NCBI RefSeq assembly: GCF_030547005.1
Contig: NZ_JAUOPN010000010.1
Coordinates: 62,001 to 126,000 of the forward strand
Length of the DNA stretch: 64,000 nucleotides
Reading direction: 5' to 3'
Source of the DNA: Maribacter sp. 1_MG-2023
GTDB taxonomy: Bacteria; Bacteroidota; Bacteroidia; Flavobacteriales; Flavobacteriaceae
Shown here: positions 1 through 64,000 of the stretch, piece after piece
Position numbering within the stretch: position 1 is the stretch's first letter
Layout of the letters: each line of letters starts with the position of its first letter
Translations under genes and position numbers: made by a program
The notes under the pieces: generated by a model
Told to the model about the DNA's origin: nothing
Seen by the model: the letters and a program-made list of their open reading frames with translations, nothing else
Databases searched by the model: none

Positions 1-180
1 ACTAGATTGTACCGCCAAACTTTGATTAGAACTGTACCCAGATGTAGATACCGTATTTCGTGCATATCTTATATTACCGCTGTTATAACCGCTTAAATTT
101 ATCTCGCAGGTATCGGCTTTGGAAAAGCTCAATGCTTTCTCCAATATTTTTCTTGCTTCTTCTTTTGTATAAATTGCCAT
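1..180 (-). CDS. TldD/PmbA-family protein, second subunit (partial, runs off the window)
   Basis: Only the first 60 codons are present; the gene starts at 180 and leaves the window at base 1. The translation begins MAIYTKEEARKILEK and continues with the N-terminal pattern seen in PmbA/TldE-like proteins (an ADTCEINLSGYN stretch followed by an IRYARNTVST segment). It lies 25 bp downstream of a TldD-like gene on the same strand. In this family TldD and PmbA/TldE form a heterodimeric metalloprotease in which TldD supplies the HExxxH site and the partner does not. Assignment to the partner rests on the pairing and the short N-terminus, so the exact subfamily is inferred. Confidence 0.75.
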   Translation of the reverse strand, partial: MAIYTKEEARKILEKALSFSKADTCEINLSGYNSGNIRYARNTVSTSGYSSNQSLAVQSS

Positions 181-205
181 TGTTGTTCTTTTTTGAGTGA
201 AACAA

Positions 206-1846
206 TTAAATGTTTCTACCAGTGTTAATTACGTTTACATCATTGAACCTGGCAGTAGAACTACCATGAGATACTGCGCTCACCTGTGAAGGCTGCCCTT
301 TACCATCGAAGAATGTACCGAACAAACGGTAATCATCTTTATCGCAAATCTTAACACATGAATTCCAAAACTCTTGGGTGTTACTTTGGTATGCTACATC
401 TTCTAACATACCAACGATTTCTCCATTTTTAATTTCATAAAAAACAGTACCACCAAACTGAAAATTGTAACGTTGCTGATCTATTGAATATGATCCACGA
501 CCCGCTATATAAATACCTTTCTCTACATCTTTGATCATTTCAGATATAGAATACTTCTCTTTACCCGGCTCTAAAGAAACATTAGGCATACGCTGAAACT
601 GAACATCGTCCCAGCTTTGTGCGTAGCAACAACCGTGAGATTCCTCTTCTCCGATCATATGTGCTTGGTCACGTATAGCTTGGAAATTTGTCAATACTCC
701 GTTACGTACCAAATCCCACTTCTTGGCTTTCACTCCTTCATCATCATACCCAACAGCGCCTAATGAACCAACTTGGGTCTTATCCGCAACAAGGTTTACA
801 ATATCGCTACCGTATTTAAAATTGCCCGATTTCAACTTATCTAAAGAGGCGAAACTAGTACCGGCATAATTTGCTTCGTAGCCTAATACTCTATCTAATT
901 CTAATGGGTGACCTACAGATTCGTGAATAGTCAATCCAAGGTGATTGGGTTCTAATACCAAATCATATTTACCGGCATCAACAGATTTTGCCGTTAGTTT
1001 TTCTTTAGCTTGTTTCGCTGCCATAGTAGCATCTTCTACCATGTCATAACTATTTCTGTATAAACGTAACCCTGCAGGACCTTCAAGTTTTTCAGATTCT
1101 AATCCGTCTAAATACTCATACCCCATACCTACGGGTGCACTCATATTCTCTCTAGTCTTAAAAGTACCCGCAGCCTTATCAACAGCAGTTACCCTTAATG
1201 TTGGCCACAAGCGGTGTATATCTTGATCTATATAAGAACCATCGGTAGATGCAAAATACTTTTGCTCGTTAACCATGAATAAAGCGGAATTCACAAAGTT
1301 TGCTCCGTTATCCAAAGCGGCTGCATTTGCGCTTAATAAAAGGTCTACCTTTTCTGAAACAGGTACTTCTTTAAAGTCTTTCTTGATCGGTGTTTTCCAA
1401 AAAACTTCTCCGTAAGCATTTACGGGAGCCAATTTTACCGGCTCTTTTTGAATTTTAGAATTTGCCTTGGCGATTGCAACGGCTTGTTCAGTTGCTTTTT
1501 TAATACCGTCTTCGGTAACGCTATTGGTTGAGGCAAAACCCCAAGTTCCATTAGCAATAACACGAATACCGATACCGAAAGATTCTGTATTTACTACATT
1601 CTGTACTTTATCTTCCCTAGTGAATACATATTGGTTAAGGTACCTACCAATTCTGGTATCTGCATATGTTGCTCCTAAAGATTTGGCTGTGTTCAATGCC
1701 ACATCTGCCATTCTCTTTTTTACCAAGGTATCCATACCAGGTTCTAGTAAAGCCTCCGTGGGGATGTCATTTCCTAGCAATAATGATGGCATCATTAGTG
1801 CTCCGGCACCCAACCCGGCGTACTGTACAAAATCTCTTCTTTTCAT
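206..1846 (-). CDS. TldD-like metalloprotease subunit with Tat-type leader
   Basis: A 546-residue TldD-family protein. The zinc motif HExxxH is intact (H308, E309, H313). The N-terminus MKRRDF followed by a hydrophobic Ala/Gly/Leu stretch looks like a twin-arginine signal peptide, so the enzyme is probably exported, unlike cytoplasmic E. coli TldD. E. coli TldD/TldE process microcin B17 precursor and CcdA; Bacteroidota homologues with leaders are common but their substrates are unknown. It forms an operon with the partial partner subunit 25 bp downstream. The start at 1846 is supported by the leader beginning directly there. Confidence 0.88.
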   Translation of the reverse strand: MKRRDFVQYAGLGAGALMMPSLLLGNDIPTEALLEPGMDTLVKKRMADVALNTAKSLGATYADTRIGRYLNQYVFTREDKVQNVVNTESFGIGIRVIANGTWGFASTNSVTEDGIKKATEQAVAIAKANSKIQKEPVKLAPVNAYGEVFWKTPIKKDFKEVPVSEKVDLLLSANAAALDNGANFVNSALFMVNEQKYFASTDGSYIDQDIHRLWPTLRVTAVDKAAGTFKTRENMSAPVGMGYEYLDGLESEKLEGPAGLRLYRNSYDMVEDATMAAKQAKEKLTAKSVDAGKYDLVLEPNHLGLTIHESVGHPLELDRVLGYEANYAGTSFASLDKLKSGNFKYGSDIVNLVADKTQVGSLGAVGYDDEGVKAKKWDLVRNGVLTNFQAIRDQAHMIGEEESHGCCYAQSWDDVQFQRMPNVSLEPGKEKYSISEMIKDVEKGIYIAGRGSYSIDQQRYNFQFGGTVFYEIKNGEIVGMLEDVAYQSNTQEFWNSCVKICDKDDYRLFGTFFDGKGQPSQVSAVSHGSSTARFNDVNVINTGRNI

Positions 1847-2164
1847 GTGTTAGTTTTAAATTGGTTCTTTATAATCGAATATGCAACCCCAAAGAATAAC
1901 ATATATAGTGAGTTCATTATGTATAGTTTTGGTTCTCGTTTTGTAAAATGAAAACCAAAAATTTACTAGGAAGATGAGAAGCTTATACTACACCATAAAT
2001 TCTAGCCCTCTAAAAATAGACAGGGTTTTGTAACAATTATGTTAACCTTAACATAAAATATAACGGAAAGTGATGTTTTTGGGAATAATGGAAAAATAGG
2101 AGGGTGATTTTCTATTCTTCGGAAGGATTGGAGATTGAAATATCTTTTTGACTATTGTTAAAAT
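1847..2164. other. 318-bp intergenic region, no gene seen
   Basis: This stretch separates the tldD-like gene from the broken outer-membrane protein gene upstream of it on the same strand. I see no convincing ORF, RNA gene or strong hairpin. It should contain the tldD promoter, but I found no clear TAnnTTTG box. Confidence 0.5.
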
Positions 2165-2793
2165 CTAAAAATTTTTTCCGATTTTCAAAGAATAGTGTGG
2201 AATGGTATCTCCATTTGTATCTGTTTGAGTTGCTGCTACAATCCCCAGAAAATATGAATTTGCAATTTCATAACTATAATGTAAACGTAAAGAACCACCA
2301 AAAGCAAAAGTACGCCCTGGTTCCAATCTAGTAATATCCCTAACAGGAATCGGTAAGTTTGTAGCTGCAGGATACAGTGTTATATAAAAATCACTTAGAG
2401 AAGTAGCTTGATACCTAAACACTGAAAGAATAGTTGCACCAAGTTTGTGTCTATTCATTTCAATAAAGTTATACCTAAACCCCAAAACCAATTGATATCC
2501 TGCAGTTACGGTATGTAGAGAGCCATCATACACATTACCTTCGAATCTTTATAAGTCAATAAATAATCTGGAGTATCATTCAAGGTACCTTCAAAACCTA
2601 GTTGCCAATATGATTTTTTGGATAGTTCTTGTCCATAATTAAAGCCATAATGATAGCCAGGTATATCTGCCGAACCATGAACACTTCTACCAAACATGAA
2701 TTCTAAATAAGAGTCATCGTTATTCTGAGAATAGATAGATAAAGTGGTAAGTAAAGTAAAGATGAAGAATAAAATATTTTTCTGCAAATCCAT
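2165..2793 (-). pseudogene. Outer-membrane beta-barrel-like protein interrupted by a frameshift
   Basis: Two overlapping reading frames together make one protein of about 210 residues. The upstream part (2506-2793) has a signal peptide ending in SIYSQN and beta-rich sequence; the downstream part (2165-2533) continues with alternating beta-strand sequence and ends KIGKNF, a typical C-terminal aromatic. The frames join cleanly near 2538-2541, where one extra base (AAGG to AAGGG on the minus strand) would restore a KDSKGNVYDGS reading. This is either a real frameshift or a sequencing error in a short G run. No specific family is recognised; beta-barrel membership is inferred from the strand pattern and ending. 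Confidence 0.7.
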
Positions 2794-2900
2794 ATTTTAA
2801 GAGTTGACCAAAAATAATTATGTTTCAACAATTTATTCCCAAGGATGTTCTTCGAAAAGTGGAGGGTTTTATGCTATAATTTAGAAAGTACTAACAGACT

Positions 2901-2931
2901 ATCTATGCATCCTATCTATGCATCCTATCTA
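2901..2931. repeat. 13-bp tandem duplication at the end of the LytTR gene
   Basis: The unit ATCTATGCATCCT occurs twice (2901-2913, 2914-2926) followed by a partial third copy. It spans the stop codon of the LytTR gene, and removing one unit gives the same C-terminus and stop, so it looks neutral. It suggests recent slippage. Confidence 0.85.
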
Positions 2932-3661
2932 AAATCTCCATAATCTCGGTTTTCTTTCGGACTGATACTGGAACATTCTCTCCATTTTTCAACATTAAAT
3001 AACCGCCATCGGTTTTTATATAGGCGCTGATGCATTGAAGGTTTACTAAATGACTTTGGTGTACACGCACAAAATCGTGACTACTTAAAAGGTCTGCAAA
3101 GTACTTTAAGGTCTTTGTTACGAATATCTTACGTTTGTCTTGAAGATGAAAAATGGTGTTGTTACTATCAGATTCGCACCGAATAATGTCATCTAAGCTG
3201 ACAATGATAATTTGATCTAGTGTATGTAACGATATTTTATTTGGTTTTTTCTCTGGTGCAGAAATAGTCTCTTTTAAAATCTGTAAACGTTCTTTATTTG
3301 GCTGCAATTGCTCTTTTGCTCTAGATATAGCTAAGCTCAAATCTTCATTAGCATATGGTTTTAATACATAGTCGATTGCTGCAAACTTGAAAGCACGTAT
3401 CGCAAATTCATCACTGGCTGTTACAAATATGATTTTAGACTTCAGGTCTGGGAAAATCTCTAAAATATCAAAGCCCGTACCATCTCCCAACATAATATCC
3501 AAGAACAGAATATCGGGCTGATTTTTGCGTAGCACTTTTGCGGCTTCCACTACACTCTGTGCCGTGGCGATAATTTCAATCTCTGGATGCTGGGTCTCAA
3601 TATCCTTTTTTAAAAGGGTCATGGCATCGATCATGTCTTCTACTATTATCGCTGTATGCAT
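2912..3661 (-). CDS. LytTR-family response regulator
   Basis: A 249-residue two-domain regulator. Residues 1-120 form a receiver with the acidic pair E8/D9, phospho-acceptor D55 (LFLDIML), the conserved Thr (FVTAS) and Lys (VLKPY). Residues about 145-245 form a LytTR DNA-binding domain (IIRCESDSNNT, then FVRVHQSHLVNL). It lies 6 bp after the LytS-type kinase, its obvious partner, as last gene of a five-gene operon. LytTR domains bind paired direct repeats two helical turns apart. Matching repeats occur upstream of this operon's first gene (9333-9364) and upstream of the VIT/VWA gene (11715-11746), so autoregulation plus control of that neighbour is the likely output. Confidence 0.93.
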   Translation of the reverse strand: MHTAIIVEDMIDAMTLLKKDIETQHPEIEIIATAQSVVEAAKVLRKNQPDILFLDIMLGDGTGFDILEIFPDLKSKIIFVTASDEFAIRAFKFAAIDYVLKPYANEDLSLAISRAKEQLQPNKERLQILKETISAPEKKPNKISLHTLDQIIIVSLDDIIRCESDSNNTIFHLQDKRKIFVTKTLKYFADLLSSHDFVRVHQSHLVNLQCISAYIKTDGGYLMLKNGENVPVSVRKKTEIMEILDRMHR

Positions 3662-3667
3662 AGGTCT

Positions 3668-6600
3668 TTAATAATCTGTTAGTAAAGGTATTTTAAAGGT
3701 AATCTTGGTACCATCAATATTACCGTCTTCATTTTTAATTTCACTGATATGCAGGGTATTGGTACCTACAATTGATTCTAGTCTTTCTTTGGTAACGGTC
3801 AATGCCATAGATTGATGGTCTGTTTTTGGCTTTTCGCTTTGCGATTTAAAAATACCTAATCCGTTATCAATAATACTACATTGTAAATGGGTCTCGCTAG
3901 TACTAAAACCTATCTCAAGCTTACCGGGTTTATTGCCTTTTAAAATACCATGTCTAATGGCATTTTCTACAAATGGCTGAATTAACATTGGCGGAATCAA
4001 TATCTCTTCGGCATCAGGGTTGGTTTGAACATCAATGGTATACTCAAAAGGTTTCTGTGCCATTAATTGCTCTACTTCTACATAATGCCGCAACGCCTTA
4101 ATTTCTTGGTCTAAACTTATATGTTCTTTCCTCGAATTCTGTAGTGTTTCTCTCAATAATATGGCAAAGCTATTAATGGTGGTATCCATCTTTTCTGGCT
4201 TGTTGCCTGCCATCGCTTTTATCCCATTTAAAACATTGAATATAAAATGCGGATTCATTTGTAATTGCAATGCTTTCTGCTCTAAGGTTAGCAGGTAATT
4301 CTGTGTTTTCAATCGTTCTTGCTCCGCTTTGTTCTTTGCTTTTATCTTACGAATGTAAAACCACCCAATACCTAACAATACAACAATTGCCAATGCCAAG
4401 ACCGACCATTGAAACCAATCTTTTTTGTACAGCGGACTATCGATAAAAAAGCTGAATTTGATAGGATCACTTTCTTGCCATCTGTAATTTCTAGATTGCA
4501 CTTGAAAAGTATGAGACCCATAAGCCAGACCCGCAAAATTTTGCTTGTTCTCTTTTACCCACGGACTCCATTCTGTATCATCTAGTTTTGTTCTGTACTC
4601 AATTTCATTTGGGTGATCCACATCTACCGTTCTGAACGAAAAACCTAATTGCGTCTGCTCTGGAGTTAGTTGTAGTACTTTGTTACTATTTGTCCAGTCT
4701 TTTAAAATTAAGGAATCAATATTCTTATACCGCTCCTCTACTGCCGTAAAATAAACTGTTGGTGCTAACGACGCCTTTTTGCTTTCACTAGGCACATGTT
4801 TGGTCAATCCGTAAATGGCACCAAACCATAGATTTCCAGAGTCATCTTTATCTACGGCATTTAAGCAGGTTTCTATTCCTAGAAATCCGTCATTTCTACC
4901 AAAGTGATAGACGTCTACAATTTCATTATCGGTGTTCAATTCTATCTTATCCACTCCCCTTTCGGAACCTGCCCACATGTACCCTTGGTCATCGAAAATG
5001 AGCTGATAGATGTTATTAGAAGATAAATTCTTGTTTCCTTTTAATTGCTGAAAATTTACAAGGTTTGTGCTGTTCGCATACCAAATACCCTTACCCGATG
5101 TACCTAAGAAAATAGTACCATCATGAAACAAAATGGTATTAACTGCGGTTTGTTGTTCTAAACCGGTTTCAATACTGGTCACCTTGTTATTTTCTATATA
5201 CCCTAAATGACCATTTTGTGTAGCGTACCACAACTTACCATCTCGGGCTTTTACCATGCCTTTTATCAGCATATCGGTAATACCATTGCGCTTAGAAAAG
5301 GTTTTTCTAACCACTAGGCTGTCATTATCTGAATAGTAATTGAATTTAACAATACCATGGGCATACGTAGCTGCCCAGATATAATCATCTTCGGCAATTA
5401 CGGTACGCACCCAATCTGAAGGAAAGCCTTTGCTCTCATCAATGATATGATTGGTGGTTCTTTCAACGGAAACGGTATCTATCTGTATTAAAAAGGTTTC
5501 GCTTGAAGAGAACACCAAACTGTCCACCATTTTAGTTTCTCGAAATAAAAGCCCTCTATTGTCTGATCCTGCCCAAATATTGCCTTTTGCATCGCTATCG
5601 ATTGTCTTGATTTTGACATCGAAAAATGTACCCTTACTTGGTAATGATTGAATTCCTGTGGAATCTATTTTTGCTAAACCAGCTTCTGATGTGGAAAACC
5701 ACAATCCGTCTGCTGTATTATGCACCGCATAAACCCGATTTCCCTTTAGACCTGATCTTTGATTATAGTGCTTAAAGTTATTCTGAAAGTACTTGTAAAA
5801 TCCGCCACCGGATGTAGCAATCCACAAATTGCCATTATCATCTTTTACTACTTTTCTAATATGCGGAGTTGCTAAACCACTAGCTGTATTCAATTGCTTG
5901 ACCTCTGCAAATTTATTCGTTTCTACAATAGTAATTCCATCATTGTCAGTCGCTACCCATAACTCATCTGTATTTTGAATTGACATGGAGTTAATACGTG
6001 ATGGTTCTGGCATTAGAAACCGGTCATCGTTATTATCTTGATCGATGATAAATACACCATCATCAAAAGTAGCCGCAAGAATTTTGTTTTGATGTGCAAT
6101 AACGGACTTAAAATTATTGACTTCTAATTTTATTTTTTCTGTTGCAGAATCTCTTAATTCATTAAGTTTCCATAAGCCATTATTAGTTGCTAACCAATAG
6201 TAATCTCCATCAAAAAGAATGAAATTAATTTCGCTAGAATCTATTTCAGGATTAATAGTAATCTTACTTAATTCTTTATTTTTAGAATAGCTATAGAGTC
6301 CCTTTTTAGTACCTACATACAGTACATTTTCAGCATTGTAGAATTCAAGTATTTGTGGGGAATTAAAATTTACGAAGTTGTTCTTTACTTTTATAGAAAG
6401 TCCTTTTCTGGTTCCCACAAAAAGCGAGTCATTTGTGGTATATAAGGCATCAATATAATTTGAAAGTAATCCGTCACTTTCATTCCATACCTCAAATGCA
6501 TTTCCATCAAAATTTGCCAATCCGCCACCTTGGGTTGCCATCCACAGATAACCCATTTCATCTTGTATAATATCATATACTTGAGACTGTGGTAAACCAT

Positions 6601-6700
6601 CTGCAATGGTATATGCTCGTAGCTGGCTATTTTGCGCAGCTACATACATTGTTCCAAAAAAACAAAATACCGATAAGACGTATGTTCTAAGCAGATTCAA
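3668..6700 (-). CDS. LytS-type sensor histidine kinase with beta-propeller and Y_Y_Y sensor domains
   Basis: A 1010-residue membrane sensor. After a signal peptide comes a long periplasmic region of Reg_prop-type repeats (recurring GLPQSQVYDI, DNGNLWIAT and DDQGYMWAGS patterns), roughly residues 25-640. A Y_Y_Y-type beta-sandwich follows (FSFRTVDV to FQVQSRNYRW), then one transmembrane helix (LALAIVVLLGIGWFY) and a cytoplasmic LytS-type kinase. The H-box is LQLQMNPHFIFN, and the ATPase has PPMLIQPFVENAIRHG and DNGLGI. It is the partner of the LytTR regulator 6 bp downstream. In Bacteroidota such propeller sensors often detect extracellular ligands; the ligand here is unknown. It is 41 bp after the His/Cys-dyad protein gene. 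Confidence 0.93.
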   Translation of the reverse strand: MNLLRTYVLSVFCFFGTMYVAAQNSQLRAYTIADGLPQSQVYDIIQDEMGYLWMATQGGGLANFDGNAFEVWNESDGLLSNYIDALYTTNDSLFVGTRKGLSIKVKNNFVNFNSPQILEFYNAENVLYVGTKKGLYSYSKNKELSKITINPEIDSSEINFILFDGDYYWLATNNGLWKLNELRDSATEKIKLEVNNFKSVIAHQNKILAATFDDGVFIIDQDNNDDRFLMPEPSRINSMSIQNTDELWVATDNDGITIVETNKFAEVKQLNTASGLATPHIRKVVKDDNGNLWIATSGGGFYKYFQNNFKHYNQRSGLKGNRVYAVHNTADGLWFSTSEAGLAKIDSTGIQSLPSKGTFFDVKIKTIDSDAKGNIWAGSDNRGLLFRETKMVDSLVFSSSETFLIQIDTVSVERTTNHIIDESKGFPSDWVRTVIAEDDYIWAATYAHGIVKFNYYSDNDSLVVRKTFSKRNGITDMLIKGMVKARDGKLWYATQNGHLGYIENNKVTSIETGLEQQTAVNTILFHDGTIFLGTSGKGIWYANSTNLVNFQQLKGNKNLSSNNIYQLIFDDQGYMWAGSERGVDKIELNTDNEIVDVYHFGRNDGFLGIETCLNAVDKDDSGNLWFGAIYGLTKHVPSESKKASLAPTVYFTAVEERYKNIDSLILKDWTNSNKVLQLTPEQTQLGFSFRTVDVDHPNEIEYRTKLDDTEWSPWVKENKQNFAGLAYGSHTFQVQSRNYRWQESDPIKFSFFIDSPLYKKDWFQWSVLALAIVVLLGIGWFYIRKIKAKNKAEQERLKTQNYLLTLEQKALQLQMNPHFIFNVLNGIKAMAGNKPEKMDTTINSFAILLRETLQNSRKEHISLDQEIKALRHYVEVEQLMAQKPFEYTIDVQTNPDAEEILIPPMLIQPFVENAIRHGILKGNKPGKLEIGFSTSETHLQCSIIDNGLGIFKSQSEKPKTDHQSMALTVTKERLESIVGTNTLHISEIKNEDGNIDGTKITFKIPLLTDY

Positions 6701-6741
6701 ATATGTGTTCTATTTTAAGTAATTATCTAACGTTGTTATGC

Positions 6742-7773
6742 TTATAATATTTGATATAATAAAGGGTCTTGTATGTTTGTGTTTTGGTACTCAGTGGTAT
6801 CATTAGGCTGCAAAATAGGTGCCAATACGCAGAGTACGGTTGTTTTTCCTTTTATTATTAGTTTATTTCCTTGTACATTACTTCTCCAACGGAATTTTTC
6901 TATCGGAATGTTCAATTTAAATAGTACCTCAGCCATTTCTGGAGATTCTGAAATCCAATCCATAATTGCCTCTTTGTCTTCTAAATTAGGAATATCGGTA
7001 ACAGCATCAAAAGTAAACTCCCAATCTACCGGAATATTAAACTTGAAACTATAGGCTTTACCAAATGAAGACTCTTGCCTCGTCTTTAACGCTTTAAACC
7101 AATCGATAGCTACATCAGGATATGCTTGTTTAAACTCCTTTGCAAGATGCGCAGGTCCTTTAGATTCTGCTGTTGGGTAATACGCGTAGTAGGGTTTTGC
7201 CAAATAGTGATCTGCATATTTACCGCCGAATACATTAAAATATGAGGACGCCACTACTTGATCTGCTTTAAACGTATTTTTCAATTCTTGAAGTAAGGGT
7301 TGATTTTCCCCTAATCCGCACGAATGAAATATGATTTTAGAACTACTAGCAATGTTCTCACAAATCGTTTCTATACTATAATCTTGTATTGCATTTTGTA
7401 AAGTGGAAACAGTAATTCGCTCTCCTGTTTTTGTAGTCTTTAAAGACATGCCCAACCAGGCATTGCTATGGCTTACAATGTGTATTTCTTTAAAACGCAC
7501 TTGATTTTCTCCTACACTATTTAGATAACTTAAAATCTCATCAATAGCATACAAACTATCTACAATTGGCATTCCTTGCTTTTCAAAATACTGCTTGGCA
7601 TTGCTATAATAGGTGTTATCACCTTCATCAAAACCAGCAATAAAAACAATAGCTTCTTGTACCATTTCTTTTTTGGTAGGTGAAGCAAGTGCCGCCTCCG
7701 ACTGTTGCGAAAACGGCTTCTTACTACCTAGCATTAGCATACTAACCAATACTATAATTAAACACTTATTCAT
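6742..7773 (-). CDS. Secreted protein with a His/Cys dyad like caspase-fold (clan CD) proteins
   Basis: A 343-residue protein with an N-terminal signal segment (LIIVLVSMLMLG). I do not recognise a named family with certainty. Two blocks stand out: a hydrophobic strand ending in a histidine (IHIVSHSNAW, H102) and, 50 residues later, a hydrophobic strand ending in a cysteine (IIFHSCGLG, C152). Hydrophobic-strand-His and hydrophobic-strand-Cys at this spacing is the layout of caspase-fold proteins (CHAT, clostripain and DUF4347-like groups). Whether it is a peptidase is inference. The C-terminal ~120 residues show no motif I know. It sits in the LytTR operon, 9 bp after the SH3 protein gene and just before the sensor, so it may act in the same envelope-sensing circuit. 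Confidence 0.6.
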   Translation of the reverse strand: MNKCLIIVLVSMLMLGSKKPFSQQSEAALASPTKKEMVQEAIVFIAGFDEGDNTYYSNAKQYFEKQGMPIVDSLYAIDEILSYLNSVGENQVRFKEIHIVSHSNAWLGMSLKTTKTGERITVSTLQNAIQDYSIETICENIASSSKIIFHSCGLGENQPLLQELKNTFKADQVVASSYFNVFGGKYADHYLAKPYYAYYPTAESKGPAHLAKEFKQAYPDVAIDWFKALKTRQESSFGKAYSFKFNIPVDWEFTFDAVTDIPNLEDKEAIMDWISESPEMAEVLFKLNIPIEKFRWRSNVQGNKLIIKGKTTVLCVLAPILQPNDTTEYQNTNIQDPLLYQIL

Positions 7774-7782
7774 AATTATTTT

Positions 7783-8676
7783 TTAAAAGTCTATACTAAC
7801 TACAGCATCATCCTTAACCTCACGAACTTGTTCTTTATTAGTCAACTTAGAGCCGTTCCACACATACTTTGTGGTAATGAATTCAACGTTGTTTTGAGCC
7901 AATGCATCATCAAGTGTTTTGATGTTTTTTGTTATAGTCGTTTTCAGTAAAATAGTACTCTTAACACCTTGCATATCCGACGGAAAAACAAAAGACTCGG
8001 TCTTTAAGTAATTGGTGTCTGCATAATCTATTAAATCCGCCACTTTCTTGAATCTACCATTATTCCAAAACAGGTAGCTTTTACCTACTTGGTAACCTGT
8101 GTCTTTATCAGCTAAATCTACTGTAATCACATCTTCTACATTAAACAGACCTAAACTACCGTGATTTTCAATATGAACCGGAATGGCAGCAAGACTATCC
8201 AACACCATTTTGTCTAATTGTTGTCCGTTTTTAAAGGCACGTAACTGGAATTCTGTTTCTGTAACTCCAGATTCGTTTTTGGCACTACTTTCATACCCAT
8301 ACACAAACTTCACTTGGTTGTCTGCAATACTCCCAAAAGATTTTTGAGCGATCATACCTCCCCAAACCCATCCGGTTTCATTGCCTGTTGTTACTCGGTA
8401 CCAGTGGCTATTGATGCCATCTATCTCCTTAGAGTACATGCTTTTTTCCCACAGTACCATTTTAGTTCCAATATCTAGAAGTGTAACTTTTTTACTTCTA
8501 ACAGATGGCTTTTCACGAAGGAATACTTTGTGGGCCAATAAATACTCATACGTTAGTTCTTCTGCAGGAATATCTTTATCCATCACTTCAAATTCTACTT
8601 GTTCTACACTTTGGGCGAACATGTTTACAAATGCAAATAAGCATAGGAATAAGGCACTTTTCTTTAAATTTTTCAT
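7783..8676 (-). CDS. Secreted bacterial SH3-domain protein
   Basis: A 297-residue protein with a signal peptide ending at FVNMFAQS. Residues about 50-110 form a bacterial SH3 domain (FLREKPSVRSKKVTLLDIG, then HWYRVTTGNETGWVWGGM), a fold that often binds cell wall or peptides. The rest is beta-rich with no catalytic motif seen. It is second in the five-gene LytTR operon: the previous gene ends 21 bp upstream and the next starts 9 bp downstream. A periplasmic or surface role beside the sensor is likely; the binding target is unknown. Confidence 0.75.
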   Translation of the reverse strand: MKNLKKSALFLCLFAFVNMFAQSVEQVEFEVMDKDIPAEELTYEYLLAHKVFLREKPSVRSKKVTLLDIGTKMVLWEKSMYSKEIDGINSHWYRVTTGNETGWVWGGMIAQKSFGSIADNQVKFVYGYESSAKNESGVTETEFQLRAFKNGQQLDKMVLDSLAAIPVHIENHGSLGLFNVEDVITVDLADKDTGYQVGKSYLFWNNGRFKKVADLIDYADTNYLKTESFVFPSDMQGVKSTILLKTTITKNIKTLDDALAQNNVEFITTKYVWNGSKLTNKEQVREVKDDAVVSIDF

Positions 8677-8697
8677 AATTCTAAATTTTAAGGGTTA

Positions 8698-9261
8698 TTA
8701 ATAATTAATTGCTGTTATAGCGTCTTCAGTATCAAAATCATCGTCGTTCCAGGCGATGCTTCTAAGTACTTTAATGTCTTTAATAGTAGCTGTTTCTGTG
8801 TATTCTAATACTGCTCTTAGTATGGTTCCTTCTTTGCCGAATAATTGGCTAGGAAAAATGTAGTGTATGTCTAAAATAGGTTCGTAGGCATACTCATTCT
8901 TTATACTTGGCAGCGCGATAAAATCATTGTCATTACTTACCAAATAATAGTACTCTTCTGTGCTTGAACAGCAAGCGTTATATTCTAGTGTTACTTTTAA
9001 AATTTCCTTGATATCTTCTAAATCCGGATTACTTAAAACCGAAATGCGTATTTCATCTAATAAACCGAAATCGGCAATTGACAATGTTGCCACAAGACGC
9101 TCTGGATTGTTTGATTCGATTACGTCTACCAACCAAGTGTCTTCGTCTTCTTGACCACTACTTCTTTGATTCGTGATATCGTAGGTATCCGTTAATAGAA
9201 ACTCCTGTGCATTGGTGATACAAATGCTGAATAAAAAGGCGAATAGGATTAAATTTTTCAT
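8698..9261 (-). CDS. Hypothetical secreted protein, first gene of the LytTR operon
   Basis: A 187-residue protein with a clear signal peptide (LILFAFLFSICITNAQ). The mature part is acidic and rich in beta-prone segments, with an adjacent cysteine pair (YNACCSSTEEYYYL). I recognise no family. It is the promoter-proximal gene: the start at 9261 lies 34 bp from a TAATTTAG -7-like box and about 70 bp from the paired LytTR-type repeats. Its position implies co-expression with the SH3 protein, the His/Cys-dyad protein, the kinase and the regulator. Confidence 0.7.
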   Translation of the reverse strand: MKNLILFAFLFSICITNAQEFLLTDTYDITNQRSSGQEDEDTWLVDVIESNNPERLVATLSIADFGLLDEIRISVLSNPDLEDIKEILKVTLEYNACCSSTEEYYYLVSNDNDFIALPSIKNEYAYEPILDIHYIFPSQLFGKEGTILRAVLEYTETATIKDIKVLRSIAWNDDDFDTEDAITAINY

Positions 9262-9294
9262 ATTGTTATTTTTAGTTGTTTTCTTTCTACACTA

Positions 9295-9364
9295 CTAAAT
9301 TACAGCAGAGACAGGGCTTTTATGAGGGTGTTCTAGTATTCGTAGCACCTCATCTAGAATTCGT
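9295..9364 (-). promoter_or_regulatory. LytTR-type operator and promoter of the five-gene operon
   Basis: Two direct repeats, CTAGTATTCGT (9333-9343) and CTAGAATTCGT (9354-9364), lie exactly 21 bp apart, two helical turns, as expected for a LytTR dimer. On the minus strand a TAATTTAG -7-like box occupies 9302-9295; its first base is 31 bp from the nearer repeat. Repeats, 21-bp offset and 31-bp spacing are the same in front of the VIT/VWA gene. Binding is inferred. Confidence 0.75.
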
Positions 9365-9420
9365 TGAAATACCCGTATTTATTCAGATACTATCTGTGCT
9401 AACTTGGAATTATAGTAAAA

Positions 9421-9454
9421 GAAAAACCTGCAAAATGTTACACATCTTACAGGT
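9421..9454 (-). terminator. Rho-independent terminator of the VIT/VWA gene
   Basis: On the minus strand a 12-bp stem (9443-9454 with 9426-9437, allowing two G-U pairs) with a 5-nt loop is followed by TTTTTC. It lies just downstream of the VIT/VWA stop and upstream of the next operon's promoter. Confidence 0.85.
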
Positions 9455-9496
9455 CTTCTTCTCCATAAGGAGAACCAACTAACAAAAACTAACTAC

Positions 9497-11644
9497 CTAT
9501 TTTTTCAATGTTAATGTGATTTCTTTTTTAACGGATTGTAAACTGATTTTCTCCAATTCTAACTGTATGGTTTTATCCATCGTCCAGCTACCATTTTCTA
9601 GTTTCTCCACACGTATAACCTTGCCTTCTGCATTGAATTTTATGCGCAAGCTTTCATACTTTTTTAAGTACTCGGTTATTAGTTTGGTATACATTACTTT
9701 GAACTCCATCGTCAATTGTCTTTTTACATTCTTCTCTATTTCGTTTTCAAAATCTATGGTAAATGTGCGCTTAAATTTGCTACTCTCTTTTACCTCAGCT
9801 TCTGCACCAACGGCTGAATTATTTACATTATTAGGCATTGGCAACGGTTGCTTCACTTTGGTCAATGTGCCATCTTCATTTACTATGGCTTCATCTACCG
9901 CTACAAAAGAAGTGTAGTTGGTAAGTAGGTTGTATTTCAATCCCAATTCAATTACTTCTGCTTTTACGTCTTCATTAAATAAGTTGCTGTAATCATCTAA
10001 CTCCCCTATTTTCTTTCTTGCCCATAAGTAACGTAATGCTTTGTTTTGCTTACTTAATTGTCCGTCAGATACATTATACACTTCTCTAAATCGCTTTTTA
10101 CCTTGATAGCCGGTTACAATAATTTTACCCTCAGCCTTGCCTCTATATTTACCATGAACAATAACTGGTCTCGCAGCAAATACATCTGGTATGCTCTTTT
10201 GGGCAAGGTCATACATATCAAAGCCTTTTGATTCAATTTTTACTCGGGTTAATAATGGTGTAGAAATGTATTTAGCAAAATCTTTGGCAACTTCTTCCGC
10301 TTCTTCAGATGTAGTTGCAATAAATGATTTGCTGTTCGACACTTTAGCCATACCCTCTATTAAATATCTATTCACGCTAGATCCTATACCGAAGGTGAAT
10401 ACATTGGCTTTATCCAAATTTGAGCTGATCAGCTCAAAAGCTTCTTTTTCTACACTTACGTAGCCGTCAGTGATAATGACCATAGAACGGGCACTACCCA
10501 TATCTTTTCTTGGTAATTTATATGCCTCGTGTAATGCACTTAATAATTGGGTGCCACCACCGCCTTGACCTTCTGATAAAAAACGAATGGCTGCTTCAAT
10601 ATTCTGTTCGGTCGATTCTACCGGTGTGGGGCTAAAAACAGTTGAACTAGAAGCGAATAACTGAACATTGAAGGTGTCGCTCATTCGTAAATTGCAAAGT
10701 AGGTTTCGCATTAATTGTCTTGATACTTCTAAAGGGTATCCGTTCATAGAACCTGATACGTCTACAATAAACAAGTACTCACGTGACGGAATATCATCTA
10801 ATTCCACATTTTTACTTGGCTCCATTTGATAGGTAAAGAAGTTCTCTTCTTCCCCTTCATACATCAATAACCCCGTTTGTATTTGGTTTCCTCGTAAGTT
10901 ATAATTCAATATAAAATCTCTGTTCGACGGATTTGTATTCTCTTCGGATAAAAAGACTTCGGCTGTTTTCGCATCAGGATGCTTTACGGTTACTTTATGA
11001 CTAGTGCTATTAATATTCTGAATGATCATACCCGCATTCAAGGTTACCGTCATATCAAAATCAAAACTATCTGCAATACCCTTTGTCGTGTATGGCATAT
11101 TAAAGCTCTCTTCATTTTCAGTGCTCTCACCAGTGAACCTTGGACCCACAACACCTGGTGCTACAAATTGATATTCCCCATTTACAGGCACTAATATTTC
11201 TGTGTAATAAATATCTATGGTAATTTCATCGCCAGGCATAATATTACCCACATTCATTTTAAACACATTGGGTCTGTCTTGGTCTAACTTCGCTGCCCGC
11301 TTGCCTTCACTCAAAGCGGTTTCATATACTTTTTGGGCTTCTTGCTTTTCAAATATTTTGGCATTGACAATTTTATTGCCAATAGTCATCTGCATTTTAT
11401 GAACCGCTGCTTGTGTAGAAAGCGGAAATACATATTTTGCTTCTACTGCCCCTGCTCCCTTATTTTGATATACCTGTGTTACCCTAACATGAGCAATAGT
11501 ACCAGATATTTCAACTTCTGTTTTTGAAGATTTTAAAGGAATAACCGCATCTTCTGTAGATACCAATAAATACGGACTGTCATTATCTTGAGAAAAGCCT
11601 GTGAAGATGGTGCAACACAGTAAAAAGGTGTAAAGTAGTTTCAT
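9497..11644 (-). CDS. VIT and von Willebrand factor A domain protein (secreted)
   Basis: A 715-residue protein with a signal peptide ending at FTGFSQ. Residues about 25-155 form a VIT (vault/inter-alpha-trypsin) domain, including GNIMPGDEITIDIYYTE. Residues about 287-460 form a VWA domain with an intact MIDAS motif DVSGS (295-299), and a conserved C-terminal region follows (ALRYLWARKKIGELDDY). VIT-VWA proteins usually mediate metal-dependent protein-protein or surface interactions; the partner is unknown. It is a single-gene unit with its own terminator. Its promoter carries the same paired repeats as the LytTR operon downstream, so it is probably a target of that two-component system. Confidence 0.9.
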   Translation of the reverse strand: MKLLYTFLLCCTIFTGFSQDNDSPYLLVSTEDAVIPLKSSKTEVEISGTIAHVRVTQVYQNKGAGAVEAKYVFPLSTQAAVHKMQMTIGNKIVNAKIFEKQEAQKVYETALSEGKRAAKLDQDRPNVFKMNVGNIMPGDEITIDIYYTEILVPVNGEYQFVAPGVVGPRFTGESTENEESFNMPYTTKGIADSFDFDMTVTLNAGMIIQNINSTSHKVTVKHPDAKTAEVFLSEENTNPSNRDFILNYNLRGNQIQTGLLMYEGEEENFFTYQMEPSKNVELDDIPSREYLFIVDVSGSMNGYPLEVSRQLMRNLLCNLRMSDTFNVQLFASSSTVFSPTPVESTEQNIEAAIRFLSEGQGGGGTQLLSALHEAYKLPRKDMGSARSMVIITDGYVSVEKEAFELISSNLDKANVFTFGIGSSVNRYLIEGMAKVSNSKSFIATTSEEAEEVAKDFAKYISTPLLTRVKIESKGFDMYDLAQKSIPDVFAARPVIVHGKYRGKAEGKIIVTGYQGKKRFREVYNVSDGQLSKQNKALRYLWARKKIGELDDYSNLFNEDVKAEVIELGLKYNLLTNYTSFVAVDEAIVNEDGTLTKVKQPLPMPNNVNNSAVGAEAEVKESSKFKRTFTIDFENEIEKNVKRQLTMEFKVMYTKLITEYLKKYESLRIKFNAEGKVIRVEKLENGSWTMDKTIQLELEKISLQSVKKEITLTLKK

Positions 11645-11676
11645 GATCGTAGTTTTAGATTATTATTATTTGAAGT

Positions 11677-11746
11677 CAAATCTAACTGCGAACTACTCGT
11701 AAAATGGGTACCTTTTAGTATTCGTTGGGTATGAACTAGAATTCGT
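11677..11746 (-). promoter_or_regulatory. LytTR-type operator and promoter of the VIT/VWA gene
   Basis: Direct repeats TTAGTATTCGT (11715-11725) and CTAGAATTCGT (11736-11746) are offset by 21 bp. A perfect TAGATTTG -7 box (minus strand, 11684-11677) begins 31 bp from the nearer repeat. The start codon is about 70 nt beyond the repeat, as in the 9261 promoter. Confidence 0.78.
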
Positions 11747-11770
11747 AGTCCACTATAGTTATTCAACTAC

Positions 11771-11813
11771 TGACGAATATCATGTATCACTAATTCAATG
11801 ATTTATACTTTTA
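11771..11813 (+). promoter_or_regulatory. Crp/Fnr-type site and -7 box of the PNPOx-like gene
   Basis: The palindrome TGACGAATATCA (11771-11782) is followed by TACTTTTA (11806-11813). The box starts 29.5 bp from the palindrome centre, as at nine other promoters here. The centre lies 62 nt before the start codon. The same 12-mer occurs at 18051 and 21353. Confidence 0.78.
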
Positions 11814-11838
11814 TCGCATCAACAAACAACAATAGGTC

Positions 11839-12303
11839 ATGAGAAGAAATTTAAATCAACAGGAATGCAAAACATTATTGACACAGAACTACATTGGTAG
11901 ACTGGCTTATATTTCTGGCGGATCTCCACATATTGTACCCATTACCTATTTCTACGATCCTGAAACTAACACTATCACAAGCTATTCTTCTGAAGGTCAT
12001 AAAATTCAGGAAATGAGGAAAAATACGGCTGTATGTTTGTCGATAGATGAAATAACCTCCATTGCAGACTGGAAATCTGTTCTATTGCAAGGTACTTTTG
12101 AGGAACTTTCTCGTATAGATGCAAAACATATGCTACATGAATTTTCTGAGGGAGTTAAAAAAGTGATCGCAACTAATTACGGAGAACACCCAAAATGTAT
12201 AAGTGAATTCTCTGCGAAAATTGATACCGAAGATGCTCCTATCATTTTTAGGATCAACATCAACGAACTGAAGGGAAAACTAAGAGTAACCGATAAACAA
12301 TAG
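11839..12303 (+). CDS. Pyridoxamine 5'-phosphate oxidase-like flavoprotein
   Basis: A 154-residue protein matching the small PNPOx-like, split-barrel flavin-binding family (IGRLAYISGGSPHIVPITYFYDP near the N-terminus and ADWKSVLLQGTFEEL in the middle). Such proteins bind FMN or F420-like cofactors and are often annotated as nitroreductase or flavin-binding stress proteins; true PNP oxidase activity is unlikely at this length. It stands alone, preceded by a Crp/Fnr-type promoter and followed by a bidirectional terminator. The shared promoter type links it to the USP genes. Confidence 0.85.
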   Translation: MRRNLNQQECKTLLTQNYIGRLAYISGGSPHIVPITYFYDPETNTITSYSSEGHKIQEMRKNTAVCLSIDEITSIADWKSVLLQGTFEELSRIDAKHMLHEFSEGVKKVIATNYGEHPKCISEFSAKIDTEDAPIIFRININELKGKLRVTDKQ

Positions 12304-12370
12304 AGATTTAACTTTTTTAATTCAATGCCTAACTTGTTATTGTCCAGTGGTTATTATTATTTATAATGTA

Positions 12371-12404
12371 AAAAAAAAGCTCTCATTTAAATGAGAGCTT
12401 TTTT
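12371..12404. terminator. Bidirectional terminator between PNPOx and sigma-like genes
   Basis: A 10-bp perfect stem, AGCTCTCATT/AATGAGAGCT, is flanked by an A run on the left and a T run on the right, so it can terminate both converging genes. Confidence 0.9.
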
Positions 12405-12409
12405 CAATT

Positions 12410-13168
12410 CTAATTGCTATCTATAAGAAATCGTTTCTCAAAACTGTTCTTAAGTAGTTGCCTTGCCGAAGCCAACAACTCTTCAACCTGATCTAGTGTT
12501 GTTTTACGAATGTCTGCTATTTCTTCAGTAGTTAAACCTTCATTCGTAAAAAGTTCAAATACCGTTCTCATGGGTAAATTCATTTTATCTAACACCAGTT
12601 GCATATGGTTATAGATACGTTCTTTATCTAATGTAGCATCTAGCTTATCTGCCAATTTCTTTTCTTCCTCCGTTATAAAGACGTGGTTAAGAGAATAGTT
12701 GCTTTTATCTAAAGACTTATCATCCATCTCATCTAAAAGTAAAAAATCACCATCGGCGTCTTGTGTATAATTTTCTTCCATAGCATCCCATTCTGGCTTA
12801 GAATAGGTATCTATATTATCAAAAAAGACATGATCAAACTCCTCTTCTACTAAACTATCTTCTAATAACTCATCTACTTTTTTAAATAGAAAAACATGCA
12901 ATTCATTTTCACTTTTTATATCATCGATATTATCATATACCTCTATAAATAGTTGATCGGTAAAATCGCTCGGGTTAAACATACCTTTATTCAGCTTGCC
13001 GTTTGCCACGGCACTATTCAATCTTTTAGAAACGTATCGGTAAATTTGAGGGAGTACCTTTAATAGTTCTTTATTAAAAGATTCTCTATTCTCTTTACGC
13101 TTAAACGTAACCAGCTGAGAGTATGTTTCTTTCATTATTATTCTTATATCGTTCATGGCAGTTTCCAT
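12410..13168 (-). CDS. Divergent sigma-70 region 4-like protein
   Basis: A 252-residue acidic protein. The last ~60 residues resemble sigma-factor region 4 (LPMRTVFELFTNEGLTTEEI followed by a recognition-type helix, then LLASARQLLKNSF). The N-terminal half resembles a degenerate region 2 (QIYRYVSKRLN, LFIEVYDNIDD), separated by an unusually long Asp/Glu-rich linker. It could be an atypical ECF-type sigma or a sigma-like adaptor. Starts at 13168 (METAM) or 13156 are both possible. It is divergent from the P-type ATPase, sharing an intergenic region with a Crp/Fnr-type site that fits the ATPase direction better. Confidence 0.65.
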   Translation of the reverse strand: METAMNDIRIIMKETYSQLVTFKRKENRESFNKELLKVLPQIYRYVSKRLNSAVANGKLNKGMFNPSDFTDQLFIEVYDNIDDIKSENELHVFLFKKVDELLEDSLVEEEFDHVFFDNIDTYSKPEWDAMEENYTQDADGDFLLLDEMDDKSLDKSNYSLNHVFITEEEKKLADKLDATLDKERIYNHMQLVLDKMNLPMRTVFELFTNEGLTTEEIADIRKTTLDQVEELLASARQLLKNSFEKRFLIDSN

Positions 13169-13228
13169 AATAGTTTACTTTTAAGATTATTACACTATAA
13201 AATTGCAATCTTATAGGCGTAAATCATA

Positions 13229-13271
13229 TGATAAATGTCAGTGAGTTGCCTAAAGATTTCAGATAATTTAG
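13229..13271 (+). promoter_or_regulatory. Crp/Fnr-type site and -7 box of the P-type ATPase gene
   Basis: TGATAAATGTCA (13229-13240) is followed at the standard 29.5-bp spacing by TAATTTAG (13264-13271). The leader to the start at 13315 is about 20 nt longer than at the other sites. In the opposite direction the box would be CAATTTTA, a poorer match. Confidence 0.65.
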
Positions 13272-13314
13272 TACTTGATATGCCTTTTACAAATTAATAC
13301 CGAAAAACAATAGT

Positions 13315-15822
13315 ATGATCAATCCTACCGACTTTGGAATTACCGGACTCACAGACCAACAGGTTGATGCTTCTAAAAAGGAACATGGCTTAAATTCTTT
13401 TAATTATAAGAAAGAAAATAGCTTTTTAAATGCCTTAAAAAGTATTGCTAAAGAGCCCATGGTTATATTGTTACTCATAGCTTCATCTATATATTTTATA
13501 ACCGGTAATTATGGTGATGGCGTTTTTTTGGCTTCTGCCATTGTTCTTGTTGGCTCCATATCGCTATATCAAGATTCTAGAAGTAGAAAGGCTCTAGAAA
13601 ATCTCGAAAACCTTACCCACCCAAAAAGCAAGGTCATACGTAATGGTGCCGTTGTAGAAATTGATAGCCAAGATATTGTTGTTGGTGATTTTCTTATGGT
13701 TGAAGAAGGTACTACCATTTCTGCGGATGGCGTTATAGTTCACTCAAATGATTTTTCTGTAAATGAATCCATATTAACCGGCGAATCACTTTCTGTATAT
13801 AAGGACGCCACAAGTACAGATAATTTAATTTTTACAGGAAGTACCGTTGCTAGCGGATTGGCAATTGCCCAAATTACCGCAATTGGCAACTCAACCAAAC
13901 TGGGAAAAATAGGCAAAAGCCTTGAAGACATCACCGAAGAAAAAACACCTTTGGAACTGAAGATTTTCAACTTCGTAAAATTAATGTCCATCTGGGGCGG
14001 CGTTATATTTCTACTCGTTTGGGGAATAAATTACCTGCGTTCTGGTATTGTACTCGACAGTTTACTAAAGGCATTGACCTTAGCTATGAGTATTTTACCC
14101 GAAGAAATTCCTGTTGCATTTACCACTTTTATGGCGTTAGGTGCGTGGCGATTAATGAAAATGGGTATCGTCGTAAAACAGATGAAGACCGTTGAAACCT
14201 TAGGTAGTGCAACTGTTATTTGCACTGATAAAACCGGCACTATCACCCAAAACAAAATGGCTTTAGCCAAACTGTTCACATTAAAGACCGGTACCATAGT
14301 TAATACTAAAGATATATTAGGCGTCAATGAAAAAGAACTTATCACAACTTCTATGTGGGCAAGTGAACCAATACCATTTGACCCAATGGAAATTGCTATA
14401 CATAATGCATACGGTAGTTCAACAGATAACGATGAGCGCACCAATTATAAAATGGTTCATGAATACCCCTTAGGTGGTAAACCGCCAATGATGACCCATG
14501 TTTTTCAGAATAAAGAGGGCAACCAGATTATTGCCGCTAAAGGTGCGCCTGAAGCTATTATAGCAGTAGCTAATCTTACTACTTCTGAAATTGAAATTAT
14601 ACAAAGAACACTTACCGAATTAGGTAAAGATGGGTATAGAATGCTTGCCGTGGGTATGGCGATATTTGAAGGAGAAAATTACCCGAAAGAACAACAAGAT
14701 TTTAAATTTGATTTTAAGGGAATTATCGCTTTCTATGATCCACCAAAAGAAAACATCTCACAAGTACTGAAGGACTTTGATAGTGCGGGCATACAAGTGA
14801 AACTGGTTACAGGTGATAATGCGAATACCGCTATGGCAATCGCCAAACAAATCAATTTTAAAGGATATGAAAAATGTATTTCTGGCGATGAGTTAATGCA
14901 ACTAACAGATGCCGAATTACAAGAAAAAGTAAAGCACATCAACGTATTCTCTAGAATGTTCCCCGATGCGAAATTGAGAATTGTAAATGCATTAAAGAAA
15001 AACAATGAGGTGGTAGCAATGACTGGCGACGGTGTAAATGACGGTCCAGCTTTAAAGGCTTCACATATTGGTATTGCCATGGGTAAAAAAGGTACTGAAA
15101 TTGCCAAACAAGCAGCATCTCTTATATTGGTTGATGATGACCTATCTAGAATGGTTGATGCCGTTGCCATGGGTAGAAAAATATACACCAACTTGAAAAA
15201 GGCTATTCAGTATATCATTTCTATACACATACCAATCATCCTTACCGTATTTATACCCTTGGCGTTACGGTGGATCTATCCGAATATATTCTCACCATCT
15301 CATGTCATTATCTTAGAATTGATTATGGGACCAACCTGCTCTATAATTTTTGAAAACGAACCATTAGAGAAGAACCTCATGTTTAAAAAACCGAGACCTT
15401 TTTCAACTACTTTTTTTAACTATAAAGAACTATTTACAAGTGTTTTACAGGGCTTAGCTATAACTATAGGTGCATTAGTTATTTATCAATATACCGTAGT
15501 TGTTGGGTTCTCTGAGAATACTACTAGAACCATGGTATTTATGGTCTTGATCGTAGCTAATATCTTTTTGACTTTGGTGAACCGATCTTTTTATTATTCC
15601 ATATTCACGACCTTGAAATACAAGAATAATTTGGTTCCGCTAATTATAGGTCTTACCATCATACTTACACTAGCTATGTTATATGTACCTGCATTGACCC
15701 GCTTTTTTGAATTTGAAAAATTATCTATGTCTCAACTAGGCACAACAATAATTGTAGGTGCTGTTTCTGTACTTTGGTTCGAACTTGTAAAATGGATAAA
15801 ACGCGCTAAGAAAAATGTATAA
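13315..15822 (+). CDS. P-type cation-transporting ATPase (P2-like, probably Ca2+)
   Basis: An 835-residue membrane pump with all P-type ATPase landmarks: TGES actuator loop (155-158), PEEIP in helix M4 (262-266), phosphorylation motif DKTGT (D305) and hinge TGDGVND. Helices lie near residues 47-62, 69-85, 222-240 and 250-275, plus a C-terminal bundle. The M4 motif and lack of N-terminal metal-binding domains favour the Ca2+/Mn2+ (P2A-like) group over heavy-metal pumps; the ion is not certain. It converges with upp, its stop directly abutting that gene's end. The Crp/Fnr-type promoter parallels the DosR-controlled P-type ATPase CtpF of Mycobacterium. Confidence 0.9.
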   Translation: MINPTDFGITGLTDQQVDASKKEHGLNSFNYKKENSFLNALKSIAKEPMVILLLIASSIYFITGNYGDGVFLASAIVLVGSISLYQDSRSRKALENLENLTHPKSKVIRNGAVVEIDSQDIVVGDFLMVEEGTTISADGVIVHSNDFSVNESILTGESLSVYKDATSTDNLIFTGSTVASGLAIAQITAIGNSTKLGKIGKSLEDITEEKTPLELKIFNFVKLMSIWGGVIFLLVWGINYLRSGIVLDSLLKALTLAMSILPEEIPVAFTTFMALGAWRLMKMGIVVKQMKTVETLGSATVICTDKTGTITQNKMALAKLFTLKTGTIVNTKDILGVNEKELITTSMWASEPIPFDPMEIAIHNAYGSSTDNDERTNYKMVHEYPLGGKPPMMTHVFQNKEGNQIIAAKGAPEAIIAVANLTTSEIEIIQRTLTELGKDGYRMLAVGMAIFEGENYPKEQQDFKFDFKGIIAFYDPPKENISQVLKDFDSAGIQVKLVTGDNANTAMAIAKQINFKGYEKCISGDELMQLTDAELQEKVKHINVFSRMFPDAKLRIVNALKKNNEVVAMTGDGVNDGPALKASHIGIAMGKKGTEIAKQAASLILVDDDLSRMVDAVAMGRKIYTNLKKAIQYIISIHIPIILTVFIPLALRWIYPNIFSPSHVIILELIMGPTCSIIFENEPLEKNLMFKKPRPFSTTFFNYKELFTSVLQGLAITIGALVIYQYTVVVGFSENTTRTMVFMVLIVANIFLTLVNRSFYYSIFTTLKYKNNLVPLIIGLTIILTLAMLYVPALTRFFEFEKLSMSQLGTTIIVGAVSVLWFELVKWIKRAKKNV

Positions 15823-16476
15823 TTATAGTTTTTCTCCATATGCTAAATCTCCAGCATCGCCTATACCTGGCAAAATATAACCGCGAGCATTCAGTTCTGG
15901 ATCAACTGCCGCAATCCACAAATGAGTATTTTGCGGAAAAATGTTCTCGATAAATTCAATGCCTTGCTGCGAACCTATAACAGAGACAATATGAATTTGT
16001 TTAGGAGTGCCATGTTTTTTTAAACCTTCCAATACATTTTCTAAAGTTCTACCTGTAGCCAACATTGGGTCTGTAAGTACAAGTACTTTACCTTCTAAAG
16101 ATGGTGCCGCAAAATAGTCCACAATCACTTCAAAATTATCTTCATCGCCTTCATGTTTTCTAAATGCAGATATGAATCCGTTTTCAGCGTTATCAAAATA
16201 ATTTAAAAGTCCTTGGTGTAATGGTAAACCTGCTCTTAAAATAGAACATATAACTACTTGATCTTGACTTAAATTCATGGATTTATGACCAAGCGGAGTA
16301 GTAACATTTTTAATATGGTACTCTAATTCTTTACTTACCTCGTAACCTAGCACCTCTCCTATTCTTTCTATATTTCTTCGAAAACGCATTGCATCTTTCT
16401 GAATGTGCGAATCTCTTATCTCTGAAATGAAAGTATTTAGTATTGAATTTTCGTCGCCTAAATTATGAATGACCAT
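15823..16476 (-). CDS. upp: Uracil phosphoribosyltransferase
   Basis: A 217-residue enzyme converting uracil and PRPP to UMP in pyrimidine salvage. The PRPP-binding loop is clear (VLVLTDPMLATGRTLENV), as are the ICSILRAGLPLHQG segment and the C-terminal GDAGDLAYG uracil-binding motif. Length fits the family. It lies downstream of the SDR gene on the same strand but is separated from it by a strong terminator, so it is probably transcribed on its own. No Crp/Fnr-type site precedes it. Confidence 0.95.
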   Translation of the reverse strand: MVIHNLGDENSILNTFISEIRDSHIQKDAMRFRRNIERIGEVLGYEVSKELEYHIKNVTTPLGHKSMNLSQDQVVICSILRAGLPLHQGLLNYFDNAENGFISAFRKHEGDEDNFEVIVDYFAAPSLEGKVLVLTDPMLATGRTLENVLEGLKKHGTPKQIHIVSVIGSQQGIEFIENIFPQNTHLWIAAVDPELNARGYILPGIGDAGDLAYGEKL

Positions 16477-16510
16477 GAATGCTATATTTTAATTGTAAGG
16501 TACTGTTTTA

Positions 16511-16558
16511 AAATAAAAAACTTGAATATATCAATGTTACCATTTATATATTCAAGTT
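16511..16558 (-). terminator. Terminator after the WG-SDR operon
   Basis: On the minus strand, a long stem AACTTGAATATA pairing with its complement (arms near 16519-16530 and 16547-16558) is followed by a T-rich tail. Confidence 0.85.
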
Positions 16559-16588
16559 TCACTATTTTCAATTTCATTCTATTAGTGC

Positions 16589-17350
16589 TTATGCACTTAA
16601 CATACCTCCATCAATTGGATGTGTACATCCGGTAATATATTTACTGTCATCAGAAGCCAAAAACAAGGCATATTCTCCAATCTCTTTTGAAGTAGCGTAA
16701 CGCCCGAAAGGTACTGTCGCCGTAAATCCGTCTTTTACAGCATCTGGATTATCGGGAGCCATACCGCTTTCTATTCTACGCATCATATCATTATCAACCG
16801 GACCAGGGTGTATGGTATTGACACGTATTTTTCTACTAGCATTTTCATTAGCTGCAACCCTCATTATACCTACAACAGCATGTTTTGTAGCACAATAGGC
16901 GCCTAAACCTGTAAACCCTTTTAAACCGGCAACTGAAGATGTTATAATGACACTGCCACCCTGTTCCATTTTAGGAATTATATATTGGCAACCCAACCAA
17001 ACCCCTTTTAAGTTTACAGCAATTACTTTATCGAACATCTCTTCTGGATATTCTGCTATCGAAGTTGGTGTGCCTTCAATACCGGCATTGGCAAAGAAAA
17101 TATCTATTTTGCCAAAAGTGGCCAAGGCATGGCTCAGGAATTTCAAAGTGTCCTCTTTTTTAGAAACATCTGCTTGAAAAAAGGAAACGTTTTTGTTATT
17201 AAATTTAGCTCGAGATTCTTCAATAGCAGCTGCATTAATATCTACCAAAACAACTTTAGCTCCTTGTTCTAAAAATAAATTGGCAGTTGCCAAACCAATA
17301 CCACCTGTGCCACCTGTAATAACGGCTACTTTATCTTTTAATCTATTCAT
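16589..17350 (-). CDS. Short-chain dehydrogenase/reductase
   Basis: A 253-residue classical SDR: NAD(P)-binding TGGTGGIG near residue 12, NAG motif (FFANAGIEG), catalytic Ser (ITSSVAG), YxxxK (YCATK) and C-terminal TGCTHPIDGG. An Asp at the end of strand 2 (VVLVDI) favours NAD(H). The substrate is not predictable. It starts 6 bp after the WG-repeat gene on the same strand, so the two are an operon. Through that operon it falls under the Crp/Fnr-type site at 18051. Confidence 0.9.
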   Translation of the reverse strand: MNRLKDKVAVITGGTGGIGLATANLFLEQGAKVVLVDINAAAIEESRAKFNNKNVSFFQADVSKKEDTLKFLSHALATFGKIDIFFANAGIEGTPTSIAEYPEEMFDKVIAVNLKGVWLGCQYIIPKMEQGGSVIITSSVAGLKGFTGLGAYCATKHAVVGIMRVAANENASRKIRVNTIHPGPVDNDMMRRIESGMAPDNPDAVKDGFTATVPFGRYATSKEIGEYALFLASDDSKYITGCTHPIDGGMLSA

Positions 17351-17355
17351 CGTAC

Positions 17356-17994
17356 TTATTTTTTAGTTTCTAGATTTTCAATAGTCCAACCTTGTCCTGC
17401 TTTATGTGTAGCTACTAAATTTTTATGTATAATCTTAGCACCTATCTCTGGCATTTGATAGCGTTTAACGGTCATTTGAACATGATCTCTTTTTTCGAAA
17501 TAATCTGTAATTTCACCAGTTGAACTAACGCGTACATCAAAAAACTTATACTCGAAAATCTTTAATTTAAATTCATTTTCACCTTTGAAGCTCTTATCAA
17601 ATAAAACAGCTGTCGTAAAGCCGTCTTTAAAGGGAAACACATTTAAAAACTGTGGTTCAATGACAATCTTACCTGAGGTATCCATAAATCCGAATACAGG
17701 CACCCCATCTTCTACTGTACTTTTTATAATGCATAAACCTTCGCTGAATATGGGGTATTTAACTCCTGAAACATCTGTTTTGGTTTCATCAACTTTTGCG
17801 CTCGCAAATATGTCATCTCTATATTCAATAACCATTTTTCCCTCTTCATTGATAAACCCCCATTGCTTGCCTTTACGCACTGCCGCCAAGCCCTCGCTAA
17901 AAGGAGCTATTTCATCAATATTATTTAAAACTTGTGCTGAAGCGGGTATCGTTACCATCAGTGCTAATACCCATAAGATTAGTGTTTTTTTCAT
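17356..17994 (-). CDS. Secreted WG-repeat protein
   Basis: A 212-residue protein with a signal peptide (LILWVLALMVTIPASAQV). It contains WG-type repeats: IAPFSEGLAAVRKGKQWGFI with NEEGKMVIEY, then FSEGLCIIKS and a variant GFMDTSGKIVIEPQF. The C-terminal ~70 residues are unlike the repeats. WG proteins are common in Bacteroidota and their function is mostly unknown. It is the first gene of a two-gene operon with the SDR, preceded by a Crp/Fnr-type palindrome read on the minus strand. Confidence 0.82.
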   Translation of the reverse strand: MKKTLILWVLALMVTIPASAQVLNNIDEIAPFSEGLAAVRKGKQWGFINEEGKMVIEYRDDIFASAKVDETKTDVSGVKYPIFSEGLCIIKSTVEDGVPVFGFMDTSGKIVIEPQFLNVFPFKDGFTTAVLFDKSFKGENEFKLKIFEYKFFDVRVSSTGEITDYFEKRDHVQMTVKRYQMPEIGAKIIHKNLVATHKAGQGWTIENLETKK

Positions 17995-18019
17995 AATTTC
18001 TAAATTTTAGAATGTTCTA

Positions 18020-18062
18020 CTAATGTATTTAGTTGAACACTAAATTACTATGACGAATATCA
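18020..18062 (-). promoter_or_regulatory. Crp/Fnr-type site and -7-like box of the WG-SDR operon
   Basis: On the minus strand TGATATTCGTCA (18062-18051) is followed by TACATTAG (18027-18020) at the standard 29.5-bp spacing; the centre is 62 nt before the start at 17994. In the plus direction the box position reads TACATGCA, which does not fit. Confidence 0.65.
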
Positions 18063-18238
18063 GGCTTCTTAAATCTTAACTTATTTACATGCAAACCGCA
18101 TTATTCAATCTTTCGAAATTTCTTCATCTCATTTTAAAATACTCCTTTCAATAACTAAATAGCTACTAGATTTTTAATGGACAAATCTTTCTTGCCGGTA
18201 TCTAAATAGAAATTTTCGGGTTGACTATTTACCCGTCA

Positions 18239-18281
18239 TGATATTTATCATAGGTTTTTTTCGCCCCCTCCAATACTTTTA
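18239..18281 (+). promoter_or_regulatory. Crp/Fnr-type site and -7 box of the first USP operon
   Basis: A perfect FNR-like core TGATATTTATCA (18239-18250) is followed by TACTTTTA (18274-18281) at 29.5 bp; the centre is 58 nt before the start codon. The same 12-mer recurs at 23102. The box lies in a small palindrome, TACTTTTAAAGTA, also found at 21388. Confidence 0.82.
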
Positions 18282-18302
18282 AAGTATCAATAAACGAAAG
18301 CC

Positions 18303-19148
18303 ATGAAAAATATTCTCATTCCTACAGATTTCTCGAGCAATGCAGATCACGCAATTACATATGCCCTTAATGTTTTTAAGTGTGAGCGTACCAATTTTTA
18401 CTTTATACATGCATATGCAGATGAAGTATATGGACCATATCATAATGTCGACAAGGATACATTCGACAAACAAAAAAATAGTATTGCCGATGAATCTGAG
18501 AATAAATTACAAAAGCTTGTTGCCAATACGCAAACAAAAACGCACAACCCGCTTCATAAATACGAAGCAATTTCTTCTTTCGAATCTATGGTTGATGCTA
18601 TTAATGATTTTGCCGACTCAAAAAATATAGACTTAATAATAATGGGTACCAAAGGTAAAACCGCCAGTTCTAAAATCACCTTTGGCAGTAATACCGTGCA
18701 AGTATTTAAGTATGTGAAATGTCCGGTTTTGGCTGTACCTAATCAATATAGTTATAACCAACCTAAGAAAATACTATTTCCAAGTAACTACATGCTTCCC
18801 TATAAACGTCGAGAATTGAAACTGTTAGATATTATGGCAGGAGAATTCAAAGCAGAAGTTCTTAGTTTATACATCTCAGATTTTGAAGATTTAAGCCTTA
18901 GACAACTAGATAACAAAAAATTCTTAGAAGAATCTTTACCAAATGCTAGATTATCATTTGTAAGAACTGGTGTTCATAATAGGGCAAATGCGATTACTGA
19001 ATATATCAAAGAGAATGATATCGATTTACTAGTGATGGTAAACTCAAGACATTCGTTTTTAGAAGACTTGTTGTACCAATCTACTATTGATGAAATTGGT
19101 CTTTCACCTACTATTCCGTTTTTAGTATTGCAAAATCTACCCCGCTAA
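18303..19148 (+). CDS. Tandem universal stress protein (USP) 1
   Basis: A 281-residue double-UspA protein. The N-terminal domain has the start ILIPTDFSSNA and the ATP-binding motif G-2x-G-9x-G-S (MGTKGKTASSKITFGSN). The C-terminal domain (from about residue 150) keeps the fold pattern but lacks that motif. First gene of an operon with USP 2 (16-bp gap) and USP 3. UspA proteins are induced under growth arrest, hypoxia or energy stress; biochemical roles are mostly unknown. The start at 18303 follows the Crp/Fnr-type promoter directly. Confidence 0.92.
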   Translation: MKNILIPTDFSSNADHAITYALNVFKCERTNFYFIHAYADEVYGPYHNVDKDTFDKQKNSIADESENKLQKLVANTQTKTHNPLHKYEAISSFESMVDAINDFADSKNIDLIIMGTKGKTASSKITFGSNTVQVFKYVKCPVLAVPNQYSYNQPKKILFPSNYMLPYKRRELKLLDIMAGEFKAEVLSLYISDFEDLSLRQLDNKKFLEESLPNARLSFVRTGVHNRANAITEYIKENDIDLLVMVNSRHSFLEDLLYQSTIDEIGLSPTIPFLVLQNLPR

Positions 19149-19164
19149 CTAAAGTTATTCTACT

Positions 19165-20007
19165 ATGAAAAAAATACTCATTACTACAGATTTCTCAGAT
19201 AATGCTTGGAACGCCATTTTTACAGGATTAAAAATATACGCAGAAGTAGATTGTCATTTTTACTTATTGCACGCTTATGAACCTACACCATTAAATTTAA
19301 TGGGCTCAAAAAGCCAACAAAGGTTAGGTGTTATATATGATTCACTTTCAAAATACTCTACAGAAGAGCTAAAAGAAGTGCTTTCATATCTTAAAATAAA
19401 CCATAAAAACCCAAAGCATCAATTAACAACACTCTCTAAACCAGGTAATTTAGAAGATTCAGTCGAAGCTGTTCTAAACGAGAATGACATCGATATATTG
19501 ATTATGGGTACACAAGGTGCAACAGGGGCTAAAGAAATTTTCTTAGGCAGTAACACCGTTAAGGTATTGAATCTTATAAAAAGCATACCCATTCTTGTGG
19601 TACCCACTGGTTTTAACTTTCAAAGTCTAAAAACACTATTTTTTGCAACTGATTTTAGTGCACCCTACACGAAAAATTTATTTGACCCTATTATCGAGCT
19701 TAGTAAGATTTGGAGTGCCAATATTGAAATAGTTCACGTGGCTATAGAATTTAATTTAAATGATCATCAAGAGGCATATAAAGAAGTTTTAAAAGAACGT
19801 TTAGCTGGGTTTGATATTAAATTTAAGAACATACCTTTTGAAATCAATACTTCTAAAAGTATTGACATGTATACTGAAGAGAAAGATGATAGCATTTTGG
19901 CCATATTACGCCATCAACATACTTTCTGGGAAAAAGTTATTGGTGAGGCAGTTGTAAAAAAGATTGCATTTCATTCTAAAATACCGGTCTTATTCTTACC
20001 CCAATAG
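19165..20007 (+). CDS. Tandem universal stress protein 2
   Basis: A 280-residue double-UspA protein with ILITTDFSDNAWNAI at the N-terminus and the ATP-binding motif MGTQGATGAKEIFLGSN. The second domain begins near KTLFFATDFSAPY and lacks the glycine motif. It is second in the USP operon, with no room for a separate promoter in the 16-bp gap, and is clearly related to the other USPs in the window. Confidence 0.92.
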   Translation: MKKILITTDFSDNAWNAIFTGLKIYAEVDCHFYLLHAYEPTPLNLMGSKSQQRLGVIYDSLSKYSTEELKEVLSYLKINHKNPKHQLTTLSKPGNLEDSVEAVLNENDIDILIMGTQGATGAKEIFLGSNTVKVLNLIKSIPILVVPTGFNFQSLKTLFFATDFSAPYTKNLFDPIIELSKIWSANIEIVHVAIEFNLNDHQEAYKEVLKERLAGFDIKFKNIPFEINTSKSIDMYTEEKDDSILAILRHQHTFWEKVIGEAVVKKIAFHSKIPVLFLPQ

Positions 20008-20041
20008 CACCGCATCTTTTCTAATACTTTAAACTATTAAA

Positions 20042-20881
20042 ATGAAAAATATATTAATACCTACAGATTTCTCTGATAATGCCTGGAACGCATTGGTTTA
20101 CGGAATTTCCTTTTTCAAAAAGACACACTGTACCTTTCATATTGTTCACATTAATGCCATTGATACCAACGTTAGTGGTGAAGCTGCAATGTACATAGCA
20201 CCAGATATTTTAGAATCCACAATATTGGCAGAAAGTAGAGAACAACTTAAGACCCTTAGTCAAAAAATAGAGCAATTACCATTAAACGTTAAGCATGAAT
20301 TTCATTTTAAAGCTATCTATGGTTTTTTAACTGATCAGCTTAAAGATTTGGTCAAAAAAAAGAGTATTGAACTTATAATTATGGGTACAAAAGGGGCTTC
20401 TGGTCTTAAATCTGTGTCTATGGGTAGTAATACCGGTAATGTTATTACAAAAGTGCCTTGCACACTAATGGCTGTACCAGAAGATGCTACCTATGAAAAA
20501 ATTGAAGAAATTGGCTTTCCTTCTGATTTAAATTTGGCTTATGATGTAAGAATACTAGATACCATCAAAGATATTATCCTATTAAAAAAATCTGCTTTAC
20601 GATTGTTATATGTTTCTAGTAAAGGAGAAGAACTAAATGCCAATCAAATAAAAATTAAAAATTTATTACTTGACTATTATAAAGAAACGGAATGCACTTT
20701 TCATGAAGTTACAGGCAAACATATAGACGAGTCCGTTCAATGTTTTACAGAAAGTAGAAATCTAGATATGTTGATAATGGTCGCGAAAAACCTTAATTTT
20801 TTAGAGCGGATTCTATTTAGACCGACTGTTGAAAAAATTAGCTACCATACGAAAGTGCCGTTTTTAGTCATACACGAATAA
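20042..20881 (+). CDS. Tandem universal stress protein 3
   Basis: A 279-residue double-UspA protein: ILIPTDFSDNAWNAL at the start, ATP-binding motif MGTKGASGLKSVSMGSN in the first domain, and a motif-less second domain beginning near IEEIGFPSDLN. It starts 34 bp after USP 2 and ends the first USP operon, converging on the thioredoxin gene 24 bp away. I see no terminator in that gap. Confidence 0.92.
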   Translation: MKNILIPTDFSDNAWNALVYGISFFKKTHCTFHIVHINAIDTNVSGEAAMYIAPDILESTILAESREQLKTLSQKIEQLPLNVKHEFHFKAIYGFLTDQLKDLVKKKSIELIIMGTKGASGLKSVSMGSNTGNVITKVPCTLMAVPEDATYEKIEEIGFPSDLNLAYDVRILDTIKDIILLKKSALRLLYVSSKGEELNANQIKIKNLLLDYYKETECTFHEVTGKHIDESVQCFTESRNLDMLIMVAKNLNFLERILFRPTVEKISYHTKVPFLVIHE

Positions 20882-20905
20882 TATTTAACAGCTTCAATAA
20901 TAGAA

Positions 20906-21205
20906 TCATAAATGTTCTTTTATTGCTATTCTTATATCTTCAACTGGCATTACACCTGTATGTCGCCAAAGGGCTGTACCGCTTTTAAAGAGTATTAAAG
21001 TTGGTACACCTTTAATTTTATATCTTTTAACTATTCCTTTCTTAATTTCTACATCTATTTCTATACTGCTTATTGCAGTACCCAACTCCCCCGCCACTTG
21101 TTCTACAATAGGTCTCATCAACTTACAGGGTACACACCAAGTCGCATAAAAATAGACCAAAGTAGGTATATCTTCTGCTATCCTTTTTCTGAATTTCTTT
21201 TTCAT
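20906..21205 (-). CDS. Thioredoxin-like protein
   Basis: A 99-residue thioredoxin-fold protein with the active site WCVPC (FYATWCVPCKLMRPIV) and the cis-proline segment KGVPTLILF. It has no signal peptide, so it is probably cytoplasmic. It lies between two USP operons on the opposite strand. The Crp/Fnr-type site at 21353 is over 110 bp upstream with no good -7 box in this direction, so sharing that site is unproven. Confidence 0.9.
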   Translation of the reverse strand: MKKKFRKRIAEDIPTLVYFYATWCVPCKLMRPIVEQVAGELGTAISSIEIDVEIKKGIVKRYKIKGVPTLILFKSGTALWRHTGVMPVEDIRIAIKEHL

Positions 21206-21352
21206 CGGTTTGTATTTAGTCGCTAATCGAGATTTAAATGTTCCGACGCTTGAGTCGAAATCTAAACAAAAATCAAAATTGAATACCTCGCAGGCATTCC
21301 CCAGGTTGGTTTTCTACTTAATAATAATAATAATTAATAAAATCTTCGGTGA

Positions 21353-21395
21353 TGACGAATATCATACTAATTGTAATCTTCTCTGATTACTTTTA
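21353..21395 (+). promoter_or_regulatory. Crp/Fnr-type site and -7 box of the second USP operon
   Basis: TGACGAATATCA (21353-21364) is followed by TACTTTTA (21388-21395) at 29.5 bp; the centre is 58 nt before the start at 21417, the same geometry as at 18239. Confidence 0.82.
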
Positions 21396-21416
21396 AAGTA
21401 TCAAAACTATAGTACT

Positions 21417-22250
21417 ATGACACGTATTTTATTACCCACAGATTTCTCTAAAAATTCTCTAACGGCAATACATTATGCGCTGAAATTGTATAAAGATTTA
21501 AAATGTACTTTTTATCTTTTAAACAGTTACATGCCGCCTGTATACCATACTGAATATTTAATGGGGAGCCCGGCACAAATAGGTCTGGGAGATATCGTTC
21601 AACAGAATTCTCAAGATAACCTTGAAAACCTTAAGGTAAAATTGCAAAAAGAGTTTGATAATCCTTTACATATTTTCATTACACATTCTGCGCTAAACGT
21701 GCTTTCTAGTGAAGTTACTAGAACGGTGGAAGCCGAAGGTATAGATACTGTTGTGATGGGAACACAGGGTGCTACAGGTGCCAAAGAAATATTGTTAGGT
21801 ACCAATACGGTGCACGTTATCAAAAATTCTAAATGCCCTGTTTTGGTCTTACCATCTGGTTTTGAATTTGAAGCACCAGAGCAGATTCTTTTTCCTAATG
21901 ATTTTGAAGTATCACTAGATAAAAAAAGCTTGGCTCAATTGTTAAAGATTACCAATTCTCATGTATCTCAGGTAAACGTCATGCATGTATATACTGGTGA
22001 CGACCTTACTCCTGTTCAAGAAAAAAATAAAAAACAACTAGCTAAGGTATTATCTGAAAGCGGATTTTTTCATGAAGTAAGTAGTAATGAGATTATAACG
22101 GCAATAAATGAATTTCAAATTAAGCAAAAAATAAACTTATTAGTCATGGTACAAAACAAGCATACCTTTTTAGAACGCTTGTTTATTGAACCGGTAATTA
22201 AGAAAATCGGCTTTCATGTAACACTACCATTTTTAGTAATTCCTCAATAA
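21417..22250 (+). CDS. Tandem universal stress protein 4
   Basis: A 277-residue double-UspA protein starting ILLPTDFSKNSLTAI, with ATP-binding motif MGTQGATGAKEILLGTN in domain 1. Domain 2 begins near EQILFPNDFEVS and lacks the glycine motif. First gene of a two-gene operon with USP 5 (5-bp gap), driven by a Crp/Fnr-type promoter. Confidence 0.92.
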   Translation: MTRILLPTDFSKNSLTAIHYALKLYKDLKCTFYLLNSYMPPVYHTEYLMGSPAQIGLGDIVQQNSQDNLENLKVKLQKEFDNPLHIFITHSALNVLSSEVTRTVEAEGIDTVVMGTQGATGAKEILLGTNTVHVIKNSKCPVLVLPSGFEFEAPEQILFPNDFEVSLDKKSLAQLLKITNSHVSQVNVMHVYTGDDLTPVQEKNKKQLAKVLSESGFFHEVSSNEIITAINEFQIKQKINLLVMVQNKHTFLERLFIEPVIKKIGFHVTLPFLVIPQ

Positions 22251-22255
22251 AAACT

Positions 22256-23104
22256 ATGAACATTAAAAACATACTTGTAGCAACAGATTTTTCTAATGAA
22301 GCCTATAACGCGCTTTTTTATGCAACCAAAATTTTTGCATCAACAGCATGTACTTTTCATATAGTTCATGCCTATGACGATATTGTATTGAGTGCGAAAA
22401 ATGCGCTATTTACAGGACAGAAAGAGATGGAACATTTACAGAATCTGTCTCAAGAAAACTTAACAAAAACAGCGCATAAAATTGTGCTTGATACTGGTAA
22501 TGAAATACACAAATTCAATACTATTTCTAGTAAAGGCAGCCTTGCTAGTGTAATTAACAAAACTATAGATACCCATAATATCGATTTGGTAGTAATGGGC
22601 AACAAAGGTAAAACGGGCGCCAAAGAATTATTTATGGGCAGTAATACCATACAAATTGCAAATACTATTACAACATGCCCTATTTTGGCCATACCAAGAG
22701 AAATCGCCTTTAAACCTATTGAAGAAATCGCTTTTGTTACCGACTATAAAAAGGGTTGTACTAAAAGCTCTACTTCTACGCTATTAGATATCGCATCAAT
22801 TTCAGATGCATCTGTTGCTGTTCTGCATATTAATGAAGGAGAAGTAATGACTTCTAAACAGTTATCTAACCAAAAACTATTAGATACCTGCTTTCAAGAA
22901 ACACCGCATAGCTTTGATGAGATTTGGAACTATGCTGATAAGGCAAATGTTATTCAAGATTTTATAGCTGAAAGAGAGATTAGCATGTTGGCAATGGCGT
23001 ATCATAGAAGAAAATTCTTTGAACGTTTTTTACATGAACCCGTAATTATGGATTTAAGTATTTATGCCACTATTCCGTTTTTAATTCTACCGGTACAAGA
23101 CTGA
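22256..23104 (+). CDS. Tandem universal stress protein 5
   Basis: A 282-residue double-UspA protein: ILVATDFSNEAYNAL at the start, ATP-binding motif MGNKGKTGAKELFMGSN in domain 1, and a degenerate second domain from about IEEIAFVTDYKK. It is co-transcribed with USP 4. Its TGA stop (23102-23104) is the first three bases of the next gene's Crp/Fnr-type palindrome, an economical overlap. Confidence 0.92.
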   Translation: MNIKNILVATDFSNEAYNALFYATKIFASTACTFHIVHAYDDIVLSAKNALFTGQKEMEHLQNLSQENLTKTAHKIVLDTGNEIHKFNTISSKGSLASVINKTIDTHNIDLVVMGNKGKTGAKELFMGSNTIQIANTITTCPILAIPREIAFKPIEEIAFVTDYKKGCTKSSTSTLLDIASISDASVAVLHINEGEVMTSKQLSNQKLLDTCFQETPHSFDEIWNYADKANVIQDFIAEREISMLAMAYHRRKFFERFLHEPVIMDLSIYATIPFLILPVQD

Positions 23105-23144
23105 TATTTATCATAGTAAATTAATAGCCTAGATTATATATTTA
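23102..23144 (+). promoter_or_regulatory. Crp/Fnr-type site and -7 box of USP 6, overlapping a stop codon
   Basis: TGATATTTATCA (23102-23113), identical to the site at 18239, is followed by TATATTTA (23137-23144) at 29.5 bp. The palindrome begins with the stop codon of USP 5; its centre is 61 nt before the USP 6 start. Confidence 0.8.
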
Positions 23145-23168
23145 TAGAACAATCTAAATCATTTAACA

Positions 23169-24008
23169 ATGAATAAGCGTATTCTAATACCTACAGATTT
23201 CTCTAAAAATGCATTGAACGCGATTAGATATACTATTGATTTATATGCAAAATTAAACTGTGATTTCTATTTTCTGAGCGTATTCAGTTTTGATAAATAC
23301 ACAACTAATAGTTTAAGTATACCCGAAGAAGGTAGCGCTGCATTTGAACAGGCTAAAGAAGATTGTGAAAAGAATTTTGTAAAGCTTCTAGATACCTTAG
23401 CATTGCACCCAGACAACCTGAAGCATAATTATTACACTGAATCATCTTATAGTTTTCTTTCTGAAGCTATACAGAAAATCATTACTGAAAAAGATATTGA
23501 TTTGGTGGCTATGGGTACTAAGGGCGCTACAGGAGCTAAAGGTGTTCTATTTGGTAGTAATACTGTAATGGCAATGGAAAAAATAAGGGAATGTCCTGTA
23601 TTGGCTATACCTGAGCATGTTTCTTTCATGTCACCTAAAGAAATTGTTTTTCCGACAGATTTTAAAGATGTTTATAAACGATCGGAGTTTAGATACCTTA
23701 TAGAGTTGGCTAAAATGCACAATGCTGAAATAGCCATATTACATCTAGAAAAAAATAAAGAACTTTCTAAAATTCAATTGAGCAATAAGCAATTATTATC
23801 ATCTATTTTAAGTGAGACTGCGCATCAATTTCATACACTTACAGAAAAGAATTTGGGCAAAGGTATTCAGAGCTTTGTTGAAAGTAGAGAAAGCGATATG
23901 GTGTCTTTCATTAACCGTAAACATTTCTTTTTTGGTAATGTTTTCTCTAGACCTTTAATCAAGGAAATTGGTTATGACAGTGATGTACCTATTCTAGCTT
24001 TGCATTAA
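23169..24008 (+). CDS. Tandem universal stress protein 6
   Basis: A 279-residue double-UspA protein: ILIPTDFSKNALNAI, ATP-binding motif MGTKGATGAKGVLFGSN in domain 1, and domain 2 from about KEIVFPTDFKDVY without the motif. It has its own Crp/Fnr-type promoter although it follows USP 5 closely, and a terminator about 90 bp downstream. Confidence 0.92.
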   Translation: MNKRILIPTDFSKNALNAIRYTIDLYAKLNCDFYFLSVFSFDKYTTNSLSIPEEGSAAFEQAKEDCEKNFVKLLDTLALHPDNLKHNYYTESSYSFLSEAIQKIITEKDIDLVAMGTKGATGAKGVLFGSNTVMAMEKIRECPVLAIPEHVSFMSPKEIVFPTDFKDVYKRSEFRYLIELAKMHNAEIAILHLEKNKELSKIQLSNKQLLSSILSETAHQFHTLTEKNLGKGIQSFVESRESDMVSFINRKHFFFGNVFSRPLIKEIGYDSDVPILALH

Positions 24009-24090
24009 TTTGTTAATGGAATTGATGAGTACGAACAGATAAAATTCATAAAACATTTTAGACATCTTTGGTTGGTTGATGTCTAAAGTT

Positions 24091-24126
24091 AAACCGTCAA
24101 AGAATTCGCTTCATTGGCGGTTTTTT
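24091..24126 (+). terminator. Terminator after USP 6
   Basis: Arms AAACCGTCAA (24091-24100) and TTGGCGGTTT (24114-24123) pair with one G-U pair and are followed by a T run. A short ORF reading across it is therefore not a gene. Confidence 0.8.
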
Positions 24127-24138
24127 AAAATAATTCAT

Positions 24139-24620
24139 ATGGATGAATGGGTTAGCAGCGATAACTATTCTGGTAGAATTGTAAAAATCAGTAATGCCTT
24201 TGTTTTTAAAGGGCCGATAAAGAATTACTCGAGGATTTTCCTTTCGTTTGGGATGAACTGAACATTCTCATTACCTATGGTTCTGATGCTGAACTTGCCA
24301 AAACAATAATGTTGAATACGGCTACCGAATTTTTATCTGATTATACTGAAAAATCGAAAGCCAAATGGCAACAAATGGTAGCTCATTATTATATAGAAGA
24401 TGCAACGATCGAACCTACGATAGCCATGAACCTTACCGATAATTGGGTACAATTAAATCTAAGATATATAACAGATTATAAAATAAGAAGAAATACAAAA
24501 CACACGCTATTTCAACATATTGAAAAAGCGATTTCTAATACAAATGGTAAAGTAACTCTAGCTTCTACTACATTACAATTACTAGAGGTACCACCGCTTA
24601 ATGTTATTTTAAAAAAGTAA
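24139..24620 (+). pseudogene. Truncated, frameshifted mechanosensitive channel (MscS-family) remnant
   Basis: Only the soluble C-terminal half of an MscS-type channel is left. The first part reads DEWVSSDNYSGRIVKISNAF then FKGPIKNYS, the beta-domain typical of MscS. The frame then changes near 24225-24235, where one missing base would restore NYS-EDFPFVWDEL, and the rest runs to the stop at 24620 with the C-terminal alpha/beta region. The pore helices are absent; a USP terminator lies where they should be. It is thus both 5'-deleted and frameshifted. The next gene starts 1 bp after its stop, so it may still affect that gene's translation. Confidence 0.8.
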
Positions 24621-24621
24621 T

Positions 24622-25464
24622 ATGGATACTAAAGAATCTATTGACATTATAAAATCTTCTGGGCAGAAAATGAAGTTCTCGTTAGACAAGCTTCGTAACT
24701 CTCTTAAGCATAGTGGTGCAAACCATGAACTGGTAGAAGAAATTGTTAGTAAGGTATATGATGAACTTTTTGAAGGTATTACCTCTAATGAAATCTATAA
24801 TAGAGCGTATTCGTTGCTTAAAAAAAATAAGTCTGTATTCGCCTCTAAATACAAACTCAAAAAGGCAATCTATGAATTGGGCCCGACTGGTTTTCCTTTT
24901 GAACGTTTTATAGCCGCAATATTGCAATATTCAGGTTACGAAGTTGATGTAGACATCGTAGTAAATGGAGCATGCGTTACTCATGAAATAGATGTTATTG
25001 CCGAAAAAAAAGATACGGCTACTCTTATAGAGTGTAAGTTTCATAATGAAGAAGGTCGTAATTGCAACGTTAAAATTCCTCTATACATACATTCCAGATA
25101 TAATGATGTAAAAGCACATTGGGTTACAAACAAAAATAACAAACCATTAAATAAAGGCTGGGTGGTCACCAATACCAGGTTTACCCAAGATGCCCTTACC
25201 TACGGTAAATGTGCAGACCTCTATCTTTTAAGTTGGGATTTTCCACATAACGACGGACTAAAAGACAGAATTGATAGGCTTGGGCTCTACCCTATTACGG
25301 TTTCTAGCTTACTATCTAAACGAGAAAAACAATTTCTATTAAGCAGAAATGTAGTTCTGTGCAGGCAACTAGTAAAAGACAAATTTTTCCTGGATCACCT
25401 TGGTATTTCTACCGATCGTAAATCAAAGATTTTAGACGAATTCTCACAACTTTGTAAATCTTAA
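24622..25464 (+). CDS. ATP-cone plus PD-(D/E)xK nuclease-like protein
   Basis: A 280-residue protein. Residues about 15-85 form an ATP-cone, the nucleotide-sensing domain of ribonucleotide reductase and NrdR (KMKFSLDKLRNSLKHSG, then EGITSNEIYNRAYSLL). Residues about 93-200 look like a restriction-endonuclease-type fold (FERFIAAILQYSGYEVD) with catalytic-looking HEIDVIAE (E122, D124) and ECK (E137-K139). The combination suggests a nuclease gated by (d)ATP level; activity and target are inference. It is followed 4 bp later by a beta-CASP ribonuclease, probably in one transcript. Confidence 0.82.
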   Translation: MDTKESIDIIKSSGQKMKFSLDKLRNSLKHSGANHELVEEIVSKVYDELFEGITSNEIYNRAYSLLKKNKSVFASKYKLKKAIYELGPTGFPFERFIAAILQYSGYEVDVDIVVNGACVTHEIDVIAEKKDTATLIECKFHNEEGRNCNVKIPLYIHSRYNDVKAHWVTNKNNKPLNKGWVVTNTRFTQDALTYGKCADLYLLSWDFPHNDGLKDRIDRLGLYPITVSSLLSKREKQFLLSRNVVLCRQLVKDKFFLDHLGISTDRKSKILDEFSQLCKS

Positions 25465-25468
25465 TAGT

Positions 25469-26839
25469 ATGAAAAAAGTTAGCATTAAATTTTTAGGCGC
25501 TTCTGGCACGGTTACAGGTTCTAAGTTTTATTTAGAAACTCCTGAACTGAATATTATGATAGATTGTGGCATGTTTCAAGGTCTTAAAGAGTTACGTGAA
25601 AAAAATTGGGAACCATTATCTATAGACGCTAGCAAAATAGATGTCGTTTTATTAACACATGGTCACTTAGACCATACTGGCTACTTACCTAGGTTGGTAA
25701 AAGAAGGTTTTAACGGAGACATTATAGGCACCAATCCTACTTTATCCGTTGCCCGTGTAATTTTACTTGATAGTGCTAAAATTCAAGAAGAACAAGCTAA
25801 AAAGGCAAATGAAGAAGGCTTTTCTAAACACCCTAAAGCACTACCTTTTTATACTATTTTAGAAGCTGAAAAAACCATTAAATTATTCTCAGGAAGAAAA
25901 AGAGATGAGTGGGTTCAGCTTTCAGAGAACATCCGATTTAAATACAGATATAACGGTCATATCATTGGTTCTACTTTTATTGAATTAGAGATATTTGGAA
26001 AAATGTTCGTTTTCTCTGGTGATGTAGGCAGACTGAACGATGCCCTTTTAATGGCGCCGAAAAGACCAGAATGGGCGGACTATTTATTTTTAGAAAGTAC
26101 CTATGGCAACAAACTACATCCTAAAGAAAACATTACTGAAATTTTAAGTGATCTGGTTCAAAAAACCATTAATGAACGTGGTACGTTGATTATACCTTCT
26201 TTCGCCGTTGAAAGATTACAACTACTCATGTTTTTGTTTTGGGATTTATATAAAAAGAATAAAATACCCAACATACCCATTTTTATAGACAGCCCAATGG
26301 GCAGTAATGTTTTAGATGTTTTTGGGCAATTTACAGATTGGCATAAGCTTAGCCCTAGCGATTTTAAAGCCATGTGCAATCACTTTACCATTATATCATC
26401 ATACGCAGATACTTGGAAAACTATAGACGACCCAAGACCCAAAATTGTCATTGCAGGTAGTGGTATGGTTACAGGTGGGCGAGTACTCACCTATTTAAAA
26501 CAGTTGATAGATGAACCTAAAACAAAGGTTCTATTAGTTGGCTACCAAGCAGAAGGTACACGAGGTAGACAATTGTTAGAGGGTACGCATGAGCTTAAGA
26601 TATTCGGAAAATATTATCCGGTAAAAGCAAGTATTCATTTTATTGAGAGCCTTTCTGCACATGCAGACCAAGCGGAGCTTCTTCATTTTATTGATGGTAT
26701 TAAAAATACCCCAGAAAATGTTTTCCTAATTCATGGAGAACCAGGTGCTTTAGATGCTTTTAAAGTTAAAATAAGAGATACAAAAGGGTGGAACTGTCGT
26801 ATACCAAAGTTAGAAAAAACGATAGATTTACTTATATAA
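25469..26839 (+). CDS. Beta-CASP metallo-beta-lactamase-fold RNase
   Basis: A 456-residue cytoplasmic protein of the CPSF73/RNase J-like beta-CASP group. The zinc site HxHxDH is complete (H64, H66, D68, H69), the beta-CASP domain begins near residue 210 (FLESTYGNKLH), and the end has the RNA-specificity-type motifs SLSAHADQAELL and VFLIHGEP. Such proteins act as endo- or 5'-exoribonucleases. It starts 4 bp after the ATP-cone nuclease gene; a paired nucleic-acid-processing role is plausible but not shown. Confidence 0.9.
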   Translation: MKKVSIKFLGASGTVTGSKFYLETPELNIMIDCGMFQGLKELREKNWEPLSIDASKIDVVLLTHGHLDHTGYLPRLVKEGFNGDIIGTNPTLSVARVILLDSAKIQEEQAKKANEEGFSKHPKALPFYTILEAEKTIKLFSGRKRDEWVQLSENIRFKYRYNGHIIGSTFIELEIFGKMFVFSGDVGRLNDALLMAPKRPEWADYLFLESTYGNKLHPKENITEILSDLVQKTINERGTLIIPSFAVERLQLLMFLFWDLYKKNKIPNIPIFIDSPMGSNVLDVFGQFTDWHKLSPSDFKAMCNHFTIISSYADTWKTIDDPRPKIVIAGSGMVTGGRVLTYLKQLIDEPKTKVLLVGYQAEGTRGRQLLEGTHELKIFGKYYPVKASIHFIESLSAHADQAELLHFIDGIKNTPENVFLIHGEPGALDAFKVKIRDTKGWNCRIPKLEKTIDLLI

Positions 26840-26875
26840 CTGGCATTATTAATATGATTTGTTATGTTTATGGAC

Positions 26876-26918
26876 TGACAATGGTCATATCTCTAACTTT
26901 TTCTAAATAGTATCTTCG
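26876..26918 (+). promoter_or_regulatory. Crp/Fnr-type site and -7-like box of the lipoprotein gene
   Basis: TGACAATGGTCA (26876-26887) is followed by TATCTTCG (26911-26918) at the standard 29.5-bp spacing. The box differs from TAnnTTTG at one position. The centre is 68 nt before the start at 26950. Confidence 0.68.
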
Positions 26919-26949
26919 AAAGATATTAGTATATAAATATACCTGCCTT

Positions 26950-27588
26950 ATGAAAAAGTTATTTGTAGTATTATCAGTGATGTTAATGGGTTGTTCTTCT
27001 ATTAGTTTAGTAGAAAACTGGAAAAACCCCGATATCGTAATTTTCAATGCCAATAAAGTTCTAATCGTAGGCATGGCACAAAATGATGATACGCGAGAAA
27101 ACTTTGAAAGCAAACTACAAAAAGAATTTACTAGTAGAGATGTAGAAGCATGGCGAAGTGTAGATATTTTTGACCTTTCTCTTACCGATTCTCGTAAGAC
27201 CGATAAAGAACTAGACGATGTGGAACAAAGCCTTTTAGACAAAGATTTTGATGCCATTTTACTTACAAAAATAATAGGGTCTGAAAATCGTGAAAGCTTT
27301 GTAAAATCAATCTCTAGATGGGATGACCACCAGTCTAGATTTAATGACGATTATTTAGAGCACCAAGGCATTTATTACGACGATAACTACTACGAAAAAT
27401 ATACAATTTACCATGCGGAGACAACATTATATTGTATTTGTGAAGGTAAAGAAAGAGCTATGATTTGGAGGGGGATCATTGAAATTACTGAGCCAGACAA
27501 CATTAACAAGGCAATTAATGATTACGTTAAAATGATCATTGTTGCTATGGAAGATCAAGATTTGGTATTTACTTCTCAGGTAGAATAA
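26950..27588 (+). CDS. Putative lipoprotein of unknown function
   Basis: A 212-residue protein with a lipobox (SVMLMGCSS, Cys near residue 15), so probably membrane-anchored. The mature part starts with VENWKNPDI and a VLIVGMAQNDDTRENFESKL strand-helix segment, resembling small lipoproteins of Bacteroidota and Proteobacteria that fold like TolB N-terminal or DUF4136-type domains; I cannot assign a family firmly. It has its own Crp/Fnr-type promoter and converges on the cardiolipin synthase gene 9 bp away. Confidence 0.75.
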   Translation: MKKLFVVLSVMLMGCSSISLVENWKNPDIVIFNANKVLIVGMAQNDDTRENFESKLQKEFTSRDVEAWRSVDIFDLSLTDSRKTDKELDDVEQSLLDKDFDAILLTKIIGSENRESFVKSISRWDDHQSRFNDDYLEHQGIYYDDNYYEKYTIYHAETTLYCICEGKERAMIWRGIIEITEPDNINKAINDYVKMIIVAMEDQDLVFTSQVE

Positions 27589-27597
27589 AACTGGATG

Positions 27598-29007
27598 CTA
27601 AAATAACGGGCTTAGCACTTTGCCAACACCTTCTTTTAGCTTTTTGCTCCAAGGTCTTTTTATAAATTCATCATAAGTTAATTCATTGCTGACAAGACAA
27701 TCATTTAGAAAATCTTCTTTCAATTGTTTGGCAATTTGCTTGTGATACATAATAGCATTTACCTCATAATTTTGCTCAAAGCTTCGGTCATCTAAATTTG
27801 CTGTACCGATAGAAGATATGGCGTCGTCGCTCACCATTATTTTACTATGTAGAAAGCCGTCTGGGAAAAGATATATTTTAATACCTGCTTTTAAGAACAG
27901 CTCAAAATAAGAATGCACCGACCAACTTACAACCTGGTTATCTGCCTTTTCTGATACAAGCAACCTAACATCTACTCCACTCAACGCTGCAGTTTGTAAC
28001 GCCCTAACCAATGCCTGCCCTGGTATAATATATGGGTTGGTGATATAAATATAGTTCTTGGCCATATTTATCATAGAAAAATATGTTTGTTCTAGTACCG
28101 GAAAATCATCATCTGGACCGCCGGCAACTATTTGTACCAACTCATTTGCATTAGATTCTGGTTCAGTAGGCAGTGGTAATTTTATAGCTTCTAGTAATTG
28201 TGTGCTGACCAAGTACCAATCTGTCATAAAAACCTGATCTAGTTGCGTAGCAGCAGGACCTATTAATCTTAAATGCATATCATGCCATTTACCTAGACCA
28301 ACTTGACCTTTTAAATATTTATCAGATACATTAATACCACCGGTAAAAGCAATTTCACCATCTACAACAATTATTTTACGATGGTTTCTAAAATTTAAGG
28401 AAGAAAAGTACCTGCCAAATTTAAATGGCAGAAAAGAATAAACCTCTACTCCAATTTCTAAAAGTTTCTTTAGGTATTTCTTGCTTAACGAGAAACTACC
28501 TATACCATCATAAATCATTCGTACCGCTATACCATGCGCTATCTTTTCTTTAAATAATACCAATAACCTATTGGCTAGATCTCCGTCTTCATAAATGTAA
28601 TACTGAATATGTATTCTGACTTTTGCTCCTTCTAATGCCTCAAATATAGTTTCAAAAGTTGTTCTGCCGTCTTTCAATATTTTTAGATCATTGCCTGAAG
28701 TTGGCGGATAATGAGAATTCTTATAACTAAGCGTAATCAATTTACCATACTTACCATCAAAAACGTTGATCTGTTCTTTATTGGGCTTAGGTAACTTTTT
28801 GAACAATTCTTTTTGATTCTGAATAAGCTTGTGCCTTCTTCTGTTTCGACCTAATAATAAATAAAGGAAAATACCACCCACAGGCATTGCAAAAATCGTT
28901 AAAAGCCAAGCCAGGTTTTTTGTAGGCTTTGCTCCATATAATAAGATAGACAGCACTATAGACAATGCTATTAATACATAAATACCAATAAAAATTGAAG
29001 TCCACAT
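27598..29007 (-). CDS. cls: Cardiolipin synthase (phospholipase D family)
   Basis: A 469-residue membrane enzyme condensing two phosphatidylglycerols, or PG with another lipid, to cardiolipin. Two N-terminal helices (residues about 3-50) precede two PLD domains with HKD motifs: HRKIIVVDGEIAFTGG in the first and HSKIMVSDDAISSIGTANLD in the second. The start at 29007 begins the first helix. It lies 68 bp after the ABC ATPase gene on the same strand and may be a distal operon member. A weak palindrome-like sequence at 29069 lacks a -7 box. Confidence 0.93.
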   Translation of the reverse strand: MWTSIFIGIYVLIALSIVLSILLYGAKPTKNLAWLLTIFAMPVGGIFLYLLLGRNRRRHKLIQNQKELFKKLPKPNKEQINVFDGKYGKLITLSYKNSHYPPTSGNDLKILKDGRTTFETIFEALEGAKVRIHIQYYIYEDGDLANRLLVLFKEKIAHGIAVRMIYDGIGSFSLSKKYLKKLLEIGVEVYSFLPFKFGRYFSSLNFRNHRKIIVVDGEIAFTGGINVSDKYLKGQVGLGKWHDMHLRLIGPAATQLDQVFMTDWYLVSTQLLEAIKLPLPTEPESNANELVQIVAGGPDDDFPVLEQTYFSMINMAKNYIYITNPYIIPGQALVRALQTAALSGVDVRLLVSEKADNQVVSWSVHSYFELFLKAGIKIYLFPDGFLHSKIMVSDDAISSIGTANLDDRSFEQNYEVNAIMYHKQIAKQLKEDFLNDCLVSNELTYDEFIKRPWSKKLKEGVGKVLSPLF

Positions 29008-29075
29008 AAAGTTTGTATTCTAGAAATCACATGGCCTCTAGTGCTATTTACTTGAAAGACTTTAAATGTGATTTG

Positions 29076-29765
29076 TTACAAGTTACTAGATTTACCAACA
29101 ATACGACCATCTTCCATTTGAATTATATAATCTGTACGTTTGGCAAAGTCCTCATCATGCGTAACAACAAGCAATGACAACCCTTCCTCTTCTTTTAATT
29201 GCTTGAAAATATTAAAAACATTATCAGAGTTGTAACTATCTAAATTACCTGTAGGTTCGTCACCCATAAGTATGGACGGATTATTAATTAGCGCTCTAGC
29301 AATCGCTACACGTTGCTTTTCTCCTCCAGAAATTCGAGATGCTTTTTGTAACGCTAAAGACTCTATACCTAACATTTTCAATTTTTGCATAGCATCATGT
29401 TCTATCTCTTGATGACTTTTACGAGCTAACTTTTTTGCAGGCAACATTACATTTTCAACCACACTAAATTCAGATAATAAATAATGAAACTGAAATACGA
29501 AGCCTATATTTTCGTTCCTAATAAGCGATAATTCGGTTGCAGACAAACCGGTTACTAACTTGTTGTTCAAGAACAATTCTCCCGTATATTCTGTATCCAT
29601 CGTTGACAAAATATACAACAATGTAGATTTTCCAGAACCAGATTTCCCCATAATAGAAGCAAATTCCCCATTGAATATTTTAAAGGAAATATCTTTTAAA
29701 ACATGAAAATCTTTTGGCTTATGAAAGTGCTTATTTATATCTTTTGCTTCTAATACAATATCCAT
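29076..29765 (-). CDS. ABC transporter ATP-binding protein (LolD/MacB type)
   Basis: A 229-residue ATPase with Walker A (GKSGSGKST), Q-loop (FVFQFHYLL), signature (RISGGEKQRVAIARA), Walker B with catalytic Glu (ILMGDEP) and H-loop (VVTHDED). Length and sequence fit the LolD/MacB/FtsE group that energises FtsX-like permeases. It starts 10 bp after the permease gene and completes a fusion-protein/permease/ATPase exporter set. Confidence 0.93.
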   Translation of the reverse strand: MDIVLEAKDINKHFHKPKDFHVLKDISFKIFNGEFASIMGKSGSGKSTLLYILSTMDTEYTGELFLNNKLVTGLSATELSLIRNENIGFVFQFHYLLSEFSVVENVMLPAKKLARKSHQEIEHDAMQKLKMLGIESLALQKASRISGGEKQRVAIARALINNPSILMGDEPTGNLDSYNSDNVFNIFKQLKEEEGLSLLVVTHDEDFAKRTDYIIQMEDGRIVGKSSNL

Positions 29766-29775
29766 TTACTATTTC

Positions 29776-31035
29776 TTAAGTACCCCTTATAATTTTTACC
29801 GGATCAATATGCTTTGCTTTAATAGAGGGCAACCACCCTGCTATAAAAGTTGAAATTAACGCAAAGACAATACCTATAACGTAATACATTACACTAAAAT
29901 CAACCGGATACGTTGTCATTGTAGGTAAAGCTTCTGTCTTAAAGGGAACCCCATCAATTAATACCGAAAGAATAAAACCTAAAACTAAACCTAAAACGCC
30001 ACCCACTATACCAATAATCATTGCCTGGCTCATAAAAATGTACTGTACATCTTTACCTGAAAAACCTGTAGCCTTTAAAATGGCTATATCTTTCATTTTT
30101 TCATAAATAAGCATGTTTAGAATATTATATATTCCGAAGCCTGCTACTATTAAAAGAGTTATTGAAACCGCATAGGTTATTAAGTTACGAATGTTGGTAC
30201 CGGTCTCAAATTGGGCATTTGCTTCATTAATATCGGTCGCTGTAACATCAAATTGTTTTTCGAAACCCTTTGCCAATATTGGAGCATTTTCAATATTGTT
30301 TAATTTTATATTTATATCTGTGATATAATTTTGTGCCTCTCCTAAAATTCGTTGTACCGTTTTTAAGTTACAATAGCTTTGAGAGTTATCGATATCTGCC
30401 ACTCCGCTTTGATAAATACCTACTATTTTCAATGGAAAAACAGCTCCTTGCGCAGTACTAATCTGCACTCTATCGCCAATTCTTAACGACATTTTGCTAG
30501 CAAGGCCTGAGCCTAACAAAATTCCATTATCCATAGTATTCAAAGCTTCTGGTGAGCCCTCAATGATATAATCGCGCATATTAGAAAGCCGAGTTTCTTC
30601 CATAATGTCAACACCTATCAAATTACCCGACAATTCTATAGAACCCGATAAATAAAATATCTGTGCGCGTACTTGTGCCGTTGCTCCTTTTACCTCATCC
30701 ATTTGCTTTAAAAGATTTAAAATAGGAAGCGCATTATGGATTTTTTTCTGTCCGTTTTTCGGCTTTATAGAACTGATCATTTGAACAGAATTATTAAACT
30801 GCTCATACAGCGAAACTGGCTGATCAATGGTTGGTTCTATTTCATTATACAAATGAATATGTGGTGTTTGGTTCAATACCAAGTCATCTAACATATTGTT
30901 TAGACCGGTCATAAAGCTTACCATGGTAATGTAAGCACCTATACCAAAAGTAACGCCCAGTGCTGCCGTTGCTGTAGATTTCATCTTGGTAAGAAGATGT
31001 GTTTTAGCGATATTTAGTATAACTGGCCAATTCAT
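29776..31035 (-). CDS. ABC transporter permease (MacB/LolC, FtsX family)
   Basis: A 419-residue permease with an N-terminal transmembrane helix (residues about 17-40), a large periplasmic MacB-type core domain (about 40-275), and three C-terminal helices (ITLLIVAGFGIYNILN, then GIVGGVLGLVLGFILSVL and YVIGIVFALISTF) ending PVKIIRGT. This is the FtsX/MacB topology of mechanotransmission exporters. It overlaps the end of the fusion-protein gene by one base. Substrate unknown; lipids, lipoproteins or toxic peptides are possibilities. Confidence 0.92.
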   Translation of the reverse strand: MNWPVILNIAKTHLLTKMKSTATAALGVTFGIGAYITMVSFMTGLNNMLDDLVLNQTPHIHLYNEIEPTIDQPVSLYEQFNNSVQMISSIKPKNGQKKIHNALPILNLLKQMDEVKGATAQVRAQIFYLSGSIELSGNLIGVDIMEETRLSNMRDYIIEGSPEALNTMDNGILLGSGLASKMSLRIGDRVQISTAQGAVFPLKIVGIYQSGVADIDNSQSYCNLKTVQRILGEAQNYITDINIKLNNIENAPILAKGFEKQFDVTATDINEANAQFETGTNIRNLITYAVSITLLIVAGFGIYNILNMLIYEKMKDIAILKATGFSGKDVQYIFMSQAMIIGIVGGVLGLVLGFILSVLIDGVPFKTEALPTMTTYPVDFSVMYYVIGIVFALISTFIAGWLPSIKAKHIDPVKIIRGT

Positions 31036-32117
31036 TATTTAACTGGCTTTAAAATCATATCATTTTCGGTTATACCCGAAATAATTTCGACCCTTTCTAA
31101 GTTTTCAGCTCCTACTTCAACCGTTACGGTACCCTCTTCAGTTATTACTTTATTACCATCAACTAAATAATCTCTGGGTATGGTAAGTGCATCTTCTTTT
31201 TCTGAAATTACAATATTACCCTCGCCCGCAAGACCAGGATATAATACCTTGGGCGGATTTTTAAATAGTGCCTCAACCTTAAATGTTTGTGATGTTTCAT
31301 CTTTTTGAGGATATATCTTGCTCACCGTAGCCGTAAAAACCTCCATTGGGTATGCATCTAAGGTTATCAATGTTTTCTGACCTAATTTAATTTTAATGAT
31401 ATCTACCTCATCTATCAACATTTCTATTTTAAAGTCGGTAGCGCTACCAATTGCACCTAATGGCTCTAGTGTATTAATTAGTTCACCAGGTTCTTTAAAC
31501 AAGGCATAAACCTTACCGTTAATCTTGCTATTAATAGTATAATCTTCTGCTATAATTTTTGAGGATGAATAACTGTTTTTAGCTTGCTGTAAAGCAGTCT
31601 CTAAATCATTTTTTGTTCTTTCATAACTAGACTTTTGTTGATTTAGTTGATTTCTTGAAAGCTCATAGTTCAACTTTTGAGTATCGAACTCTGCTTTTGA
31701 TCCTATATTCTGCTCCCAAAGTCGTTTCTGCCTAGCAAAATTGATAGAATCGTTATTAAACTTTAGTTCTGCTGCGTAAATATCATCTTCAATACTTTTT
31801 AAAATAGCGGCATTTCCTTGAAAGTTTTCTTTGGACTGCTGTAAGGTTAAATATGCGTTTTCTGAATTTAATTTAGGAGTGCGATTATTTATCTGCAGAA
31901 TAGGATCTCCCTTTTTGACCAAATCTCCCTCTTCTACTAGGTTATCATCTAAAATACCAGCTACAACTGCATAAACTTGATATATGCTATCTGGTTGAAC
32001 TGTGGCAGACGCATATACCGAAGATATCAATTGAGATTTTTTCGGAAATACCTTTTCTTGTTTCTCTCCACAAGAAAGAAAAAGCAGAAATAGTACACTA
32101 ATGTTCAGATATCGCAT
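31035..32117 (-). CDS. Periplasmic adaptor (HlyD/MacA-type) lipoprotein
   Basis: A 360-residue membrane-fusion protein with a lipobox (LFLLFLSCGEKQ). It shows a split biotinyl-lipoyl domain (YAVVAGILDDNLVEEGDLVK and INSKINGKVYALFKEPGELI) around a long coiled-coil hairpin (residues about 80-175), then beta-barrel domains. First gene of a MacA/MacB/LolD-like operon. A Crp/Fnr-type site with a TTATTTTG box precedes it at the standard distance, which links this exporter to the USP regulon. Confidence 0.9.
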   Translation of the reverse strand: MRYLNISVLFLLFLSCGEKQEKVFPKKSQLISSVYASATVQPDSIYQVYAVVAGILDDNLVEEGDLVKKGDPILQINNRTPKLNSENAYLTLQQSKENFQGNAAILKSIEDDIYAAELKFNNDSINFARQKRLWEQNIGSKAEFDTQKLNYELSRNQLNQQKSSYERTKNDLETALQQAKNSYSSSKIIAEDYTINSKINGKVYALFKEPGELINTLEPLGAIGSATDFKIEMLIDEVDIIKIKLGQKTLITLDAYPMEVFTATVSKIYPQKDETSQTFKVEALFKNPPKVLYPGLAGEGNIVISEKEDALTIPRDYLVDGNKVITEEGTVTVEVGAENLERVEIISGITENDMILKPVK

Positions 32118-32138
32118 GAATTATAGATTATTATAATT

Positions 32139-32181
32139 CAAAATAACAGGAAATCTTTGTGGTATTATATGAGTAAAATCA
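32139..32181 (-). promoter_or_regulatory. Crp/Fnr-type site and -7 box of the exporter operon
   Basis: On the minus strand TGATTTTACTCA (32181-32170, one base off the core) is followed by TTATTTTG (32146-32139) at 29.5 bp. The centre is 58 nt before the start at 32117. The weakest palindrome of the set, but the geometry is exact. Confidence 0.58.
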
Positions 32182-32290
32182 TACCTGGAAGAATCTTGGT
32201 ATAAACACCATAAAATTATGAAGGTGAATCAAAAGAATATATAAGTCGTATTCACTTTAAATTCAAATAAAATTGACGATTTCAAAGCAT

Positions 32291-32321
32291 AAAAAAACCG
32301 AGATTTTCATCTCGGTTTTTT
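32291..32321. terminator. Terminator after the Lys-rich protein gene
   Basis: The stem AACCGAGAT/ATCTCGGTT with a 4-nt loop is flanked by an A run and a T run, so it can work in both directions; on the minus strand it ends the Lys-rich gene. Confidence 0.9.
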
Positions 32322-32326
32322 CTATC

Positions 32327-32755
32327 TTATTTTAAAGCTTTTTTAAGTTTTGCCTTTTTACTTTTCAGTCTTTTAACCGAGGTGCTTAACTTGCTTTTTA
32401 TTTTTTTGATTTTACTTTTCTTTGCATCTTTCTTTTTAGCTTTCTTCAACTTGCTCTTTAAATCATCAACTTTTTTAGCTGATTTTTTAATTTTTTTAAT
32501 TGCTGCCTTCATCTTTTTACTTAATTTAAAATTACTTGACTTAATCTGCTTATTAATTTCCCTCTTCTTTTTGGAAATATCCTTTTTCTTCGTTTTCTCT
32601 TTTTTCGGATCATCAGGCGGCACCTCTGTATCGAAATCTGCTTCTAGATTTTCAATCGCATCAACAATTGTTACACCCTGCTCTTGTACTACCGTGCTAT
32701 CTTGTGATAATGGTTGTTCATCCGCTAACACATTATTATTATTTTCTATGACCAT
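32327..32755 (-). CDS. Lysine-rich histone H1-like protein
   Basis: A 142-residue protein with an acidic N-terminal third (residues 1-50, rich in Glu, Asp, Gln and Val) and an extremely basic C-terminal part of about 90 residues, mostly Lys with Ala, Ile and Leu (for example KKSAKKVDDLKSKLKKAKKK). This resembles bacterial H1-like chromatin proteins, although a lysine-rich helical protein that binds RNA or polyanions is also possible. It has no signal peptide, a strong downstream terminator, and no Crp/Fnr-type site upstream. Confidence 0.6.
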   Translation of the reverse strand: MVIENNNNVLADEQPLSQDSTVVQEQGVTIVDAIENLEADFDTEVPPDDPKKEKTKKKDISKKKREINKQIKSSNFKLSKKMKAAIKKIKKSAKKVDDLKSKLKKAKKKDAKKSKIKKIKSKLSTSVKRLKSKKAKLKKALK

Positions 32756-32924
32756 TATTCTGTTTACTATTTATATACATAAAATTAACATTAATTTTAC
32801 ATATAACAAATCTATAGCGTATTTTAATTAAACTTAAAATCATGCTATCTAGGGGTATTCTATATCAAGCATAATTTGCTTAAATATTGATTTACCATAT
32901 TTAAATCATCTTCGATTAAACCTT

Positions 32925-33221
32925 TTAACTATAACTGCAGCAAGAAATTCGGGCAGAGAATCGGCAGAAATACGAACACAAACAAAAAGAACAAAACAGC
33001 CCATAGTACCCCATTAGAAGTGAGTAAATTATAATATCTCCTTTAACCTTTGGTTTTAATGAATGGGCTAGCAGACCGTGAACACCCATGCTAAACAAGG
33101 TGAAAATGATTGCTGAAATTGTAATTAAGTATGCTTTTGAATGTGTGTCTCTAATGGTGAACAAATAAAAACCTAATCCTAATGCAATCGCTATTTTAAT
33201 ACTATAAATTCTTCTTGCCAT
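32925..33221 (-). pseudogene. Frameshifted duplicate of a small membrane protein gene
   Basis: The first ~70 residues match the intact 97-residue membrane protein at 39887-40180 almost exactly. Then one base is lost (around 33010-33016; the intact copy has an extra G in its GTACGCCCAT stretch) and the rest is out of frame. The copy has thus lost its third helix and ends in an unrelated Cys/Ser-rich tail. It is part of a ~735-bp duplicated segment with the USP fragment next to it. Confidence 0.82.
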
Positions 33222-33668
33222 GACTTACTGTTTTAAAGTGCTTGTTTGAAATAAAATAATTGATAATTTGATCCTCTAAAACTTAAGAGCGGTACTCTAC
33301 CGTAAAATTCCATTTTCTTCACTAAATCTCTATGAAATACGTTTTTTAGAATTCCCTTATGTTCTCTTTCAAGCATGACCACTAAATCTGCATTTGTATC
33401 ACCTAGGTACATTCTAAGCGTTTCAAATACATCTTCTGTAAACAATAATTCAAAATCAATTTGATCATAAGTTACTTTTTCATTGAGCATCTCTTTAAAC
33501 CACTCTAGCTGCATTTCTCCTTTGTATTCATCTTTAGTAGAAATATGAACCACTTTTATAGCTGCTTTTAACTGTTGGTCCATTTCTACCAACTTACGAA
33601 TGGCATATATATCTTCTTCTTCAAAATCAGTTGCATATACTATATTCTTAATAGGCATATAAGAAGTA
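32935..33668. repeat. Decayed copy of a segment also at 39891-40628
   Basis: About 735 bp are near-identical to 39891-40628, covering the small membrane protein gene and the C-terminal half of the USP gene, in the same orientation. The two copies lie about 7 kb apart and flank the porin fragment and the nrfHA-ccsBA operon. The upstream copy is the degraded one. Confidence 0.85.
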
Positions 33669-33691
33669 TGCAATTTGGGTAGTTTCATCAA
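33233..33691 (-). pseudogene. Truncated duplicate of a universal stress protein gene (C-terminal half only)
   Basis: From about residue 12 this 152-residue ORF is nearly identical to the C-terminal half of the USP at 40192-41067 (IKNIVYATDFEEEDIYAIRKL to the same end, SYGRVPLLSFRGSN-type). Homology stops near 33668; the N-terminal domain with the ATP-binding glycine motif is missing and replaced by unrelated codons. No Crp/Fnr-type promoter remains. It may be a silent remnant or, less likely, a small expressed single-domain USP. Confidence 0.78.
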
Positions 33692-33765
33692 GAATGGAAT
33701 GGTCTTTCTTCGAGTTTTTTACTGCTCAATAAGGGACTTCAATATATAAATCAAATCAACCCAGA

Positions 33766-34397
33766 AATAATGAAACTCGTTATAGCCAAACAATTGGCGC
33801 ACATTTAAATGGTAATGTTCAAAAATTAGCATGTATGGCTAATCTTTATTATCAATTTAGGAAAGATGTAAACGATAATGCCTTAAGTGCCTACCTATTT
33901 TCCTTGGAAGCCAACCATCATTTAAATTCTACGTGGTCTTTGAATATTGGCGTTGAAATTATTAGTGGTAATGATAATGGATCTTCGTCTAATGTAAAAA
34001 CAAGGCTTTTTCTCCTTTTTATGGTACCAACCATAAATTTAACGGTCTAAAGGATTATTTCTACGTAGGAAACCATGCCAATAATGTTGGGTAAACGGAT
34101 AGATATTTAGAGACAAATGTAAAAGTCGGTGATAAGACTTCATTGAATCTACGACTGCATAACTTTTCTGCTCCTGCAGAAATACAAGGCACAGATACAA
34201 TACAACTTGGTATTGAAACAGACCTAACACTAAACTATAATTTTAAAAAAGACATCAATATTAAAGCGGGTTATTCACAACTTTTTGCTGCCGAAGGGAT
34301 GGAATATCTAAAAAATAATTTTGATGATAATTCTAATTATTGAGGATGGATCATGGTAACCATCAACCCTACATTATTCACTACAAAACAAGACTAG
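33766..34397 (+). pseudogene. Degraded alginate-export-type porin fragment
   Basis: Joining frames gives the C-terminal ~210 residues of an outer-membrane porin of the alginate_export type (NETRYSQTIGAHLNGN, then FYGTNHKFNGLKDYFYVGNH and LRLHNFSAPAEIQG). It carries a frameshift near 34000-34020, an in-frame stop near 34092 (GGG TAA), and a TGA where Trp is expected near 34343. Its 5' half is absent. The fragment abuts the decayed USP copy, so this stretch is a gene graveyard. Confidence 0.75.
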
Positions 34398-34423
34398 TTA
34401 TAATATTCCGCTTAATTTAATTA

Positions 34424-37400
34424 TTATTTTGCCTTATCAAATTGACGCATTCTAAAGTAAGCTAAAGCAGAAGTAATTACAACAATTGCAATGAGCACAT
34501 AAATAAATTTAGGTACCGGTAATGGATCGCCAGCAGCATAACTATGCAACCCAGATAAATAATAATTAACTCCAAATGAAGTCATTATTATAGACCCAAA
34601 AGCAAAAACACTAGCAGCATTCAAAACATATTTACTTTTTAGTGCCGGTACAAACCGTAAGTGCAATACAATTGCATATATGATTATGGAAATCAAAGCC
34701 CAAGTTTCTTTTGGGTCCCAAGCCCAATAACGACCCCATGATTCATTTGCCCAAATACCACCCAAAAATGTACCTACAGATAATACGAATACACCTATGG
34801 TCATAGAAATTTCATTGATATAGGTCAACTCCTTTATTCTGATATTGATGGCTTCACTAGATTTTTTAGTTTTCATTATCATTAGTAGCAATACCATAAA
34901 ACCTAATATAAACGATAAGGCCAATGGCGCATAACTACTTACAATAGTAGCAACGTGTACTTTAAGCCAAAATGACTTTAATACCGGCATTAAGTTGGTA
35001 ATTTCAGGACTTAACCAATCTAGGTAACTAACAAATAGTAGCGAACCTGTAAATAGTGTTGCCAAAGGCAAAGAGAAATCAGATTTTCTAAAGGTCATTA
35101 AGCCACAAAGCATCAATACCCACGCAACAAAAATTAACATTTCATAACCATTGCTCCAAGGTGCATGTTGAGCTACATACCATCTTAAAATAATATTACC
35201 TGTAAATACCAAAAAGCTTATAAGGGAGAGTATTACCAAAATATTCCATAGTACATCAATATACCGTTTTTGCATAAATATTCTAGCCAAAGCTAAAGCC
35301 AACAATATAAAACCAAGTGTAAAAAACACCTGAAACAGCCAAAAATAAAGGTTCATTTCATTATACCATAATTCTGCTTCTACCCTTTGGTCATTGGGTA
35401 TAATTTCTACTCCTAAGGTACTTTGATAGGTGTCAATATAAGATAGTTTTTCATTAGCTTCTGCCCACTTCTTATCTGCAATATCATTAAAATAAGCCGG
35501 CGTTATCGACTGAACAAAACGCCCATCTTCTGGCGGAAAATCTTTAAAGTGATGGGTATAACTAAACCATGTATCATTTTCATCTAAACTATTGGGAAAA
35601 ATCTTTAAATAGTTTCCTGAAAATATATTGAACAAGATATTGAAACGCTCGTCAACTTTTAAAACTTCTTTATCAAATTCATTATGTTCTGCAGGTTTTT
35701 TTGCATTTGCTTCTTCAGCTACTTTGGTAAGTACATAATCTCCGCTTGGGTTTATTAAATCATCAAATGAGATCAGACCTTCTTCGGTAATTTTAAGGGC
35801 ATCAAAAAAAGTACCCCCTTTTTCTGCATCTATTTTAATGATAGGAATTTGTTGCCAAGCTCCTGGCGCAACATGCATTGCCAAAAATACTTGGTTAGCG
35901 TCTAAACGAATTTCTTTTCCGTTGACATTATATGTAAAATAAGGTTTACGAGATACTTTACGCAAAAATTCAGATGCCAGGGTGTTTATAGGTTTTACAC
36001 GGCCATCAAGATCTTGTACCATTAACCTACCGAAAAGATCTGAATGCTGTATATCTATATTTTGATGGGCAACCAAATCTGGAATGGAAATAGAATCATT
36101 AGATTGTTGCGCCTCTAGCCCTGTTGCTATTAAACCAAATAAAAACATAGCGATTACTTTGTTTTTACTTTTTAGCTTTTTCAACTTTTTATTGATAATT
36201 GTAAAATGTGAACTTTTCCCAAATAAGGTAAAAAACATCCCTATCATCATAAGAAAATAGCCCAAATAGGTAACGTTGGTTCCTAATACATCATGGTTTA
36301 CAGATAGAACGGTCCCCTTTTCATCTGTATCATAACTTGCTTGATAAAAACGATAACCCCCATAATCCAACACATTATTCATAAAAATTCTAAAGGGCAT
36401 TTTTGTATTCGTATCTAAAACCATTACCTCACTTGCATATGCAGACGGACTTTCAGATCCTGGATATCTATCTAACTGAAAATCATTCAACTGTATTTTA
36501 AACGGAGTTTCAATTGGCATAGCACCATAGGAAAATTGAAGATTAACACCTCCTAGATTTATCTCATGATGCGTAGGTAAAAAACCATCTCTATACAGCA
36601 ATGTTATTTCTTCTGTTTTATCTTCTACATGTACATTTAATACTAGAGCATCATCCTTTACCTTATCATTATCCTTTGGTTTTTCAGATGTACTAACCAA
36701 TTCAATACTACCAGAGTCATGAAAAGACAAAGGAACAAACGAAAGATCTCCAGAACGGTAAAGGGTTCTTAAATTCATGGGTTGTAACGTATCTCCCTTT
36801 ATAAGTCCGGCAGTTTGATCTGCCATAATAAAGAAGTCTAACTGATGAGGTGAAAATATCTTGAATTTGCCATCTTTTTCAATGAGATTGATAACATCTT
36901 CACCCGCAGCCTCAAAACCAATTTTATGTTTATGACTACCTATTTCTTCTATCTCACCCTTTTCAAGAAAAACGGTTTCACGTCCATTACCAGATGTTAC
37001 CACCATTTGTAATAATGGAACACCCGCTTCTTGATCATCTACAATTTCGGGCGTTGCGTCTGCTACAAATTGATTATGTGTTATCTTGATAGGTATATTC
37101 TCAAAATCTGTAGAGACGGTAAAATCATTATCGCTTAATGGCGAAAAATACAGTTCTTCTTGAAGATGTTTTGTTTTTTCCCCCTTAGCGATGTGTACCT
37201 GTAAATAATTTTTATCTGAAATTATGGTGCTTGATGTTTTACCCTCACGTATACGCATTACACCACCATAAGAATAATATCTAGTAATTCCGGCGCCTAT
37301 TATAATGACAATAAATGCAATATGAAACATTAAAATAGCCCATTTTTCTTTGCGCCAAAGTCTATACTTAAAAATATTAGCAGCAAAGCAAAGGCTTAAG

Positions 37401-37567
37401 CCTATCATGACCAACTCGAACCAAGTAGCATCATACACTTTGATCCAAGCAGTGGCAGTACCAAAATCGTTCTCAATAAATGTGGCTGCACCCATGGCAA
37501 TGGCAAAGACCAATAATAAGACCAACGCCAAGGTTGGAGAAGAAAAAATACGGTAAATTTTTTTCAT
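34424..37567 (-). CDS. Fused cytochrome c maturation protein CcsBA (ResB-CcsA)
   Basis: A 1047-residue fusion. The N-terminal ~450 residues are ResB/CcsB-like, with three early helices and a large periplasmic domain. The C-terminal ~300 residues are CcsA, with multiple helices and the haem-handling WWD-type motif ESWGRYWAWDPKETWAL. System II cytochrome c biogenesis proteins carry haem across the membrane and attach it to CxxCH motifs. The last gene of nrfH-nrfA-ccsBA (51-bp gap), it is presumably needed for the nine haems of NrfHA, including the unusual CxxCK site. Fused CcsBA is known in Bacteroidota and Epsilonproteobacteria. Confidence 0.93.
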   Translation of the reverse strand: MKKIYRIFSSPTLALVLLLVFAIAMGAATFIENDFGTATAWIKVYDATWFELVMIGLSLCFAANIFKYRLWRKEKWAILMFHIAFIVIIIGAGITRYYSYGGVMRIREGKTSSTIISDKNYLQVHIAKGEKTKHLQEELYFSPLSDNDFTVSTDFENIPIKITHNQFVADATPEIVDDQEAGVPLLQMVVTSGNGRETVFLEKGEIEEIGSHKHKIGFEAAGEDVINLIEKDGKFKIFSPHQLDFFIMADQTAGLIKGDTLQPMNLRTLYRSGDLSFVPLSFHDSGSIELVSTSEKPKDNDKVKDDALVLNVHVEDKTEEITLLYRDGFLPTHHEINLGGVNLQFSYGAMPIETPFKIQLNDFQLDRYPGSESPSAYASEVMVLDTNTKMPFRIFMNNVLDYGGYRFYQASYDTDEKGTVLSVNHDVLGTNVTYLGYFLMMIGMFFTLFGKSSHFTIINKKLKKLKSKNKVIAMFLFGLIATGLEAQQSNDSISIPDLVAHQNIDIQHSDLFGRLMVQDLDGRVKPINTLASEFLRKVSRKPYFTYNVNGKEIRLDANQVFLAMHVAPGAWQQIPIIKIDAEKGGTFFDALKITEEGLISFDDLINPSGDYVLTKVAEEANAKKPAEHNEFDKEVLKVDERFNILFNIFSGNYLKIFPNSLDENDTWFSYTHHFKDFPPEDGRFVQSITPAYFNDIADKKWAEANEKLSYIDTYQSTLGVEIIPNDQRVEAELWYNEMNLYFWLFQVFFTLGFILLALALARIFMQKRYIDVLWNILVILSLISFLVFTGNIILRWYVAQHAPWSNGYEMLIFVAWVLMLCGLMTFRKSDFSLPLATLFTGSLLFVSYLDWLSPEITNLMPVLKSFWLKVHVATIVSSYAPLALSFILGFMVLLLMIMKTKKSSEAINIRIKELTYINEISMTIGVFVLSVGTFLGGIWANESWGRYWAWDPKETWALISIIIYAIVLHLRFVPALKSKYVLNAASVFAFGSIIMTSFGVNYYLSGLHSYAAGDPLPVPKFIYVLIAIVVITSALAYFRMRQFDKAK

Positions 37568-37618
37568 GAAAAGTGTACGGCGATAAAAGCCATTAGAAAT
37601 AGATTATTTTTTAAAAGC

Positions 37619-39115
37619 CTATTTGTTTATACTTACAGCATTGGCATCCATTTTATCTTCACGTGCTTTTGCTTCTTCTAACCATTTTGGCAATAAATTC
37701 GTTTTAAACTCCTCTTTTTCTTTGATTAGTTTTTCCATATCCAAACCTATGAAAGCTTGTGCTTTTTCTTTAGAGGTAATATCTGGCATTGGTACTTCTT
37801 GGTTAAAGCCTAAAGTAGCCAATAATCTAGCTAATTTCACTCTAGCCTCTTGGGCAACATTGAGTCCGCCTCCTAAAACCCGTGCGGTCTCTACAGGAGA
37901 GTGAAATGATGCTCCATGAGACGCAGCAGCATAATCCCAACGCCATTGGGCATGACGAATATCTGTAAGTATTGATTCCATTTGTTCTTCTGTAGCGCCT
38001 AATTCCCAAGCCTTACCTGCTTCTATATGAGATTTTACTAAAAGGTCTTCAAGCTTTAATCTATTTTCTGTCGCTTTTCTTTGACGCTCATAAACATTCT
38101 CTCGTAGTTTATCCGCCTCTTGTCTGTGACATACTTGACAAGAATTGGCTACATTGTTTAAAGGAGATTGTAAATGGTGGTCGGTAAATTTTTGCCCACC
38201 TTCACTTTTATAAGGCATGTGGCAATCAGCACATGAGACACCACGATCGGCGTGAACACCGGTTAAATAAGTTTCGTATCCAGGATGCTGAGCCTTCAAC
38301 ATTGGTGTTTTACTTATTTTGTGCGTCCAGTCTGCAAATTCCATTTCATCATAATACTCCTCCATTGCTTCTACTGTCATACCATTTTTCCAAGGGAAAG
38401 TCAAATATGGCGTTCCTTCTGCACCAGGTTTTTTCTTATCAAAATAATACTCTACATGGCATTGTGCACAAACTAAAGAACGCATTTCTTGGTGGGTAGC
38501 TTTATTAATGTCCTTGCCCATAGCATCAAAAGCTTCTACTAGAGCAGGTCTAGTAATACGTAGTTTCATATTACCTGGATCATGACAATCTGCACAACCA
38601 ATTGGATTTACGATTTCAGCACCTTTATCTGCCCATTTACCATCGTAGAATTCTGCAACACCTATTTCATTCATTAAACGTGGAACATCTGGACTCTTAC
38701 AGGTCCAACAAGTAGCGGGCATTGGTCCGTCCCCGTCTCCTTTTGGTCCGCCTGTTCTTAATGTATTTCTAATATCATCAATGGCATAATAATGACCACG
38801 CCCTTGGTTATAGTCTTTAGAAAAACCATAACCAGCGAATAATACGACCAATCGTGGATCTTCTTCAAGCACATCTCTCATGGCAGAACCTCCTTGAAAT
38901 GAAGCAAAAGAAGTTTCTGAAGTTTGCAACCAAGATTGATACTCTCTAGGATAATTTTTACCCCACTCCTCATTTCTAGGTTCATTCTCACCTATATCTA
39001 CTTGAGGTACATACTGGTATTTGGCTTCACTTTTTCTATTAATAATACTAGAAGCAAGCAGCCCTAATAAGAAGACTACTATAATGGTTACAACAAATAG
39101 AATTTTATTTTTCAT
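37619..39115 (-). CDS. nrfA: Cytochrome c nitrite reductase, catalytic subunit
   Basis: A 498-residue periplasmic pentahaem enzyme reducing nitrite to ammonium with six electrons. A signal anchor (residues about 4-25) precedes the catalytic CWTCK haem site (136-140, Lys as proximal ligand). Four CxxCH sites follow: CADCH 174-178, CAQCH 216-220, CADCH 295-299 and CQVCH 326-330. The CAQCHVEYYF segment is typical of the Ca2+-associated region. It lies 10 bp after nrfH. Confidence 0.97.
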   Translation of the reverse strand: MKNKILFVVTIIVVFLLGLLASSIINRKSEAKYQYVPQVDIGENEPRNEEWGKNYPREYQSWLQTSETSFASFQGGSAMRDVLEEDPRLVVLFAGYGFSKDYNQGRGHYYAIDDIRNTLRTGGPKGDGDGPMPATCWTCKSPDVPRLMNEIGVAEFYDGKWADKGAEIVNPIGCADCHDPGNMKLRITRPALVEAFDAMGKDINKATHQEMRSLVCAQCHVEYYFDKKKPGAEGTPYLTFPWKNGMTVEAMEEYYDEMEFADWTHKISKTPMLKAQHPGYETYLTGVHADRGVSCADCHMPYKSEGGQKFTDHHLQSPLNNVANSCQVCHRQEADKLRENVYERQRKATENRLKLEDLLVKSHIEAGKAWELGATEEQMESILTDIRHAQWRWDYAAASHGASFHSPVETARVLGGGLNVAQEARVKLARLLATLGFNQEVPMPDITSKEKAQAFIGLDMEKLIKEKEEFKTNLLPKWLEEAKAREDKMDANAVSINK

Positions 39116-39125
39116 AATGTGGTGG

Positions 39126-39725
39126 TTATTTAGTTGCCATTTCTTTTTCTAACCAAGCGGGAATTACTGTTTCTTCTTGATCGGTTGGTAAAGGGGCTAT
39201 ATTATATTTAACGGTAGACATACCATGAATACGTCCGTGAGGTACTTCTTTATGACAGCTCCAACATTGACGCTCAGTTCTATTTTCTTTATGACCTTCT
39301 ATAAAACCATCGTATTTAGTTTGGGTAACTTGTTGCACATGACATCTAATACAGTTGTTTTGAACTACTTCTTGAGAGCCTTCTCGCATAAAGATAACCT
39401 CTGGTTCTGCCCTGGCCGTAAATATTGATGCGTGATAAAGCCCGTCCATAGCCTTAAAATAATAAGCATTGACAACATTATTTTGTGGAACATGACAACC
39501 GTTACACGATACCCATTCTCGATGAGAACTATGCATCCAACTATTGTAAACAGGGGTCATTACATGACAATTGACACATGCCTGCGGATTATCTGACATA
39601 TAGGAAAGCACTTCACCTTCTTTCATTAAAAAAAAGCCAATACCAATGATTGCCGCTAAAGAAAAAACAGCAAAAGAACGTAAAGACGAGCCTTTTTTAG
39701 GTAGTATTTTTGACTTAAACCTCAA
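39126..39725 (-). CDS. nrfH: Cytochrome c nitrite reductase, membrane quinol-oxidising subunit
   Basis: A 199-residue NapC/NirT-family protein with one N-terminal membrane anchor (SFAVFSLAAIIGIGFFLM) and four CxxCH haem sites (CVNCH, CNGCH, CIRCH, CWSCH). It passes electrons from menaquinol to NrfA. First gene of the nrfHA-ccsBA operon. I looked for a Crp/Fnr-type site with the -7 spacing used elsewhere here and found none in 39726-39886, so its control may differ. Confidence 0.95.
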   Translation of the reverse strand: MRFKSKILPKKGSSLRSFAVFSLAAIIGIGFFLMKEGEVLSYMSDNPQACVNCHVMTPVYNSWMHSSHREWVSCNGCHVPQNNVVNAYYFKAMDGLYHASIFTARAEPEVIFMREGSQEVVQNNCIRCHVQQVTQTKYDGFIEGHKENRTERQCWSCHKEVPHGRIHGMSTVKYNIAPLPTDQEETVIPAWLEKEMATK

Positions 39726-39886
39726 ATCTTAATGTTTACAAAATGATGTGTATTAGTATTTCAATAACAATTTAAGGAATTATTCTATGCAAACACCATT
39801 CTAGAAAAAACATTACATTTTAATGACCTATAAGGAAAAATTACCCTTCTTATTTGTATTTAAATTACCTCTATTGCTGATGTATG

Positions 39887-40180
39887 TTATAAATGCAATA
39901 AAAAGTCTGGACACAATAATGGAAGAAAAACAAATACGAACAAGAAAAATAGTACAGCCCAAAGTACGCCCATAAGCAATGGGTATATAATAATATCTCC
40001 TTTAACCTTTGGTTTTAATGAATGGGCTAGCAGACTGTGAACACCCATGCTAAACAAAGTGAAAATGATTGCTAAAATTGTAATTAAGTATGCTTTTGAA
40101 TGTGTGTCTCTAATGGTGAACAAATAAAAACCCAATCCTAATGCAATTGCTATTATAATACTATAAACTCTTCTAGCCAT
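39887..40180 (-). CDS. Small three-helix membrane protein
   Basis: A 97-residue protein with three hydrophobic helices (IIIAIALGLGFYLF, ITILAIIFTLFSMGVHSLLA, LWAVLFFLFVFVFLP). I recognise no family. It starts 11 bp after the USP gene on the same strand and is probably co-transcribed from the Crp/Fnr-type promoter at 41094-41136. A frameshifted copy lies at 32925-33221. Confidence 0.7.
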   Translation of the reverse strand: MARRVYSIIIAIALGLGFYLFTIRDTHSKAYLITILAIIFTLFSMGVHSLLAHSLKPKVKGDIIIYPLLMGVLWAVLFFLFVFVFLPLLCPDFLLHL

Positions 40181-40191
40181 GACTAACTGTT

Positions 40192-41067
40192 TTAAAGTGC
40201 CTGTTTGAAATAAAATAATTGATGATTTGATCCTCTAAAACTTAAGAGCGGTACTCTGCCGTAAGATTCCATTTTCTTTACTAAATCTCTATGAAATACA
40301 TTTTTTAGAATTCCCTTATGTTCTCTTTCTAAAATAACCACTAAATCTGCATTTGTATCACCTAGGTAAATTCTAAGCGTTTCAAAAACATCTTCTGTAA
40401 ACAATAATTCAAAATCAATTTGATCATAGTTTACTTTTTCGTGGAGCATCTCCTTAAACCACTCTAGCTGCATTCCTCCTTTGTATTCATCTTTAGTAGA
40501 AATATGAACCACTTTTATAGCTGCTTTTAACTGTTGGGCCATTTCTACCAACTTACGAATGGCATATATATCTTCTTCTTCAAAATCAGTTGCATATACT
40601 ATATTCTTAATAAGCATATAAGAAGCATCTGACGGTATACTCAATACCGGACAAGGAGATTTTTCTAATAAGTTTCTAGTAGTACTACCCATTATCACTT
40701 CTCTAATGGTACTGCCCCCTTTAATGCCAAGAATAATTAGGTAAGCATGCCATTCTACTGCAACTGAAATTAAACCTTGTACAACCGATTTATCTTCATA
40801 AGCTTCTAATACTACATTGGGATCTTGCCAAGAACTCCCCAAATGCTCATCGCAGAATTCTTCAAGTTTAAATCTGTGTGATTTATGTGCAGTTTTGTCT
40901 AGATGTGGAAAAGGTTCGTCGAGATTATCTGTACCCAATATGGTAGGGTAATCAAATACATGACTAATGACCAAACGGGTTTCCATTTGCTTAGCCATAT
41001 GGTACGCATATTTTAATGCTGCTATAGAATTTTCAGAATAATCGGTACAATATAGTATGGTCTTCAC
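40192..41067 (-). CDS. Tandem universal stress protein 7
   Basis: A 291-residue double-UspA protein of a different branch from USPs 1-6: it starts TILYCTDYSENSIAALKYAY, and the first domain has the ATP-binding motif GIKGGSTIREVIMGS. Domain 2 (from IKNIVYATDFEEED) lacks it. First gene of a two-gene unit with the small membrane protein, with its own Crp/Fnr-type promoter on the minus strand. A truncated copy of its second domain lies at 33233-33691. Confidence 0.92.
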   Translation of the reverse strand: MKTILYCTDYSENSIAALKYAYHMAKQMETRLVISHVFDYPTILGTDNLDEPFPHLDKTAHKSHRFKLEEFCDEHLGSSWQDPNVVLEAYEDKSVVQGLISVAVEWHAYLIILGIKGGSTIREVIMGSTTRNLLEKSPCPVLSIPSDASYMLIKNIVYATDFEEEDIYAIRKLVEMAQQLKAAIKVVHISTKDEYKGGMQLEWFKEMLHEKVNYDQIDFELLFTEDVFETLRIYLGDTNADLVVILEREHKGILKNVFHRDLVKKMESYGRVPLLSFRGSNHQLFYFKQAL

Positions 41068-41093
41068 GAGATTATTATTTTAAATATTTTTAC

Positions 41094-41136
41094 CTAAAGT
41101 ATTGACTATCAAAATAAAAGACCATGACCAGCATCA
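41094..41136 (-). promoter_or_regulatory. Crp/Fnr-type site and -7 box of USP 7
   Basis: On the minus strand TGATGCTGGTCA (41136-41125) is followed by TACTTTAG (41101-41094) at 29.5 bp; the centre is 63 nt before the start at 41067. It is one of two back-to-back sites in this divergent region. Confidence 0.75.
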
Positions 41137-41233
41137 TGTCTACTAAATTTTATAAATTATTAAGGTAACAATCTTAAATAGGAATGATTTATCTTAAAAT
41201 ACTCACGACTGGTGGTTAACTTTATAATAATCA

Positions 41234-41276
41234 TGATTTTGGTCATAAATTTTCAACCCTTGGGGTAATAACTTTA
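41234..41276 (+). promoter_or_regulatory. Crp/Fnr-type site and -7 box of the 41300 operon
   Basis: TGATTTTGGTCA (41234-41245) is followed by TAACTTTA (41269-41276) at 29.5 bp; the centre is 60 nt before the start at 41300. Confidence 0.78.
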
Positions 41277-41299
41277 TACTTTAATTAAAAAGTGTAGAA

Positions 41300-41758
41300 A
41301 TGAGCAATTTTAGAAATAGACCAAAAGACAATTACATTCATGAAGCAGACTGGAAATCGCTCTATGTATTGACCGAACATTGGAAATCAGATATGGCTTT
41401 CTACAATGAAGACTTAAAGTTTTTACATCATCTAATAGATAAATACTTTATGTGGATTTCTAAGAAAGATAATATCGATATGGTTAGAGAAATTGAAGTA
41501 AGCCTTATTGATACAGATAAAAAATGCAATACACTAGTTAAAAAGATTGATACGCACCTACATCATTTAGCTGAGTTAATAGATAACCCTTTTACCTACG
41601 ACTCTCACATCTTTAGAACTGAACATGAGCAGCTTGAAGATGACCTAACACTTTTCGTAAAGCAATTTAGAGCAAACCGTAAAGAAGTATTTGCAATTAC
41701 CGAACATGTTATCGATGGTGAAGAAATGATAAGACGATTAGGTATTACAAGGATATAA
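41300..41758 (+). CDS. Conserved-looking helical protein of unknown function
   Basis: A 152-residue, largely alpha-helical protein rich in His, Asp and Lys (LYVLTEHWKSDMAFYNEDL, then IDTHLHHLAELIDNPF). It has no signal peptide and I recognise no domain. A two-helix, coiled-coil-like arrangement is likely. First gene of an operon with USP 8 (42-bp gap) and a 71-residue helical protein, preceded by a Crp/Fnr-type promoter, so it probably belongs to the same stress response. Confidence 0.65.
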   Translation: MSNFRNRPKDNYIHEADWKSLYVLTEHWKSDMAFYNEDLKFLHHLIDKYFMWISKKDNIDMVREIEVSLIDTDKKCNTLVKKIDTHLHHLAELIDNPFTYDSHIFRTEHEQLEDDLTLFVKQFRANRKEVFAITEHVIDGEEMIRRLGITRI

Positions 41759-41800
41759 AAATCAAACTATTTACTTATTAAAACTCAAAGCTATTCAACT

Positions 41801-42610
41801 ATGAAAAAAGTTATTATTCCTACAGATTTTTCTTTAAATGCACTAAAGGCAATTGATTACGCTCTTGAGCTTTTTAAAAATGAAGCGTGTACTTTTTATA
41901 TTCTTCATGGCTACCATAATGCTCCTTCATCAGAAATGTCTAAATCTGCCACTCAAAAATCTTTAGATCTTTTGGTTAAAAGTTTAGAAATGCAAACTGC
42001 TGATGAAGAGTTCTATTTTGAAGGTATTTTGAAAACGGAATCTGCTTTGAATTTAACGAACCAATCTCAAAAAATCATCAATGCCGATTTTGTTATTATT
42101 GGCACAAGGGGCGCATCTAACTTTAGTCAGATCTTTATTGGCAGCAATGCTTTAGATTTAATTGAGCATCTAGAAAATTCGGCTTTAATTATTGTTCCAC
42201 CAGAATATGAGAGCTCTAGTTCAAAAGAAATTGTTTTGGCCACCGATTATAAACATACGTTTACAAATGCCGAGTTATCTCCTCTTTTGAAAATGGTTAA
42301 CTTAAAAAAAACTACATTAAATATTGCGCATGTTAAAGCCGAAGAAGCTTTAAGCGATGAACAAAAAGCGAACAAAGAATTATTGAAAAGTGAATTGAAA
42401 GAAGTTAAAAATCATTTTTTTGAAATTGAACTTCAAGACAATGTGGCGTATACTCTTCATCAAATTGAAAAAGAAAATAAGAGTATTGATACCATGATAA
42501 TTTTAAAAACCAAACATGGCTTTTTCAAGCAACTCTTGAGAGAAAATATCATTAAAAATCTAAGTGCTAAAACAAAAATTCCTTTATTAGTTTTATCACA
42601 AGTCAAATAA
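41801..42610 (+). CDS. Tandem universal stress protein 8
   Basis: A 269-residue double-UspA protein: VIIPTDFSLNALKAID at the start, ATP-binding-type motif GTRGASNFSQIFIGSN in domain 1, domain 2 from KEIVLATDYKH without the motif. Slightly shorter than USPs 1-6, with more diverged loops. Second gene of the 41300 operon. Confidence 0.9.
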   Translation: MKKVIIPTDFSLNALKAIDYALELFKNEACTFYILHGYHNAPSSEMSKSATQKSLDLLVKSLEMQTADEEFYFEGILKTESALNLTNQSQKIINADFVIIGTRGASNFSQIFIGSNALDLIEHLENSALIIVPPEYESSSSKEIVLATDYKHTFTNAELSPLLKMVNLKKTTLNIAHVKAEEALSDEQKANKELLKSELKEVKNHFFEIELQDNVAYTLHQIEKENKSIDTMIILKTKHGFFKQLLRENIIKNLSAKTKIPLLVLSQVK

Positions 42611-42624
42611 TTAAAAACCAGAAT

Positions 42625-42840
42625 ATGAAACAATTACATAAAATACTTAATGAAATTACCGCGTTGACATTGAATATAGAAACGAATTACCCAGAATTAT
42701 ATCGTTCGCTAGATGAAAACCCTTTGACCTTGCCCGTTAGTCAACATCCGCATATGGATAAAGTGGTTATGCAAGAATACCTAGAGAGTTTAAAACAGAT
42801 TTTAAACCATTATTTAGAGGAGCATATAAGTTCTAAATAG
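42625..42840 (+). CDS. Small helical protein of unknown function
   Basis: A 71-residue acidic protein, mostly helical apart from a Pro-rich centre (ENPLTLPVSQHPHMD). No signal peptide and no recognised family. It starts 14 bp after USP 8 on the same strand, so co-expression is likely. Frame, spacing and codon use make it a credible small gene. Confidence 0.6.
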   Translation: MKQLHKILNEITALTLNIETNYPELYRSLDENPLTLPVSQHPHMDKVVMQEYLESLKQILNHYLEEHISSK

Positions 42841-42933
42841 CAGTTTAAAAATACTATGCTAACACTTGGGTCAATTTTTATTCTTACTTTATATATTTAA
42901 AAAAATCAACAGACCGTAATAGACCAATACTAA

Positions 42934-44616
42934 ATGGCCATATTAAGAATTCCAACTCAAAAAGAAATAAAGCGGTACGCTACCCTATTCAATGTACTGG
43001 TTAAATACGGTTTTGAAGATGTGTTATCACATAGTCCCATTCTTAAAATAATTCCAAAGAAATATTTAGAAAAACATCCTGAGACGAAAACAAATCTTTC
43101 CTTTTCTAAATATGAACGCATAAGAATGGTGTTAGAGGAATTAGGACCTACCTATATAAAACTCGGACAGATTTTTAGTACTCGTGAAGATATGCTACCG
43201 CTTGAGTTAGTAGATGAGTTAGAAAAATTACAAGATCATGTACCAAAACTTAAAGACTTTGATGTTATAGCTACTGTTGAAGAAGAATTAGGTATTGAAA
43301 AGTTCAAGTATTTTGCTACAATTGAATTAGAGCCATTAGCTGCCGCATCTTTAGCACAGGTACATCGAGCTCAACTCGTAAACGGCGAAGAGGTAATTTT
43401 AAAAATTCAAAGACCAAATATTACCGAGATTATTGAAGCCGACCTTATGGTCATGAAACAGGTTGCAGATAGTCTTGAGAAATACAGCTCGCAGGCAAAA
43501 GCTTTTCAACCTATTCGTATTATAGAATCTTTTGAACGCAGTATAAAAGAAGAACTTCAGTTTGCGAGAGAAATAGACAATACCGAACGTTTTGCTCAAA
43601 ATTTTGCGGGTAATGAGTTTATTCATGTTCCAGAAGTCTATAAAGAACTTTCAACAGATAAAATTATTTGTATGGAGTTTATAGATGGCATTAAAGTATC
43701 TAATGTAGAAGCATTGATTACCACAAACATAGACCCAAAAGCAGTTGCCAAAATTGGTGTAGACCTTTATATTGAACAAATATTGGATTTTGGTTTTTTT
43801 CATGCAGATCCGCATCCTGGTAACATATTTATACTTCCGGAAAGCGGAAAAGTATGCTTTTTAGATTTCGGAATGATGGGTACTATTCTGCCCAACGAAA
43901 AAGAATCTATAAATGATCTACTACTCTATTTTTTAAGTAAAGACGTTAAAAAAATAATCATCTTACTTGAAAAAATCGCAATAAGAACAAATATACCCGA
44001 TTATAAAAAACTAGAACAAGACCTTTATCAATTACTTGAAGGTGTTAGTAATACCGCCATTCAAAATATTAAACTTGGCGATACCTTGTCTCAGTTCAAA
44101 GTTGTGTTATACGAGAATCAAATTATAATACCACATTACCTTTATATGCTTATAAGAGGTATTGTTCTTATTGAAGGCGTAGGCCTTAAACTTGATCCCG
44201 AATTTAACATCACCAAAAATCTAGAGCCATATACAGCAAAGATTTTACGAAAGAGATTTAGTTTAAAATACCTGTTTAAAAAGAATCTCAACCGTATAAA
44301 AGATATTAATGCATTAGCTGATACACTGCCCGATGATATAAACACCATCGTAAAAAAAATAAAAGAGGGTAAGTTAGAGATTGTGCATGAGCATAACGGT
44401 CTTAAAGAATTTCAAACTGCTACTAGTAAAGCTGTAAACCGATTAGTTTTCGCCGTTATTATAGCTGCACTTTCAATAGGATCATCATTATTGGTAATGG
44501 CAAAAATGCCGCCACTAATTAATGGAATACCACTTTTAGGTGCTATTGGCTTTGTGATTTCTGCACTTTTAGGGTTTTATATTATCATTTCTATTTTCAG
44601 AAATGATCAATTTTAA
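42934..44616 (+). CDS. UbiB/ABC1 atypical kinase-like protein
   Basis: A 560-residue protein of the UbiB/ABC1 (ADCK) family. The N-terminal KxGQ-type segment is clear (LGPTYIKLGQIFSTREDMLP), as are the Ala-rich loop (AAASLAQVHRAQL), VILKIQRP, HADPHPGN and CFLDFGMMG. Two C-terminal helices (RLVFAVIIAALSIGSSLLVM and the final ~20 residues) anchor it in the membrane. Family members support isoprenoid quinone homeostasis; flavobacteria use menaquinone, so the substrate here is unclear. It is followed 11 bp later by the MgtC/DUF4010 gene. Confidence 0.92.
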   Translation: MAILRIPTQKEIKRYATLFNVLVKYGFEDVLSHSPILKIIPKKYLEKHPETKTNLSFSKYERIRMVLEELGPTYIKLGQIFSTREDMLPLELVDELEKLQDHVPKLKDFDVIATVEEELGIEKFKYFATIELEPLAAASLAQVHRAQLVNGEEVILKIQRPNITEIIEADLMVMKQVADSLEKYSSQAKAFQPIRIIESFERSIKEELQFAREIDNTERFAQNFAGNEFIHVPEVYKELSTDKIICMEFIDGIKVSNVEALITTNIDPKAVAKIGVDLYIEQILDFGFFHADPHPGNIFILPESGKVCFLDFGMMGTILPNEKESINDLLLYFLSKDVKKIIILLEKIAIRTNIPDYKKLEQDLYQLLEGVSNTAIQNIKLGDTLSQFKVVLYENQIIIPHYLYMLIRGIVLIEGVGLKLDPEFNITKNLEPYTAKILRKRFSLKYLFKKNLNRIKDINALADTLPDDINTIVKKIKEGKLEIVHEHNGLKEFQTATSKAVNRLVFAVIIAALSIGSSLLVMAKMPPLINGIPLLGAIGFVISALLGFYIIISIFRNDQF

Positions 44617-44627
44617 GCAGTACATAA

Positions 44628-45908
44628 ATGGATGAAGTTGATAAAATAATCAAAGTTTTAGACCCTTACATTTTAGGGGTACTCATCAGTTTAGGCATAG
44701 GTCTAATTCTTGGACTAGAAAGAGAATATAATAACCTAAAAGAAGATAAAGGATTTGCCGGTATACGAGCTTTCCCTATCGTTGCTATTATAGGTTTTAC
44801 TTTAGGTAGCCTAACCGAAACCTACTCTACCTGGTTACCTATTATTGGTTTAGGCGCCTTCATTTTCTTTTTAGGCTTCAACCATTTATATAAAGAGACT
44901 GTTGAGTATGAACGGAGCTTTACCACCAACATTGCTTTAATTGCTACTCTAATATTAGGCTTAATGGTTTCTGCCGAATATTATAGAAATGCAGTTGCTA
45001 CGGCCGTTATTATTGTGACCTTACTTTCGCTAAAGACTCGTTTTCATACCGTTATTAGAAACATTACTTCTGATGAGCTTTTTGCGTTGATAAAGTTTTC
45101 TATAATCGCTTTATTGATCCTACCGTTTTTACCTAATAACAATTACGGTCCTAATGAGTTAATAAATCCGTTTGAGATTGGGTCTATTATTGTCATTGTA
45201 TCGTTCTTAAATTTTATTGGTTATTTTCTGGTCAAATTTGTAGGCTCAAAAAAAGGAATTTTATTGACTGCTATTCTTGGCGGACTCATTTCAAGCACGG
45301 CAGTGACATGGAGCTACGCATCTAGAAGTGTTGAATCTCCAGAATTGTCTAGAAAATATGCTGCGGGTATCATCATTGCATCGGCAATTATGTTTCCCAG
45401 ACTCGCATTGTTGACTTACATTTTCAATAGTGCGTTATTTATGTATGTAGCAATACCCTTTGCTGTGTTTTCAGTAATATGTCTTATAGTTTCTTTAATT
45501 CTAATTAAAGAAGATACCAATAAACCTGACACGAATATCAACCTTGGCAACCCAATGAATCTTCTTAATGCCATTGGTTTCGGTGTTATTTATGTGGTAA
45601 TACTCTTTGCTGTTTTTTATAGTAATCAATATTTTGGAGAAAGTGGATTGTACTATTCTGCTTTAATTGCCGGGTTAGCAGATACCGATGCCATTACTAT
45701 TAGTTTGGCAAAATTTGCTTCTGACACAGAAAAAATCAAATTAGCATCGTCTGTAATTGTTACCGCCGTAATGAGCAATATGCTTGTTAAATTAGGAATT
45801 GCCCTATTTAAAGGTTCTAAAGTAACTGGTAAATTAGTGGGCTATACTTTTGCCGGTATTATTGTAATTGGTGTTTTATATGTTGTAATCGCTAATTGGT
45901 CATTATAA
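44628..45908 (+). CDS. MgtC/SapB plus DUF4010 membrane protein
   Basis: A 426-residue polytopic membrane protein. The N-terminal ~140 residues match the MgtC/SapB domain (LGIGLILGLEREYNN with KGFAGIRAFPI). The rest is the DUF4010 transmembrane region (LLTAILGGLISSTAVTWSYA, ALIAGLADTDAITISLAKFA). The fusion is widespread; its function is unknown, possibly ion homeostasis by analogy with MgtC. It forms an operon with the UbiB-like gene. Confidence 0.88.
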   Translation: MDEVDKIIKVLDPYILGVLISLGIGLILGLEREYNNLKEDKGFAGIRAFPIVAIIGFTLGSLTETYSTWLPIIGLGAFIFFLGFNHLYKETVEYERSFTTNIALIATLILGLMVSAEYYRNAVATAVIIVTLLSLKTRFHTVIRNITSDELFALIKFSIIALLILPFLPNNNYGPNELINPFEIGSIIVIVSFLNFIGYFLVKFVGSKKGILLTAILGGLISSTAVTWSYASRSVESPELSRKYAAGIIIASAIMFPRLALLTYIFNSALFMYVAIPFAVFSVICLIVSLILIKEDTNKPDTNINLGNPMNLLNAIGFGVIYVVILFAVFYSNQYFGESGLYYSALIAGLADTDAITISLAKFASDTEKIKLASSVIVTAVMSNMLVKLGIALFKGSKVTGKLVGYTFAGIIVIGVLYVVIANWSL

Positions 45909-46011
45909 ATTAGGCGATAGAGGTCTTCACTACTGAATCTAAATTATCAAAAAGTCGCTTTTTTAAAATAAAATTAGCAAATTTAAGTCGTTGATTCTCT
46001 ACATTCGCCCA

Positions 46012-47184
46012 TTACCTCGTAGCATTGACAATAGCATCTGCAATTTCTGGGTAAACCCATTCTAATGTGTTCCTATTGAAAAGACCAAATTCATCGGCAT
46101 TACCATTGTCCCACCAAATAGGACAAATACCGCGCTCAGCGCATAACTCAGCATAATATTCTGCATGTGCTAAACGATCTGCCACGTTATTTGCAAATGT
46201 AGAGCCCCATTCACCCATTACTACTGCCCTACCTTCGGTCTCGAACTTATCTTGAATGGTATTAAATTCTTGTGTTAACTGCTCCTTATCAGCGTCTGTA
46301 CCCCAAGTTGGATCAGTACCCGCTAAAGAGAATAAATAAGGGGAATAACTATGAATAGATACAATTATATTTTCATCATTATTAGGAACTAGATAATCTT
46401 CTAAGACATTGTCACCAGTGCCTGCGGCATAAGTAGAAACCATAATTTTTCTAATTGCATTGTTGCCTCCCGTAGCACGGATTGCATCAACACCTACTTG
46501 GTGATATTGATTTACAACATCTCGACCTTCGGCAGTACCACCTTCCCATTCTTCAGGAGACCCTTCGTGGCGTGGCTCATTTAAAGTTTCAAAGATTACA
46601 TAATCTCCATAAGGTTTGAATCTATTAGCTATTTGTGTCCATGTTTTTATTAATCGATCTTTTACTGCCGGTGCATTTTCATACGTAGGTATGATCCACT
46701 CATCGTCATGATGAATATTGATGATAACATACATGTCATTATTTAAAGCATAATTTGCAATATCTTCTACCCTATCTAACCAGTCAGATTCTAAAATATA
46801 ATCTGGTGCCGCACCTGTATGAAACCTCCAAGTAACAGGTAATCGTAAAGTTTTAAATCCTTTTTCAAAAATCGCATCAATCATTGCCTTGGTTGTAAAG
46901 GGATTTCCCCATGCTGTCTTATCTACATCTTCTGTATCTAAAGTATTACCCAAGTTCCAACCAGAACCCATGTCCAACACAAATTCTTTGGGCGATATAT
47001 CTCGCATATCACCATTAATAACTTCACTAGGTATAACATCGTTTTCAGGTGTTTCAACGCTGTCTGTACCTTCTGAAGGACTATTATTTACTTGATTTTC
47101 TGAACTAGAGCATCCTATTAAAATAGTGATACTTAAAAGAATTAAAAACGGAGAAATATTTTTCATTTGCGCCTTCTTATCCAA
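46012..47184 (-). CDS. Glycoside hydrolase family 5 lipoprotein (endoglucanase/mannanase-like)
   Basis: A 390-residue secreted GH5 TIM barrel with a lipobox (SITILIGCSSS), so tethered to the membrane. The acid/base Glu lies in VIFETLNEPRHE and the nucleophile in VVMGEWGS; HHDDEW and a His-Ser-Tyr strand (VSIHSYSPYLF) are also typical. Endo-beta-1,4-glucanase is the closest guess; beta-mannanase is possible. The start is 47184 or, more likely, M7 at 47166. A monocistronic gene before a tRNA/repeat region. Confidence 0.88.
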   Translation of the reverse strand: MDKKAQMKNISPFLILLSITILIGCSSSENQVNNSPSEGTDSVETPENDVIPSEVINGDMRDISPKEFVLDMGSGWNLGNTLDTEDVDKTAWGNPFTTKAMIDAIFEKGFKTLRLPVTWRFHTGAAPDYILESDWLDRVEDIANYALNNDMYVIINIHHDDEWIIPTYENAPAVKDRLIKTWTQIANRFKPYGDYVIFETLNEPRHEGSPEEWEGGTAEGRDVVNQYHQVGVDAIRATGGNNAIRKIMVSTYAAGTGDNVLEDYLVPNNDENIIVSIHSYSPYLFSLAGTDPTWGTDADKEQLTQEFNTIQDKFETEGRAVVMGEWGSTFANNVADRLAHAEYYAELCAERGICPIWWDNGNADEFGLFNRNTLEWVYPEIADAIVNATR

Positions 47185-47314
47185 AGAACAAATCGTGTGT
47201 GATTAATGCTACACTTGCGACTTGTTTATTTATAAATGGAATATAAGCAATTAGGAAATAAAATACTATTCAAGACAAATACCCCCCTTTTTAAGGCTTC
47301 TTGAACTAAAATAA

Positions 47315-47507
47315 GATTTAAATAATCCTAATAAACCCTCATTGCAAATAACAACATGAAGGCTATCGCCTTTTCATTTTTTGTTTCCAATCGTTTACAA
47401 AAACAAGAAAAAAAAAGGATTTAAATAATCCTAATGAACCCTCATTGCAAATAACAACATGAAGGCTATCGCCTTTTCATTTTTTGTTTCCAATCGTTTA
47501 CAAAAAC
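47315..47507. repeat. Tandem repeat, two ~90-bp units with 103-bp period
   Basis: Units 47315-47404 and 47418-47507 are identical except for one base (AATAAACCC versus AATGAACCC); 13 bp of A-rich sequence separates them. Each unit has a hairpin, ATGAAGGC-TATC-GCCTTTTCAT, followed by a T run, so it may be a duplicated terminator-like element. It lies between the GH5 gene and tRNA-Pro. Confidence 0.88.
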
Positions 47508-47530
47508 TATGTTTTTGACACTTTTGAAAA

Positions 47531-47558
47531 CAAAAAATGAACTGTTCTCACAGTTCAT
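47531..47558 (-). terminator. Terminator of tRNA-Pro
   Basis: On the minus strand a 9-bp perfect stem (ATGAACTGT with ACAGTTCAT, 4-nt loop) is followed by a T run, 13 bp after the tRNA. Confidence 0.88.
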
Positions 47559-47570
47559 TTTCTTATTCAG

Positions 47571-47644
47571 TCGGGATGACAGGATTTGAACCTGCGACCA
47601 CTCGACCCCCAGCCGAGTGCGCTACCGGACTGCGCTACATCCCG
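47571..47644 (-). tRNA. tRNA-Pro (anticodon GGG)
   Basis: A 74-nt cloverleaf: acceptor CGGGATG pairing with the 3' CATCCCG plus discriminator A, D-arm GCGC/GCGC, anticodon stem CTCGG/TCGAG with loop CTGGGGG (GGG at 34-36), and T-arm with GTTCAAATC. CCA is not encoded. It reads CCC/CCU. Confidence 0.95.
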
Positions 47645-47697
47645 AAATTTAAATGGAAATTAGTCTCCAAAATATTACGTAGTTTTTCAACGCCTTA

Positions 47698-47755
47698 AAA
47701 TGAACTGTAGTGCAGTTTATCCTGAGAGAAGTCGAAGGGCTACATCCCGAAAATT
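47698..47755. repeat. Intergenic repeat with a tRNA-Pro 5'-end copy
   Basis: Contains a TCCTGAGAGAAGTCGAAGGG-type sequence of the kind scattered through flavobacterial genomes, joined to a 14-nt copy (GCTACATCCCGAAA) of the 5' end of the adjacent tRNA-Pro gene and its upstream flank. It looks like a remnant of a duplication or insertion at the tRNA. Confidence 0.6.
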
Positions 47756-47817
47756 CCGATTGCAAAAATAGAGAAGTTCTTTAGATTAAAATCTATCTTT
47801 TACTAAAACTTGAATTA

Positions 47818-48729
47818 CTATCTCAAAGAATCTATCCAGTCTATCATTCGCTCTCCCCAATCTTTCAAATGCTCATCATGCAAGCCTAATCCGAATCCGT
47901 GACCGCCTTTTGGATAAATATGCATCGTTGCAGAAACCCCTTTATCCTTTACCGCTTTATAGAATAACAAGCTATTTTCTACAGGTACTACGGTGTCATC
48001 TGTAGCATGAAGTAAAAAAGTTGGTGGTGTTTGTTCGGTAACTTGTTTTTCATTCGAAAAATAATCGACCATGTCAATCGTTGGATTCTCACCTATTAAA
48101 TTCATCTTCGAACCTTGGTGTGTCATTTCGCCAAATGATATTACAGGATACCCCAATGCCATAAAATCTGGTCGGGCACTTTCATTATCAATATCATCAA
48201 AAGTTCTATACACTTTTTCGTCAAAATGTGTTCCTAAGGTCGATGCTAAATGCCCGCCTGCTGAGAAGCCTATTATTCCTATTTTATCCGCCTCAACATT
48301 AAATTTTTCTGCATTATTTCTTACTAACCGTATAGCCCTCTGAGCATCTATTAGTGGTACATATTTTTTATCTTTTTGAGAAACATCAGAAGGCAAACGA
48401 TACTTTACCACCACCCCTGCAATTCCCTTACTGTTAAAGAATTTTGCGATATCTGTACCTTCCCAATCATAGGCAAGTATACCATATCCTCCTCCTGGAA
48501 AAATTAAAACTGCTTCTCCTGTTGCATCTCGTTTTGATGGTAAATACACCTCAATAGTGGGAACTTGAACTTTACTAATTCGTAAAATTTCATTTTGCTC
48601 ATGTACTTCCTTTTCTAAGCTCTTTATCTGATCAGGAATTTTATCTTTTGGCCATAATTGCATAATGGTATCTTGGGCAGCGGCATCACCCATAACTATT
48701 AGCATTAATAACAATAGTGTGTTTTTCAT
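47818..48729 (-). CDS. Secreted alpha/beta hydrolase (acetyl esterase/xylan esterase-like)
   Basis: A 303-residue esterase of the BD-FAE/acetyl-esterase group with a signal peptide (LLLLMLIVMGDAAAQ). It shows an oxyanion region (IFPGGGYGILAYDWEG), nucleophile elbow GFSAGGH, a catalytic Asp near ATDDTVVP and His in PKGGHGFG. Such enzymes often remove acetyl groups from xylan or other glycans, which fits the nearby glycan genes; the substrate is inferred. It follows the D-Ala-D-Ala dipeptidase gene by 15 bp. Confidence 0.9.
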   Translation of the reverse strand: MKNTLLLLMLIVMGDAAAQDTIMQLWPKDKIPDQIKSLEKEVHEQNEILRISKVQVPTIEVYLPSKRDATGEAVLIFPGGGYGILAYDWEGTDIAKFFNSKGIAGVVVKYRLPSDVSQKDKKYVPLIDAQRAIRLVRNNAEKFNVEADKIGIIGFSAGGHLASTLGTHFDEKVYRTFDDIDNESARPDFMALGYPVISFGEMTHQGSKMNLIGENPTIDMVDYFSNEKQVTEQTPPTFLLHATDDTVVPVENSLLFYKAVKDKGVSATMHIYPKGGHGFGLGLHDEHLKDWGERMIDWIDSLR

Positions 48730-48744
48730 ATGTAGTATACTAGG

Positions 48745-49476
48745 TTATTCGCAATCCCATTTAAAGTTGGCTATAGGGTCATGAGATGCTCCTTGTAAAT
48801 TATAATGCCACCACTCTGTTCTGGTGGACCAAAACCCATATTTTTCCATGGTTTCTTTAAGCAGCTTTCTATTATCTAGAATGTCTTGGGGTAAGTCAAA
48901 ATTATCGTGATAGGCGCGCTTTCCAAAAAAATCAAAATCCGAAGGCATATTTAATTCCTCTCCTTCTAAAGTAACCAATGTAATATCTACTGCCCCGCCC
49001 TTATTATGAATTGAACCTTTTATAGGGTTTGCCACGTACTGCGGATTAGGAACAATTTTCCACATTTTATACTGTACTGAATTAGGTCTGTAACAGTCGT
49101 AAAATTTAATTTTTACGCCATGCTTTTTAAATTCTTCATTTGCTTTCAGCAAAGCCTTTACCGTTTTTGCTCTTGTATAACATTCACCACAATCATATAC
49201 CTGCTCTTTTAAGAAATTATTATCTGTAGCGTATCTTAAGTCATACGCAAAGCCATCACTATAGTCTGCTAATCGAACGAATGTAGTATCTGAGATACCT
49301 TCCAGATTTTTAAATACTGGTTTCTCTGCTTTAGGTTCTATTATAGAATCTATTACAATTTCTACTACTTGCTTTGTATTGGCAGCTGTATTTGTATTTT
49401 TTGCTTCTTCTTTACACCCTATCGTAAACACAAGAATTGCCGATACTAACAATACCCAAACTCTATTCTTAAACAT
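48745..49476 (-). CDS. D-alanyl-D-alanine dipeptidase (VanX/DdpX family) lipoprotein
   Basis: A 243-residue protein with a lipobox (ILVFTIGCKEE), so periplasmic and membrane-tethered. Zinc-binding and catalytic elements of peptidase family M15D are present: SIHNKGGAVDITLV (His and Asp ligands) and EWWHY (catalytic Glu and His ligand). It cleaves D-Ala-D-Ala released from peptidoglycan; a resistance role is unlikely without other van genes. Divergent from the GH130 gene. Confidence 0.92.
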   Translation of the reverse strand: MFKNRVWVLLVSAILVFTIGCKEEAKNTNTAANTKQVVEIVIDSIIEPKAEKPVFKNLEGISDTTFVRLADYSDGFAYDLRYATDNNFLKEQVYDCGECYTRAKTVKALLKANEEFKKHGVKIKFYDCYRPNSVQYKMWKIVPNPQYVANPIKGSIHNKGGAVDITLVTLEGEELNMPSDFDFFGKRAYHDNFDLPQDILDNRKLLKETMEKYGFWSTRTEWWHYNLQGASHDPIANFKWDCE

Positions 49477-49578
49477 GTTCTAATTTTATTTGTGTTTCAA
49501 GATACAGATTTTTACCAGAGGTGCTTTATCTTTAAAGTAGTTTCAATTAGTAAATATCAATTCTATTTAACCAAAACC

Positions 49579-50703
49579 ATGAACAACCATATATTTCTAA
49601 TTTTGTGCTTAGCGCTTTTAAGTTTCTCATGTAAGAATGATAAAAAGTCTTTGAATAAAGATGTAGAAAAACCGGCATCTCCTTGGTTCTTGGGTTTTCA
49701 GAAAACTGAGCTTAATCCAATAATGCAACCAGATTCTACGTATACATTTTTGGATCCAATTTCAAAGAATGAAGTCCGTTGGCAAAAGGCCGATGTTTTT
49801 AATCCGGGAGCTATTGTAAAAAATGATACGGTATTTTTATTATTTAGGGCAGAAGATAATCCTGATGCTATTTTAGGAGAAAGAACCTCACGCGTTGGAT
49901 TAGCTTACAGTACTGACGGAATACACTTTACAAAATATGCAAAACCTGTACTTTTTCCCGATAACGATGAATTTGCCCAGTGGGACCAACCTGGTGGTGT
50001 AGAAGACCCTAGAATTGTTGAAACACCCGAAGGTACTTTCATTATGCTTTATACAAGTTGGAATAATGATGTTGCCAGACTTTCTAGCGCTACATCTAAA
50101 GATTTAAAAACGTGGACAAAAGAAGGTCCGGTTTTTGAAAATGCCTATGAAGGAAAATATTTAGATGAATGGAGTAAATCGGGATCAATCGTCACCGAAT
50201 TAGTGGATGAGCGATTAATTGCAAAAAGAATTAACGGTAAATACCATATGTATTGGGGAGAGCTTTTCGTCAATCTTGCGACTTCTGAAAACGGGGTCGA
50301 TTGGGAACCTAGCTTAACTAAAAAAGGTGATTTACTTCATAGTTTTAAACCGACTTTAAATGAATTTGATAGTCATTTAACCGAACCAGGACCGCCAGCC
50401 TTATATACAGATGCGGGTATTCTCTTACTGTACAACGGTAAAAACTTAAGTGGAGATGGTGCCACTACTAAATACCCTGAAGGTACTTATTGTGGTGGGC
50501 AAGTCTTATTCGATAAAAATGATCCGACTAAAATGCTTCAAAGAATGGAGGTTCCTTTTATTTGCCCAAGCTTACCTCATGAAATCAGCGGACAATATAA
50601 GGCAGGAACAACCTTTATTCAAGGTTTGGTGTATTTCAATAATAAGTGGTTTTTATATTACGGAACCGCCGATTCTATGGTTGGTTTGGCTATTAAAGAA
50701 TAA
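49579..50703 (+). CDS. Glycoside hydrolase family 130-type lipoprotein
   Basis: I start it at 49579 (MNNHIFLILCLALLSFSCKN), because a signal peptide and lipobox begin there; an upstream in-frame extension from 49492 would bury them. The ~375-residue five-bladed propeller has GH130/GH43-like motifs (FNPGAIV, LFRAED, PGGVEDPRIV, MYWGE). GH130 members are beta-mannoside phosphorylases or hydrolases; surface or periplasmic ones may cut mannosides. Specificity is inferred. Confidence 0.85.
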   Translation: MNNHIFLILCLALLSFSCKNDKKSLNKDVEKPASPWFLGFQKTELNPIMQPDSTYTFLDPISKNEVRWQKADVFNPGAIVKNDTVFLLFRAEDNPDAILGERTSRVGLAYSTDGIHFTKYAKPVLFPDNDEFAQWDQPGGVEDPRIVETPEGTFIMLYTSWNNDVARLSSATSKDLKTWTKEGPVFENAYEGKYLDEWSKSGSIVTELVDERLIAKRINGKYHMYWGELFVNLATSENGVDWEPSLTKKGDLLHSFKPTLNEFDSHLTEPGPPALYTDAGILLLYNGKNLSGDGATTKYPEGTYCGGQVLFDKNDPTKMLQRMEVPFICPSLPHEISGQYKAGTTFIQGLVYFNNKWFLYYGTADSMVGLAIKE

Positions 50704-50826
50704 CTACATAATAATTTTTATTCCCACACCAATATTTCACTATATCGATTACCTATACGCACCGCTTTGGCTGCAAAATGTGTATTATTTGGCAGTACTT
50801 CTGAATAGCTAATTCCTACTATTAAA

Positions 50827-50863
50827 TATAAAAAACCTCCTATTTAATTAAAAATAGAAGGTT
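50827..50863 (-). terminator. Terminator of the GMC/isomerase operon
   Basis: On the minus strand a 12-bp stem (AACCTTCTATTT with AAATAGGAGGTT, one G-U pair) precedes a T run, 24 bp after the isomerase gene. Confidence 0.85.
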
Positions 50864-50886
50864 GCATTGCACTTTTGGTTGTTGGT

Positions 50887-51720
50887 TTACTTCAAACTTT
50901 TTAGATACACTAAGCTCTTTGGTACTTGCGTAACAACATTCTTAGATTCATCTTCTATGAACATATATTCAATGCCTAATTTTTTAGCTTCAGCAACTAT
51001 GCCGGCAATATCTATTTGCCCTGTTCCTAAAACAACATTGGTATCATCTTCTTCGTGACCGGTATTATTACCTTCAATACCTTTTTCCATATCCTTTAAA
51101 TGTAATAGGGTAAATTTCTTCGGATATTTCTTCATCAACGCCAACGGATCAGCACCACCATGTTGCGCCCAGAACACATCTAATTCAAACGTATAATCTG
51201 TAGCATTCTTAGCCATATAATCAAATAAAGTACCATTTTCATAAGGTCTAAATTCATACCCATGTGGGTGATACGCCAATACGAGTCCGTTTTCTTTCAG
51301 CTTCTTTCCTGCCTTATTGAATACTTCTGTCGCATGTTTTGTTTCTTCTAGATCCCATTTATCATCATCATGAGGTACCCATGCGCACATTACATATGTA
51401 GCTCCAAAATCTTTGGCATTTTTTATGACCTTGTCTACATCATTCTCCAAGTCCTCGAACCCAGCACCTACACTCACCATCTCTAAATCATTTTCAGCTA
51501 GTAAAGCTTTAAAATCTTCCAATGGCATATCATAGGTTTCGCCACCTTCAATTTTGGTTATTCCCCATTCATTAATCAATCCTAGGGTGTTAGAAACATC
51601 CATTTTAAATTGATTTCTAAGGCTATACAACTGTAAACCTACCTCTTGGGCTTGCGCTAAAAAACCACTACCCAAAAGGATAGTGGCAATCATTACTTTT
51701 TTTATCATCTTGATATTCAT
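50887..51720 (-). CDS. Secreted sugar phosphate isomerase/epimerase-like TIM-barrel protein
   Basis: A 277-residue xylose isomerase-like TIM barrel (AP endonuclease 2 superfamily) with a signal peptide (ATILLGSGFLAQAQEV). Metal-ligand-like Glu and His residues lie in LAYHPHGYEF, FELDVFWAQHGG and FTLLHLKDMEKG. Such secreted proteins often accompany sugar-oxidising dehydrogenases. It overlaps the preceding gene by one base (TAATG), implying translational coupling. Confidence 0.88.
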   Translation of the reverse strand: MNIKMIKKVMIATILLGSGFLAQAQEVGLQLYSLRNQFKMDVSNTLGLINEWGITKIEGGETYDMPLEDFKALLAENDLEMVSVGAGFEDLENDVDKVIKNAKDFGATYVMCAWVPHDDDKWDLEETKHATEVFNKAGKKLKENGLVLAYHPHGYEFRPYENGTLFDYMAKNATDYTFELDVFWAQHGGADPLALMKKYPKKFTLLHLKDMEKGIEGNNTGHEEDDTNVVLGTGQIDIAGIVAEAKKLGIEYMFIEDESKNVVTQVPKSLVYLKSLK

Positions 51721-52445
51721 TACGTAAGTAAATTTCCTTCGTCATCCCATTCAGCCATAACGTTACGTTGACTTTGGTCTACACATTTTGCAATCCATGC
51801 TGGGTCATAAGCGACACCATGCTGATCAAGTATATCTTGGGGTACACCGTCCCAAACATTTGGTGAATTTCCTTTATATCCTAAATCTGCAATACCTACT
51901 TTAGAGGTATAGTACCCTGTAACGGTTAAGCCACGCATGGTATAGAAAAATTGAATTTCTAATGGTTGCTCACTTAAAGGTTTCTCTGTATCATGCCAGC
52001 AAATTTCATCGCAAATCTGTTTTTTCTGCTCTAAGGTAGCCGACTTAAATTCGGTACCAAATTCAGTATTGCTCTTATGATCTAACCACATTAAGCCTCC
52101 TAATAGTGTCGGAGCCATTTCTGGAATATCTTTACCCATAAATTCTACTAGCGCTGGCACTTCTGCCTCTATAGGACCACCATGTGGCTCTTTTGGAGGA
52201 AGTATCACTACGCTTAAAGCTGCAATAGTTTCCATCTCATGCTCGTTGAACAATTGCTCTGCATTTAATTTTTCTATACGATCCAATTCTTCTGGCGTTC
52301 TACCAAAATATTTTTCGCTACTTGCTACAATATCTTGATCTACAGATTCGCCATTTTCAGTCTTACATGAATTGAAGACCAGCCCAGAAGTTGCCGCAGC
52401 ACCACCAAGTATTAAAGTTTGTAAACTCTTTCTTCTATCCATCAT
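51720..52445 (-). CDS. Gluconate 2-dehydrogenase subunit 3-like protein
   Basis: A 241-residue protein with a leader carrying Arg-Arg (MMDRRKSLQTLILGGAAA), compatible with Tat export, and a Cys at a lipobox-like position (VFNSCKT). The middle matches the small gamma subunit of GMC-type gluconate/sugar dehydrogenases (LSVVILPPKEPHGGP, then AEVPALVEFMGKDIPEM). It starts 1 bp after the GMC subunit gene and overlaps the isomerase gene. Such small subunits chaperone or co-export the flavoprotein. Confidence 0.88.
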   Translation of the reverse strand: MMDRRKSLQTLILGGAAATSGLVFNSCKTENGESVDQDIVASSEKYFGRTPEELDRIEKLNAEQLFNEHEMETIAALSVVILPPKEPHGGPIEAEVPALVEFMGKDIPEMAPTLLGGLMWLDHKSNTEFGTEFKSATLEQKKQICDEICWHDTEKPLSEQPLEIQFFYTMRGLTVTGYYTSKVGIADLGYKGNSPNVWDGVPQDILDQHGVAYDPAWIAKCVDQSQRNVMAEWDDEGNLLT

Positions 52446-52446
52446 C

Positions 52447-54168
52447 CTAAATATTTTGTGCCTTTAATTGTTCAATGATATAATCTGATGCTCTCCATGA
52501 AAGCGCCATAATCGTCCAAGTACAGTTCTTATCTGCTTGAGATACAAAAACCCCTGCATCTACTATAAATACATTGTCTGCATCATGTAACTGCTGAAAC
52601 TTATTGGTAACCGATGTCTTTGGATCATCTCCCATTCTTGTGGTACCTACCTCGTGAATAATCTCACCTGGTTTGTTTAATCCGTAATCTTTATCCTTTC
52701 CTGGCTTATCACCTAAATAGTGACCACCCATGTTATGAATAATCTCCTCAAAAGTATCTTGCATGTGCTTCGCCTGATTTACTTCGTATTCTGAATGCTT
52801 ATAGTTAAACTTCAAAACCGGTATACCAAATTGATCTACAGTAGTAGGGTCGATTTCACAGTAATTATCTTTGTAAGCGATCGCTTCTCCACGACCACCG
52901 AATCCTATAACGGAACCGTAATATTTCTTTACATCATCACGTAAGCTATCACCATAACCTCCTGATTTTAATCCGAAGTACTGGTTCATGGCATTTGGAT
53001 CCCAACCAAAACCGTAGTTTGGCTGTCCCATACCACCCCAAACTTCAATATGATATCCTCTTGGGAAATTCAGTTTTGAATTATCGCCCCACCATGGTGA
53101 GTAAACGTGCATACCACCTACACCATCTTCATTATAAGATGTCTTTCTGTTCATTAAACCAGGTATTACACCCGATGCACTTGATCCTGTTGAATCATGT
53201 AAATACCTACCAACAAGGTTGCTACTATTACCTAACCCGTTAGGGTGTTGCTTACTCTTAGAGTTTAATAGTATACGTGCAGAACTACATGCTGATGCTG
53301 CCAATACTACCACTTTACCTCTAAGTGTATATTCTTTTCTATCTTCTTTGTTGATGTAAGATACACCTGTTGCTTTACCTTCTTCATTGGTAAGAACCTC
53401 ACGTACCATTGAATTCACAAATAATTTCACTTGACCGCCACTCTTTTGAGCCGGAAAGATCAAACAACTACCTGCTGAGAAATCGGCATATATTTGACAT
53501 GATCTACCGCATTGTCCGCAATAGAAACAAACGCCACGATCTTCATTAATTCTTTTGGTCAACATTGAAAGTCTCCCCGGAATTACCGGTATGTTAGACT
53601 TCTTTGCGCCATTGATATAAAATAATTCGTGCAATCTTGGTTTCGGGGGAGGAAGAAAGAATCCGTCAGGATCGTTTTCTCTACCTTCATTGGTGCCAAA
53701 TACACCAATTAATTTGTCTAATTTATCGTAATATGGTTTAACATCTTCGTATCCTATTGGCCAGTCATCGCCATGACCATCACGGGTTTTTCCTTTAAAA
53801 TCTTTTGGTCCGAAACGTAAAGAAATACGTCCCCAGTGATTAGTTCGTCCTCCGAGCATTCTTGCACGCCACCATTTAAATTCAGTTCCTTCTGCATGTG
53901 TATATGGCTCTCCTTCTACTTCCCAATCTCCCCATGACATATCCCATTCACCAAAAGCTCTATCTGTACCTGCTCCTCTTCTTGGAGAATCATATGGTTG
54001 TTTTAATTGCGTCATGGTCTTTGGATCAGCTGGGTCAAAAAATGGACCCGCTTCTACAACTGCTACATTTAAACCTGCATCTGCCAATTGTTTGGTAGCC
54101 ATACCACCACCAGCTCCTGAACCTACGATGATTACATCAAAGATTTCTGAGGATTCCTTTATCTGCAT
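52447..54168 (-). CDS. GMC-family FAD oxidoreductase (sugar dehydrogenase flavoprotein)
   Basis: A 573-residue GMC oxidoreductase. The N-terminal FAD-binding motif is clear (DVIIVGSGAGGGMATKQL), with the glycine-rich AEGTEFKWWRARMLGGRTNHW segment split by the family pattern, a cysteine cluster (CFYCGQCGRSC), and a C-terminal active-site region (HEVGTTRMG, FVIDAGVFVSQADKN). It lacks its own leader and may be exported with the Tat-bearing small subunit. Substrates are usually sugars or polyols; no cytochrome c subunit gene is adjacent, so the electron acceptor is unknown. Confidence 0.9.
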   Translation of the reverse strand: MQIKESSEIFDVIIVGSGAGGGMATKQLADAGLNVAVVEAGPFFDPADPKTMTQLKQPYDSPRRGAGTDRAFGEWDMSWGDWEVEGEPYTHAEGTEFKWWRARMLGGRTNHWGRISLRFGPKDFKGKTRDGHGDDWPIGYEDVKPYYDKLDKLIGVFGTNEGRENDPDGFFLPPPKPRLHELFYINGAKKSNIPVIPGRLSMLTKRINEDRGVCFYCGQCGRSCQIYADFSAGSCLIFPAQKSGGQVKLFVNSMVREVLTNEEGKATGVSYINKEDRKEYTLRGKVVVLAASACSSARILLNSKSKQHPNGLGNSSNLVGRYLHDSTGSSASGVIPGLMNRKTSYNEDGVGGMHVYSPWWGDNSKLNFPRGYHIEVWGGMGQPNYGFGWDPNAMNQYFGLKSGGYGDSLRDDVKKYYGSVIGFGGRGEAIAYKDNYCEIDPTTVDQFGIPVLKFNYKHSEYEVNQAKHMQDTFEEIIHNMGGHYLGDKPGKDKDYGLNKPGEIIHEVGTTRMGDDPKTSVTNKFQQLHDADNVFIVDAGVFVSQADKNCTWTIMALSWRASDYIIEQLKAQNI

Positions 54169-54298
54169 AATTTGAAATTAGTTATTGATTACAATTTAAT
54201 TCTTTATTAAAATAAGCACCTTGTTTTTAGCTGAATAACCATCGTTACTGGACGGACGGATATCTTTTAAGCACAATTGTCCGTTTTGGGCAATTTTG

Positions 54299-55678
54299 TT
54301 ATTCACTTACAAAGGTAGAAGCAGGCAAACCTGCCGCATTGAACAAAGTACCTATGTCTGTACTTTTAAAAGCATATCTAACCCCTTTCGGATTCTTCAC
54401 TTCTTTTGAGCTTACTACTACTTCATTATTCTTCAGTTTTGCCCTCGCAGAAAACCATTCTCCCGCAGCATTTGAAATTTCAAAAAGTGTTACTTTCTTT
54501 TCTTTATTATATAATCCGTCAGCGTTGCTGAAGTTCACTTTTAACTGATTGCCGTCTACTTCAAAAGAATCATACAATGGACCATAGACATCTTGACCTT
54601 GTAATAATCCGTACTCATTTTTAAGTGCAATATTCGCTAATCGCAAACCTACATCTTGTTTGTTTAAAGGATGAATGTTTTCGGTCGTACAGATATCACT
54701 CGTCATAGCCATACCTGTATTTTTCAACGCCAAAGTTCTTCGTTGCTGGTCGCGTACCATACCACCCGCAAACTCTTGGTCATATTTAAACGGAGCTATT
54801 TGTACATAGTAAAACGGAAAATCGTCATTCCATTCTGTTCGCCAAGAAGTAATCATTTTACTAAAAAGTTCATGGTAGCTTTCTGCGTTTGCTGTATTGG
54901 CTTCGCCTTGATACCAAAGTGTACCTGCAATTTTAAACTTGGTCAAAGGTGCTATCATGCCATTATACAGAGTAGATTTCTCTACCGTCACCCATTTATT
55001 AGTCTCGACCTTTTTGTGAGCTTCGACCAATTCGGGATGTGCTTTGAAAACAGCGTCTGGTGTCCAAACCTCAGCACTTGATGCACCCCATGCATTATCT
55101 ATTAATCCGATGGGAATATTTAATTCTTTTTGAACTTTTCTCGCAAAGAAATAGGCGACAGCACTAAAATCTTGCATGGTTTCAGGTGAACAAGCTACCC
55201 AAGTTCCCGCTACATCTTCTTGAGGATATTTAGCTGTTCTCTTCGCAACCGTGAACAATCGGATATTTGGATAATTGGCATTCTCGACTTCAAAATCTCT
55301 ATTCGCGATTTTACTGTTTGCACTCCATTCCATATTACTTTGCCCAGAGCAAAGCCATACCTCACCTATCAAAACATCTTTTAAGGTTATTTCGTTTTTA
55401 CCACCCTTAAAGATTATTTGAAATGGTCCGCCTGCTTTGGGTGTTTTTACTGTAATCTCCCATTTTGCTTTATTGCCTGTTTTGACGGCAACGGTCTCAT
55501 CGTTCCAACTTGTATAAATCGTAAATTCTTCATTAGGATCTGCCCAACCATACAACAACACATCGGTCTCACGTTGCAATACCATTTCATTTGAAAATAT
55601 CTTAGGCAGTGTAATTTCAGCCTTGGCAAAAGTTGTTACCAAAAGGCATAACATAATCAGGATAAAACGTAAATTCAT
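54299..55678 (-). CDS. Sialate O-acetylesterase-family SGNH hydrolase
   Basis: A 459-residue secreted esterase: signal peptide (LIMLCLLVTTFAKA), beta-sandwich domain (residues about 25-105), then an SGNH hydrolase with nucleophile block VWLCSGQSNMEWS and oxyanion Gly/Asn (DNAWGASSAEV, WYQGEANTAN). In marine bacteria these often deacetylate hemicelluloses rather than sialic acid. It is read in the same direction as the GMC operon upstream (131-bp gap) and divergent from the Gfo/Idh gene. Confidence 0.9.
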   Translation of the reverse strand: MNLRFILIMLCLLVTTFAKAEITLPKIFSNEMVLQRETDVLLYGWADPNEEFTIYTSWNDETVAVKTGNKAKWEITVKTPKAGGPFQIIFKGGKNEITLKDVLIGEVWLCSGQSNMEWSANSKIANRDFEVENANYPNIRLFTVAKRTAKYPQEDVAGTWVACSPETMQDFSAVAYFFARKVQKELNIPIGLIDNAWGASSAEVWTPDAVFKAHPELVEAHKKVETNKWVTVEKSTLYNGMIAPLTKFKIAGTLWYQGEANTANAESYHELFSKMITSWRTEWNDDFPFYYVQIAPFKYDQEFAGGMVRDQQRRTLALKNTGMAMTSDICTTENIHPLNKQDVGLRLANIALKNEYGLLQGQDVYGPLYDSFEVDGNQLKVNFSNADGLYNKEKKVTLFEISNAAGEWFSARAKLKNNEVVVSSKEVKNPKGVRYAFKSTDIGTLFNAAGLPASTFVSE

Positions 55679-55821
55679 TGTAGTTATAAAATTTTGATTT
55701 AAATATACCTAAATATGCCTCATATTAGCAAATTCACAATCATTGAATGTTATTTTTAAAGGATTTTTCATATTGTCTCTTATATTTATGATATTCATAA
55801 GCTACTAAAAATCAACTTACC

Positions 55822-57195
55822 ATGTCTAGCCAACCCCAATCCATTAAAAGACGAAATTTTATTAAAGGTGCTTCGGCATCTTTACTATTTACTTCTTTAC
55901 CCGCCTTCGGATTCGAATTTTTCGCTACTGAAAAACCGAAAAAAGTAGCACTTATTGGTACTGGTTGGTATGGTACTGGCGATTTATTGCGTCTTATTCA
56001 AGTTGCTAACATTGAAGTTGTAGCACTTTGTGATGTTGATGATAATCAACTTAATACTGCTGCGCAACTAGTTTCTGAACGTCAAAAAAATAAAAAGAAA
56101 CCTAAGCTCTACACTGACTATAGAACCATGCTAGAAAACAATAGTCTAGATATTGTACTTATAGGCACACCCGATCATTGGCATGCCTTAACCTGCATCG
56201 CAGCACTAAAATCTGGAGCTCACGTTTATGTTCAAAAACCGATTAGCGTTGACGTTATGGAAGGCGAGGCAATGGTCGCTGCTGCTAGTAAATATAACAA
56301 AGTGGTTCAAGTAGGTACACAGCGAAAAAGTACGCCGCATCTCGTAGCCGCTAAAAAACAAATTATTGATAAGGGTTTGCTTGGAACTATCGGTCACGTA
56401 GATATGAGTTGCTATTACCATATGCGTGCCAATGGAAATCCGCCAGAGCAAGAAGTGCCCGATTTCTTTGATTATGAAATGTGGACAGGTCCCGCACCTA
56501 TGAGACCTTACGATGGTCTGCCTCATAAAAGATGGTGGCGTACATTTCGAGAATATGGAAACGGAATTACAGGTGATATGTGTGTACACATGCTAGATAC
56601 CGTTCGTTGGATGCTTGATTTAGGATGGCCCAAACGTATAACTTCTGAAGGTGGAATATTTGTTCAGAAGGATGGAAAATCGAACATATCTGACACACAA
56701 TCTGCCGTATTCGAGTATGACTATCATAATTGCAATTGGCAACACAGAACATGGGGAAACCCAGATGATGCTGATTACCCTTGGGCTTTTAAAATATATG
56801 GATCAAAAGGTGTTCTAAAGGGTGATGTCATGAAAGCTGAATTTGTACCCGTAGATGGTAGTGAATCTATTCGTTACGATGTTGTTTATGAGAAAGAGAA
56901 ATATCCTGAAGACTTATCTGAAAAAGACATTGAATTACATGCCGCACCCGCTACTCGTAAGCATATGATAGATTTTTTGAATGCTATACAAAACAATACC
57001 AAGCCTGTTGCTGATATTGAAAACGGACACATTTCTACCGCTAGCTGTATTTTAGCTAATTTATCGATGGATTTAAAAAGACCTTTAGTGTATGATCCAC
57101 AAAGTAGAACGGTCATAAACGACCCAGAAGCTACTGCATTATTGCACCGCAATTATCGTGGTCAATGGGTGCACCCACACCCAGATACGGTGTAA
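55822..57195 (+). CDS. Tat-exported Gfo/Idh/MocA-family oxidoreductase
   Basis: A 457-residue NAD(P)-dependent oxidoreductase with a twin-arginine leader (KRRNFIKGASASLLF). Rossmann motif LIGTGWYGTGD, then LCDVDDNQL; the EKP-type catalytic segment reads YVQKPISVDV, with the Lys kept. The C-terminal domain (YNGEMWTGPAPM-like to GDMCVHMLD) is typical. Periplasmic Gfo/Idh proteins bind cofactor during export and include glycoside hydrolase-like enzymes (GH109-type), so a glycan-processing role is possible. It converges with the LacI gene. Confidence 0.88.
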   Translation: MSSQPQSIKRRNFIKGASASLLFTSLPAFGFEFFATEKPKKVALIGTGWYGTGDLLRLIQVANIEVVALCDVDDNQLNTAAQLVSERQKNKKKPKLYTDYRTMLENNSLDIVLIGTPDHWHALTCIAALKSGAHVYVQKPISVDVMEGEAMVAAASKYNKVVQVGTQRKSTPHLVAAKKQIIDKGLLGTIGHVDMSCYYHMRANGNPPEQEVPDFFDYEMWTGPAPMRPYDGLPHKRWWRTFREYGNGITGDMCVHMLDTVRWMLDLGWPKRITSEGGIFVQKDGKSNISDTQSAVFEYDYHNCNWQHRTWGNPDDADYPWAFKIYGSKGVLKGDVMKAEFVPVDGSESIRYDVVYEKEKYPEDLSEKDIELHAAPATRKHMIDFLNAIQNNTKPVADIENGHISTASCILANLSMDLKRPLVYDPQSRTVINDPEATALLHRNYRGQWVHPHPDTV

Positions 57196-57196
57196 A

Positions 57197-58213
57197 TTAT
57201 TGTAATTTTTTGGTGGAATCTCTTACCAACAAGCTGGTTTTCACAACCTTAGTCTCGTAAGGTAACCCAGGGTTTTTAATTCTGTTAATCAACAATTTAG
57301 CTGTTTGCTCCCCTATATATTTACCATGCTGACTTACCATTGTCAGTGACGGAGTTACGTATTTAGATAACTGTCCGTTTGTAAAACCAATGATCGAAAT
57401 ATCATTTGGTACATTATATCCTCTTGCCTTTACCACTTCTAAGACTTGAACAGCAATTAGTTCATCTATACCTATAATTCCATCTATCGTCTTATAATTC
57501 AGTAAAAAGGACATCAATAAATCTAAATCATCTTTAATCGTTAGATTGATAACCAACTTAGGATCAAACGGAATATCTAATTCCTCTAATGCTTTTTTAT
57601 ATCCTAAAAGTCTTAATTTACCAACGCTTGAACTTGATATAGGGTTAACTACCGCTATATTTTTACAGCCAATATTTATTAAGTGCTTGGTTATTTTATA
57701 GCCTGCCTCTAAATCGTCAACAACGACTTTATCGCATTGCACGTTTTCTGAAACCCTATCAAAAAGTACTACAGGAATATCATTATTAATAACATCTATT
57801 AATGCTTCATGCGTGTCTTCATTCTGGCTTTCTTCTGCTAAAGACATGATAACACCATCTACAGTACCTGCATCAAAAAATTCAAGTGTTTTTGTTTCTT
57901 TGGCTTTAGATTCGTTGCTAATACAACTAATAATATTATAGCCACTTTCATTTGCCACTTTTTCAATTCCGTATAGCACCTGAACAAAAAAGTAGTTTAA
58001 AATATTGGGCACGATTACACCAATAGTCTTGGTGCTCTTATTCAATAAATTAAGTGCTAGCCGGTTAGGCTTATAATGTTTCTCTTTAGCGTATGCCTGA
58101 ATCTTTATCTTTAGGTCATTACTAATTTCGTGACTATCATTTATCGCTTTAGAAACGGTAGAGATAGAAACACCAAAATGCCCAGCTATATCTTTTAGAG
58201 TTACTTTTTTCAT
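57197..58213 (-). CDS. LacI-family transcriptional regulator
   Basis: A 338-residue repressor: N-terminal HTH (VTLKDIAGHFGVSISTVSKAIN) and a periplasmic-binding-like effector domain (residues about 60-335). It follows xylA on the same strand after a terminator, so it is likely its own unit. It is the obvious candidate to control xylBA. An inverted repeat (GGTTT-N13-AAACC) at 61201-61223 beside the xylB promoter is a possible operator. Confidence 0.92.
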   Translation of the reverse strand: MKKVTLKDIAGHFGVSISTVSKAINDSHEISNDLKIKIQAYAKEKHYKPNRLALNLLNKSTKTIGVIVPNILNYFFVQVLYGIEKVANESGYNIISCISNESKAKETKTLEFFDAGTVDGVIMSLAEESQNEDTHEALIDVINNDIPVVLFDRVSENVQCDKVVVDDLEAGYKITKHLINIGCKNIAVVNPISSSSVGKLRLLGYKKALEELDIPFDPKLVINLTIKDDLDLLMSFLLNYKTIDGIIGIDELIAVQVLEVVKARGYNVPNDISIIGFTNGQLSKYVTPSLTMVSQHGKYIGEQTAKLLINRIKNPGLPYETKVVKTSLLVRDSTKKLQ

Positions 58214-58260
58214 AATTAATACTACAAAAGAACAGATTTAAATTGACATTTAAATAATTC

Positions 58261-58301
58261 GTAAAAGCAAACTGTCCCTAATGGTAAACCAAGGGACAGT
58301 T
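58261..58301 (-). terminator. Terminator of xylBA
   Basis: A perfect 10-bp stem AACTGTCCCT/AGGGACAGTT (58270-58279 with 58292-58301) is followed on the minus strand by TTTGCTTTT. Confidence 0.8.
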
Positions 58302-58371
58302 ATTTTCATATTTTATAAATACCATAACCAAAATTACCAATGATTATTGGTTAGAGTTGGCGAGATACAAT

Positions 58372-59688
58372 TTATATGTATTGATTGATGATGTTCTCAA
58401 ACAATTCTTGCTTACCACTCTGTAATTCTAACTCGCCATTTTCTTTGGCGATATTGTAAAGATCTTTCATATTTAACTTACCGTTTTCAAAATCTTTTCC
58501 CTTACCTGAGTCAAAAGAACTGTATCTGTTTTCACGTAACTTGTTATATGAAGATGATTCAATAATTCTATCTGCAGTGATCAATGCTCTTGCAAAAGTA
58601 TCAGCACCACCAATATGTGCGTGGAACACGTCTTCTAAGTCCGTACTATTTCTTCTTATTTTAGCATCAAAGTTTACTCCACCACCTTGTAATCCACCAG
58701 CAGCCAAAAATACCAACATTGCTTCTGTTGTTTCTTGAATGTTATTTGGGAACTGATCGGTATCCCATCCATTTTGGTAATCACCTCTATTGGCATCTAA
58801 ACTACCTAACATTCCCGCTTTTGCTGCTACAGCAATTTCATGCTGAAAAGTATGCTGCGCCAACGTTGCATGGTTCACTTCGATGTTCATTTTAAAATCG
58901 TTCTCTAAGCCGTACTCTTTTAAGAACCCTATTGCGGTAGCACTGTCAAAATCGTATTGATGTTTCATAGGCTCCATTGGTTTTGGCTCAATAAAGAAGC
59001 TTCCTTTAAATCCTTGGCTACGAGCATAATCTCTTGCCATAGTCAAAAACTGACCCATGTGATCGACTTCGCGACCTAAATCTGTGTTCAACAAAGACAT
59101 ATAACCTTCTCTACCTCCCCAGAAAACATAATTTTCACCTCCTAAAGCAATGGTAGCATCTAAAGCCAATTTAATTTGACCACCTGCTCTTGCCAATACA
59201 TTAAAATCAGGATTGGTAGAAGCCCCGTTCATATATCTTGGGTTTGAGAAACAGTTTGCTGTACCCCAAAGTAATTTCTTACCAGATTCTTTTTGTTTTT
59301 CTTTTAAGTAGTCAGTAATCGTTGCTAATCTTTTTTCAGATTCTGCAAATGTTGACCCTTCTTGAATTAAATCGAAATCATGAAAACAGTAGTAATCAAA
59401 TCCTATTTTATCAAAGAATTCAAAAGCGGCATCTGCCTTGTCTTTTGCTGCTTGTATTGCATCTGAAGATTTATCCCACTCAAAACTCTGTGTACCGGGA
59501 CCAAATGGATCTGAACCTTGACCACAGAAGGTATGCCAGTACGCCGTTGAAAACTTAAAGTGATCACGCATGGTTTTACCTGCCACTACTTGATCCGGAT
59601 TATAATATTTAAAGGCTAGCGGATTGTCAGATTCCTTTCCTTCAAATTTAATTTTGTCTATTCCTTTAAAATATTCCTTATTTGCCAT
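58372..59688 (-). CDS. xylA: Xylose isomerase
   Basis: A 438-residue enzyme converting D-xylose to D-xylulose in the cytoplasm, of class II length. Motifs: YCFHDFDLIQEG (catalytic His), YVFWGGREGYMSLLNTDLG, FFIEPKPMEPMKHQYDFD and GSLDANRGDYQNGWDTDQFP, with the metal-binding Glu, Asp and His residues. It lies 10 bp after xylB, so xylB-xylA form an operon with a LacI gene next to them. Confidence 0.97.
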   Translation of the reverse strand: MANKEYFKGIDKIKFEGKESDNPLAFKYYNPDQVVAGKTMRDHFKFSTAYWHTFCGQGSDPFGPGTQSFEWDKSSDAIQAAKDKADAAFEFFDKIGFDYYCFHDFDLIQEGSTFAESEKRLATITDYLKEKQKESGKKLLWGTANCFSNPRYMNGASTNPDFNVLARAGGQIKLALDATIALGGENYVFWGGREGYMSLLNTDLGREVDHMGQFLTMARDYARSQGFKGSFFIEPKPMEPMKHQYDFDSATAIGFLKEYGLENDFKMNIEVNHATLAQHTFQHEIAVAAKAGMLGSLDANRGDYQNGWDTDQFPNNIQETTEAMLVFLAAGGLQGGGVNFDAKIRRNSTDLEDVFHAHIGGADTFARALITADRIIESSSYNKLRENRYSSFDSGKGKDFENGKLNMKDLYNIAKENGELELQSGKQELFENIINQYI

Positions 59689-59698
59689 TATGTTGATT

Positions 59699-61186
59699 TT
59701 ATAAGTTGTTCAATATTAATTCTAATTCTTTTTTCCAAACTGCATATGCGTCTTGGTATGCTTTCTTATCTTTCTTAGGACTAAAAGTCATTACGTAATC
59801 ATTATCTAAAATTGCCTTACCGAATGCCTCAAAATCGCCTTTGTGAAGATTCGCTGCTCTTGCCGCGCCAATTGCCCCAGTAGTATCATAAATTTCAATG
59901 TCATAACCTATTAAGGTTGCCACTGTATTCGAAAATATTTCTGAACGAAAAAGATTGTCGTTACCGGCACGCATAACATTAACTTTTATACCGTCTGACT
60001 CCATTATTTCCATTCCGTAGACAAACGAAAAAGCAATGCCTTCTAATGCAGAACGACACAAATGACCTTTACCGTGATTATTTAAATTTAGGTTAAGAAT
60101 TCTTGTACCTACATCTTTACTTTTCAACATTCTTTCGGCTCCGTTACCGAACGGAATCATTGTGACACCATCTGAACCAATTGGTACTTCATTTGCCAAT
60201 GTATTCATCTCTTCGTAAGATTCAACATTAAGATTATTCAATAACCATCTATATTGAATACCCGCTCCGTTAATACAAAGTAGTTTACCAATTCTGGCTG
60301 GTTTACCAGGTGAATAATTTACGTGTGCAAAGTTGTTTACTCGTGAACTTTCTTTCACAGAAAGGTTATCTGTCACGGCATACACAACACCAGAGGTACC
60401 ACCAGTAGCCGCAACTTCACCAGGGTTAAAAACATTTAATGTCAATGCGTTATTTGGCTGATCGCCTGCTCTATATAATATGGGTGTACCCGTTGATAAT
60501 CCGCTTTCAGTTGCCCCTTTTTCATTTACTTTAGATTGTACTGAAAAAGTATCTACGATATCGGGAATCATTTCTTTATCCAATCCGTATTGATCTAATA
60601 CCAAATCAGCAATTGCATCCTTTTTGAAATCCCAAAAAATACCTTCTGATAGACCAGATACGGTCGTATTTACTACTCCAGATAATTTATAAGCGATATA
60701 ATCTCCGGGAAGCATCGTCTTATAAATCTGTGCGTAAATTTCTGGCTCATTTTCTTTGACCCATTTTAGCTTAGATGCCGTAAAATTTGAAGGTGAATTT
60801 AATAGATGGGTATCACAGGTTTCTGCACCTATTTCTTCATAGGCTTGTTGACCAATGCCTACTGCCCTACTATCGCACCAAATTATAGATTTTCTTAGAG
60901 AATTACCTTCTTTATCAATAAGCACTAGACCGTGCATTTGATATGATATACCGATGCCTGAAATATCAGATTTACCAATACTTTCTTGTACACATAATTT
61001 GTCGATACCACTACAAACGTAGCGCCACCAATCTTCTGGACTTTGTTCTGCCCAACCGTTTTTTACAGCCTCCATTGACATTTCTGTCTCTGGCTCTGTA
61101 ATTACTCCAACACTTTTTCCTGTTGAAGCATTTACCAAAGCAATCTTAATAGATGAACTTCCGATATCTAATCCTAAATGGTACAT
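59699..61186 (-). CDS. xylB: Xylulokinase
   Basis: A 495-residue FGGY-family kinase that phosphorylates D-xylulose. N-terminal phosphate loop GLDIGSSSIKIAL, catalytic-base region GISYQMHGLVL with KSIIWCDSRAV, C-terminal GGTSGVVYAV and RAGNDNLFRSEIF. Full length for the family. First gene of xylBA, with a canonical Bacteroidota promoter just upstream. Confidence 0.95.
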   Translation of the reverse strand: MYHLGLDIGSSSIKIALVNASTGKSVGVITEPETEMSMEAVKNGWAEQSPEDWWRYVCSGIDKLCVQESIGKSDISGIGISYQMHGLVLIDKEGNSLRKSIIWCDSRAVGIGQQAYEEIGAETCDTHLLNSPSNFTASKLKWVKENEPEIYAQIYKTMLPGDYIAYKLSGVVNTTVSGLSEGIFWDFKKDAIADLVLDQYGLDKEMIPDIVDTFSVQSKVNEKGATESGLSTGTPILYRAGDQPNNALTLNVFNPGEVAATGGTSGVVYAVTDNLSVKESSRVNNFAHVNYSPGKPARIGKLLCINGAGIQYRWLLNNLNVESYEEMNTLANEVPIGSDGVTMIPFGNGAERMLKSKDVGTRILNLNLNNHGKGHLCRSALEGIAFSFVYGMEIMESDGIKVNVMRAGNDNLFRSEIFSNTVATLIGYDIEIYDTTGAIGAARAANLHKGDFEAFGKAILDNDYVMTFSPKKDKKAYQDAYAVWKKELELILNNL

Positions 61187-61222
61187 AAATAGTATAAATT
61201 GGTTTGCTGTAATAAGTTAAAC

Positions 61223-61251
61223 CAAAAATAGTTACTATACTGACCATTCAA
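61223..61251 (-). promoter_or_regulatory. Promoter of xylBA
   Basis: On the minus strand TTG (61251-61249), an 18-bp spacer, then TATTTTTG (61230-61223) match the Bacteroidota consensus TTG-N17-23-TAnnTTTG. A GGTTT-N13-AAACC inverted repeat at 61201-61223 overlaps its start side and may be a LacI-type operator. Confidence 0.72.
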
Positions 61252-61420
61252 TATTTGTACTACGAAATATTATCGTAAATAGAATTTTCAGAAATATAAC
61301 GACCTCAATAATATTTTATAATAATTTGATTATCAGTTATTTAAATCTATTTTAAAAAACACTTTATTTTCGAAAAGGTTTTCGCACTACTCTAGAAATC
61401 AATACTTAACAAAAAGCACT

Positions 61421-62071
61421 TTAATACTGTTCTAACTGATTTTGAAGCTGCTCTAACTTTGAAAGCGCTTCTGATTTAGAGTTTACATCTAACTTTAAAT
61501 AGATATTCTGTATATGGAAATTTACGGCACTGGGAGTTACAAATAACTTTTGCGCAATCATTTTATAAGTAGCTCCTTGACATAAAAAGTCTACAATTTG
61601 ATTTTCTCTTTCAGAGAAAAAGGCAAATGTCTTTCTATGAAAGTTATTAATAATCTTCTTAACAATATCATTGCTCATCGCTGCACCTTCTTTCTCCATA
61701 CTACGTAATGCATGTTCTAATTTATCTAAGGTCAATGGTTTTGTTAAATAACCATTTGCTCCTTTCTTGAATGCATTTTTAATAATGTCAAAATCATTGA
61801 TTTCACTGAACATGATGATTTTTACTTCCCAGTCTTTTTTCTTGAAAAGTTTAATGGCATCTACCCCATTCATATCATCCAATTCAATTTCTGAAAGTAC
61901 TATATGAGGTTTGGTAAACTTATAATCTTTAATGGCATCTTTGGCAGATGTATAGCTGCCTACCACTTCATAACCATTAATTTCCTCGAAGTGATTTTTA
62001 TATACAGAATGTAATGAGGTATCTTTTTCTAATACTATTATTCTAATGCTTGAATTTTTCATAATCTCCAT
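61421..62071 (-). CDS. NarL/FixJ-type response regulator with an atypical receiver
   Basis: A 216-residue protein: receiver (residues about 8-125) plus a C-terminal LuxR-type HTH (FSERENQIVDFLCQG to VTPSAVNFHIQNIYLKL). The phospho-acceptor Asp is replaced by Glu (E61 in IVLSEIELDD), and the acidic pair before it reads E15-K16. The conserved Lys (YLTKPL) and Ser (IMFSEIND) remain. It may be a phosphorylation-independent or Glu-mimic regulator. No histidine kinase is adjacent. Confidence 0.85.
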   Translation of the reverse strand: MEIMKNSSIRIIVLEKDTSLHSVYKNHFEEINGYEVVGSYTSAKDAIKDYKFTKPHIVLSEIELDDMNGVDAIKLFKKKDWEVKIIMFSEINDFDIIKNAFKKGANGYLTKPLTLDKLEHALRSMEKEGAAMSNDIVKKIINNFHRKTFAFFSERENQIVDFLCQGATYKMIAQKLFVTPSAVNFHIQNIYLKLDVNSKSEALSKLEQLQNQLEQY

Positions 62072-62744
62072 AGTTTTTTGAAGCTATCATTCTAAAAAAG
62101 AACAATAACTACAGTTAGTTTTGCGTAATTTCAATCAACTTTTACAAGGATTGAATAACTAAACAATAGACATGTATTATGAACTAATAGTATATGCTAT
62201 ACATTCACTTTTACATATATAATGACAAGGGATGCCTTACAGAACAATCAAAATATTTAGATTGTACTTCGCAATTGTTTAGTAAAAATTAAATCAAAAA
62301 ACGGATTACCGCTAGTGAGTCAATTCTGAAAACTGAGGCGTTTGCCAAACTTTGAGTTAATGAGATTTCGGAGCTCTAAAATGATAGAAATCTTGTGAAG
62401 AATAAAATGTGTTTTGAAGCCGGAATTTAGTAGGTAAAATACATTCATGGTTGTGGGGGGATTTGGGGTTATACAATTGGGTTTGAATCTTATTGCTGAT
62501 TGAAATATATATATTAATACAATATACCCGTTGAAAACATAAGAATTTTCGTTAAAATACCAACTTTTAATAAAAAATAAGGTAATTCATCGATAGTTAA
62601 CATAAAGTTAAAACCGAGAATCACCACAATTGTAAACCAAAAAATAAAGGAGGGAACCCAGTTATCCCCCCGGACAACAACCCCTCCTTTTATTGACAAT
62701 TCAAATCAACCATATAACCGTAACGGTTTATAGATTTTAAAATA
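62072..62744. other. 673-bp intergenic region
   Basis: Apart from the terminator at 62639-62690 I see no gene here. A 61-codon ORF on the minus strand overlaps that terminator and has no credible start context. The response regulator promoter should lie near 62080-62300, but I see no clear box. Confidence 0.5.
62639..62690 (-). terminator. Terminator after the PorP/SprF-SPOR gene
   Basis: On the minus strand AAAGGAGGG pairs with CCCTCCTTT (62690-62682 with 62654-62646) across a long loop that holds a GG-rich stretch, followed by a T run. Confidence 0.75.
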
Positions 62745-64000
62745 TTACTCTATACTTATATCATCATCTTCAAAAGTATTTGATGCTGTAGCCGTTGTTT
62801 CGCTTACTTGCATGATCCATTTCTCTTTATTGTATTTTCCATTTAAATCTGTACTTGCTGCCATTTGTGCATCGTTCTTATAATCGTAATCTGCTAAGTA
62901 CACATAGTACAGACCGTTTTCTTTATTGTAAAATTGTTTAGGATCTAATCCTTTCTCACGTAAATCTTTCATAAATGCATTCATATACTTTGTTTGGCTG
63001 TATACATTTGCAATTACATAGTAACCAGAATTCATATCGATAACATTAGCATCTACCATCATTTTAACCGGTAACTCTTTAAAATTATCTCTTGAAGATG
63101 GAAATTCTTTAAAATTCGCTCTTCTTGAAGAAGATGTTGTTGCGACTGTTGATTTTGTAGTTTCGGCAACAAAAGCATTAGCAGGCTCTGTTAAAAAGTC
63201 AATAGCATCATTATTTAGATCATTAGATGCATAAGATGTGTTTTCCTCTACACTAAAGTCTTGTAAAGAGCTCTTAATCGTTGTATCAATATCATTACGT
63301 AACATTCTAACAATTAATTCAAATCGTTCTTCAAATGCTGCTATTCTTTCAATTTCTATAGAATCTTGACGTAGAATCAACTCATCTAAAATAATCTTGT
63401 TCTCATATGCTAAACTACTTTCTGAAGCCGTAGAAGTAGTATTAGAAGATGCATCTTGTCTCTTACGACCCGATTTTCTAGCGCTATCGCGTTCTTCAAT
63501 TAAATGAGCTATCTGCTCTTCATAATTACGTACTATATTATCTATTTGATTATCTGATGAGTTATCTGCTACTGATATCGCCAAATCATCATCTTTAAAT
63601 TTGTAAGCTAAAGTGATTTCATGATTCCATCCTAAATTGGCATCTTCACTTGATAAGTCTTTCTCCATTAAATATCCTAAAGACATTTTATCACTTAGGT
63701 TAAAACCAACACCTGCGGCTACTCCATACTCCTCGTCTACCGTTGTTTGTAACCAACCGTAGTTTGGCATGTCTAATAATAACGATCCAAAGTAATATAA
63801 ACTACCATCATAGTTCTGACCCACTTGCGCCATTGGCATTAAGCGAGCATCTGTAAAAAGTCCTCTTGAATGTTCGAATGAGTGTGTATACTGTACCGAA
63901 GCCTTTACACTTTTTGTAGACAATTCGGTTAAAAATTCGTTCGTTGTTTGATTGTATTTAAAAAGGTCTTCTGCGTAGAATCCGAAATCGAACTTACCTA
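62745..64000 (-). CDS. PorP/SprF-type outer-membrane protein fused to a coiled coil and SPOR-like domain (partial)
   Basis: The reading frame stays open to the window edge; residues such as KFDFGFYAEDLFKYNQ precede the first apparent start (a TTG at 63923), so the 5' end is outside. The N-terminal visible part matches the PorP/SprF C-terminal beta-barrel (RGLFTDARLMPMAQVG, AAGVGFNLSDKMSLGY, FKDDD). A Ser/Thr/Glu-rich coiled-coil region of ~170 residues follows, then a C-terminal SPOR-like domain (YYVIANVYSQTKYMNAFMKD, GLYYVYLADY). PorP/SprF proteins support type IX secretion and gliding; the SPOR part may bind denuded peptidoglycan. Confidence 0.82.
   Translation of the reverse strand, partial: GKFDFGFYAEDLFKYNQTTNEFLTELSTKSVKASVQYTHSFEHSRGLFTDARLMPMAQVGQNYDGSLYYFGSLLLDMPNYGWLQTTVDEEYGVAAGVGFNLSDKMSLGYLMEKDLSSEDANLGWNHEITLAYKFKDDDLAISVADNSSDNQIDNIVRNYEEQIAHLIEERDSARKSGRKRQDASSNTTSTASESSLAYENKIILDELILRQDSIEIERIAAFEERFELIVRMLRNDIDTTIKSSLQDFSVEENTSYASNDLNNDAIDFLTEPANAFVAETTKSTVATTSSSRRANFKEFPSSRDNFKELPVKMMVDANVIDMNSGYYVIANVYSQTKYMNAFMKDLREKGLDPKQFYNKENGLYYVYLADYDYKNDAQMAASTDLNGKYNKEKWIMQVSETTATASNTFEDDDISIE

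What the first reader, a model, noticed from the sequence alone, without database searches (positions are those of the whole stretch)
2912..11746. A six-gene LytTR-controlled envelope module with matched operators
Seen: two operators, each with 11-bp direct repeats exactly 21 bp apart and a -7 box exactly 31 bp from the nearer repeat, precede the five-gene operon (9261) and the VIT/VWA gene (11644). Known: LytTR dimers bind such paired repeats. Inference: the propeller LytS kinase and LytTR protein control themselves and a secreted set: an SH3 protein, a His/Cys-dyad protein, an unknown secreted protein and a VIT/VWA protein. This combination is not a system I know, and may be a surface-sensing or adhesion/processing module.
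Basis: partly seen in the sequence, partly recalled or inferred. Interest (0 to 1): 0.7.

Follow-up and report, generated by a model that had tools for sequence, protein, structure and literature searches.

The report
Self-contained LytTR regulon with cysteine peptidase
Marine flavobacteria carry a dedicated sensor-regulator pair that, judging by an almost perfectly conserved DNA switch, turns on its own operon plus one surface-type protein and a putative partner cysteine peptidase; it looks like an uncharacterised cell-envelope response system.

Summary
Two operators, ACGAATWCTAG-N10-ACGAATWCTAR, precede the VIT/VWA gene and the five-gene operon. They are the only close matches in the 4.27-Mb Maribacter genome. 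The six genes and both operators are kept in 11 of 13 related loci, down to 56% identity. Operator-to--7-box geometry is invariant in 58 of 59 module operators. In 299 family genomes, all 24 with this LytTR regulator have the operator, against 1 of 275 without it (p = 1.5e-34). In one genome the VIT/VWA gene lies on another contig but keeps the operator. The invariant part is operator-kinase-regulator; the secreted genes are variable cargo. The 'His/Cys-dyad' protein is a DUF4347/Tce1-like putative cysteine peptidase. The VIT/VWA gene occurs only in genomes with a dyad-intact copy; one clade without it has lost the dyad. In 4 genomes a weaker operator precedes an alpha-2-macroglobulin/PbpC operon, in a fifth pbpC alone. 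VIT/VWA is distantly related to targets of Gram-negative sortases, so this may be a sortase-free analogue. Regulation is near certain; function is inference. Nothing matching was found in the papers searched.

The parts
11715..11746 (-). Operator 2: ACGAATTCTAG-N10-ACGAATACTAA, before the VIT/VWA gene; repeats at 11746..11736 and 11725..11715
   Evidence: conserved at the same place in 13 of 13 related loci (one half-site mismatch in L003)
11677..11684 (-). -7 box TAGATTTG, 62 bp after the start of the first repeat
   Evidence: same offset in 58 of 59 module operators
9497..11644 (-). VIT+VWA protein, 715 aa, signal peptide, intact MIDAS-type DVSGSM; distant relative of TIGR03788 sortase targets but with no LPXTG/TM tail
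9422..9458 (-). Terminator-like hairpin after the VIT/VWA gene, suggesting separate transcription units
   Evidence: consensus match only
9333..9364 (-). Operator 1: ACGAATTCTAG-N10-ACGAATACTAG, before the five-gene operon; repeats at 9364..9354 and 9343..9333
9295..9302 (-). -7 box TAATTTAG (TAnTTTTG in several relatives)
8698..9261 (-). SEC187: secreted all-beta protein, no sequence family; weak fold similarity to PliI periplasmic lysozyme inhibitors
7783..8676 (-). Secreted protein with a bacterial SH3 (SH3_3) domain; dispensable in relatives
6742..7773 (-). DUF4347/Tce1-like putative clan CD cysteine peptidase, exported; His102 and Cys152 follow strands 92-100 and 146-150; lipobox Cys present in many relatives, lost in most Maribacter
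3668..6700 (-). Sensor kinase: signal peptide, periplasmic Reg_prop propeller, one TM (about 763-781), LytS-type His_kinase (NPHFIFN) and HATPase
2912..3661 (-). LytTR response regulator; distribution matches that of the operator

Best explanation
This is a dedicated, self-activating two-component regulon of the cell envelope. A periplasmic propeller senses an unknown signal and drives the LytS-type kinase (inferred from domains). The phosphorylated LytTR regulator binds as a dimer to two 11-bp repeats 21 bp (two helical turns) apart, at a fixed distance from a -7 box that has no recognisable -33 element. It thereby recruits RNA polymerase to its own operon and to the VIT/VWA gene (operator and geometry shown; activation inferred). 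The products act outside the cytoplasm. A Tce1/DUF4347-like cysteine peptidase acts on, or together with, the VIT/VWA protein (inferred from adjacency and co-loss), with accessory SH3 and small beta proteins that differ between lineages. The likely role is to process or remodel surface/envelope proteins in response to envelope attack or contact. My probabilities: regulation of both units by this regulator 0.95; activation rather than repression 0.85; peptidase and VIT/VWA function as a pair 0.6; envelope-defence role 0.4.
For: Operators and genes are kept in relatives of 56-96% identity. All 24 family genomes with the regulator have the operator, against 1 of 275 without it. The VIT/VWA gene keeps the operator when unlinked from the regulator (G050, contigs C1 and C5; G179, C3 and C5). 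Invariant 62-bp offset to the -7 box in 58 of 59 module operators, with strongly conserved half-sites. Published LytTR operators are 9-bp repeats 12 bp apart, and 11-bp repeats 11 bp apart in Bacteroides, just upstream of the promoter and acting in positive feedback (PMC6193735). The peptidase model (pLDDT 86) finds Tce1 (PA0256, a DUF4347 protein) as the only PDB match with E below 0.001 (PMC8262886; putative His/Cys catalytic dyad, PMC13323088). The VIT/VWA ortholog is present only in genomes with a dyad-intact peptidase, also in a second family. Operators recur before A2M-PbpC operons in G138, G045, G267 and G179, and before pbpC in G224.
Against: No binding, transcription or proteolysis data. 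Dyad loss with VIT/VWA absence is one clade, hence one event, so the Fisher p of 0.0018 overstates it. The A2M sites have one mismatch and their -7 boxes are not in register; no A2M homologue was detected in the window's own genome with that query. The signal and substrate are unknown. The fold match to Tce1 covers only part of the model (TM 0.31 by query, 0.53 by target).
Confidence: 0.65

Rival explanations
1. The same regulon, but the secreted genes are unrelated cargo: the peptidase and the VIT/VWA protein are merely co-regulated and do not act on each other.
For: Cargo is variable: SEC187 only, SH3 only, peptidase only, or an unrelated gene before the kinase. Dyad loss is a single event. 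The peptidase gene persists without a VIT/VWA gene in G113 and G131.
Against: In every genome tested that has the VIT/VWA ortholog the peptidase is present with an intact dyad, including a second family where the two are adjacent without SEC187/SH3.
Confidence: 0.35
2. A sortase-like system: the cysteine peptidase is a transpeptidase that covalently anchors or ligates the VIT/VWA protein, replacing the class GN sortase of proteobacteria.
For: The VIT/VWA protein is related to TIGR03788 sortase targets (E = 7e-114). In Rhizobium the homologue sits directly before a class GN sortase. The own genome has no such sortase.
Against: No C-terminal sorting signal or TM in the VIT/VWA protein. Score 382 is below the family cut-off of 552. 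The peptidase has a different, Tce1-like fold. No acceptor is known.
Confidence: 0.15
3. An envelope-defence regulon against external hydrolases (lysozymes, proteases), with the VIT/VWA protein acting as an inhibitor-type scaffold.
For: Operators before A2M-PbpC (protease trap and cell-wall repair) in four genomes; SEC187 has weak fold similarity to PliI lysozyme inhibitors; SH3 domain; VIT/VWA architecture as in inter-alpha-trypsin inhibitor heavy chains (recalled).
Against: A2M operators are imperfect and out of register with a -7 box. PliI E-value is only 0.0076 with TM 0.44. No protease-inhibitor domain in the module.
Confidence: 0.3
4. The repeats are chance or repressor sites unrelated to this LytTR protein.
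For: No binding data.
Against: 0 expected in shuffles; 24/24 against 1/275 co-occurrence; canonical LytTR spacing.
Confidence: 0.02

Closest known systems
LytTR two-component systems (LytS/LytR, AgrA, BtsR types)
   Same: LytS-type kinase with LytTR regulator; direct repeats about 21-22 bp apart upstream of the promoter; autoregulation
   Different: Periplasmic Reg_prop propeller sensor; own operator sequence; regulon limited to two perfect sites in this genome; cargo is a VIT/VWA protein and a Tce1-like peptidase
LytTR Regulatory Systems (LRS: HdrRM, BrsRM; PMC6193735)
   Same: LytTR regulator with direct repeats before its own operon, positive feedback expected
   Different: No membrane inhibitor; a kinase and a phosphorylatable receiver domain are present instead
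Proteobacterial class GN sortase with VIT/VWA target (TIGR03784/TIGR03788)
   Same: A homologous VIT/VWA protein paired with a cysteine enzyme, and (from memory) often with a dedicated two-component system
   Different: No sortase; no sorting signal; cysteine peptidase of another fold; LytTR rather than the proteobacterial regulator
DUF4347 / Tce1 putative cysteine proteases (PA0256)
   Same: Fold, and His then Cys after successive beta strands
   Different: Exported envelope protein in an operon, not a T6SS cargo; scores below the Pfam cut-off
Hybrid propeller two-component systems (HTCS) of Bacteroidota
   Same: Periplasmic Reg_prop propeller sensor
   Different: Separate LytTR regulator and LytS kinase, no AraC domain, no polysaccharide-utilisation genes in the unit

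Membership tests
LytTR two-component system | Receiver + LytTR DNA-binding domains in one regulator | tested here: met
   Response_reg E = 8.7e-16, LytTR E = 5.9e-19
LytTR two-component system | LytS-type sensor kinase next to it | tested here: met
   His_kinase E = 3.2e-20 with NPHFIFN, HATPase_c
LytTR two-component system | Paired direct repeats about 21 bp apart before controlled promoters | tested here: met
   published spacing
LytTR two-component system | Binding of the regulator to the repeats | not testable with these tools
   only co-occurrence shown
LytTR Regulatory System (LRS) | Membrane inhibitor paired with a LytTR regulator that lacks a receiver | tested here: not met
   kinase and receiver domain present instead
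Class GN sortase system | Sortase TIGR03784 in the genome | tested here: not met
   no match in the own genome
Class GN sortase system | VIT/VWA target over the TIGR03788 cut-off with a C-terminal sorting signal | tested here: not met
   382 bits against 552; ends KEITLTLKK without TM, unlike Rhizobium LPQTAT-TM-RRR
DUF4347 (PF14252) | Score over the gathering threshold | tested here: not met
   17.0, 20.2 and 22.1 bits against 24.6
DUF4347 / Tce1-like fold | Clan CD-type fold with His and Cys after two adjacent strands | tested here: met
   AlphaFold model with Tce1 as top hit, prob 1.00, E = 7.9e-4; moderate TM-score, so fold level only
Active cysteine peptidase | Conserved His and Cys | tested here: met
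   intact in all homologues that have a VIT/VWA partner; lost in one clade without it
Active cysteine peptidase | Proteolytic activity | not testable with these tools
   none
Propeller HTCS | Kinase fused to receiver and AraC-type HTH | tested here: not met
   kinase ends after HATPase; separate LytTR regulator

The most novel reading that the evidence does not exclude
A new class of regulated surface-protein processing in Bacteroidota: a Tce1/DUF4347-like cysteine peptidase takes the place held by class GN sortase in proteobacteria, cutting or ligating a VIT/VWA protein under its own two-component system.
Probability: 0.2. Interest if true: 0.75.

Novelty: new variant of a known kind. Interest (0 to 1): 0.52.

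Why it matters
LytTR systems are common in Bacteroidota, but the papers searched here describe few defined targets for them. This one gives an operator, promoter geometry and a near-complete predicted regulon that could be tested in one EMSA and one deletion. The pairing of a VIT/VWA protein with an unrelated cysteine enzyme (sortase in proteobacteria, Tce1-like peptidase here) suggests VIT/VWA proteins are general substrates or partners of cysteine enzymes, a testable idea for a widespread family of unknown function. The recurring A2M-PbpC sites hint at a link to envelope defence.

Tried and rejected
Sequence searches of the peptidase and SEC187 profiles against the PDB gave nothing. A T9SS link was considered from the weak PorZ propeller hit; it is only propeller similarity, and I saw no sign of a T9SS C-terminal domain in the secreted proteins (not tested with a dedicated model). 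The VIT/VWA C-terminal domain matched no family credibly. A2M regulation in Maribacter: no A2M homologue was found in the own genome with that query. The four 3-mismatch sites in the own genome do not exceed the reversed control. A Fisher test for dyad loss against VIT/VWA absence (p = 0.0018) was discounted, since the tree shows one event. Paper searches for LytTR with VIT, propeller or Flavobacteriaceae, for DUF4347, and for class GN sortase found no description of this module.

Full report
WHAT IS THERE. The window is Maribacter-like: the closest loci found are Maribacter MAGs with 94-96% identical proteins. All six genes are present on the minus strand at the stated coordinates with the stated domains. 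The operators are exact: ACGAATTCTAG-N10-ACGAATACTAG at 9364..9333 and ACGAATTCTAG-N10-ACGAATACTAA at 11746..11715. The pattern has 2 matches in the window and none in shuffles, and 2 perfect matches in the 4.27-Mb genome. A terminator-like hairpin at 9458..9422 follows the VIT/VWA gene, so two transcription units are likely.

CONSERVATION. Thirteen loci were fetched with the putative peptidase. Eleven keep VIT/VWA - SEC187 - SH3 - peptidase - kinase - regulator in order. L009 is cut by its contig end within the kinase. L010 lacks the SH3 gene and has other genes between peptidase and kinase. Both operators are present in all 13 (L003 has one mismatch). The gene after the regulator differs in most relatives, so the module ends there.

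THE OPERATOR BELONGS TO THIS REGULATOR. In 299 genomes of the family, the operator (up to 1 mismatch) occurs in 25; the reversed control pattern occurs only sporadically. The regulator ortholog occurs in 24, all among those 25. The 25th, G085, has one 1-mismatch site and no regulator. Fisher p = 1.5e-34. Neighbouring species are not independent, but the 24 genomes are from 20 or more genera. The VIT/VWA gene carries the operator even when it lies on another contig than the regulator (G050), or in a second locus (G179). Across 59 module operators the -7 box TAnnTTTG starts 62 bp after the first repeat in 58; the exception is the distant L090 (four automatic box calls differed from 41, and I re-read three of them by eye at or within a base of the same offset). 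I see no -33 element in the aligned columns, which fits an activator that replaces it. Published LytTR operators have the same geometry and act in positive feedback (PMC6193735).

MODULARITY. Other members have SEC187-kinase-regulator (G072, G177), SH3-kinase-regulator (G093, G195, G045, G267), SEC187-SH3-kinase-regulator (G138), peptidase-kinase-regulator (G131, G113), or an unrelated 166-aa protein (G079). The invariant core is operator + propeller kinase + LytTR regulator. In a second family of the class (G359, G448) the arrangement is VIT/VWA - peptidase - kinase - regulator, which may be the older state (inference).

THE PEPTIDASE. Sequence similarity to DUF4347 is below threshold (17-22 bits against 24.6). 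The AlphaFold model (pLDDT 86) has one PDB match with E below 0.001: Tce1 of Pseudomonas aeruginosa. Tce1 is PA0256, which was annotated as DUF4347 and proposed to be a cysteine protease from a His/Cys dyad (PMC13323088). Here His102 follows strand 92-100 and Cys152 follows strand 146-150. Both residues are intact in every homologue with a VIT/VWA partner. Both are lost in L066, L071 and L075, one clade with support 0.999. G131 and G113 have no VIT/VWA ortholog in the genome; G179 keeps a second, intact copy beside its VIT/VWA gene. This is one event, suggestive rather than proof.

THE VIT/VWA PROTEIN. It matches TIGR03788, marine proteobacterial sortase target (E = 7e-114, 382 bits, cut-off 552). 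In Rhizobium the homologue sits directly before a class GN sortase. The own genome has no TIGR03784 sortase and the protein has no sorting signal. It is therefore a relative, not a member. That proteobacterial systems often have their own kinase and regulator is from memory and was not tested.

WIDER REGULON. Sites with one mismatch precede an alpha-2-macroglobulin - PbpC operon in G138, G045, G267 and G179, and pbpC in G224 (domains). Spacer sequences differ between species, so recurrence suggests selection, but the -7 boxes are not in register. SEC187 is all-beta with weak similarity to PliI lysozyme inhibitors (E = 0.0076). Together with the SH3 domain these point to envelope defence, as a lead only.

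VERDICT. The regulatory unit is real and dedicated; its DNA logic is as well supported as sequence alone allows. The biochemical function is open; the most useful hypothesis is peptidase-VIT/VWA pairing under envelope stress.

Noticed in passing
window 2165-2793 (-): A secreted beta-barrel-like gene just downstream of the regulator is split in two frames here but intact in L005 (13.98-14.61 kb): a frameshift or sequencing error.
   Followed up: partly
L077 9922, L078 9991, L079 9987, L094 (before the gene ending at 8147), L093 (before the gene at 5440): Operator-like sites with one mismatch before alpha-2-macroglobulin/PbpC operons (or pbpC alone) in five genomes that have the regulator.
   Followed up: partly
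L050-L053, L095, L096 (genome G177): G177 has six operator matches, most before genes unrelated to the module; an expanded regulon or a second regulator with a similar site.
   Followed up: no
L065 9043-9618 and L066 9733-9948 (genome G179): The C-terminal domain of the VIT/VWA protein occurs as a separate small protein behind its own operator.
   Followed up: no
L010 10947-15449: A 1500-aa HEAT-repeat protein and two small genes are inserted between peptidase and kinase.
   Followed up: no
L098 6421-11115 (Pontibacter plasmid NZ_CP134698.1): A VIT/VWA region 43% identical to the window protein lies in a 4.7-kb gene annotated as a SusC/RagA TonB-linked outer-membrane protein.
   Followed up: no

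Follow-up and report, generated by a model that had tools for sequence, protein, structure and literature searches.

A Crp/Fnr-type promoter element of fixed spacing in Maribacter and its two probable readers

The window, a stretch of 64,000 nucleotides, carries ten short palindromes that the original prediction had described as the sites of a Crp/Fnr-type regulon. All ten are present. Nine of them fit TGAYNNNNRTCA exactly and the tenth, at 32170, has one mismatch. Each palindrome is accompanied by a -7-like box, which begins 23 bases past the palindrome (29.5 bp from the palindrome centre) in 10 of 10 cases, as had been claimed, giving the layout of one rigid 43-base element. The box matches TANNTTT exactly at five sites and with one mismatch at the other five. 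The distance from the palindrome centre to the ORF start, predicted to be usually 58-68 nt, is 58.5-68.5 nt at nine sites and 80.5 nt at the P-type ATPase gene.

The element at 11771..11812 (plus strand, box TACTTTT) lies 62.5 nt upstream of a PNPOx-family ORF (11839-12303, PF12900), and that at 13229..13270 (plus, box TAATTTA) precedes the P-type ATPase gene (13315-15822). The palindrome at 13229 has a second facing, on the minus strand, with the box CAATTTT situated 66.5 nt upstream of an ORF at 12410-13168 (start 13168). Three USP ORFs are preceded by plus-strand elements at 18239..18280 (box TACTTTT, 58.5 nt upstream of ORF 18303-19148), 21353..21394 (TACTTTT, 58.5 nt, ORF 21417-22250) and 23102..23143 (TATATTT, 61.5 nt, ORF 23169-24008). 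Two further plus-strand elements stand before ORFs that have no Pfam match, one at 26876..26917 (TATCTTC, 68.5 nt upstream of a 212-aa ORF, 26950-27588) and the other at 41234..41275 (TAACTTT, 60.5 nt upstream of a 152-aa ORF, 41300-41758). Three of the ten elements face the minus strand. The first, at 18021..18062 (palindrome 18051-18062, box TACATTA), is 62.5 nt upstream of a WG-repeat ORF (17356-17994, start 17994), behind which there is an SDR ORF. The second, at 32140..32181 (palindrome 32170-32181 with its one mismatch, box TTATTTT), is 58.5 nt upstream of a set of HlyD, MacB-FtsX and ABC ORFs (32117-29076, start 32117), and the third, at 41095..41136 (palindrome 41125-41136, box TACTTTA), is 63.5 nt upstream of a USP ORF with a GTG start (40192-41067, start 41067). 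The gene list given originally was right in outline, including the eight ORFs in the window that match PF00582.

The same span holds nrfA (37619-39115) and nrfH (39126-39725) on the minus strand, with matches to NF008339 and TIGR03153 above cut-off. They follow the USP ORF 40192-41067 on the same strand. No element is found directly upstream of nrfH in the window, and the two genes are possible members of the regulon through the promoter at 41095-41136. In three Gelidibacter loci an element is situated 56.5-57.5 nt upstream of nrfH-sized ORFs. A cytochrome c assembly gene also lies within the span of the ten sites; neither it nor the two nrf genes appeared in the original list. The sole match in an Rfam search of the window is a tRNA.

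There are 12 exact palindromes in the window against 4.55 expected, a number reached in none of 100 shuffles; three of the 12 (34816, 35424 and 56037) lie within long ORFs and are without the box, and the original prediction did not count them. At a spacer of 23 bases, 11 orientations combine an exact palindrome with a box having at most one mismatch (the minus-strand facings of 13229 and 21353 are counted, and 32170 is not), compared with a mean of 0.38 and a maximum of 3 in 300 first-order Markov sequences. Each of the other spacers from 15 to 33 gives 0-3 matches. The genome-wide scan that had been proposed shows the same peak: 25 of the 88 palindrome-plus-box matches have a spacer of 23, and 30 other spacings have 0-6 each. 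This peak at one spacing agrees with the fixed site-to-box distance of a class II promoter. The element had been expected to be rarer inside genes than upstream of them, and 23 of the 25 exact elements are indeed located outside ORFs of at least 100 aa, with two inside. An ORF start lies 41-76 nt from the centre for 18 of the 25 and is missing for seven; one of the 25 overlaps the first codons of an 83-aa ccoS ORF. In 80 nrfA-centred loci from GTDB genomes there are 32 matches at spacer 23, 10 at spacer 24 and 0-6 at each of the other spacings from 10 to 39. Inside ORFs are 2 of the 32 matches at spacer 23 and 18 of 67 at other spacings, so that off-spacer matches in these loci are also mostly outside ORFs and extragenic position discriminates less than in the Maribacter genome itself. 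It is hardly conceivable that the element is AT-rich promoter sequence with chance palindromes and no common activator. With the spacing disregarded, this genome has about as many matches to the reversed pattern (85) as to the real one (88), as such an explanation would have it, but the excess is confined to spacer 23, lies for the most part in intergenic DNA and is seen again in other genomes.

The ten sites are likely to belong to a larger regulon, which in the genome as a whole comprises at least 25 promoters that depend on an activator, or about 30 with near matches. The elements in this genome are associated with the fnr-like gene, ccoI, ccoS and ccoNO, hemN, napD-napA, a cbpA-like gene, the USP genes and a MacB-like exporter. 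The target set is of the FNR/Anr regulon kind, in accordance with the original prediction, which is well supported in its class II-like geometry by the spacing, the position before genes, the conservation and the target genes.

The Pfam search of 30 window ORFs yielded no Crp/Fnr protein, and the 13 cNMP-binding loci of the genome all lie elsewhere; both regulator candidates are encoded outside the window. The first, an FNR-like protein, is encoded 52 kb before the window (C2:8913-9602) by a gene that adjoins the cco genes and itself carries the element. Autoregulation of this kind would not be general, as the relative G059 has no exact element before its FNR-like gene. The protein has the Crp/Fnr fold (PF00027 and PF13545 above cut-off) and its top PDB matches are FNR-type regulators; its score with the NCBIfam Fnr model, 104.7 bits, is below the cut-off of 228. 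Residues C5, C8, C54 and C107 do not vary among the 30 FNR-like proteins compared. Upon alignment to A. fischeri FNR, C5, C8 and C107 pair with cysteines, and N14 pairs with the third N-terminal cysteine. Of the four cluster ligands, which in E. coli FNR are cysteines 20, 23, 29 and 122 (PMC4601167), three are thus retained. The FNR-like protein would probably sense oxygen by an iron-sulphur cluster on C5, C8 and C107, with C54 possibly serving as the fourth ligand. The recognition helix reads ATES-x-IR in 26 of the 30 proteins, ATELLIR in one and AKEACIR in three. In the nrfA-centred loci the best FNR-like matches have 30-34% identity.

The second candidate is a receiver-CRP fusion (C42:32403-33455), adjoined by a PAS histidine kinase gene. 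It consists of PF00072, PF00027 and PF13545 domains and has the make-up of a response regulator with a CRP output, namely a receiver with the phospho-acceptor Asp (D52), a CRP body with its HTH, and a kinase-like ORF in the locus. D52 and K104 are kept in at least 29 of 30 fusions, a kinase-like ORF is found in 30 of 30 fetched fusion loci, and H288 of the kinase is kept in at least 29 of 30. The first PAS domain of the kinase matches FixL, and at the position of the FixL haem histidine, aligned by eye, most but not all of the kinases have H. The fusion recognition helix is ATE(S/T)LIR in 24 of 30 and E--IR in 30 of 30, nearly identical to that of the FNR-like protein.

The element occurs 1482 times in 100 genomes of the family, compared with 118 times for the reversed pattern. 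It is statistically associated with each regulator gene: the mean number per genome, from raw counts uncorrected for kinship and genome size, is 27.0 where both genes are present (n=22), 13.6 with the FNR-like gene only (n=35), 16.7 with the fusion only (n=20) and 3.4 with neither (n=21, median 2). Many of the genomes with neither are small, though those that reach 2.6 Mb, eight in all, have only 0-7 elements each. One genome, G048, has 31 elements and neither gene, and is 82% complete. The comparison of related genomes that had been called for shows the same spacer peak in one FNR-only genome (38 of 81 matches) and in one fusion-only genome (27 of 69 among the matches listed). Several target genes are also shared: the fusion-only genomes G007 and G027 and the FNR-only genome G059 have elements before or near hemN, USP and cco genes, and further elements accompany the HlyD/FtsX/ABC genes in G007 and the P-type ATPase in G027.

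The original assumption of one activator is doubtful: two proteins have almost the same recognition helix, and single-regulator genomes of either kind carry the element. A single activator lost ground with the element-rich genomes that have no FNR-like gene. It is unlikely that the FNR-like protein alone runs the whole regulon while the fusion, with a similar motif only, has targets of its own. The element on the FNR-like gene and its position beside the cco genes would fit that arrangement, as would the mean of 27 in genomes with both genes, which comes close to the single-regulator means of 13.6 and 16.7 added together, as if the sets were separate. However, several of the same genes carry the element in fusion-only genomes, one of which was examined and has the same spacing peak, and in the Maribacter genome elements at C42:30858 and C42:33469 flank the kinase-fusion pair. 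Inspection of the sites in three genomes, one FNR-only and two fusion-only, brought out no clear difference beyond base composition.

Still less probable is a third Crp/Fnr protein as the true activator, either C41:177533, the small C2:22179 or another, although the genome has 13 cNMP-binding loci. C41:177533 is an FNR-like paralogue with more N-terminal cysteines and an E--IR helix, and C2:22179-22811 comes after an element-bearing gene, but the former has no exact element beside it, the helix of the latter, RVVISRLL, is different, and element numbers track the FNR-like and fusion genes in a cross-genome count of those two genes. For want of that adjoining element, C41:177533 was set aside as the main reader. 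Three of six fusion-only genomes also encode a CRP-type protein whose helix, VETVIR, is similar in part; together with the paralogue C41:177533 it makes a further reader possible.

The explanation we favor, and hold with fair confidence, is a class II Crp/Fnr-type regulon that prepares the cell for low oxygen and probably has two readers. A Crp/Fnr-type dimer would sit on TGAY-N4-RTCA, centred 29.5 bp before the Bacteroidota -7 box TAnnTTT. Placed near -41.5 from the predicted start site, it would take the place of the absent -33 element and touch RNA polymerase in the manner of a class II activator. In the Maribacter genome both the FNR-like protein and the receiver-CRP fusion can probably read the site, the latter presumably under the control of the neighbouring PAS histidine kinase. 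The regulon would ready the cell with a cbb3 oxidase, HemN, nitrate and nitrite reduction, USPs, an exporter and a cation ATPase.

Flavobacteria are major marine polysaccharide degraders, and to our knowledge no low-oxygen regulon has been mapped in them. Searches of the open-licence literature gave no description of the element regulon. A paper that maps transcription starts in F. psychrophilum reports that cbb3 is induced when oxygen is limiting, and its main text contains none of the terms Fnr, Crp and TGA (PMC9723704). Comparison with relatives suggests that the promoters may persist while the sensor is exchanged from one lineage to another. We give even chances to a wider proposal, in which the Flavobacteriaceae have one 43-bp low-oxygen promoter code with two interchangeable activators that respond to unrelated signals. 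One would be a variant of FNR in which the fourth cluster ligand is no longer in the N-terminal loop but in the body of the protein, at C54; the other would be the receiver-CRP fusion, gated by phosphorylation and uniting the steps of a FixJ-FixK-like cascade in a single protein. Lineages would keep promoters and targets and lose either reader, and species with both, like the present one, would integrate two signals at the same sites. If right, the finding supplies a ready promoter list and names two candidate regulators; it also amounts to a natural experiment, with the cis-elements fixed and the sensor changing.

The closest known systems are the FNR/Anr regulons of proteobacteria (E. coli FNR, Pseudomonas Anr), whose targets include cbb3 genes, hemN, nap and USPs. 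The likeness extends to the target classes, with the fnr-like gene here bearing an element next to cco genes, to the TGAT-N4-ATCA core at a class II-like distance, and to the CxxC start and the cysteine at the fourth-ligand position of the FNR-like protein. The core TGAY-N4-RTCA of the FNR box is present throughout, although its invariance is by choice, as it was the search pattern. The full box, TTGAT-N4-ATCAA, differs in that the outer T is found at 3 of 30 promoter-distal flanks here; the outer base of the proximal flank is A in 24 of 30 sites when read in the direction of the core. Unlike FNR/Anr promoters, those described here have the Bacteroidota TAnnTTT box and lack a TTG consensus at the -33 place. 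The FNR-like protein differs from FNR in having I at the position of the helix serine (S212), N for the third ligand cysteine, and the new invariant C54. A second, kinase-driven reader is a further likely difference. The DosR regulon of mycobacteria also comprises USPs and low-oxygen survival genes, but its regulator family and motif are different. In the rhizobial FixL-FixJ-FixK cascade a sensor kinase acts on cbb3 genes via a Crp-type protein, which resembles the FixL-matching first PAS domain of the kinase here and its candidate Crp-type output on cbb3 genes. However, the receiver and the Crp output are one polypeptide in the fusion, which would skip the step from FixJ to FixK.

The original prediction, that ten Crp/Fnr-type palindromes in the window lie at one fixed distance from a -7 box, is borne out. 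All ten sites are present: nine match TGAYNNNNRTCA exactly, the tenth differs from it at one base, and at each of them a TANNTTT box (at most one mismatch) lies 23 bases past the palindrome; three of the ten are oriented on the minus strand. Counting by orientation, the window has 11 exact palindromes followed by a box at spacer 23, site 32170 being left out and the minus side of 21353, with one mismatch, included. In 300 Markov sequences the same count averaged 0.38 and never exceeded 3. The other spacers from 15 to 33 bases give 0-3 matches each. Site 13229 has a box on either side of the palindrome. No box was found at the exact palindromes 34816, 35424 and 56037, which are inside long ORFs.

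When the spacer was allowed to vary from 8 to 38 bases over the whole 4.27 Mb genome (the window being bases 62001-126000 of its contig C2), the pattern matched 88 times against 85 for a reversed control, and thus there is no overall excess. Spacer 23 accounts for 25 of these matches; the remaining 30 spacers share 63, with a maximum of 6 each. The 25 elements are situated outside ORFs of at least 100 aa in 23 cases, one of which overlaps the initial codons of ccoS, an ORF of 83 aa. An ORF starts 41-76 nt from the palindrome centre in 18 of the 25 (54-76 nt in 17 of these), and in the other seven there is no ORF start within this range. Among 30 free-spacer matches with locus sequence, an open stretch of at least 330 nt contains none of the 15 at spacer 23 versus 10 of the 15 at other spacers. 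Contig C2 represents less than 4% of the genome and carries 14 of the 25 elements. A weight matrix was built from 29 sites, namely all exact elements but the one on contig C5 (24 of 25) and five near matches in the window. In bases 1-160000 of C2 it finds 29 matches of at least 12 bits, against 0-6 in five random sequences. Three of these matches are inside ORFs and 19 are training sites; in leave-one-out scoring the training sites reach 14.8-28.9 bits.

In an alignment of 30 sites (the 25 exact and five near matches), the core and box are invariant in the 25 by choice of the search pattern, and the flanks carry the information. The base 3' of the palindrome is T in 24 of the 30 sites; the base 5' is A in 12, C in 12, T in 3 and G in 3. 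The FNR sites of E. coli read TTGATNNNNATCAA (PMC4601167). With T at only 3 of 30 sites, the outer T of that sequence is not retained in the element. No TTG stands out at the -33 position of the aligned sites, and TTG occurs within the first six spacer bases at 7 of 38 sites in one other Flavobacteriaceae genome (G062) and at 3 of 43 in two more (G007 and G027). Given the usual distance from the -7 box to the transcription start in Bacteroidota, the palindrome centre would fall near -41.5.

The element 59.5 nt ahead of the FNR-like gene (C2:8913-9602) also faces ccoI in the opposite direction, with a CACCTTT box. Further elements are found 55.5 nt ahead of hemN, 100.5 nt from napD of napD-napA, and ahead of or at ccoS-ccoNO, a USP-like gene adjoining fnr, a USP gene behind the receiver-CRP gene, a cbpA-like gene, a ferredoxin reductase-like gene and a YtxH-like gene behind ackA. 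The names napD, cbpA, ackA, YtxH, ferredoxin reductase and the USP adjoining fnr were given by eye from the protein start; for each of CcoS, CcoNO, CcoG, HemN, NapA, NrfA and NrfH, one or more NCBIfam models score above their cut-off. Single palindromes at C42:8863 and at position 2841 of a fetched locus (L091) have two boxes each, one at spacer 23 and, on the opposite side, one at spacer 24. The spacer-23 side of C42:8863 faces nap; on the spacer-24 side of both is a 393-394-aa ORF, MoeA-like by eye in Maribacter. Three genes that resemble metallo-beta-lactamase/rhodanese genes (C2:23764-26712 and 38441-39781; the Pfam search covered the first) are situated near element-bearing promoters and are perhaps involved in sulphide or persulphide handling.

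The span of the original prediction also contains an ammonia-forming nitrite reductase set that its description lacked: nrfH and nrfA, followed by a cytochrome c assembly gene of ResB/CcsA type (window 34424-39725, minus strand). Among the 80 best matches to this NrfA, the records named Maribacter or Allomuricauda share 82-95% identity with it. In 80 nrfA-centred loci, spacer 23 is found at 32 sites and spacer 24 at 10, and in three Gelidibacter loci the element is 56.5-57.5 nt ahead of a 199-aa ORF directly preceding nrfA. The closest element ahead of nrfHA in the window is 41125, which precedes a USP gene and may also serve nrfHA. ATP-cone/Mrr-like and beta-CASP nuclease-like genes (window 24622-26839) adjoin the USP array; similar genes stand beside a USP array and receiver-CRP gene in G027.

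A single activator was originally assumed; the genome has 13 cNMP-binding loci, among which an FNR-like gene and a receiver-CRP fusion are the two most notable. The 229-aa FNR-like protein (C2:8913-9602) has an FNR-type regulator as its best PDB match. Its residues C5, C8, C54 and C107 are invariant in 30 of 30 sequences (its own and 29 others at 57-79% identity, further matches at 43-58% being left out). When the protein is aligned with A. fischeri FNR, the residues opposite C5, C8 and C107 are cysteines, N14 takes the place of the third N-terminal cysteine, and C54 that of an alanine; judging from the sequence, C54 may be the fourth ligand. A second FNR-like protein (L043; C41:177533-178291) has three cysteines close to the N-terminus and one further along, and its neighbours, by eye, are transport and siroheme or nitrate-assimilation genes. 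FNR-like proteins 30-34% identical to that of C2 occur 15-18 kb into 8 of the 80 nrfA-centred loci.

The 350-aa fusion of a receiver, a CRP body and an HTH (C42:32403-33455) is encoded behind a kinase gene with two PAS stretches, the first of which matches FixL. Of 30 FNR-like proteins, 26 have ATES-x-IR as recognition helix, three AKEACIR and one ATELLIR; of 30 fusions, 24 have ATE(S/T)LIR and all have E--IR. The helix serine of FNR is a determinant of the outer T, and its position is occupied by I in both the FNR-like protein and the fusion.

Across 100 Flavobacteriaceae genomes there are 1482 exact elements versus 118 reversed-pattern matches. The FNR-like gene (E ≤1e-30 and at least 43% identity; matches at 30-35% were taken as the other paralogue and excluded) is present in 57 and the fusion (E ≤1e-60) in 42. 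The mean number of elements per genome is 27.0 with both regulators (n=22), 13.6 with the FNR-like gene only (n=35), 16.7 with the fusion only (n=20) and 3.4 (median 2) with neither (n=21), two genomes with partial FNR-like matches (2 and 3 elements) being kept out of the groups. Each of the first three groups differs from the last at p <1e-6 (Mann-Whitney, uncorrected for kinship and genome size). One genome with neither regulator (G048, 82% complete) has 31 elements. Spacer 23 accounts for 38 of 81 free-spacer matches in G062, which has the FNR-like gene only (39 by fixed-spacer search), and for 27 of 69 matches listed of 71 in G007, which has the fusion only. Searching six fusion-only genomes with the FNR-like protein gave 19 matches; nine have an (A/S)(T/S)E-type IR helix, all of them in frames about as long as the fusion (350-385 aa), and three of the six genomes encode a small protein with VETVIR. 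In the regions read of fusion-only G007 and G027, elements precede USPs, hemN, and either ccoNO itself or a short ORF upstream; in G007 one overlaps the chosen hemN start and another precedes HlyD-FtsX-ABC genes, and in G027 one precedes a P-type ATPase. In the regions read of G059 (FNR-like only) they precede hemN and a USP, and lie 254.5 nt ahead of ccoNO, with none ahead of the FNR-like gene. The other elements of these regions either face ORFs for which no counterpart is labelled or lack an ORF start at the typical distance.

In a phylum sample of 118 genomes, 10 other family members have 17.4 elements on average (2.0 for the control), 16 genomes of the same class have 5.5 (control 0.6) and 89 genomes from other classes have 1.2 (control 0.3); two genomes of the same order have 13 and 12.

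A limited search of open-licence literature found no description of this regulon. In PMC8510549 the Crp/Fnr homologue from a single Flavobacteriales genome is placed close to MalR, with carbon sensing as its predicted role; this is a separate claim and concerns another protein set. In its mode of working the regulon resembles a class II FNR regulon, and its first regulator is a relative of FNR. However, this protein does not reproduce the FNR ligand set as it stands and scores below the NCBIfam cut-off, and the Maribacter site, unlike the FNR box, is without the outer T. The least expected part is the receiver-CRP fusion, a candidate second reader of the same sites.
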